Of a DNA stretch of 64,000 bases, positions 1 through 64,000 are shown piece after piece (positions within the stretch are counted from its first letter, which is position 1; each line of letters begins with the position of its first letter). The DNA comes from Branchiostoma floridae (lineage: Eukaryota; Chordata; Leptocardii; Amphioxiformes; Branchiostomatidae): the NCBI RefSeq assembly GCF_000003815.2, contig NC_049982.1, positions 7,793,849 to 7,857,848 of the forward strand. The letters run 5' to 3'. The position numbers and the translations under genes are program-made. A model generated the notes under the pieces. That model was given only the letters and a program-made list of their open reading frames with translations. It was not told the DNA's origin and made no database searches.

Positions 1-323
1 GATGTTGTGTGTTTTGTTGATTTTAGAGTAAGATATATTCATTTAATTATTATTATAGCAGTTTCTGTTAAAGAAGAGTATGAAGTGTTCATCTTTGTGA
101 GGAAAACTATAGACATCATAAAGGGGAAAACTATAGACATTATTAAGCATGTTGCTTAAGTTGTAAGTAACCACGACATAACCTCATTATAAACTACCAT
201 TTAAAGTCCCTTGGAGGGGATCTACTGGCGACATCTGCAGCTTACTTAGCTGTGTAGCTTTCATAGTGTCCTGTTTTCCCTGTTCTAGGTTGCTAACAAT
301 GTCTGACTTTGTGTTTTCTACAG

Positions 324-8340
<8,017 letters not shown>

Positions 8341-11300
8341 CACCAATGATTCCCCCTCACAACCACAGGTAGTGTCCCCAACACCCCTATTTTAAAGTAG
8401 TCTGTCCCGCCCTCCTATGTCAAATACTAGGGTAGTGGGCCACCGAATTTCAGTTTAGGAGTGATCAGGATGTCTAACACGTTTGCTGTCTGTCTCCTTT
8501 TGTGTTGCTGTCCCAAGGCTTCTTCAGCTTTTATCCTTATAATTTTGTGTGTTTAAAAAAACTAATCATAAGGTGGTCAAAGCTATTGTCTGAGATGCAG
8601 TGTGATAGGGAACTATAGTAGTGATCATTGTTGTAGCAACATTCTAATGTTGTCCTTCCCTCCAATCCTCTCGTTTCTTCTTCATATTGTCCATACTTGT
8701 TTGTCCCTTGTGTGGCCGTTACAGACAATTTTGACTCCATATTTATATATGATTCTTTTATTGCAGGTCACCCCGCAGAGATGACTTGATGGTACGGTCC
8801 ATCCTGTGTGCCCGATCACACATCAGCTACACAGGACGGGGCGGGCGTGGGCATGGCGTCGCCATGGACACCAGCCACGCCCGACCCCCCGCGGTGACAA
8901 CATTTTCGAAAAACCATGTAAACAACACACAACCAATGGCGACAACCGTGTACAGTTCTACTCTTCCATGCCCCCCTCCCCTCCGCCCGGGGGTTTTCTC
9001 GGGCCCATTTTTGTGAATATTGAAATACTTGTACTTAATTAACGACCGTGTTCTGCTTGCCACGTGCGTGATGAGTCCTCCGTGCTGTATTATTGTGACA
9101 TTTCACCCGAGCGATCGTGTAGAGCTATAGCTGATCGAGGAACAAGACTGTCACTTTTTCCGTCAGTACTTGGCGTTTAGGGGATTGAACAAAAGTAAAG
9201 GGCTTCTTCCTCAGTACATAGACAAGCCCCGAAAAGTCCCTGTATTTAAATATCGTAGATCCTTATGAGAGGAGAGTGTAACAATAAGACGACCCAGAAT
9301 TTTTGTAGATGAAGTCAACAGATGAGTAGTAGTTTCCACCCCTCCGCAGAAGACATCCTGGCTTAGTACAGCCGTCAAGCTGATTCTGCTCAGAAGTCCT
9401 TGGCAAGAAGAGAACCGAACCTGGACCGCGACTTTTGCAATTGTTCTTGGTGACGTGTTGCTCAGGTGGCGTCACCTCCAAGTGGCTACATGCAGCGAAA
9501 AAGAGAGCTCTAGTGAAAGTTACAACAACTAGACTGTAGGAAGACCTTGATGACGATCAGAACAGGACCAAGGCTCCGGCCCCATCGCTGACTGAAGTGT
9601 GGAGGATGACGCGTAGGAAGCATTCGAGGGACTTCTGGTTCAGAGGAACGTCCTGTTTCACAGTCCACATCTACAGTGTTAATACTAGACTTGATGTCGC
9701 AGTGTCCCTTCTCATGACAGCGGAGACGTGATCTTCTGACACCCCTCGCCCTCTGCAAGACTGACCTGCCGTGAAACCGACATTTGGTTACATCAGTTTA
9801 GAACCATTTGTCTCCGGTGGGATTTGGACCGGTCCACTCATGTGGAGGGGGTTTACGGAATGGCGCAACAACCAAAAAAGGGGCGGAATCAAAACGTAGA
9901 GCTATTTGTAGACAACTGATGTTTTGTTTGTCCATCATGCATAGCTAGTGACGTGTATGTCTAAATCATGTAGTCCCCCACCCCACCCCAACACCCTTTT
10001 CACCCCAGATTTGTAAATTACTCTGCAATCTGTAGCTATAGTAGTCATGATAATTCTCAAGAAACGTAATAGCAATAACCCCCCCCCCTTCTTAGTAATG
10101 GGATGTACTCTTCCCTTGGTCTGCATCGTTTATTTATATGCAAAAAAAAGGATGTCTTCTACCCGATAATGTAGCCAGGCCAGGATTCTCTGTAATTTGT
10201 GTAAGTATATGATATATTTGGCTCCATTTTTGTATGAAAAATAACATTATATTCCAAACAGTTAATATATACTCATTTGAAATATCTCTCCATGTATAGT
10301 TCAGAATGTGTTCAGACAGTGGGCAGTTGCAGCTATGACTTTTCCCCCCGTTATGAAGACATTGGAAGGACAGATGGCTAAAGGACAACGGTTCTCTCTG
10401 GTTCACCCTGCTGTTTTTGGCCCCACCCAAAGAGCGGAGCCATTTAGGCCTGTTGTCTCAGTGCAAGGCTGTATTGTAGTACTAATGAGATACCTATTCT
10501 TTATGTGGATAGGCACTCATTACTGTAGACTGGAAGGGTATGTGACAGTTTCGCTAGAAAAATCGTGGTTTTCCTTGATGTTTTAGGCACAGCACGGGCA
10601 TTCACGTAAACTGCGTGCTGCATTCTTCTGGTGCTGTCTAAATGTATCATTGGTCAGTTCAAACCACAAACAGGGTACAAAAGAAATAGGTCAAGCCATT
10701 TTCTAAACAAACAAATTGTATTGTGGGGTTCCTTGCTGTGGCTGAGACATGTAGCCGTGTGTACATCTGCCTCCTGTTGTGACCCACTCAACAGCTCCTC
10801 CTAGGAGAGGTGAACGGTATTGCAATATTCCGATTGTTGCACATTTTCATTCGATGTGTAAGAAGGTTCCCGCTAGTCATGACTTTAGCACTGCTCCTGT
10901 TTGGAATCAAAAATACATTTTCTTTTTTCATTTGAAAAAAAAGGATACCTGGAAGTTTTTCCCCGTATTTCGTCTTGGGACCACTACTTCAGCTTGTAGC
11001 TGGCTGTACTTTCACTATAGATGGAAAATGCCGTACATTAAACATGTTCAGCACTGTGTGCTAGATACGCGGGTATGTAAAGGAGAAAGGAAGAATTTCT
11101 CTCAAAGGGAAAGTTAGGTGTAAGGTTGTTGGAGGTATGAAGGTGTTTTGTCGACCCCAAATTTTTTACATTGGTCTTTTAGGGAACAAACAGGAGCATG
11201 CTTCATTTATAAAGACTCGTAGTCTAGTAAGAAATGTACAGAGATTTCAAAAAATAGAGGTTACATACAATAGATGTCTTTACAGTGTCCCTATACCATG

Positions 11301-13575
11301 AAATTGTACAGTATAGCAGATGATGATCTTGGATAATTGTGAGAGAATGAAGAAAAAACAATTAGCTGCTCAAAGATGTGTTGTTCCGTGAATCCCCCTT
11401 GTGTTTCGACATCAGGAGTTAGAGGGAGCCACCATGGTGTAGCAGTGTACGGTCATGCTTGTTGGAAAGTGTGGACTGGTTACTAGTGCTGTGTTCACAC
11501 ACACTTGTGTGGATGGGTCTGCAGAGCTGGAAATGTGTTTGCAAGATGTTGTCTTGGCCAAAAAATTCTACTACTACTACTACTACTTTCACAATACCTG
11601 AACGTGGCGTCCCAATTTTCAGCCGCAATTTTCCTGTTGCCACGAAGCACTCAACATGTACAAAATTCTATGCCTGTGCTCTTCGCAAGTCCTATTGTAA
11701 ACCACTCCATGAAATTGGCAACAATTCTATAGATGTTTCTTGTAGCAACAAAATGAAATGATGGGATAAGAAACCCTGAATTTGATGAGAGCTTTTCATA
11801 GAATCACGACCCAGAACAAGACTCCCAGTCAAAAACATATTTCTTGGCCTGTCCATAAGTAGTACGTACTGCCACTTGAGAGCATGTTTGTTGAGGGGGA
11901 TGACTGAATGGTGGCTCCCCATTGGTCAGACCTGCAGCTGCCCACGTATAGTAGACAGAGTAGGAAGTACAAGACTGGCACTCGTCAGAATGCAATGACA
12001 TGCTTTATACATCATGTATCATAACTATACAGAATAAATCCAAACAGTAAGTTATTGTTTGTAAAGTCATGGTGCGCTGATGTCTTTCCTGTGTGTGGAT
12101 GCAGAGTGTGTGAGTGTTTTTCTACTTTTTCTCTGTAATTTGCAATACCCATTCTCCTACAGATCTTTCCCACTGCCTACAATCATACAATCTGTGCAGA
12201 AGTACTGTAAGCCTAAAGGGAATAAGCCCTTATCTCCAAGTAGATATACCCGTAGCAAGACAGTATCCATTAGCCGAGACAGTATCCATTGGCCATCACT
12301 AGTCCACTGCTAGATCTGTTTGGAAATTAGATAACTTTCACTTTCTGTTGGCTTTGGGAAAGACTAAGGGTATGTGATAGTTTTGCTAAGGTTGGAAAAT
12401 ACTGATAAAGAGATTTGAACAATCCATACATGCCATAACTTAACCTGCGTACCGACCGATTTCTACTGGGCCTCCTTGCACTCGCTGCCCCAAAAAAATC
12501 CCCCCCTGCTGCGAGAAAACCAACAACAGAAGCTGCAAAAAGTCTAACCAGTTTGTTCTTCATGGTACAGGGCAAAGTCCCTCACGGCACATCACGTCTT
12601 GGACGTTCTCCCATTTGCCAAAACAAACTGGTACAGATACAGCCCTATCACCCATTTTACGCACCTGCTAAACAAATAGGGACAGTAAATCTCATGTGGA
12701 CAGTAAATGTCTTAGTAAAGCAGTGAGTAAAAGGAGCCCCAGTAGAAATTGGATGGTACCCAGGCTATCCATAACTTTGCATGTGTTTCTTAAGTAGTCC
12801 TGCTGCAGTACCATAGAAAGCTATAGGGGGCCACAATCGAGCCTTTCTGTTTTCTCGTACCAAATATCATTAATATCTATCCACAACTTTAACCTCAGTT
12901 GTGCTGTCCGACAGTCCACAAATAAATGAACACACATGTTCTCGCCAAAAACTACCTTGGCAAAGATAATGAGTAGACATGGAAACATCTTTGTACAATT
13001 TAGATAACCAACCAATTCATTCATAAACTTGTTGAACACTGTACAAAAGTATACAAAAATACATCTTCATAGAAATTGCCTCTCAAGTACATGTAATCAT
13101 GAATCATACACCACTGTACATAATAGCAATATGCCATATACAGGAAAACTGACTACTCAATGTCATGAAGGCATTCTGCAATTTTTCACAACAAAAATAG
13201 TAATGTCATGTAGTAGCAATATGTTTGGATGAAAGTTAAAAATCGGATAATATCTTGTCCTGTTCAGTAACAAGTTAAGTCTATTTTTTTCCATACAAAA
13301 TCTCAACCAATATACAAAGTTAACTTTCACAGTAAATATGGTCTGTACAATAACAGTGGTCAATAATAAAAAATCAGGAAAATCTCGAACCCAGTGGTCT
13401 TTGTCAACAGAATAGAATGAGGCTAAGGCCTTTCTACACTTCTAGGTTCTATAATGCAGATTTTTTTGTAGCTGAGATAAGTGTCAATGGAACAATCTCA
13501 AGAATTATGAAGACAGAAACGTTTGTGTCTTCTAGCACTGCACAGAGTTAAGCAACACTAAGTCCACTTTCAAGA
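8341..13575. other. Liprin 3'UTR/intergenic stretch between convergent genes
   Basis: I see no convincing coding exon here. The left part should contain the liprin 3'UTR and the right part the 3'UTR of the minus-strand WD40 gene. An AATAAA on the plus strand near 12033 is a possible poly(A) signal. The stretch holds a (CTA)n run near 11570 and a MITE at 12442-12768. Open frames of 60-110 codons here have no splice context or recognisable motifs. Confidence 0.5.
12442..12768. mobile_element. 327-bp foldback MITE with 9-bp target duplication
   Basis: The sequence CCATAACTT occurs directly before (12433-12441) and after (12769-12777) the element. The ends are inverted and share CGATTTCTACTGGG on the left and, reverse-complemented on the right, CAATTTCTACTGGG. 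A 9-bp duplication with inverted ends suggests a MULE-type non-autonomous element. No ORF is associated with it. Confidence 0.7.
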
Positions 13576-28052
<14,477 letters not shown>

Positions 28053-28075
28053 TGTTTACCTTCCCACTTCTGCAA

Positions 28076-28559
28076 CTTCCTTCCTTCACTCAGATCGCCA
28101 AGTTTGCCCTCTCAACACCTTTCGAACAGAAGGACAACCATCACCAAACTATACTGCACGACATTTATCGACGTATATCTTACTACATCACGGCAAATGC
28201 CTGGAAAATCGCATAATCTCCGGCAAAGATCAGGAATCACGACGTGAAGTCTGCAACAAGTCGATCTGTCACACTGCGGCTTGCCAGTTTCCATGGGCGC
28301 AAAATCCCGCGCTGTGATTGGTCCAGGAGTGATTAAATTACTTAGCTGTTCGTTGCGAAGTTTTTATTGCTTATCAAAAGAATCTACTTTATTTTATATT
28401 CCATACTTAGTTATTAGGTGGAAATTATAATGAAAGGCTAGGTTTATGGTAATTTAAATTTTATAGATCTATTATATATCAGGTAAGGTCTTTGAGGGGT
28501 ATTTTGTGGCAAAAAGTTCGAATAAAACAGGCATTCATACTTTAGACAACTAAAATAAA
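28076..28559. promoter_or_regulatory. Divergent promoter region of the WD40 gene and SFT2D3
   Basis: About 0.5 kb separates the two start codons, which point away from each other. An inverted CCAAT box (GATTGG) lies near 28317. The minus-side flank is GC-rich. Shared or bidirectional promoter activity is inferred from spacing only. Confidence 0.45.
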
Positions 28560-31500
28560 ATGGCGGAGCTGAATGCGTCGCTGAAAGCCTACTTGGCAGA
28601 GAGTCGAAACAAAAACGGGTCCAAAAACAAATCTCCAGACTCAGGTACGAACGGAAACCTGTCCAACGGACTGGGGACATGGGCACCCAAACTACCGTCG
28701 TTTCTCGGTGGACAGAAAGACGAGGAGGCGCAGTCAGAGAACGGGAGTAACGGTTGGTTCGGTCAGGCACAGAAGGACCCATGTTGTCCCAGTTTGGTGA
28801 GTTGGCATCTAACTCATCGTCATGATATACAAAAATACACATACTTGTCATCGACTAACTGTGCTTTAAGTGCTTTGGAATGAGTCGTAGTACATGTATT
28901 ATCTTAGCAGTGGTTCCCATGGCTTGGTCAGATTTGGACTCTGCATTTGTCAATGCAAACCAGTATGGGAAAGGGGGTTGCCAATATATGTTAAGCAGCT
29001 TTGAACTTTTATGTAAATGAAGGATATTCTAAAAGGCCATGCTGATTTTTCTTCTTTTGTTTTTGAATTCTTAGGAATTTTGGAATAAGGTACACTACTA
29101 CAACTTTGAAATGCATATGATTGACTGTGGGCTTTGAATTCATCTTGTTTTGGAATGAGCCAGTTGGCAACATTCTATTGGTGTTTCCTTCCCAAATGAA
29201 ATTGGACAAGCTATAAAGTTAGTGTTAGATGACTGAAATTATACAAGTTTCAGACATTTTTTTCTCCTTTCCTCTCTGTAGACGAGAACACAAAGAATCA
29301 TGGGATTCATGCTGTGCCTTTGTGCAGGACTCTTCTGTTTCTCACTGGTGAGTAGATAACGATGGCAGACTTGTTCTTTTTCAAGGATTGCTTTGATATG
29401 TATGAGTGTTGTTTTTTTTTCTTTGCAATATCATTTACTATATTGAATATCATTCACCATATTCAATGTCATTTACCTACTACATACTTCACCTCCCGTA
29501 CCATAGTCTAGTTGTTATCCTGGGTACATTTGTAGTTATATTTATTCCAGTTCACATTGAGAAATTCGAGTATCTACGTATACTGAACAGAGAGTTTGTA
29601 GAGTCAGTATTTCTGTAACTTTGTGTAAGTTGAGGAAAAGAAGGGGTCATGTTTTCTCTGTTCCCCACCCGCAGGCTGCCATGTATGCTCCAGTCATGAT
29701 CCTGAAGGCCAGGAAGTTCTCCCTCCTCTACACAATGGGCAGCCTTTTCTTCATAGGCAGGTGAGGCATGGACAGTTTTACGTTTGAGTGTCTCCAGTGC
29801 TTGGATGTTGAGTTTTGGGTACCGTTCTCCCCTCCAATTGACAGAAAAGGTACAGTCTGGCCTCTACATGGTGGTACAACTCAATCTGCTTAAAGTGACA
29901 AAGTACATGTACCAGTAACCAATCATGAATTATGATACTTGCTAACAGACGTATACTAGTAACACACGGTGGTCCGGTTGCTAGGCTAGAATGCCCATAG
30001 CTATGTGGCTGCACCCACTATTATCACAGCAGCATGCCAGCTCTGACATGCCAGCAGACCAAGAATCATCGCAAACAATTCTCAAGACACATTTGGTCTG
30101 GAAATCATATTGCAAATATAAAATACAGAGCTATAAAAGAAATGTATTGGTTCTGAAGCTATGTTAAAATCAAGAGCTTAACGCTACGTCAGACGGCAAC
30201 AAAATATATGACTTGCTTTTGTTATTACACTAATGACAAAAGAAAACATTTCCACCATTTCCATACGCAAAAACACCACCTGCTAGTAGTATGTGGTTCC
30301 CTGGTAAGGTTCCACTGCAATCAGACTTACCGGGTAGGGCAGTTCTGCTAGTTGTTGTTGTTCATCAGACTGTTCTTCCCTCTGTCGCTCCAGTTTCTCC
30401 CTGTTGTGGGGTCCGTACAACCACATGAAGCACCTCCTGTCTTCCGAGAGGTTACCCTTCACAACTGCGTACTTCGGCTCCATGTTTGCTACATTATACT
30501 TCGCTATGGTCGTAAGTATGGCCGTTGATCCCATCCCGCAGCATGAAAATTGATCAGCCAATAAGCTCACAGCCTCTATGTGATAACCTTGGAACCAATA
30601 CACCCTGTTATCTTTCAGTCATTGCATGATTTTAGGGATCATCTGGTGTTCGCGGGTCAGATAGCATTTTTAAATATGATACAATACATCTTAAGATTTA
30701 AGGCAAAAAAATGTGAGACACTGTGTCAATTTGATTTAAAATCTTGTGATAAAGAAATGCGGCCAAAGTACATCAACTGTCTGACAGGGGCTTTGCATAT
30801 GAGAAGATTTGTGAGTTGGCTGAAACTTACTGGTAGCTTGAGTACCATCCTCCATAGTGACCACTGGTTCACTACTGACCAGGGAAAATGTAGATGATAA
30901 TGTATTGGTCATTGAGTATTATTGTGTGGTGGCAAGTACATCTAATATCTATGGCAAGATTTGTAGGTTTATCGAAGGACTGTAGTTTGCAGAATGTAGA
31001 TACAAAGAAGAATTTACATTTGTTACAACAATAAATTTGGTATATTTCTCCTTATCAAATCTGCAGGAACAAAGCACCATCTTCACAACCATCTTTGCCA
31101 TTGTACAAATCATCGCCCTTCTGTGGTGAGTGTTTGTCTTTAGAAATATTTCCCCAGGTTGCATGCGTGTTTTAATTGTTACCATTACACTAATTGTACA
31201 GGTATGAGATATGGTGTCTATGGGATATAAGTTTTATGACTATTCAAAAATCAAGACTAACAAGAAAATGATGTTTCCACTTCTACATCTAACCTTGTAG
31301 AGCTACTAACTGTAAAAATGGAATTAGCTTCAGTATGAAAAGTCTTTTTTTCATTCGGCCAGGACAACTTAAGCAGAACATCTTTCCTTGGGTCTGTGTA
31401 GGTTTCAAAACATATCTGGAAAAATCTAACACTAAGGCCACACCAATTTGATTTCTTGGTTCACGGATTTTTTCATAAAAAATATGGAGCGAGAGGGCGA

Positions 31501-31976
31501 AATAGAAATAAAAATAAAAATTGTAAAATGGTTGGAGTAAAGGTAACGGCTAATCCAAAACATAAAGAAAAAAAGTTTTCAGCTTGAAAAAAGTACAAAA
31601 ACACTATTATTGTACAGTAACAGCACCTGTACCCACACTTTAAGGAGCTTATAATATAAAGGCCAATTTGCTACACCAGAAAGTTGGTGAATGGTCTCAT
31701 TAATGGTGAAAATTTGCTGAGTGGTAATTTTTATTTTTTTTTCCAAAAAATAGGAGCGAGCGAATCCGTGAACCAAGAAATTAAATTGGTGTGGCCTAAA
31801 CAGTCCAAAATGTGTCAGACATTGTTATAACAATAATGTTGTTCCTGTACCTTGTTTTCTCCGTGTACAGGTACGTGGCCAGCTACATCCCAGGAGGACA
31901 GACAGGACTGAAGTTTTTCACCAGGATTTTCTCCTCAGCAGCCTCCAAGGCTGTGAAGAGCACAATACCTGTCTGA
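28560..31976 (+). CDS. SFT2D3: SFT2 domain-containing protein 3-like (vesicle transport)
   Basis: This six-exon gene encodes 223 residues; human SFT2D3 is about 215. Exons: 28560-28796, 29282-29347, 29675-29760, 30394-30511, 31067-31125, 31871-31976. All junction phases agree. The soluble N-terminus begins MAELNASLKAYLAESR, like the MAxLxxxLxxYLA start of SFT2D3. Membrane segments follow: TRTQRIMGFMLCLCAGLFCF, AAMYAPVMILKARKFSLL, SLLWGPYNHMKHLL, then FGSMFATLYFAM and FAIVQIIALLWYVASYIPGG. The C-terminus is SKAVKSTIPV. Yeast Sft2 acts in endosome/TGN-to-Golgi fusion; a similar Golgi-trafficking role is inferred. The fourth exon is easy to miss because an opposite-strand open frame covers it. 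Confidence 0.92.
31436..31796. mobile_element. 361-bp MITE, PIF/Harbinger-like, in the last SFT2D3 intron
   Basis: TAA target duplications (31433-31435, 31797-31799) flank inverted ends beginning GGCCACACCAATTT. The arms continue through TTCTTGGTTCACGGATT on both sides. A 3-bp TAA duplication with GGCC ends is typical of PIF/Harbinger. No transposase ORF. Confidence 0.8.
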
Positions 31977-31990
31977 GAGGTGCCCAACCC

Positions 31991-32311
31991 TAGCCTGGTA
32001 TCTGCTCTATTCTAGCTCTGGATCGCTTCTCTGACTGCTTAACCTTGCCAGATAGTTCCTTGCTATTTGAATATTTGCCTAAAGTATAGGCTTGAGCTCT
32101 GATTGGCTCCTAGTTGAACAGTCTTCATAACCCCATGGTATTTTAGGCATTCAGAAGTTTGATCCTGATTCTACTGCTTCTGAGAAGTATTTGATTCCCC
32201 TTATAATGCAGGATGTTAGGCCCAAATGTTTAGACAGGGACTATTCTACGGAGAAGCAGTCAGACTCAGAGGAGCGTACTGGAGCTAGACTATGATGGGT
32301 ACCAGACTAGC
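31991..32311. mobile_element. Foldback element in the SFT2D3 3'UTR
   Basis: The left end CTAGCCTGGTATC and right end GGTACCAGACTAG are inverted. Inner blocks (TTCTAGCTC / GGAGCTAGA; CTGACTGC / GCAGTCAG) also pair. It begins just after the SFT2D3 stop, so it would be transcribed in the mRNA. The target duplication is not clear. Confidence 0.6.
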
Positions 32312-32828
32312 GCACCCCACCCACAAGGAAACCAAATTTTTATGGACTTGAGTGTGACAAGTCAAAGCTTAGATTCAGGCTTGCCCCTGACTGTGAGGTA
32401 CTTTAATGGACATATCTTTCACATGATGACTCTTTCCCTTAAGGAAATAATTTTCAATTTTGTACCAGCTGACTACTTGAATATGCCAAGAATTTTTATA
32501 GTATACGTTAAAAAACCTTACTATTATTCAAGTTCCAGATGCTGTCATCATACGTGTATGAATGAACGTTTGGTTATCATGGTGCATCGATGAAGGTTAG
32601 ACATCCAGGTAAAAACAAATCAATTTTCACAACTCCATAAGATACAGAGATTACTCCCGGACGTTTCCAGTGACAGGCATCACTCTTCTTCAGTGTTATG
32701 GGGGTATCTAAATGCTGTACATCTGCAGGTGGGTATGAAGTGGAGGGGGTTGTAACTTGTACTGTTGGCAACTACATCCGTGTTTTGTGTAAACTATCTT
32801 TTCATGCCAATCTTTCATTCTATGTGTA

Positions 32829-33057
32829 CAGTGACAGTTGTATTCCAAGTTAAAAAAAACATTGTTTTATGTGCAATGAACAGTTAGACTGTTTATCAAA
32901 AATGTATGATATTGCAGATGATATGTATATTTATTTAGACCCTCACTGGACAGTTGTATTCCAAGTTGAAAAAGAACATTGTTTTATGTGCAATGAACAG
33001 TCAGACTGTTTATCAAAATTGTAAGATACTGACAAAAATATGTATACTTATTTATAC
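32829..33057. repeat. Two-copy tandem repeat in the SFT2D3 3'UTR
   Basis: A unit of about 118 bp beginning ACAGTTGTATTCCAAGTT occurs twice in a row (from about 32831 and again from about 32949) with scattered substitutions. It is not coding. Confidence 0.8.
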
Positions 33058-33776
33058 TGAGTATGACTTTTGACAGTGTATCGATAGCCATGTAAAATTG
33101 CCATTTATTCCTTGGCCGAAGCAAACCATTTCCGTGGAACATTCTCAACCAAACTTAATCATGTCAACATATGTATCTGATTCTGCATGTAACATTTCAT
33201 GGGCAGAGTGATGTCACTGTTTTCTGTGCACATTCATTCAGGCTCTGTGATATACTGTGCTCTGGATTTGATGATGTCACATTGTTCTAGCAGGTATACA
33301 CAGGCATGTCTGACTATGGCACATTTGATATCATTTCTCAGTGATAACCACATTCATGTTTTTTTTAATGCATTGGATATCACTGACATGTCTATTATAT
33401 AGAGTGACATACAGTATCATTTAGACCCTCTTTTCACTAGTCATTGCTAAGTGACTGTACAGTGAACTAAACTTTTGTCTTATCCCAGATTTCATAATTG
33501 GCATATGATGCAAGATGGAATATTATGAACCAAAGGACAACACATAAAAAGTACAAAATGTGTTCTTTTTCTGTGAAATTTATTTTGCAGTCACTGTCTC
33601 CAGTGGAAAGGTGGTGTTAGTTTTGTTACCACAGAACATGCTTGTACATGCTGCTGTGAGCACATTGTGAGGTGTAAGGTTTGGTCGAGGTGGATTATGC
33701 TGTTTCTTTATCGTGTATATTATATTGTAAATAGACAATGGATTTATGTAAAGCTACAGCTGTACAGAAATGTTGC

Positions 33777-33782
33777 AATAAA
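33777..33782 (+). terminator. Poly(A) signal of SFT2D3
   Basis: AATAAA lies about 1.8 kb after the stop codon. It faces the minus-strand signal of array gene A, only about 30 bp away. Confidence 0.65.
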
Positions 33783-33809
33783 AGAGCCTATATGTGTGGA
33801 ACAGTCTGC

Positions 33810-33815
33810 TTTATT
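33810..33815 (-). terminator. Poly(A) signal of array gene A
   Basis: The plus strand reads TTTATT, i.e. AATAAA on the minus strand, about 0.63 kb beyond the gene A stop. The same signal is retained at the matching place behind genes B (39204-39209), C (51584-51589) and E (57016-57021). Confidence 0.7.
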
Positions 33816-34442
33816 TCTGAGTATAAATGCCTGATAACTTCTGCACAAACGAAGTAGCTGACGTTACATTTGTATTGTTATATTGTATCATCGCCTTGTG
33901 TGCAAACATTAGTCAAAATTTCTCCACGACTAAAGGCAGTGTAGTAACTAAGGACAGCAACACCAGCATATAAAAACAAGGAATGTAGTCATTCTTCTTT
34001 ACATCATGAAGCCATTGACATTTTCATCAAGCACTACACAATACAGGTCGGCTACAATATAAAAGTGTAATGCTGTAATCATTAGGACATTGTATTAATA
34101 TAATTAAGGCTGAACATTGTTGTCACAAGCTTTAAATCAGTAACCCTAAATACATCAAGTAACTCTCAGTGTAGCCATGACTCATGAGATACATGTACAG
34201 TTTCTGAACCCACCTAGGCCACCTCAAATAACTGCAAACACCAAGCCAAACAAACATACCAGCAACAATATTACTTTTTTTACTGAGATGATAACAGTTT
34301 AAAGAAAACACATCATAGGTGTGAACTATCACAATAAGTAAAATAAGAAAACGTGTTTCACTTCAAACTGCAAAGCAGATACATGTGTATCCTGTTGTGT
34401 GCAAATCTGTGCTTTGGAAATCTCCAAGTCTGCATGCTGTGT

Positions 34443-37400
34443 CTAGTCACCGGTGCAGTCCCTACAGAGAAGAACAAAAATGATTTGTTGTTAAGTGCAT
34501 CAGTGAATGTGCAGTGAAAATCTTTTTTCAATGAATTTACTGGCACATTGTGTCGTGTTGTTCATCTTGTAGTGAGCCAAAGGTCAGCAGGTTTCCTTGC
34601 TGTTTCCGTTTCAGGGTATTCAGAAAGGGTTGCTTGCCCCTCCTCGAACACGGACAGTATTTCATGTCTTTTCGAGAGACGTTTGTAGCCCAAGATGCCC
34701 TTCTCCGAATTAATTCAAAACCGTCTTAATGGAAGTCACACGGAAAGAAGAGAAGACTTCAATAGTGTACTTACTGTCCCAAGACCTCCACCCGCATACT
34801 GAGGTGAGAGTTCCATGCCTGTGGCCAGAACCGGACGTAACGTGCAGTTACCGGCGGCTCCAACAGGTGGCGCACTTCGGTGTCTCGATCAGAGTTGCCA
34901 GAGAAAACCTGGGATGATATTTTGAAGAAAAAAAACAATGGAGCCGGCTAGCAGCAATGCTACATGGAAACAGATGGTAAAATCTTGCAGTAACACATAA
35001 ATGATTTATTAGGCTAAGGGACCGTACGGCGTTTAGTGAGGGGGGAGGGCCGGTCGCCAGAGGGTCGGGTCAAAAAATTTTTGCATGGCCCTCCCCCCAG
35101 GTAAATATTTTTTTGCTAGGCCCTCCCCCCAAGACAAAATATTTTTGCTTGGCCCTCCCCCCTCCTATCAACTTTGAAAAAAAAATTCAAGACGCCAATA
35201 AAACACTGCGCTCCCGCATTCGGAAATGTCCTTTGCGTCATACTTTAAAGTGGCCTCATTAAGTAGTCAGCAAAATTTATTGGAAACATAAAAAAATCCT
35301 TGGAAATATCAAACTTGTGCAGAAGACAATGGTTACCGACCCTATCACGTCCCAGGTTATCCAGGTATGTAGACCATGTGATTCCGTCTCTGCTGAAGCG
35401 TAGTTTGTAGGAGGTCACCCACTGATCTGCACCAGCTCTACCCTGGGTGATAACTCCAGCTACAGTAGTCTCTGCTCCCACGTCAACCTGAACAGGAAAA
35501 ACACTGAGAAACGCCAGCGGTACAAAATGCCTGCGGTGTTGAATATGTCGTACATAGTTGCATGATTTAAGTGTGATTGGTCAACCATGAAACTTGAATT
35601 GGAGAATGTCCATGCTGACATTTGAACCCTTCTCTTCTACTTTTTTATGTTAAAAAAACACAAAGGGAACACAAATAATTAGAAAATGCTAAAATAAAAT
35701 AGATAACTGCGTGACTGCGTCAACAAATATCAAGCAAGTGGCTGTTACGCCTGGGAGGGAGCGAGCAAGCGAGCACTGGATAGAGGAAAGTGGCGGGATG
35801 GTGCCAGATGAATTTGCTGTGAAGAGGAGGAGGAGAAGGGTGTGCTGGTACTTGTATTTAATATGAGGATGAGGATGCAAAAACATGCCAGAAGATGTGG
35901 ATGACACAGGACAAAAATGACTTGATATGATATGATATGATAAAAAGATATAATCTACACCCTGCAGCCTCTACTTACCTGTAACCACTGCTGGTTGTTG
36001 TTCTGTGCAGCACACCAGGCTCCGGCGCCCTCCTGGGAATGAAGGCGAGCTTTGCTGGTGGCACAACTGCCAGTATTGTACTGACTGGATGCAGTGATGT
36101 GGCCATCAGGAATAGCGCCGCTCTCCATACCTAGTGGTACTGCAGTGCACGGCTTCTATATAAAGGATGACATATGCATGTTACCGTACCCATTATCCTT
36201 TGCCCATACTGTACAAAGTTGTCCAAAGTTAAGCTGGATGTAAATTTACGGCTTCCTAAAAATGTTCGCCTGAAGTTCGATAGCACAAGAACACATCACG
36301 GTATTCTGCAAAAATAACTACAGAACACACGCTACCTGTGGGCAGGATTGTCCTCCACACCCTCCACATCCGCCAAATGGACCGGGAGGCCCGGGTGGCC
36401 CGGGAGCACCATCACGGCCGTCCCGCCCGTCTCGTCCGGCCGGTCCTTCAGGGCCCCGGAAGAGGCCTGTAACAGTTGAAGTGATCGTGAACAGTTAATG
36501 TCATTGCCAGCTCGGATAGAAATGCGGTTAAGTTAGTCATCAGAAAAAGTACAGGTACAGCCACCGGGTAAAAGACATTTTGGCATTTATCCAATATAGA
36601 ACGTACCATAAACAAATAAATGCCAGGCAGGACACCAAACGATCGAAAGCCCCTTCGACTGGGGAATTAAAAGTTATGCTAGCGCTATACTAGAGTTGGG
36701 CCTAGACCTAAAGAGGTGACCTGTGAAGACCCTGGAAAACAGTCCGGCATTCATGATTCACAAATATCAGTCAGAAATCTATTTCTATGTGACTTTGACG
36801 CAAATAAAGCAAAGGTTAGACAAATACTTTAGAACTTAACGACGTGGAAAATTAATACTAAAAGAGAAAATATCACAATAGGACAATATTACAACAACAA
36901 ACACAATCCTCTCTATTTCACGCGCATTTACGTTAAGTCAAACAAAACTCAGCTAACAGACATACCGGCAGGTGTCGTGACGGAGTTGTCGGAGCGCCTG
37001 TACCTCCGCAAGGTGGCGTTGTGTTCAGGGACACTGTCAGCTTGGTTCGGCCTCTCGTCCTTAGATATAAAGAAAGTTACATTTATGAAAGTTATACATG
37101 CAGCTAGTAAGATAAGTAAAGTTCATTCAAGACACTGACGGAAGGTAGCGAATGCTACCTGAGACGTCTGACCGTTTCCAAATTTTATCCAGTTGCTTGA
37201 TCATTAGTAACTGTTACCTTGCATAGGATGAAGTTGGTTTAGCTTAGATATTTTTGATAACACGGTGACTCCATTGACGCATTATTGTTATAGGGTTGGG
37301 ACAGGAACATATTCACCCTTTATTGAACTTAGAGCCATGTACGTACGCTAAGAATTTTCTCCGGTGCTATAGGAACATGAGCAAGCTACTGTTAAAATAT

Positions 37401-37819
37401 CATACCTCTCGAAAGTTCCCAAAGCTGTGTTCCTCAGCATGCCCGAGTTGGAACTTGGTCTCCAACACAGCCAGCCGCTCCCTCAAAGATGCGCCGTCAG
37501 CTTTCTCCTGCTGTAACTCCGTCTTCAGAGACGACAGTTGGATTTTCAGGGCCGTCACTTCCTGGTTGTCTTTGGCAGCGGTGTCTTGTTTGATCTCCAT
37601 GGCCAAGGTACGATCCTTCAGCGTCAGGATCTGGTCTTTCAGTTGAGCGGAGTTTTCACGGACATGCTTTTCCTCATGAAAGAGGAGGACGAGGGCCGCC
37701 ACCACCAGCACCCCCGCCCCCACCGCCACGGCCACCGTCACCATTCGGGCCGCGCCGGGTCGGTCTCGGCGGGCCCGGCCGGCAGCTTCGACAACGTATG
37801 CAGCCTTCTCCGAGCTCAT
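34443..37819 (-). CDS. Array gene A: type II membrane collagen-like protein with F5/8C head
   Basis: Seven exons in agreeing phase give 371 residues: 37406-37819, 36966-37059, 36336-36466, 35979-36155, 35341-35487, 34775-34908, 34443-34461. The start MSSEK is conserved in all array genes with a visible first exon. Order: basic cytoplasmic tail ([12 protein letters not shown]), one TM segment at about residues 27-50, a coiled coil to about residue 138, and a linker with an N-glycosylation site (NAT) and the RRYRR furin-like motif. A Gly-X-Y run ([20 protein letters not shown]) follows, then a Cys-bearing neck (GGCGGCGG). The F5/8C domain begins [20 protein letters not shown]; its closing cysteine lies on the 19-nt last exon (DCTGD). 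F5/8C domains bind glycans, lipids or collagen; ligand unknown here. Trimerisation and shedding are inferred. Exons 1-2 are D-type while exons 4-7 are discoidin-type. Confidence 0.85.
35035..35165. repeat. Short tandem repeat with GGCCCTCCCCCC units
   Basis: About three roughly 40-bp units of poly-T plus GC(A/T)xGGCCCTCCCCCC lie in the intron between the last two large exons of gene A. The opposite strand is G-rich. No gene. Confidence 0.65.
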
Positions 37820-39785
37820 TATCAGCTTGTAGCGAGAACAGACTGACAAACTAAGGAAAAATCTATAACGTTACTTTCTGTTACCCGAGAGCACTTCCAC
37901 CCTTCAACATTCGCGACTTGGAATAAGAAGTAAGAAAAAATACCCTGTAGGAAGAATGCGTACTACAGCAACATCACAGGGTACAGAAGCATTGATTGGT
38001 TGAAGTGTACATGTACAGGCGAGGTGTCATTTCCCATGGCCAATGCTAGTTGGTAAACAGCACCGTCTTTGTTCAGACCAACGTTCCATGCCAATAGTCC
38101 GAAAGGAAGGAACGAGGAAATTTGGTGTCAAGTTTTTTTCCCCGAAACAAAGCGAGACAAGGGCTTGTTTTATAAAGAGCTGGTGTAGTCGCTCTCACGG
38201 TCATTAACCCCAACTTATAGGACAACTTGAATTCACAGTAATTTTTAAGTACGAACATGAATGTTTTTGTATTGTTCATTATCATTATCTTCAATTTGCC
38301 CAAGGTTTTGACCCCCAAAACACATTTCATTTCATTGACTACCACATGTGAAGCAATATTGGCCCAGTCAAGAGTCAAGAAGTAGTGAAAGAAGCTCATA
38401 TCTCATCCCATTCTGACTACCTGCTCGTTTCAAAGATTTAATTTGGTATGAGTTGGATAAGTTGAATCGTGTGCCCTGACGTGACGTAGCCGAACTGTAA
38501 TCTCCAAGAAGATCTACTGTGGGAGGTGGGAAGTACCCATTGGCCGAAACAACCTCCATTTCCCACCGGGATTGTCTGTGAACTTCTGTGGCTGACACAA
38601 AGTTGTCCTATAAGTCGGGGTTAACGACCGTAAGAGCGACCACACCAGCTCTTTACAAAACAAGCCCTTGTCTCACTTTGTTTCGCGGAAAAGAAAACTT
38701 GACACCGAATTTCCTCGTTCCTTGCTGTCGGACTATTGGCATGGAACGTTCGTCTGAACAAAGACACTGCTGTTTATTAACTGCTGCCGTATGCACAGGT
38801 GGCTTTGAACATTGGGCTGCTCCTGCCTGCTCTGGGGCCCGAAAAAACACGAGGAACAAGTTGAACGTTCTTGATGGAAAGTGAGATGGTGCGCAGATGG
38901 AACCCATAACTACAGAACATGTAGTCACATTTGAAAAACGATGGTGACAGGTAGAGTCACAGTTGGATTTCTGGAATGCCTTTCACTAAGTCAAATACAC
39001 AGCAGTTTATAGCAAGATGACATCAGTTGGTGAACGTCGTTGCATGGAGATGTCACGTTATCGATGTCACAAGCTACAAAAACATTGATGGGGGAGGGGG
39101 CGCTGGGGTCAGGTGTATCTTACACCTGTACTCCCGCAGTCATTTTAAGGTGTACAGAAATATGTTACAATACAAGAGTCCATATGTATGTGGAACAATC
39201 TGCTTTATTTCTGGCTATAAATGCCTGATAGGTTCTGAGTGCACAAATGAAGTAGCTGCATCTTGTATTTTATCATCTCCTTGCTTGCAAACATTAGTCA
39301 AAATTTCTCCACGACTAAAGGCAGTGTAGTAACAAAGGACAGCAACACCAGCATAGAAAAACAAGGAATGTAGTCATTCTTCTTTACATCATGAAGCCAT
39401 TGACATTTTCATCAAGCACTACACAATACACGTCGGCTACAATATAAAAGTGTAATGCTGTAATCATTAGGACATTGTATTAATATAAAATAGGCTGAAC
39501 ATTGTTGTCACAAGCTTTAAATGGGTAATAACCCTAAATACGTAAAGTAACTCTTTAATAGTGGAGCCATGACTCATGAGATACATGTACTGTTTCTGAA
39601 CCCACCTAGGCCACCTCAAATAACTGCAAACACCAAGCCAAACAAACATACGCAAAATAATATCACTATTGTTACTGAGATGATAATCAAAGGTGATAAC
39701 AATTTTAAGAAAACACTTCATGTTCATGTGTATCCTGTTATGTGCAAATCTGTGCTTTGGAAATCTCCAAGTCTGCATGCTGCGT
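37820..39785. other. Spacer between array genes A and B
   Basis: The left part is the gene A 5' flank, similar to the flank of gene D near 50.1-50.5 kb. The middle is a large inverted duplication (38054-38228 with 38600-38776). The right part is the 3'UTR of gene B, including a copy of the end of the SFT2D3 3'UTR from about 39135 to 39300. No coding exon seen. Confidence 0.6.
38054..38776. repeat. Large inverted repeat, about 175-bp arms, 371-bp spacer
   Basis: The left arm 38054-38228 is the near reverse complement of 38600-38776. Shared words include GTTCCATGCCAATAGTCCGA and CTTATAGGACAACTT. Direct relatives of the left arm occur at about 50380-50545 and about 50795-50935, upstream of gene D. 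A transcript across it could fold into a long hairpin. Confidence 0.85.
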
Positions 39786-41371
39786 CTAGTCACCGGTGCA
39801 ATCCCTACAGGGAAGAACAAGCATGATTTGTTGTTATCAAAATGATTTGTTGTTATGCACATTAGAGAATGCACAGTGAATAACTTTTTTTCAATGCCTG
39901 TACTGGCACATTGTGTCGTGTTGCTCATCTTGTAGTGCCTAGTGACCCATAGGTCAGGAAGTTTCCTTGCTGTTTCTGTAGCAGGGTATCGAAGGGGTTG
40001 CTTGCACCTCCTCGAACATGGACAGTATTTCATGTCTTGACGTACGCGTGTGTAGCCAAAGATGCCCTTCCCCGGATTAATTCAAAACCACCTTAAGGGA
40101 CGTCACACGGAAAGAACAGAAGACTTAAAAAGTGTACTTACTGCCCCAAGACCTCCACCCGCATGCTGATCCAAGAACTCCATGCCTGAGGCCAGAACCG
40201 GACGTAACGTGCAGTTACCAGTGGGTCCAACAGGTGGCGCACTTCGGTGTCTTGATCAGAGTTGCCAGAGAAAACCTGGGAATGTGAAAAAGACAATGAA
40301 CTACCTACCAGCAATGCTACATACGACATATAAGCAGATGGTGAAATCAAATCTTTGCTGTAACACATGAATGATTTCTTAGAGTAAACAAGAACACGTG
40401 CCTCTACATTCCCTGAAATACAAGAAAAATCTGGGAATATCATGTATGACAGTTCATATTGACTATGGTAAAATCTTAATTTACATCAGCCCTACAGCAT
40501 GGGCTATGGCTAAACAGTCCTACTCGAGAATGACAGTCTCTATTACGCTGCATCAGTCACATCTGTAAGCTGACTCAGGTCAAAACTAATTTTCTGCGGA
40601 CGTGGACAAGTCAGCAAAATTTCTTGGAAACATAAAAAAAATCCTTTGAAATATCAAACTGGGGCAGAAGACAATGATTTATAATACCAACCTTGTCACG
40701 TCCCAGTTTGTCCAGGTATGTAGACCACGTGCTTCCGTCTCTGCTGAAGCGTAGTTTGTAGGAGGTCACCCACTGACCTCCAGCAGCTCTGCCCTGAGTG
40801 ATAACTCCAGCTACAGTAGTCTCTGCTCCCACGTCAACCTGAACAGGAGGAAAACGGCATCCTGGTACGTTATTCAGGGTACCTATTCTACTTTTGTACA
40901 TGTACATATTCTACATTTGCGTTAAGATTTCACCCAATATATCAACAACGTAAGTTACGTAACCAGGTCTCACGTACATTCACAATGTCTGGTTAGATAT
41001 TCCGGAATATGGTGATGGCCGTTGTCTTCCAATAGCTCGTGATTTATTGTATCTTACAAAAACTATATCAGACTGTTGTTCAAACATAAACAGAAAATGC
41101 GACAGTACATAGCAACATACAATCAATGGCAGCAAAAAAGAAAGAAACTGGTCAGAAGATGTTAACCGGGGGATGAAAAATAATTTGACGAAAGGAACCA
41201 AAGAATATAACTACAGTCAAACATATGAATCAAGGGCACAATTACAAAGCAAGTTGCACCGTCCGGTGGTCTCTTACCTGTAGCCACTGGTTGGTGTTCA
41301 GCGGGTTAGCACACCAGGCTCCGGCCCATCCTCCCTGGCTTGTTTGACTGTCCTCCCGGGAATGAAGACGA

Positions 41372-41552
41372 GCTTTACGGCCGCGTGGCGCGTTGGTCAC
41401 CCGATCCCTCGATCTCGGAAGTTAAGCAACGCGACGGTCCGGACAGTGCTTGGATGGGGGACCAACCAAGGACGTCCGGATTGCTGTAGCCTCACGAAGT
41501 TTCCACGAAATCGTCTTCCGGGAGGGACGTAAAACGGGGGTCCCGTGCTCGA
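41372..41552 (+). mobile_element. 5S rRNA-derived SINE-like insertion
   Basis: The first roughly 121 bp follow 5S rRNA: ACGGCC near the start, CGATCTCGGAAGTTAAGCA (box A region), GTGCTTGGATGGGGGACC (box C region), and an ending of TTGCTGTAGC. About 60 bp follow with GGGAGGGACGT and GGTCCCGTGCTCGA, which resembles conserved 3' domains of metazoan 5S/tRNA-headed SINEs. Substitutions in the 5S part make a functional 5S gene unlikely. Comparison with gene C (53545-53721) shows that about 90 bp of exon were lost at the insertion. Confidence 0.8.
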
Positions 41553-42822
41553 CGATTGATACATACAGGGTGTGACACATGTATTCACTGGTGGTAAAGG
41601 TCATGTCATTCAATATCCATTGCCCCATACGGTCCATTTCCCATTGCCCAAGACCCCAATACAACAGCTATACATGTCTCTGTTATGGCGGACTGTTTAA
41701 CAAAGGTGACTAGCGAACACTATGTCTCAGTTAGCGAACACTATGTCTAAAGCTTGCCTATGTCTAAGTTCCACGTAGGTTGATTTAAGTTTACTGATTA
41801 TCTCGATTCCAAATAAAATGTTCGCCTCAAGCTGAAGCTCATTAGCACAAGAACAGTCACATTGCTATATGACAATAACTTTAGTGCTGTACGCACCAGG
41901 CAGGATTGTCCTCCACACCCTCCACATCCACCAGCCGGACCGGGGGGCCCGGGAGGACCAGGCGGCCCGGGAACACCATCACGGCCGTCCCGTCCGTCTC
42001 GTCCGGCCGGGCCTTCAGGACCCCGGAAGGGACCTGTGCAGATGCAGTGAGGAAGAAACAGAAATGGGTTATAGTGATAACAAAAACCTTACTTAACAAA
42101 AAACCATGATCAGTAAATGCACTATCTTATACTAGTAGCCTTAATTTTCTCGTGTCAGACGAGATGGAATAACATTAAGGACAATTTCCACTCTGGCACT
42201 ATTGACAATGACAATGAAGTTTATTGACTATTCTAGTCAACTTTCTCGCGAAAATGGAACAGACGGGTGACCATTAAAAGTTACCTGTGAAGTAACCACC
42301 GATCAACGTCTATTTATTCCTGGTGCATTAAAAAACCATATGAATTAATGTCTGCCTACCTAAGCCGTAGGGTGTTGTGACAGTGTTGGCCGCTCTCTTA
42401 GACCGCCGCATGGGGGCGCTGTGATCTCTAAGCTTGACGTCATCACCGACTTGACTGGGTTTCACATCGGGGTCAGTCTCCTGTTGTAAAATGTTCAAAA
42501 TTTTACTCCGCATCCGCACTTCTCGGTTCCATGAAGCACAGTGTAGTTACGCCATTCTACTTTCTCCGTGTTGTTCCCGACTCCATCACGCGTTATTTTG
42601 TTAAGTCTCTGGAATCAAGTTTTGCTCCTTTACCCCTCCCTAATATAATTGATATAATTCGACATGTCTAAGTCAGCCTTGCCACTCATGCTTATAACTG
42701 TATAAATGTACCACACATATCATCATGATGCTACTTTCCGATAGTTTATGCAAAGCAAGCTCCCATATTATTCCACATCATCACCGCACACATCAACACT
42801 GTTTACTGCGTAGAGTTAAGTA

Positions 42823-43745
42823 CGAGGGTGAGTCAGAAAGTAATGCAAGTGGTTTCATAACAGACTCATTTTTTAATCAATTGAGTTGAAATTCGGCACA
42901 AAGGTAGAGGCATATGTCCTCTTGAGATTGAAATTTTTCAATTTGTTCTTTATTACTTAATGAGCAACTGAGTTGATTTCAAGTTGACCACACCTATAGA
43001 AGCTTGTCAGACAATCAGTCTCCTAAATCAGACCAACTTCAAATTACTGTAGGAGATTGAAATTACACATGTATTATAACAAATGTCTCTGTAGGTTGCA
43101 CGCAAATTTTCATTTCTGAACTCTCAATGGTTCTTCATTTACAACTGCTAGAATGGTGTAAATTGAGATACAGAGCTGTTTGATTTATACACGAATTCGT
43201 GAGTTGTCGGTTAAAAGACTACTTTTCCATTAACCGAAAGAAACGAAACTTTACACTGTTATTAACTGTTTCAAGGGCAAGAAGTGTGCCAAGTTTTATT
43301 TGTCTTAGTTAATGGAAAAGTAGGCTACAGAAACTTTTAATCATAACACAAAAAATCTCATGACCCTGACGACTGCGTATACCTCACTCTACACCAGCAA
43401 CGAAAAAAGAAAAACTGATCGGATTTCAGAGTTGAAAATAAGCGTATGGCTTATGGAGAAATGCAGCTTATTAAATGTCCAGGTTCAGTCTCCTACGATA
43501 GCAAAAATTGGTTTAGGAAAATTCTTAATTGTACGTTAATTGGACCTCACTTTTCTTCTGACGGGCTTCCTAGGGTATGGTCAACTTGAAATTAGCTCAG
43601 TCACTCATAAGATAATGAACAGCAAATTTAGATATTTTAATCTCATGAGGACATATTTCTCTACCTTTAAGACAAATTTTAACTTATTCGATCAAAAAAC
43701 TAGTCTGTTATGAAACCACTTGCATTACTTTCTGACTCACCCTCG
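42823..43745. mobile_element. 923-bp mariner-type foldback element, copy 1
   Basis: TA duplications (42821-42822, 43746-43747) flank 44-bp perfect inverted ends starting CGAGGGTGAGTCAGAAAGT. The homologous site in gene C (about 54835) lacks the element and has a single TA. Weaker pairing continues inward for most of the length, so the whole element can fold back. No transposase ORF. The second copy is at 47643-48565. Confidence 0.9.
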
Positions 43746-44677
43746 TAGAAAAACCAGATCTGTTGAGTTTTTGCCCAAGGCAGGTTACCTGTCATGAGTT
43801 GTGGGTGACCCAACGTGCCCAATTATCCGTGGTGTTCATGTGCATGATATATGAATTTATATAGTCAGAACTTATTGTTGTTTTCGATAAGATATGAGAC
43901 GATTGCAGTTCTGAACCTAACGCTATCACATAGCTTCCCTGGTGATGGTGAAATTTAGCGTAAAGTGAGGGAGAAGTTAATGTAAGCTTAAGCTTTACAA
44001 GTTTATTGGAGGCTGACACAGACATATCCAAAACGCGAGATTATACCGTTGTAGCTTAAATCTGGTATATTTAACACAATAAACTGACCTGAATATGAAA
44101 AGACTGAAGAACTGTTAACTATAACTCACTATGATGTGATGTTGTCAACAGGGAGGTATCGAAGCACTGAGAAGAATCTATGCTCCCCTCTTACCTCATG
44201 AGAGGTTCTGTAGGTTGGTTCTTGTTCATTTCCGAATTCGAGTTGGAACTTGGTTTCCAACACAGCTAGCCGCTCCCTCACAGACGCCCCGTCAGCTTTC
44301 TCTTGCTGCAACTCTGTCTTGAGAGACGACACCTCAGCACGTTCGCTGTCTAGTTGAGTCCTCAGAGACGACAGTTGGATTTTCAGGGCCGACACTTCCT
44401 CCTTGTCTCCAGTAGCGACGTTTTGCTTGATCTCCATGGCCAAGGTACGATCCTTCAGCGCCAGGATCTGGTCATTTGCCTTCGCTAGTTGATCTTGCAG
44501 TTGACTTGCGTTCTCTCGCACATGCTTGACCTCGTGAGCGAGGAAGACGAGGGCTGCCACTACCAGCACCCCCGCCCCGGCCGCCACGGCCACCGTCACC
44601 GGTCGGGCCGCGCCGGGTCGGTCTCGGCGGGCCCGACCGGTAACTTCGCTTACGTTAAGCAGCTTCTCTGAGCTCAT

Positions 44678-46235
44678 TGCGAGAATGTAACTTGGCGTGA
44701 CCAAAAATTTCTTACTGTAGACAATTTCCCACCCGACTGAGGACAGTGTGGCAGTGTCAGATACCGAAATGCGCAGCTGATATGAAGAATACCAGTGGTC
44801 GAAGGTCATTGATTAGAACCCCTGTGGCATTCAATTATATTCATGCATGACATGTGATTACGTGGTTAGTGTTACGTAAAACCTTTACTAAACGCTTTAA
44901 AGTACTTAGCACGCCCGCCTCCTGGCGGCTTTACAGAAAAAACTTCACGCTTTTTCTCTTAACACATTTAATGATTTAACGTGTCATTCAACTGTCTTAA
45001 TTCCACCTTCGTGAAAGGTTTCGTTCCTATCCGTTCATCATTAGGAGGTGCTTCCGCCCTTAACCATAAATTTCCTCCTGAGAAAATTGTAACATTGCAT
45101 CACTACACTAACCCTATCCAGGTAAACACTCGCATGTGTACGCGACTTTTCTTGCTTGAAGAAATACACCGGCACACAATTGCTAAATGTTATGAGGTCT
45201 TGTCACAACACATAGGGCAGATTGGTCCGAGAGTTCACTGAATGCTTGGAGCAATTCAAGTAAACCTGACCCTGAAGAGAAAGACAGAAGAGAAAAGGGC
45301 ACTAACTTATTAGCTTCCATCAAAACCACGATGAAAGGAAAGAAAATCAGGCAAGTCGGAAAACGAAGCAGCCTGGGCTGTAGATCGAGACGTGTCGTAA
45401 AGGCCACTGAAATTTATCCCTTTCGAAGATCTACTGTCAGAAAAAAAAACAGGCGATAATACAACCTAAAGAGGGGGGCAGCAGAGACAGACCAAGATTC
45501 CTAACTTTTGCTCAGTTTGAAGTACATGAGTTGATTTCTGTTGCAATATCTAAATTCTCTGATCGATAATACATTCGAACTATTAGTATACATGACATGG
45601 CAGAGACAAACCAAGATTTCTGACTTTCGCCCACTTGAAATTACATCGAATCATTTCTGTTGCAATGGCTAGATTATCTGAGATGATATATGTATGCTAT
45701 GTATTTATTAAGTACATGTATCTTTATGGTTTTATCGGGAGAACGTGGAAGCATTATTAAAGATGCATTGAGATATTATTCCGAACATTTGTTGAGAACG
45801 TTTGGGTACATGTAAAACTAATTCCAGGCAGGCATATGACCTTTCAAGTGTTTAAGAGTTTATTGTGCAGCACACCAATTTACACAATGCAAACTTTGAA
45901 GAGAAAATATTGACATACAAATTTCTCTCTTGTTTATTGTACAGCACGTCGAACTGACAAAGTCACGAAGTCGTAGAAGCAATTTCAAAATAACTTGAGT
46001 AATACATAGAAAATTTCTTCCAGGCTCAAGTCATAAAAAGTTTGTTAATTTATGGATAGTAAAATACAGCAAAGGAAACATGCCTGAAAGTGCCTATTCA
46101 CCCTATTGTATTATTTTCGGAAACAAAAGAACATAACCTAAGAATTTAATAGATCTGGATTTGAAAGATAGTGGTTAGACGTACTGTTTGATATATATTC
46201 ACTTGACAATCTCTAATCTTGGGAAGATGCTAGAG
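44678..46235. other. Spacer between genes B and D
   Basis: It contains the gene B 5' flank and the gene D 3'UTR. Two minus-strand AATAAA signals (45859-45864 and 45933-45938) follow the gene D stop. The whole stretch is similar to the E-F spacer at 60849-62250, showing that B+D and E+F are duplicated gene pairs. No coding exon seen. Confidence 0.6.
44913..44929. promoter_or_regulatory. Conserved GCCGCCAGGAGGCGGGC block upstream of gene B
   Basis: It lies about 235 bp upstream of the start codon. The same block sits at 61063-61078 upstream of gene E, and a changed version lies at about 56027-56044 upstream of gene C. On the minus strand it resembles a CTCF core (CCxCCAGGxGGC). Function is speculation. 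Confidence 0.3.
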
Positions 46236-49200
46236 CTAGCGAATGCGACAGCAACAGTAGTTTGGTCCGCAGATGTTTGCCGTAAAGGCACAGCCACCGC
46301 TGAGATAGCGAAATGCTGCAGGGCCAACTTTTCCAGCGTCAGTGTTGTGGTCGGATGAAAGGACAGGCCGATTCCCGTACACGTGTATGGCATCAAAGCA
46401 CTCTGTGGTGCTGTGGAAAAGAAATCATCATCAGCAAATCATGATACTATATATCATATAGTGGCTAAATGCTCACACATACGCCCGCACGAGCGAGCGC
46501 GCGCACACACACACACACACGCACACACACACATGCATACACATAAATATTGCATATATAGACATATGTCTATATATATATATATAGAGAGAGAGAGAGT
46601 CAGACAGTGACAGAGAGAGAGAGAGAGAGAGAGAGAGACTAAAGGAGATATAGATACATGTAAAGTGTCCTACAGTTAGATACAGTATTTGTCATAAACT
46701 AGAATTTGCGCACAAAGCCACACCGAATTAACACAACAGTAATAATTCTGGTGACAGAGAACCAGAAATTTATAACCCCAAAAAAACTGTACCATTCAGC
46801 AAAAACGTTTGATATACAACTCATTTCGTGCACAAAAGGACTGGTGCATTCAAAGATTCAAATTTTTAGAGGAAAGAATCAATGTCTGATGATATGGTCG
46901 TTTTGTAATTGAAAAAATAAACATTTCGACATTCAATGACAACATTATAGCACAAACCTCTTCCGGCTGCCGACAGCTGCTATCATGGCCGCTTTGCGGG
47001 AGGTGCACATGTCGTTGCACGTCAGACCGTCCCCGTAATTAGGTCTGCAGTCCCGACGGATGGCGAAGATGTCTGATGCTTGGTCGGTGACCGCTGTACA
47101 GATGCTCTGTGCCAGCATATCACGGTAGTTGACGTAGTCTGTGCCTGATTGAGGAAACGTAGACAAAATGTAGGTACAAAAATGGACAGTATTCATTCAA
47201 TATTCATTCAAATTGTGGAATATCCCTTACCATGGCAAATTTAGACGGATACAACACATGTACTGGGCATGATTTTGACTACTAAGAGGACTACCTACTC
47301 CTAGCCTGTTTGCTACATGTGTACATCTATATCTGAGGTAATAACAAAGCAGCACAAATGTTGAAGTGTTGTGGTCACAAGCGCGGAACTTACTTGATCC
47401 ATTCACTCCAGGTGGTCCAGGCGGGCCCTCTGGTCCAGGAGGACCCTGGAAACATTTTTGATTAGCTGTAATTAATTTTCATTAATCAAAATCTCTACAT
47501 GTGCAAATATGTCAGATAGTACTGGTTGATTACGACAGTTGATGATGGCGATGCATGTGCTGTTCAAAGTTTGCAAAAACGTGACGCCAAAACTAACTAC
47601 AGAATTTTAGTCCCTCTTAAAAGCTGTTTTTTTGGCAATATACGAGGGTGAGTCAGAAAGTAATGCAAGTGGTTTCATAACAGACTCATTTTTTAATCAA
47701 TTGAGTTGAAATTCGGCACAAAGGTAGAGGCATATGTCCTCTTGAGATTGAAATTTTTCAATTTGTTCTTTATTACTTAATGAGCAACTGAGTTGATTTC
47801 AAGTTGACCACACCTATAGAAGCTTGTCAGACAATCAGTCTCCTAAATCAGACCAACTTCAAATTACTGTAGGAGATTGAAATTACACATGTATTATAAC
47901 AAATGTCTCTGTAGGTTGCACGCAAATTTTCATTTCTGAACTCTCAATGGTTCTTCATTTACAACTGCTAGAATGGTGTAAATTGAGATACAGAGCTGTT
48001 TGATTTATACACGAATTCGTGAGTTGTCGGTTAAAAGACTACTTTTCCATTAACCGAAAGAAACGAAACTTTACACTGTTATTAACTGTTTCAAGGGCAA
48101 GAAGTGTGCCAAGTTTTATTTGTCTTAGTTAATGGAAAAGTAGGCTACAGAAACTTTTAATCATAACACAAAAACTCTCATGACCCTGACGACTGCGTAT
48201 ACCTCACTCTACACCAGCAACGAAAAAAGAAAAACTGATCGGATTTCAGAGTTGAAAATAAGCGTATGGCTTATGGAGAAATGCAGCTTATTAAATGTCC
48301 AGGTTCAGTCTCCTACGATAGCAAAAATTGGTTTAGGAAAATTCTTAATTGTACGTTAATTGGACCTCACTTTTCTTCTGACGGGCTTCCTAGGGTATGG
48401 TCAACTTGAAATTAGCTCAGTCACTCATAAGATAATGAACAGCAAATTTAGATATTTTAATCTCATGAGGACATATTTCTCTACCTTTAAGACAAATTTT
48501 AACTTATTCGATCAAAAAACTAGTCTGTTATGAAACCACTTGCATTACTTTCTGACTCACCCTCATATATTCAATTTTTGCTTCTTGGGTTTGGAAAGTA
48601 CAATGGCAACGGGTCACAATGATCATAAAACAACTCTGCCCAATGTTCAATAATACACAAACCTATAATTGAAATTATATTTTTTCACAGAACGCTTACA
48701 CAAAAATGTCCTACCTGTTCGCAAGACGGCTCCCCACACCCTCCACATCCGCACGGAGGCCCGGGCGGCCCGGGAACACCATCACGGCCGTCCCGTCCGT
48801 CTCGTCCGGCCGGTCCCTCAGGACCCTGAATGGGACCTGTGAAATTTGAATATCGATTTATATCTACACTGTTTATATCATTAGCGGCAAAATGATATTG
48901 GTGACAGTGCGTTTCCTGTCGCCACTTTTTAACAAAGTAAAGGTACGTACAGACACCTAAGGGGCTACGTCGACGAGCACTTTGGGATTTTAGAAAACGT
49001 AACATAAAACTTTTCCAATACTGCAATAGAAGACGTAACAACAGAACAACTATCGGTCAGTGAATTTGACACAAGACGTATTTCAAGTACTGACAGAGCA
49101 AGCTTCGGGTCTAAGAACACGAAAACTGTGAATAAGAATCGGAAAGGGACATAATAAGGAACGTTACATGAACATACACTTTCAAGTCCAGTCCCAACAA

Positions 49201-50103
49201 AGCGCCAAAAACCTTCATACCTGCAGGTGTCGTGACGGAGTTGTCGGATCGCCTGTACCTCCGCAAGGTGGCGTTGTGTTCAGGGACACTGTCAGCTTGG
49301 TTCGACTTCTCGCCCTTTATTAAAAAAAAGGTATTAGGTTTAGACTTTTTGTTTGTCTTGGCTCTTGAGTATTCCTAATTGCTATAACATATCAAGAAGG
49401 CAAGAAAACAGGAAACCAACGGCCTAAACATTTCCCGCAAACCACGTTACATCCGCTGTATGTTGATAGCATTTTAGACACACAAGAAGTGGAACAAAAA
49501 CTCTATTTTCAAAGTATAGACCCAACGCCGAGATGTTAATGCTAAGTAGCCAGTGTTGTTATAGGGTTGACTTGAACAGGAGCATTTTCACGGTTCATTG
49601 AACTTACAGCCATGCACTGTCAGATTTTTACTTCCGTGTTGTAGCAAGCTACTGACAAAAAATACCTCTCGAAAGTTGTGTTCCTCAGCATGCCCGAATT
49701 GGAACTTGGTTTCCAGCACAGCCAGTCTCTCCCTCAAAGACGCCCCGTAAGCTTTCTCCTGCTGTAACTCCGCCTTCAGAGACGACAGGTGGATTTTCAG
49801 GGCCATTATTTCCTCCTTGTGCGAGGACGCTTCTTCCTTGTCTCCAATAGTGGCGTCTTGCTGGATCTCCATGGCCAAGGTACGATCCTTCAGCGCCAGG
49901 ATCTGGTTTTTCAGTTGAGACACTTCTTGGGAGGACTTCTCACGGACATGCTTAACTTCGTGAGCGAGGAAGACGAGGGCCGCCACCACCAGCACCCCCG
50001 CCCCGGCCGCCACGGCCACCGTCACCGGTCGGGCCGCGCCGGGTCGGTCTCGGCGGGCCCGGCCGGTAACTTCGCTTACGTTAAGCAGCTTCTCCGAGCT
50101 CAT
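46236..50103 (-). CDS. Array gene D: type II membrane collagen-like protein with Cys-rich head
   Basis: Six exons in agreeing phase give 355 residues: 49666-50103, 49221-49314, 48715-48836, 47394-47445, 46958-47144, 46236-46410. The N-terminal half matches its neighbours: [18 protein letters not shown], one TM segment at about residues 27-50, then a coiled coil. A linker carries NAT and RRYRR, followed by the Gly-X-Y run with [11 protein letters not shown] second short collagen exon (GPPGPEGPPGPPGVNGS) precedes a head of about 120 residues with at least ten cysteines. Landmarks are [52 protein letters not shown], and a closing [11 protein letters not shown] before TAG. Junction phase fixes this frame for the last exon. 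I do not recognise the head; it may be a C-terminal domain shared by invertebrate collagen-like proteins. Secretion through furin cleavage is inferred. Confidence 0.8.
46501..46640. repeat. CA, TA and GA microsatellite cluster, intron of gene D
   Basis: Runs of CA, then TATA, then GAGA follow one another in the last intron of gene D. The matching intron of gene F has the same order at 62485-62610. Confidence 0.9.
47643..48565. mobile_element. 923-bp mariner-type foldback element, copy 2
   Basis: It has the same length as the copy at 42823-43745. By eye the two differ at only about two positions, one of them the terminal base of the right end. TA flanks are present at 47641-47642 and 48566-48567. 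It lies in the intron between the two collagen exons of gene D. No ORF. Confidence 0.9.
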
Positions 50104-50169
50104 TGTCAGCTTGTAGCGAGAACAGACTAACAGAGAAAGGACAAAACTATAACGTCCCTTTCTGTTGCC

Positions 50170-50935
50170 TGAGAGCACTTCCACCCTTCAACAGTCGGGA
50201 CTTAAAGTAAGAAAAAAATACCCTGTAAGAATAAATACCCTGTAAGAAGAATGCGTAATTTACAGCAACGTTAACGTTTCAGAGTACAGAACAGAAGCAT
50301 TGATTGGTTGAGGTGTACAGGTGGTGTGATTTCCTAACAATGCCACCTTTGCACTTGACGTCACAACGTCAACACGGCAGCAGTTGGTAAACAGCTGTGT
50401 CTTTGTTCAGACGAATGCTCCACACCAACAGTCCGAAAGGAAGGAACGGGGAAACGTCACCTATTCTTTTCTGTGAAACAAAGTGAGACAAGTGTATCGT
50501 AAAGATCTGGTGTAGTCGCTCTCATGGCCATTCACATCTACCCTACATATAAAAAATCATGAAACTCCGTTGTTCATTTTTTTGAGCTTCGGATTTTTTT
50601 GTTTGTTTTGCAAAATGCCCATGCTATTGCTTATTGGCTGCAACTTTGCACTTCCACCCTTCAACAGTCGGGACTTGAATAAGAAGTAAAAAAAAGAATA
50701 CCCTGGAAGAATCATGCATAGTTAAACAGCAACGTCACGGGATACAGAAGCATTGATTGCTTGAGGTGTGCAGGTGAGGTGTCATTTCCCAACATCAACA
50801 CGGCAGCAGTTGGTTGGTTAACAGCAGTGTCTTTGTTCAGACGACTGCTCCATGCCAATAGTTTGAAAGGAAAGAACGGCGAAATTTGTTTGGTAGAGAA
50901 CATTAAGCTGAGCTGGTGCAGTCACGCCCACTGTG
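50170..50935. repeat. Direct duplication of the gene D 5' flank
   Basis: Blocks beginning CTTCCACCCTTCAACAGTCG occur at about 50178 and about 50646. Each is followed by AAGCATTGATTG and GTCTTTGTTCAGACGA at similar spacing. The upstream region is thus duplicated with a period of roughly 470 bp. Gene A has one direct and one inverted relative instead. Confidence 0.75.
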
Positions 50936-50954
50936 ACTGACACACCGACTCAGA

Positions 50955-51680
50955 GGACGTAAAAAAAAACAATGGTTTATGTACAATGGACATACACTAT
51001 TTATTCAAGTGCATGATAAGTGATATGAAGATATATGCCTTAGAACACAACAAGGTATAGCACATTTAATGTCATATCTCAGTGGGAACCACAATGGTAT
51101 TCGCCACCTCTTGAAGAGGGTTAATGTTGTCCCTATCACTGACATGTCCGTGATGTAGACAGGTGTACAGTATTTAGGGCCTCTTTCCACTAGACAGAGA
51201 TCACTGGGCAACCATTCAGTGACCAAAATCGGATGTGTGTGACCCTAGTATTATAACTGGAGTATGATACAAGATGTATTTAGTATGATTTGAAGGAAAA
51301 CATTACAATTTATTTTTTAACTTGTTCTTTACCTGTTAGCAGTCTGTTAACTCGTTAGTCGCTCAGCGGTCACAGGCTCCAGTTGAAAGGTGTTGTCACC
51401 ACAATACAAGCTTGTACATGCTGTTGTGAGAACGTTGTGAGGTGCAAGGTTTGGTCAAGGTGGATTATGTTGTTTCTTTAATTATTGTGTATATTATAAT
51501 GTAAATAGACAAAGGATTTATGTAAAGCTGCAGCTGTACAGAAATTTTGCAATTAAAGAGCCTATATGTGTGGAACAGTCAACTTTATTTCTGAGTATAA
51601 ATGCCTGATAACTTCTGCACAAATGAAGTTGCTGACGTTACATTTGTATTGTTATATTGTATCATCTCCTGCGTACATGC
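50955..51680. other. Orphan copy of the SFT2D3 3'UTR end, behind gene C
   Basis: The stretch is similar to about 33290-33900, including GTAAATAGACAA, GATTTATGTAAAGCT and AGAGCCTATATGTGTGGAAC. There is no SFT2D3 coding exon nearby. The plus-strand AATAAA of the original is AATTAAA here (51551-51557), while the minus-strand signal serving gene C is intact. Confidence 0.8.
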
Positions 51681-51716
51681 ATTAGTAAAATATTTTCTAA
51701 AGACAGTATAGTAGCT

Positions 51717-51863
51717 TAGTCTCTACCAGACTCCGGATCGCTGGAAAATCGTAGAATTGGAACAAATAGAGGAGTAAGCCGGCCAGAGAACTATAGCCGG
51801 CTAGGGAACAGCACGAGATCCATTTCTACGATTTTCCAGCGATCCGGAGTCTGGTAGAGACTA
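51717..51863. mobile_element. 147-bp foldback element with 40-bp perfect ends and 9-bp target duplication
   Basis: ATAGTAGCT occurs on both sides (51708-51716, 51864-51872). Ends are perfect inverted repeats of 40 bp starting TAGTCTCTACCAGACTCC. Matching sites near genes A (about 33936), B (about 39325) and E (about 57130) lack the insertion. A 9-bp duplication suggests a MULE-like element. Confidence 0.9.
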
Positions 51864-52406
51864 ATAGTAGCTGAGGACGGCAGCACCAGCATAATAAAAC
51901 AAGGAATTTAGTCACTCTTCTTCACATAATGAAACCCTTGACATCTTCATCAAGCCTGTACACAACACACGCCGGCTACTATATATAGTGTAATGCTGTA
52001 ATCACGAGGACATTGTATCAATATAAGATTGGCTGAACATTGTTGTCACAAGCTTTAAATGGGTAACCCTAAATACGTAAAGTAACTCTTTAATAGTGTA
52101 GCCATGACTCATGAGATACATGTATTGTTTTTGAACCCACTTAGGCCACCTCAAATAACTGCAAACACCAAGCCAAACAAACGTACCAAAAACAATATTA
52201 CTTTTTATAGATCTACTGAGATGATAACCAAAAGTGATAACAATTTTAAGAAAACACATCATAGGTGTAAATGCTGTAAACTATCACAATAACTAAAAGA
52301 AGAAAACTGGCGGTTCACTTCACACTACGAAGCAGATACATGTACATTATGTATCCTGTTATATGCAAATCTGTGCTTCGGAAATCTCCAAGTCTGCATG
52401 CTGTGT

Positions 52407-55400
52407 CTAGTCACCGGTGCAGTCCCTACAGAGGAAAAACCCCAAAAAATGATTTGTTGTACAGTTGTACATCAGTTAATACGCAGTGAAAAATCATCAA
52501 ATGCCTATACTGGCACATTCTCTTGTGTGTTGTTCACCTTGTCATTGGTCATCAAGTTTCCTTCAACGGCTGTGTCTGTACCAGGGTTTATTTTTACAGG
52601 AAGGGGTTGCTTGCGCCTCGTCGAACAGTGGACTCCCATTTCAGAAAGACGGGTGCCGCCCCAACTGAGATGCCCTTCCCCGGATCTATTGAAAATCCCC
52701 TTATGTGAAGTCACATGGAAAGAGAAAACTCCAGTAGTATACTTACTGCCCCAAGACCTCCACCCGCATGCTGACGTGCTGATTCCATGTCTGCGGCCAG
52801 AACCTGACGTAACGTGCAGTTACCGGTGGGTCCAACAGGTGGCGCACTTCGGTGTCCTGATCAGAGTTGCCAGCGAAGATCTAGGATCAGGATGGTACAT
52901 GTATTGTGAACGAACAGCCTATCAGAAACACTGTGGATAAGAAGCAACGTTGTTGGAAGACATTATTTACATGATACACACAATTTCTAATACTGAATTA
53001 GAACAATTACAATATTTACTTTAGATTGAATGACTATTCATTCCTAGAGAGTGCGAGAGAAAACTTTATCAATTCTGTAACTTCTGTAATTGACTTGATT
53101 ATGTAAGACAATGGTTACCAACCCTCTCACGTCCCAGTTTATCCCGGTATGTAGACCACGTGCTTCCGTCTCTGCTGAAGCGTAGTTTGTAGGACGTCAC
53201 CCTTTGTGGATCAATGTTACTGAACCTACCCTGGGTGATAACTCCAGCTACAGTAGTCTCTGCTCCCACGTCAACCTGGACAGGAAAAACACGTAACACT
53301 GAGAAAAGTCAGCGGTACAAAACGCCTGCGGTGTTCAAAATGTCGTCCGTAGTTGCATGATTGTAAGTGTGATTGGTCAACTATGAACTTAAATTGAACA
53401 TTTGTCCACTAAATTGTCCATGCTGACATTTAGACCCATATCTTCTGGTTTCCTATGTTCTATATTATCTATTAAAAAATAAAGATTACACAAAAAATTT
53501 GATATGATAAAAAGTGTAATCTATACCCTGCAGACTCCACTTACCTGTAGCCACTGCTGGTTGTTGTTTTGTGCAGCGGCCCAGGCTCCGGCGCCCTCCT
53601 GGGAATGAAGGCGAGCTTTGCTGGCCTCATGACCTGGACTGTCCCACGTAGTGGATGCAGTAATGTGGCCATCAGGAATAGCGCCGCTCTCCATGCCTAG
53701 TGGTACTGCAGTGCACGATTGCTACATACAGGGTGTGACATTGGTGGTAGAGGTCATGTCATTCAATGTCCATTGATCCATACGGTGCAACATCCATTAC
53801 CATTGCCCAAGACCCCAATACAACAGCTACACATGTCTCTGTTATGGCGGACTGTTTAACAAAGGTTACTAGCGAACACTATGTCTCAGTTAGCGAACAC
53901 TATGTCTAAAGCTTGTCTACGTCTAAGTTCCACGTAGATTGATGTAATTTAAGTTTACGGATAATATCGATTCCAAATAAAATGTTCGCCTCAAGCTGAA
54001 GCTCATTAGCACAAGAACAGGTCACCTTGCTATATGACAATAACTTTAGTGCTGTACGCACCAGGCAGGATTGTCCTCCACACCCTCCACATCCACCAGC
54101 CGGCCCGGGAGGGCCCGGCGGCCCGGGAGCACCATCACGGCCGTCCCGCCCGTCTCGTCCGGCCGGCCCTTCAGGACCCCGAAAGGGACCTGTGCAGATG
54201 CAGTGAGGAAGAAGCAGAAATGGTTTATAGTGATAACAAAAACCTTACTTAACAAAAACTTGTAGCGTTAATTTTCTCGTGTCAGACGAGATGGAATAAC
54301 ATTTAGGACAATTTCCACTCTGGCACTAATGACAATGACAATGACGTTTCTTGACTATTGTAGTCAACTTCTTCGCAAAAATGGAACGGACAAGTGACTA
54401 TTAGAGGTTACCTGTGAAGTAACTACCGACCAACGTCCATTTACTCCTGTTGCATTAAAAAATTATATGAATTGATTATCTGTCCACCTAAGCCGTAGGG
54501 TGTTGTGATGGTGTTGGCAGCTCTCTTGGACCGCCGCATGGGGGCGCTGTGATCTCGAAGCTTGACGTCATCACCAACTTGACTCGGTTTCACATCGGGG
54601 TCAGTCTCCTGTTGTAAAATGTTCAAACTTTTACTCCGCATCTGGACTTATAGGTTCCATAAATCCTTGCCACTCATGCTTATGATTGTAACATTGTACA
54701 ATTACAAATATACCACACATATTTATATGATGATTGATGCTACTTTCAGACAGTTTATGCAAACCATCTCCTCTTTTATTCCACATCATCACCGCACACA
54801 TCAACACTGTTCACTGCGTACAGCGATCTAGAGTAGAAAAACCAGACACGTCGAGTGTTTGCCCGAGGCAGGTTAACCGGTTACCAGTCATGAGGTGTGG
54901 GTGACCCAACCTGCCCAATTATCCGTGGTGTTCATGTGCAGGATATATATAGTCAGAACGTATTGTTGTTTTTGGGAAACTATGAGACAATGGTAGTTCT
55001 GAACGCTATCACATTGCTTCCCTGGCGATGGTGAAATTTTACCGTAAAGTGAGGGAGAAGTTAATGTAAGCTTAAGCTTTACAAGTTGATTGGAGGCTGA
55101 CACAGACATATCCAAAACGTGAGATTGTACCATTGTATCTTAAATCTGGTATGTTTAATACCATAACCTACCTGAATATTAAAAGACTGAAGAACTTTTA
55201 ACTAAAGCTCACTATGATGTGATGTTGTCAACAGTGAGGCCGGTAGCTATGGTGTTATCGAAGCACTAAAGAGAATCTATGCTAACCCCTTACCTCGTGA
55301 GAGGTTCCGTAGGTTGGTTCTTGTTCATTTCCGAATCCTAGTTGGAACTTGGTTTCCAGCACTGCAAGTCTCTCCCTCAAAGACGCCTCGTCAGTTTTCT

Positions 55401-55776
55401 CTTGCTGCAACTCCGTCTTGAGAGACGACACCTCAGCACGTTCGCTGTCTAGTTGAGTCTGCAGAGACGACAGTCGGATTTTCAGGGCCGTCATTTCCTC
55501 CTTGTGCGAGGACACTTCCTCCTTGTCTCTCGCAGCGGTTTCTTGCTTGATCTCCATGGCCAAGGTACGATCCTTCAGCGCCAGGATCTGGTCTTTCAGT
55601 TGAGCGGAGTTTTCACGGACATGCTTAACTTCGTGAGTCAGGAAGACGAGGGCCGCCGCCACCAGCACCCCCGCCACGGCCGCCACGGCCACCGTCACCG
55701 GTCGGGCCGCGCCGGGTCGGTCTCGGCGGGCCCGGCCGGTAACTTCGCTTACGTTAAGCAGCTTCTCAGAACTCAT
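52407..55776 (-). CDS. Array gene C: type II membrane collagen-like protein with F5/8C head
   Basis: Seven exons in agreeing phase give 404 residues: 55294-55776, 54488-54608, 54062-54189, 53545-53721, 53123-53275, 52747-52880, 52407-52425. Order: [18 protein letters not shown] tail, one TM segment, a long coiled coil with the internal repeat [20 protein letters not shown], and a linker with [10 protein letters not shown] (furin-like). The Gly-X-Y run with [10 protein letters not shown] and a cysteine neck follow, then the F5/8C domain ([66 protein letters not shown]). The tiny last exon adds DCTGD and the closing cysteine. No break was found, so this is the best intact reference for the discoidin type. 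Pairing of terminal cysteines is expected from the family. Ligand unknown. Confidence 0.87.
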
Positions 55777-57588
55777 TGCAAGGATATGACCGCTAAACCC
55801 TCAAATACTGTTGTCACTTACTGTAGACAACTGTCCGTCCGAAGGAGGACAATATGACAGTGTAGCCCACAATTGTCCCACTCCGCTGACTTTATTAATA
55901 CGCAGCTTAGAATAGAAGAATCCCCAGTGATTGAGAGCCATTGGTCAGAAAATATATTACGTTCACATGTGTATGAAATCTGATTGGTTGGTGTATCGTA
56001 ACACCTTGCAATAAAGGATTTAAACTACGCCCATCTCCTGGCGGTTTTACAGAAAATCACACACCTTTTCTGTGCGACAACTAAAAGCCGACGCAGGCAA
56101 TGAAAACGTTCGCTTATATTCGTTCATCAGTAGCAGGCATTTTGTGTCTTAACAATTACATTGAAGACTCTTCAATTCTCTTGAATATTGGCTACACACT
56201 ACAGCATTACTGCACTGCCCGGGTAAGCATTCATGTGTAAACTTGTCTAGCTCGCTTGAATGGATACAGTGGCACATACTGGCTGACATTTCACTTTCTC
56301 AGGATTTGTCAGCTGCCTTTTTAGACCCTTCTCGTCAGCAGAATGACACGAAAGTTTAGTGAATATTTGCAAACACCATGTCAGTCAAGCATGGCAGACA
56401 CTGAGGAGAAAAGTATACGACGTTGCGTCAAACCCACGAGGAAACGACTATTGAAAAGAAGAAAATCAGTCGAGCAGAGAATTGCCGAAGACCATGCACG
56501 TACATAAAGGCCTGGGGCTAGATTGAGACATGTCAGAAAGGCGAGGACTATCCAGAAAATATTTGTACCCAAGATCTGATTCGTGATTATGGATATGCAT
56601 TATGCAGGCATGGTTGCTTCTGATGTGTAGTCTATTTCAGTTTGTTATGTGTGTTGAATATATCCCATCTTCTTCTAATCAGCATGCCAGGTCACATATA
56701 TCAGTCACCCTGAACAAATGCGTCTAAAGAGAACTCCAATGAAGCCCATCATCATCATAGTGACAGAAGGAGTATGAGAGCCCCGGTAAATTAATCAGGC
56801 TGATACTTTAGCTTCTAGTGGAAAGGGGGTGTCAGCACAAAAGTTGCTTGTATATGCTGCTGTGAGCACGTTGTGAAGCGTAAGGTTTGGTCAAGGTAGA
56901 TTATGTAGTTTCTGTTTTGTGTATATTATAATGTAAATAGACAACGAATTTATGTAAAGCTACAGCTGTACAGAAATGTTGCAATTAAAGAGCCTATATG
57001 TGTGGAAGAGTCTGTTTTATTTCTGACTATAAATGCTGCACAAATGAAGTAGTTAATGTTACATTTGTATTGTTGTATTCAATCATCTCCTTGTGTACAT
57101 ACATAAGTCAAGATTTCTCTACTGACAATGTAGTAACTGGACATCAACACCAGCATAAAAAAACAAGGAATCTAGAAATCCTTCTTCAAATGAAGCCATT
57201 TATATTGCCATCTTCATCAAGCCAGTACACTGTACACACCGGCTACACTATAAAAGTGTAATGATGTAATCACCGGGACATATGGTTGTCACAAGCTTTA
57301 TATAGATAACCCATAAGACTATACATGCCATTTCTGAACCTAGGTGGGCCACCTCAAATAATACAAACAGACTGACTACAATGTCTCCATTGTTGCTGAG
57401 ATGAACAAGTAACGAAGGTGAGAAAACAAACGACAGTATGAAGAAATTAGGTGTAAATGCTGTTAAGTATCACAAGTAAAAGAAGAAAACTGGTGTTTCA
57501 CTTCGAACTACGAAGCAGATACATGTACATTATGTATCCTGTTATGTGCAAGTTGGTCCTTTGAAATCTCCAAGTCTGCATGCTGTGT
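55777..57588. other. Spacer between genes C and E
   Basis: It holds the gene C 5' flank and the gene E 3'UTR. The segment 56815-57095 is another copy of the end of the SFT2D3 3'UTR, with AATTAAA at 56983-56989 in place of the original AATAAA. The gene E poly(A) signal is at 57016-57021 on the minus strand. No coding exon seen. Confidence 0.6.
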
Positions 57589-60500
57589 CTAGTCGACGGT
57601 GCAGTCCCTACAGAGAAGAACAAAAATGATTTGTTGTACATCAGTGAATGCGCATTGAATTTTTTTTCAATGCCTTTACTGACAGATTGTTTCGAGTTAT
57701 TCATCTTGTACTGCCTAGTGACATTTCCTTGCTGTTTCTGTAACTTTAGCAGGGTATTCATGAGGAGGTTGCTTGCACCTCCTCGCACAGACCGTATTTC
57801 ATGTGTTTTTGAAAGACAGGTGTAGCCCAAGATGCCCTTTCCCAGATTAATTCAGAACCGCGCTTTAAGGGAAGTCACACGGAAAGAACAAAAGACTCTA
57901 ATATTGGACTTACTGCCCCAGGACCTCCACCCGCATGCTGAGGTATGAATTCCATGTCTGCGGCCAGAACCGGACGTAACGTGCAGTAACCGGCGGGTCC
58001 AACAGGTGGCGCACTTCAGTGTCCTGATCAGAGTTGCCAGAGAAAACCTGGGATGGTATTGTGAAACAAACAATGAACCGGCTACCAGCAATGCTACATG
58101 GAAACACATATTGAAATAATTTCTTAGACTAAAGAAGAACATGTGCCTCTACATACCTTGAAATATAAGAGAAAACTCTATAAAATCTGGAAATATCACA
58201 TGACCTCTGTCTGTTCATATTGACTATGGTAAAGTCCAAATTAACATCGGCCCTACAGTATCGGCTATGGCTAAACATTCCTATACAGAATAACAGTCTC
58301 TGCTGCATCAGTTACATGTTTAATCTGGTCTCAAGTCTGTTCCAAACTTCTTTTTCTTCGAACGTGGCCTATTCAGCAAAAATTATTGGAAGCATTAAAA
58401 AAATCTTGTAAATATCAAACTTGTGCAGAAGACAATGATTACCAACCTTCTCACGCCCCAGATTGTCAAGATATGTAGACCACGTGCTTCCGTCTCTGCT
58501 GAAGCGTAGTTTGTAGGAGGTCACCCACTGATTTCCTCCAACATTTCTGCCCTGGGTGATAACTCCGGCTACAGTAGTCTCTGCTCCCACGTCAACCTGA
58601 ACAGGAGGAAAATGGCATCCTGGTACGTTATTCAGGGTACATATTCTACTTTTGCGTTTTTCATCCAATATGTTAACAAAGTAACCAGGTCTCATGTACA
58701 TTGTGTCTGGTCAGCAGGATATGATGTTGGCCGTTGTCTTCTTAGCTCGCGATTTATTGTATCTTATAAAAACTATATGAAACTGGGCTGATTTGAGCTT
58801 TCATGGATGAATAAAGGTTCAAACAAACAAAATCAAACAAACAAACTGTTTTTCAAACATAAACAGAAAATATGATAGTACATAACCACATACAATTAAT
58901 GTAAGAACGATAAAAAGGAAGAAACTGATCAGAAGATGATGACAGGGGGGAGAAAAATAATTGATGAAAAGAACCATAAAATATAACAGCACATTCCAGC
59001 ATATGTGATGTCATATGTGGCATATGAATCAAAGGCACAATTAAAAATGATTGGCAATAAAGCAAGTTTGCCATGCGATGTCCTCTCACCTGTAGCCACT
59101 GGTTGGTGTTCAGCGGGCCGTTGGCGCACCAAGCCCCGGCCCATCCACCTTGGTCTGTATAACCCTCCTCTTGGGAATGAAGACGAGCTTTGGTGGTGGC
59201 ACAATCCGGGTGTGTAGTGGATGCAGTAATGTGGCCATCAGGAATAGCGCCGTTCTCCATACCCAGTGGTACTGCAGTGCACAGCCGCTACGGGACAGTA
59301 ATTGTAAACGTCACAACGTCACCATTCCAAGCAGTACAATTTGGGCCAGAGCCTAACCTGATATGTAAAATTACGGTGGTTAGAGCAGTAAAAGATCACG
59401 CAAGGCGGAAAATGTCCAACCTGTCGGCAGGGTTGTCCTTCACACCCTCCACATCCGCAAGCCGGCCCGGGAGGACCAGGCGGCCCGGGAACACCATCAC
59501 GGCCGTCCCGCCCGTCTCGTCCGGCCGGTCCCTCAGGACCCCGGAAGGGACCTGCGGCTGTTGCAGTGAGGCTTACATTACTCTTTATTTTTACAAGAAA
59601 TACATGACCGCACAATGTACAAACTGCACGTTCATAGCGTAAATGGTGTAAGACGTGACCAATTTTCCAAGGACCGTGCAACTGGGAGAGTCCTGAAGGA
59701 GAGAAGCAAGGGGCCAGTCCCTGGCTTAAAAGCACTTCAATAGGCAGGTAGGCAGGCATTTCCCTCAGAATTCCACTCTGTCACCATTGCAGTCAAAAGA
59801 CAAGTGGCCCTTATTTTTTTTTAAAAGATTACTTGAGAAGTAAACACCGACCAACGTCTATTCATTCCTGGTGCGTTTAGATATCATAGGAAAGAATCCA
59901 TATCTGCCCACCTGAGCCGAAAGGTGTTGTGACAGTGTTGGCCGATCTCTTAGATCGCCGCATGGGGGCGCTGTGATCACCAAGCTTGACATCATCACCA
60001 ACTTGACTCGGTTTCACGTCTTGGCCAGTCCCCTGTTGTGAAATGCTCAAACTTTTACTCCGCAAATGTATATAACGTTAGTCAGAACGTATTGTTGTTT
60101 TCGAGAAAATATGAGACAATTGCAGTTCTGATCTATCACATTGCTTCCCTCGCGATGGTAAATTCTAGCGTAAAGTTGATTGGAGGCTGACACAGACATA
60201 TCCAAAACGTGAGATAATACCATTGTAGCTTAAATCTGGTATATTCAACACAATAAACTGGTCTGAATATAAAAAGACTGAAGAACTGTTAACTAAAGCT
60301 CACTATGATGTCATGCTGTACATGTTGTCAACAGTGAGGTATCGAAGCACTGAGAAGAATCTATGCTAACCCCTTACCTCATGAGATGTTACGTAGATTG
60401 GTTCTTGTTCATTTCCCAATCCGAGTTGGAACATGGTTTCCAGCACAGCCAGTCTCTCTCTCAAAGACGCCCCGTCAGCTTTCTCCCGCTGTAACTCCGC

Positions 60501-60848
60501 ACGTTCGCTGTCTAGTCGAGTCTTCAGAGACGACAGGTGGATTTTCAGGGCCGCCACTTCCTCCTTGTCTTTAGCGGCGGCGTCTTGCTTGATCTCAATG
60601 GCCAAGGTACGATCCCTCAGTGCCAGGATCTGGTCCTTCAGTTGAGACACTTCTTGGAAGCAGTCAGACACTTCTTGAGAGGAATTCTCTCGCACATATT
60701 TCACCTCGTGAGCGAGGAAGACGAGGGCCGCCACCACCAGCACCCCCGCCCCGGCCGCCACGGCCACCGTCACCGGTCGGGCCGCGGGTCGGTCTCGGCG
60801 GGCCCGGCCGGCAACTTCGCTTACGTTAAGCAGCCTTTCCGAGCTCAT
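57589..60848 (-). CDS. Array gene E: type II membrane collagen-like protein with F5/8C head
   Basis: Seven exons in agreeing phase give 407 residues: 60378-60848, 59912-60032, 59421-59551, 59090-59287, 58447-58596, 57914-58047, 57589-57607. Order: MSSERLLNVSEVAGRARR, a TM segment at about residues 27-50, a coiled coil with a repeated SSQEVSDCFQEVSQ part that adds one cysteine, and a linker with MRRSKRSANT (furin-like). The Gly-X-Y run with [10 protein letters not shown] ends in ACGCGGCEGQPC. The F5/8C domain begins [20 protein letters not shown]. Its first exon is 21 nt longer than in A and C, inserting residues before the GAWCANG segment, in a region of the fold that usually carries ligand-binding loops. 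The last exon gives DCTVD. All exons are open. It is the nearest relative of gene B by flanks. Confidence 0.86.
58786..58850. repeat. Dispersed GTTT-tailed repeat, copy 3 (reverse)
   Basis: This is the reverse-complement copy: GGGCTGATTTGAGCTTTCAT followed by AAAC repeats. It lies in an intron of array gene E, between the two larger discoidin exons. Confidence 0.6.
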
Positions 60849-62250
60849 TGCGAGATTGTAACTTGGCTTGACCAAAAATTTCTTACTGTAGACGATTTTC
60901 CACCCAACCGAGGACAGTGTGGCAGTGGCAGATACCTAAATAATGCGCAGCTAATATGAATAATACCAGGTCATTAGTTAGAACACCTGTGGCATTCAAT
61001 TATATTCATGCCGGTGTTACGTAAAACCTTTTACCAAACGCTTTAGAGTACTAGCTTAGTACGCCCGCCTCCTGGCGGTTTTACAGAAAACCGCACGCCT
61101 TTCTCTTTACACATTTAATGATTTAACGTGTCAGTCAACTGTCATACCACCCCCCCCCCCGCCTCGTGAAAGGTTTCGTTCCTCTCCGTTCAGCATTAGG
61201 AGGTGCTTTGGAGGTCCTAACCATAAATTTCCTCCTGAGAAATTGCTACACTGCATCACTACACTAATCCTATCCAGGTAAACACTGGCATGTATACGTG
61301 ACTTTAATTTTCCTGCTTGAAGAAATACACCGGCACACAATGGCTAAATGTATTGAGGCCTAGTCACAACACATAGGGCAGATTGGTCCGAGAGTTCACT
61401 GAATGCTTGCTCCATTCAAATAAACCTGACCCTGAAGAAAAAGGCAGAAGAGAAAAGCACATTAACTTATTAGCTTCCATCAAAACCACGATGAAAGAAA
61501 AGAAAATCAGGCAAGTCGGAAAACGCAGCAGCCTGGGCTATAGATCGAGACGTGTTGGAAAGACGAGAAAATATTCCTTTCAAAGATCTACTATCAGAAA
61601 AAAACAGGCGACACATACAACGTAAAGAGACAAACCAAAACTAACTTTCGCTCATTTTAAATTACATTGAATCAATTTCTGTTGCAATGGCTAGATTATC
61701 TGAGATGATACATGTATACGCGTATGCTATGTATCTATCAAGTACATGTATCTTTTATGATTATATAGGGAGAAAGTGGAAGCTTCAACATGCACATTTG
61801 TCGAACCTTTGGATTAATTACATACATGTACAAATAATTCCAGGCAGGCATATGACCTTTCAAGCGCTTAAGATTGTTTATTGTGCAGCACAACGAATTT
61901 ACACAACCCTTGCAGAGACGATATGGACATACAAAAATTCTCTCTTGTTTATTGTACAGCACGTCGAACTGACAAAGTCACGTAGTCGTAGAAGTAATTA
62001 CAAAATAACTTGACTAATACTTAGAAAAATTCTTCCAGGCTCAAGTGATAAAAAGTTTGTTACTTTATTGATAGTAAAATACAGCAAAGGAAACATGCCT
62101 GAAAGTGCCTATTCACCCTATTGTATTATTTTCGGAAACAAAAGAACATAACCTAAGAATTGAATAGATCTGGATTTGAAAGATATTGGTTAGACGTACT
62201 GTTTTATATACATTCACTTGACAATCTCTAATCTTGGGAAGATGCTAGAG
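60849..62250. other. Spacer between genes E and F
   Basis: It is similar to the B-D spacer over most of its length. Minus-strand AATAAA signals for gene F lie at 61877-61882 and 61948-61953. An 80-codon plus-strand open frame at 61383-61625 is not preserved in the homologous stretch near 45230, so I do not call it. Confidence 0.6.
61063..61078. promoter_or_regulatory. Conserved CTCF-like block upstream of gene E
   Basis: The minus strand reads CCGCCAGGAGGCGGGC, as upstream of gene B and at similar distance from the start codon. Conservation may simply reflect recent duplication. Confidence 0.3.
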
Positions 62251-62483
62251 CTAGCGAACGCGACAGCAACAGTAGTTTGGTCCGCAGATGTTAGCCGTAA
62301 AGGCACAGCCACCGCTGAGATAGCGAAATGCGGCAGGGCCAACTTTTCCAGCGTCAGTGTTGTGGTCGGATGAAAGGACAGGCCGACCTCCGTACACATA
62401 TATGGCATCAAAGCACTCTGAGGTGCTGTGGAAAAGAAATCATCATCAGCAAATCATGATACTATATATCATATAGTGGCTTA

Positions 62484-62524
<41 letters not shown>

Positions 62525-63776
62525 TGCACACACACAAATATTGCATATATAGACATATGTCTGTCTATATATATATATACATGTATATTTATATATATAG
62601 AGAGAGAGAGATGTACAGTGCCGTACAAATAGATACAGTATTTGTCAAAATTTGCGCACAAAGCCACACCGAATTATCTTAACACAACACACAAAAAAAC
62701 AGCAATAATTCTGGTGACGGAGAACCACGACTTTTTACAAAAAAATATTTTGCCATTCAACAAAGACGTTTGATAGCAAATTCATTTCGTGTGCAAAGGG
62801 ACTGGTGCATTCAAATATTCAAAGAGGAAAGAATCACTGTCTGCTGAACTCGTAGTTCTGTAATTGAAAAAAATAAACATTTCGACATTCAATGGCAATA
62901 ATGTAGCACAAACCTCCTCCGGCTGCCGACAGCTGCTATCATGGCCGCTTTGCGAGATGTGCACATGTCGTTGCACGTCAGACCGTCCCCGTAATTAGGT
63001 CTGCAGTCCCGACGGATGGCGAAGATGTCTGATGCTTGGTTGGAGGCCGCTGTGCAGATGCTCTGTGCCAGTACGTCATGGTAGTTGACGTAGTCTGTGC
63101 CTGATTTAAGAAACGTAGAGAAATGTAGAAGGTACAAAAAAAGACAGTATTCATTCAATATTCAGTGTGGCATATCCCTTACCATGGCAACTAAAGTCTT
63201 TAGACGGATACAACACATGTGCTGAACATGATTTTGACTGCTAAGAGGATCTAGGACTACCTACTCCGAGCCTGTTTGCTACATGTGTACACCTATATCT
63301 GAGGTAATAACAAAGCAGCACAAATGTTGAATTGTGTAGAGGCCATGATACTGTGTGCCAGAGAGCAGGACGTATACCTGGTCACAAGCGCGGAACTTAC
63401 TTGATCCGTTTGCTCCAGGTGGTCCAGGCGGGCCCTGTGCTCCAGGTGGGCCATCTAGTCCAGGCGAGCCCTGTGCTCCAGGCGAGCCCTGTGCTCCAGG
63501 CGGGCCATCTAGTCCAGGGGAGCCTTGTTCTCCAGGCGGGCCCTGTGGTCCAGGCGAGCCCTGTTCTCCAGGCGAGCCCTGTGCTCCAGGCGAGCCCTGT
63601 GCTCCAGGCGAGCCCTGTTCTCCAGGCGGGCCATCTAGTCCAGGGGAGCCTTGTTCTCCAGGCGGGCCCTGTTCTCCAGGCGGGCCCTGTTCTCCAGGCG
63701 GAGGGGGTGGTCCAGACGAGCCTTTTGGTCCAGGCGGCCCCTGTGGTCCAGGCGAGCCCTTTGGTCCAGGAGGTCC
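62251..63776 (-). CDS. Array gene F: Cys-rich-head collagen-like protein, 3' part (5' end outside window)
   Basis: Three exons are visible: 63401-63776 (collagen), 62914-63100 and 62251-62425 (head). The head matches gene D closely: [52 protein letters not shown], and a closing [11 protein letters not shown] before TAG. The collagen exon is 376 nt against 52 nt in gene D, with the same phase. It encodes about 41 Gly-X-Y triplets such as [12 protein letters not shown] and GPPGEQ, with one triplet lacking glycine (PPP). The TM and coiled-coil exons lie to the right of the window. A longer, glutamine- and serine-rich rod is expected to place the head further from the membrane. Confidence 0.8.
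62485..62610. repeat. CA, TA and GA microsatellite cluster, intron of gene F
   Basis: It has the same order of simple repeats as in the homologous gene D intron (46501-46640), with a longer CA run. Confidence 0.9.
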
Positions 63777-64000
63777 CTGGAAACATTTGTGGTTAGCTGT
63801 AATCTTTCTTTCTTCAACAAACTCTACATTAATACAAATATGTCAGAGAGCACTGGTTGATTACGGCAAATGATGATGGCGATGCATGTGCTGTCCAAAG
63901 TCTGCAAAACGTGACGCCAAAACAAACTACTGAATTTTAGTCCCTCTAAAGAGGGGTTTTGGGGCAGTATTTACAGTATTTAATTTGGCTTCTTGGATTT

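Follow-up and report, generated by a model that had tools for sequence, protein, structure and literature searches.

A mosaic tandem array of predicted type II membrane collagens with F5/8C or Cys-rich heads in Branchiostoma floridae

Branchiostoma floridae, one of the highly heterozygous lancelets, carries on contig C4, at ~7.830-8.136 Mb, a same-strand array of ~300,000 bases with ~40 related genes, in which each intact gene model combines a basic tail, one transmembrane (TM) segment, a stalk, an R-x-K/R-R site, a short collagen segment and one head, either an F5/8C domain or a Cys-rich domain. These genes are mosaics: the trees of their 5' and 3' parts conflict, modules have crossed between the two head classes, and the variation of the F5/8C heads is focused on loops. 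We lean towards reading the array as a tandemly arranged family of type II membrane collagens that diversifies in the germline; its members would be shed as trimers and serve multivalent surface recognition.

Extent and integrity of the array

The window analysed (64,000 nucleotides, positions 7,793,849 to 7,857,848 of NC_049982.1) contains six genes, A-F, which form the left (3') end of the array (Table 1). All the features that an earlier note had described in the window were found where it placed them, all on the minus strand, and the limits it gave to the region, 34443 and 63776, are explained by the stop of the last exon of A and the acceptor of the second collagen exon of F, respectively. 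Its division into four F5/8C genes (A, B, C and E) and two Cys-rich ones (D and F) was borne out, and A, C, D and E are intact, but B and F are disrupted, B because a 5S-rRNA-like insert breaks its first F5/8C exon and F because of a premature TAA in its stalk exon.

Table 1. Exon maps of the window genes (window coordinates; those of gene F beyond 64,000 are continued to the right of the window)
Feature	Span	Strand	Stalk exon (tail, TM, coiled coil)	RxxR exon	Collagen exon with [10 protein letters not shown]	Second collagen exon	Head exons	Last exon	State
Gene A, F5/8C	34443..37819	-	37819-37406	37059-36966 (RYRR)	36466-36336 (GRD)		36155-35979, 35487-35341, 34908-34775	34461-34443 (DCTGD, stop)	intact
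Gene B, F5/8C	39786..44677	-	44677-44195	42480-42360 (RSKR)	42033-41897		first exon broken, remnant ~41376-41278; 40838-40692, 40275-40142	from 39804	disrupted
5S-rRNA-like insert in first F5/8C exon of B (Rfam RF00001, 41.8 bits, E=5.4e-7)	41373..41492	+							
Gene D, Cys head	46236..50103	-	50103-49666	49314-49221 (RYRR)	48836-48715 (GRD)	47445-47394	47144-46958, 46410-46236		intact
Gene C, F5/8C	52407..55776	-	55776-55294	54608-54488 (RSKR)	54189-54062		53721-53545, 53275-53123, 52880-52747	from 52425	intact
Gene E, F5/8C	57589..60848	-	60848-60379	60032-59913 (RSKR)	59551-59422		59287-59091, 58596-58448, 58047-57915	57607-57589 (DCTVD, stop)	intact
Gene F, 3' part, Cys head	62251..63776	-				63776-63401 (long)	63100-62914, 62425-62251		disrupted
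Gene F, 5' exons	65403-64068	-	from 65403						premature TAA in stalk exon

When the sequence was extended to the right to count members, as that note had proposed, six genes proved to be an undercount, with 41 head-bearing units (28 F5/8C and 13 Cys-rich) in the 334 kb annotated; of the 50 matches to the stalk found genome-wide, 49 fall within 7831272-8136494 on C4. Intact spliced models were obtained for 26 of the 41 head-bearing units (18 F5/8C and 8 Cys), and the other 15 are disrupted, lack parts, contain gaps or are truncated where the annotated sequence ends; not counted as intact are unit 26, whose collagen exon has lost 19 bases relative to unit 38, unit 36, whose second Cys exon has gained one base, and, among others, units 8, 9, 16, 20, 30 and 40. 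Since splice phases were imposed in choosing exon boundaries, phase agreement beyond the hand-made D and E models is partly by construction. Weak collagen-like groups in units 7 and 33 were dropped from the annotation. On the plus strand, the 334 kb gave a single match (15986-16051, 29.3 bits), weak and collagen-like, which was dropped as spurious.

Stalk and head occur together and in constant order in 37 of 45 units, and both heads together in none of the 45. A chance likeness of repeats was rejected, since tens of units agree in order and strand. A single gene with alternative heads was also rejected, since the units are self-complete, each of those 37 pairing a stalk with a single kind of head, and since a paralogue on contig C3 shows the Cys plan alone: it keeps in open frames, and in the same order, a coiled-coil end, RAKR, [10 protein letters not shown], a second collagen exon and a Cys head.

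Organization of the predicted proteins

In each of the 26 intact models, a single hydrophobic segment (~residues 26-47) follows a +3 tail and no second TM-like segment is present, which supports the type II topology predicted in the earlier note. The furin-like site that it had placed in these proteins is present as a motif in 36/36 RxxR exons, those of disrupted units included (24 RYRR and 12 RSKR), N-terminal to the collagen, as a candidate cleavage site; the RxxR exons themselves fall into two dissimilar kinds. For the putative coiled coil, a crude heptad test gave a mixed outcome: three of the four proteins submitted to it passed, with 9 (A), 20 (E) and 0 (unit 12) of 500 shuffles as good as the protein, but gene D, with 63, failed.

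Each gene has one short collagen segment, spread over two exons in the Cys members, and the number of Gly-X-Y triplets is 9-12 among the intact F5/8C members (18) and 12-57 among the intact Cys members (8). In the two proteins scanned, D and E, the Pfam Collagen model scored 19.7 and 15.7 bits, respectively, below its cut-off of 27.2; the helix is short, and the collagen assignment rests on the Gly-X-Y repeat itself.

Exchange of modules between units

Comparison of exon distance matrices in 22 units showed that adjacent exons are correlated (second and third F5/8C exons, f58b-f58c, r=0.65; stalk-RxxR, 0.59), whereas distant ones are almost uncorrelated (collagen-f58a, 0.07; f58a-f58b, 0.14). 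In a test on 19 units, with clades picked after the exon-correlation and identity-map results, the 5' clade of units 12, 26 and 35 (100/100) was rejected by the 3' data (lnL difference 496, AU p 1e-31), and the 3' clades 12/38 and 15/35 (100/100) were rejected by the 5' data (p about 5e-5). In the identity map, which displayed 16 chosen units, unit 11 is 97-100% identical to gene D as far as the GRD exon and, beyond it, mostly 99-100% identical to units 25 and 34, with one window at 90%. Blocks of 99-100% identity between units take in introns.

Exchange also crosses the head classes. In the RxxR-region tree (22 units), unit 2, which has an F5/8C head, falls in the Cys branch (100/100), and unit 14, which has a Cys head, in an F5/8C branch (100/100). 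The stalk, RxxR exon and adjoining introns of unit 2 group with Cys-head units, and the same unit has a collagen exon and a head of F5/8C type, a mixed make-up that bears out the interchangeability of heads suggested from the six window genes. The suggestion of an evolving family is likewise much strengthened by the mosaic exons and by this exchange.

Mis-joined repeats, or two haplotypes placed end to end, could in principle produce much of the array and of its mosaic pattern; near-identical blocks are present and the annotated 334 kb contain four N runs. Nevertheless, unit 2 is ~5-10% apart from its Cys-type relatives and unit 14 lies several percent out on its own branch, so that these key mosaics are old and a recent mis-join cannot explain them; moreover, breakpoints vary from unit to unit and intact frames are kept in 26 of the 41 units. 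We regard an assembly artefact as the least probable of the explanations weighed here.

Variation of the two heads

A Pfam search of the joined proteins, proposed in the earlier note, was run on D and E. In E, the only F5/8C member scanned whole, PF00754 matched residues 261-399 over its cut-off (E=2.4e-31, 108.9 bits against 28.2). The nearest PDB relatives of the F5/8C heads are factor VIII, neuropilin, factor V and lactadherin; with these and the discoidin-receptor group they share a plain F5/8C domain with N- and C-terminal cysteines. The domain is not restricted to the array, as many F5/8C exons were found elsewhere in the genome among the 150 of 1088 PF00754 candidates that were scored.

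Variation of the F5/8C heads gathers in four loops that align with the ligand-face loops of factor VIII C2. Among 24 heads, which include those of the non-intact units 3, 17, 23, 37 and 40, and with loop columns chosen after the alignment was inspected, the loops take up 21 of the 25 most variable columns and occur in 22 distinct combinations, and dN is 0.414 in the loops against 0.038 in the core, an 11-fold excess. The corresponding dN/dS is 0.88 (0.60-1.36) against 0.23 (0.14-0.33), and dS is also raised (0.470 against 0.165, ~2.8 times), so part of the loop divergence stems from poor alignment or from old variation that was imported. As the loop dN/dS is not significantly above 1, relaxed constraint may act on these loops, and we do not claim positive selection as proven. 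The dN/dS set left out 1 of 26 first F5/8C exons (that of B, broken), 5 of 40 stalk exons (with stops or too short) and, again for its shortness, 1 of 12 second Cys exons.

Constraint outside the loops also bears on whether the array is decaying after a duplication burst, with relaxed constraint and most copies non-functional. The 15 head-bearing units that are not intact, B and F among them, would fit such a decay, but the low dN/dS of the F5/8C core and of the collagen exon (0.24), together with the retention of R-x-K/R-R even in disrupted units, makes it very improbable.

The loop combinations might instead be polymorphic tags or receptors in self/non-self or gamete recognition, as would suit an array that is combinatorial and recently recombined, judging from the near-identical blocks with their introns, and that holds 22 combinations in 24 heads. 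Stalk and collagen exons, however, vary too, and we find this use of the family quite unlikely.

The other head is a ten-cysteine domain encoded over two exons. It is a head without match in the libraries searched: no Pfam or NCBIfam family was hit by any of seven heads (0 of 7), no PDB entry was found by sequence and a profile search reached E=0.83 at best, and a contig scan of prokaryote genomes found none, for which reason a bacterial origin was rejected. Within the genome, Cys-head loci are also dispersed outside the array, on C11, C3 (18.63 Mb), C7 and C4 (10.03 Mb). The variability of the Cys-head exons is no more than moderate (dN/dS 0.78 and 0.48), so a recognition role fits these heads less well.

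Comparison with known membrane collagens and clustered families

Colmedins (gliomedin and UNC-122) are like the array in being shed type II TM proteins with collagen and a C-terminal globular head, but that head is olfactomedin. In ectodysplasin, the furin site lies between stalk and collagen. Ectodysplasin A also shares with the array a type II TM plan, collagen, a released ectodomain and a compact head (PMC7848082), but it is a single gene with a TNF head. Searched against Pfam up to E=10, D and E gave no olfactomedin, TNF, SRCR or C-type lectin match, and membership of the colmedins, the ectodysplasins or the class A scavenger receptors was rejected, since the heads do not match.

MACIT collagens (XIII, XXIII, XXV and C. 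elegans COL-99) are described as type II TM proteins with a coiled coil, a furin-type site immediately ahead of the first collagen domain, and membrane and shed forms (PMC7848082). They have in common with the array the predicted type II TM plan and the position of the furin-type motif just N-terminal of the first collagen domain, but their collagen is divided by NC domains into several domains and they lack a globular head, whereas the array genes, which form a large cluster, have 9-57 triplets followed by a head of the F5/8C or Cys type. The likeness in plan to MACITs and colmedins that had been pointed out from the window holds and extends to ectodysplasin (PMC7848082). Among the literature matches listed (titles and abstract openings), we found neither a collagen-stalked type II membrane F5/8C protein nor a published family with the architecture of the array.

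This likeness could mean that the array is a tandemly expanded adhesion family with a developmental or structural role, like the colmedins or MACITs, in which the F5/8C head binds a fixed host ligand, for instance matrix or a partner on the cell surface, and loop diversity is due to drift after duplication. Collagens XIII, XXIII and XXV, gliomedin and ectodysplasin, whose plan it matches, act in adhesion, nerve or skin development according to PMC7848082, and the loop dN/dS is not above 1. For a fixed ligand, however, ~40 clustered copies, exon reassortment and the 11-fold loop dN excess would be unusual, and we consider such a family unlikely.

As a clustered system, the array can be compared with SpTransformer (Sp185/333) of the sea urchin, a cluster of similar small genes, mosaic and recombining, which diversify in an immune arms race (PMC8634487). 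Both consist of clustered copies with reassorted sequence modules; SpTransformer differs in being an unrelated protein encoded by two-exon genes, with pathogen binding shown.

Proposed mode of action and significance

We hypothesize that, in this germline-diversifying family, the N-terminal tail would be kept inside the cell, and the coiled-coil stalk would gather three chains and seed a short collagen helix in the N-to-C direction. A furin-like convertase could act on the R-x-K/R-R site, which lies between stalk and collagen, and free a soluble trimer with three F5/8C (discoidin) or three Cys-rich heads. Neighbouring copies would recombine or undergo gene conversion, reassorting stalk, RxxR/collagen and head exons and thereby giving new combinations of variable F5/8C loops. 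The product would be a surface-bound and shed lectin-like receptor, which may bind surfaces multivalently, through microbial or self glycans or lipids, and may have an immune or mucosal role. Multivalent recognition of surfaces seems to be the likeliest use of the family.

Only tentatively do we go further and suggest that a chordate may hold here in its germline a combinatorial library of collagen lectins, generated by exon shuffling and released by shedding, in which copies and haplotypes would differ in ligand-facing loops and one stalk would carry two unrelated heads. If this is true, collectins and ficolins would have in this exon-shuffled library an invertebrate counterpart, one with an undescribed Cys head, and the library would address the open question of recognition diversity in animals without rearranging antigen receptors. 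Type II membrane collagens gain with the array two head types, one of them the ten-cysteine domain without match in the libraries searched. The array also raises the questions of whether individuals differ in their set of units and why one cleavable collagen stalk serves two unrelated heads, and, being a single locus with natural recombinants, it would allow direct tests of exon reassortment against binding.

Extent and Composition of the Array

The earlier note had described six membrane-collagen genes on one strand, and all six were recovered on the minus strand of the window (C4:7793849-7857848, C4 being contig NC_049982.1) by tblastn with the pieces named in that note, together with exons modelled by hand. 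Genes A, B, C and E carry the F5/8C head proposed there for four genes, and the spliced product of gene E (407 residues) matches PF00754 (E=2.4e-31). A tiny last exon supplies one Cys and the stop codon of this head, and, since in the F5/8C fold a disulphide usually links the N- to the C-terminal Cys, this residue would complete it. Gene D, modelled as 355 residues, ends in a head of ~119 residues with ten cysteines (Cys head, also present in gene F). Gene B is disrupted in its first F5/8C exon by a 5S-rRNA-like sequence, a recent SINE-like or pseudogene insertion, and gene F by a TAA within the stalk exon. The ~0.9 kb element in introns of B and D, whose copies are 100% identical across three 250-base steps and which carries the same stretch, inverted, at both ends (by eye), has the appearance of a DNA transposon that moved not long ago. 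The SAM-domain exons left of the array presumably belong to a liprin-like gene.

Features of the window (window positions) and Cys-head loci elsewhere in the genome (contig positions)
Feature	Position	Strand	Basis or remark
Gene A	37819-34443	-	tblastn and hand-made exon model
Gene B	44677-about 39786	-	tblastn and hand-made exon model
Gene D	50103-46236	-	tblastn and hand-made exon model
Gene C	55776-52407	-	tblastn and hand-made exon model
Gene E	60848-57589	-	tblastn and hand-made exon model
Gene F, 3' part	63776-62251	-	tblastn and hand-made exon model
5S-rRNA-like insert	41373-41492	antisense to gene B	in F5/8C exon of gene B
~0.9 kb element, copy 1	about 42820-43750		intron of B
~0.9 kb element, copy 2	about 47640-48565		intron of D
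SAM-domain exon	708-1121	+	PF00536, E=8e-6
SAM-domain exon	4215-4661	+	PF07647, E=8e-10
WD40-like exon	18295-18633	-	PF00400, E=1.9e-5, under its cut-off
Related stretches, 5' of gene A	about 38070-38210 and 38620-38770	opposite orientation	open frames
L036, dispersed Cys-head membrane-collagen paralogue	C3:28964000-28966500	-	best Cys-head locus outside the array
Other Cys-head matches outside the array	C11, C3 (18.63 Mb), C7, C4 (10.03 Mb)		own-genome search

After 270 kb to the right of the window had been added, 334 kb were annotated in continued coordinates and, with two spurious groups left out before counting, 45 units were identified (F5/8C exons in 28, Cys-head exons in 13, neither in 4), stalk and head both being present in 37. 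In the whole genome (513 Mb, 431 contigs), 49 of the 50 stalk matches lie on the minus strand of C4 between 7831272 and 8136494; six of these are further fragments of a stalk exon already matched, which leaves about 43 stalk places, and the 50th match is on C9 (29% identity, E=3e-4). The first collagen exon (GRD exon) has 42 of 45 matches within the same stretch (best 150 of 156 candidates, genome-wide). The window thus holds the left, 3' end of a single array of about 300 kb. An assembly error would be a rival explanation. Six Cys units have as downstream neighbour an F5/8C unit whose cleavage-site exon is of the RSKR kind (44-45, 41-42, 34-35, 25-26, 14-15 and 11-12), a pattern suggestive of the duplication of a two-gene block.

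Protein Architecture

In all 26 intact models (18 F5/8C, 8 Cys), a single TM-like segment starts at residue 26 or 27, the tail has a charge of +3 and a second TM-like segment is absent, which makes a type II topology likely. A coiled coil in the stalk is also likely, although not proven for gene D, since 9, 63, 20 and 0 of 500 shuffles were as good in the heptad test of A, D, E and unit 12, respectively. The collagen segment of the intact models is 9-12 triplets long where the head is F5/8C and 12-57 where it is the Cys head, and in D and E the Pfam Collagen model scores under its cut-off. Two units, 22 (continued coordinate 203985) and 36 (112121), have the GRD exon fused to the second collagen exon, with the intervening intron lost and the frame kept.

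The motif R-x-K/R-R is present in 36/36 RxxR exons, which are of two kinds (24 RYRR, 12 RSKR) with sequences barely alike around the site; none of the 11 Cys units having this exon is of the RSKR kind. PMC7848082 places a furin-like cleavage directly before the first collagen domain of the MACIT collagens XIII, XXIII and XXV, the position of the motif in the array proteins, and describes ectodysplasin A and colmedins as likewise released, so that the array proteins may also be shed.

No match to the Cys head was found in Pfam or NCBIfam (7/7 heads), in PDB by sequence (profile match insignificant, E=0.83), or in prokaryote genomes. In its own genome it has 33 matches, 25 inside the array and 8 outside. 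At the L036 locus, open frames give the coiled-coil end (LRERIAALEIRV), the RAKR site and GRD collagen segment, the second collagen exon and then the two exons of the head, in this order; the head is 70% identical to that of gene D, with ten of ten cysteines conserved. As read from these frames, the Cys-head plan occurs outside the array with the same convertase motif in different surroundings (RAKR, vs RYRR or RSKR in the array, with different flanking sequence).

Mosaic Genes and Exchange Between Head Classes

Exon-by-exon identities indicate that the units have no one common history. Among 22 F5/8C units, distance matrices correlate poorly between collagen and first head exon (r=0.07) and between first and second head exons (0.14), vs 0.65 for the neighbouring second and third head exons and 0.59 for stalk and RxxR exon. 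A partner map in 250-base steps, introns included, revealed abrupt switches of the closest unit along genes. Unit 12 is 99-100% identical to 26 and 35 in the stalk and, from the RxxR exon onward, 99-100% to 38; unit 35 goes with 12 and 26 in the stalk and with 15 in the head; for unit 26 the switch falls at the second head exon; in gene C (unit 43), identity of 98-100% to 38 is confined to the stalk; and unit 11 is 97-100% identical to gene D through the GRD exon, after which it resembles 25/34. Trees of 19 units agree with this map and confirm that the units are mosaic genes: the 3' data reject the 5' clade 12/26/35 (support 100/100; lnL difference 496), and the 5' data reject the 3' clades 12/38, 15/35 and 5/13/26/31/39/46 (differences 205, 44 and 336). 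The tested clades were named after the identity and partner-map results, so that the p values lack the standing of a blind test, but the lnL differences are large.

Exchange also crosses the head classes. A tree was built from the RxxR exon and its 250 flanking bases at either end for 22 RYRR-kind units. There, unit 2 (F5/8C head; C4 about 8120202) falls inside a branch whose other members are nine Cys-head units (100/100), and unit 14 (Cys head) groups with F5/8C units 6, 32, 21 and 24 (100/100). Monophyly of the ten Cys units by themselves is rejected (p 1e-8), as is a clade with unit 2 added (p 0.0015), the latter because unit 14 is misplaced. The RxxR exon of unit 2 is Cys-type (93% to unit 27 vs 84% to the best F5/8C unit), its collagen exon and head are F5/8C-type, and its stalk is Cys-type (95% to units 36, 22 and 16), which alone is not decisive, since the best F5/8C unit reaches 94% with equal gaps. 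The stalk, collagen and head of unit 14 are all Cys-type, so that its exchange is limited to an inner tract. In the hand-made models D and E, both head types follow the GRD exon in phase 0, and a swap at that point would therefore preserve the frame.

Variable Loops of the F5/8C Head

In 24 F5/8C heads, four loops picked by eye have a mean column entropy of 1.24 vs 0.21 bits elsewhere, account for 21 of the 25 columns that vary most, and occur in 15, 15, 13 and 10 variants, which combine in 22 different ways. In a HMMER alignment to factor VIII C2, loops 1, 3 and 4 coincide with stretches of its membrane-binding face, whereas loop 2 is an insertion next to another stretch of that face. The dN is 0.414 in loops and 0.038 in the core, with dN/dS of 0.88 (column bootstrap 0.60-1.36) and 0.23 (0.14-0.33), respectively. 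Both diversification of the loops and relaxed constraint on them are possible from these values, a strong reading being weakened by the choice of loops by eye, by the loop dS, which is high as well (0.470 vs 0.165), and by a ratio not above 1. General decay of the array is a further explanation, against which the constrained core and collagen exon (dN/dS 0.24) argue.

Proposed Function

Type II membrane proteins with a short collagen and a globular head are a known kind, comprising MACITs, colmedins, ectodysplasin and class A scavenger receptors (PMC7848082), and clustered mosaic immune families are also known, such as SpTransformer (PMC8634487). The matches listed in the open-access literature, which leaves out most subscription papers, contain no description of an F5/8C or Cys head on such a stalk. 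The array family is a variant of this known plan outside the named families, since their head domains, searched for in the proteins of genes D and E, were not found.

We propose that the stalk would join three chains, followed by the short collagen helix, ahead of which a furin-like enzyme could cut, yielding a soluble trimer with three heads, while uncut molecules would remain on the membrane as surface receptors. Avidity would come from the combination of three weak F5/8C sites, a principle established for collectins and ficolins, and exchange between neighbours would reshuffle exons and hence loop sets. A role in adhesion or development, or in self/non-self recognition, would be a rival to this proposal. 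Taken as one statement, we lean slightly towards these proteins being shed or surface trimeric collagens, shuffled by exons, that may serve in recognition, foremost in immunity.
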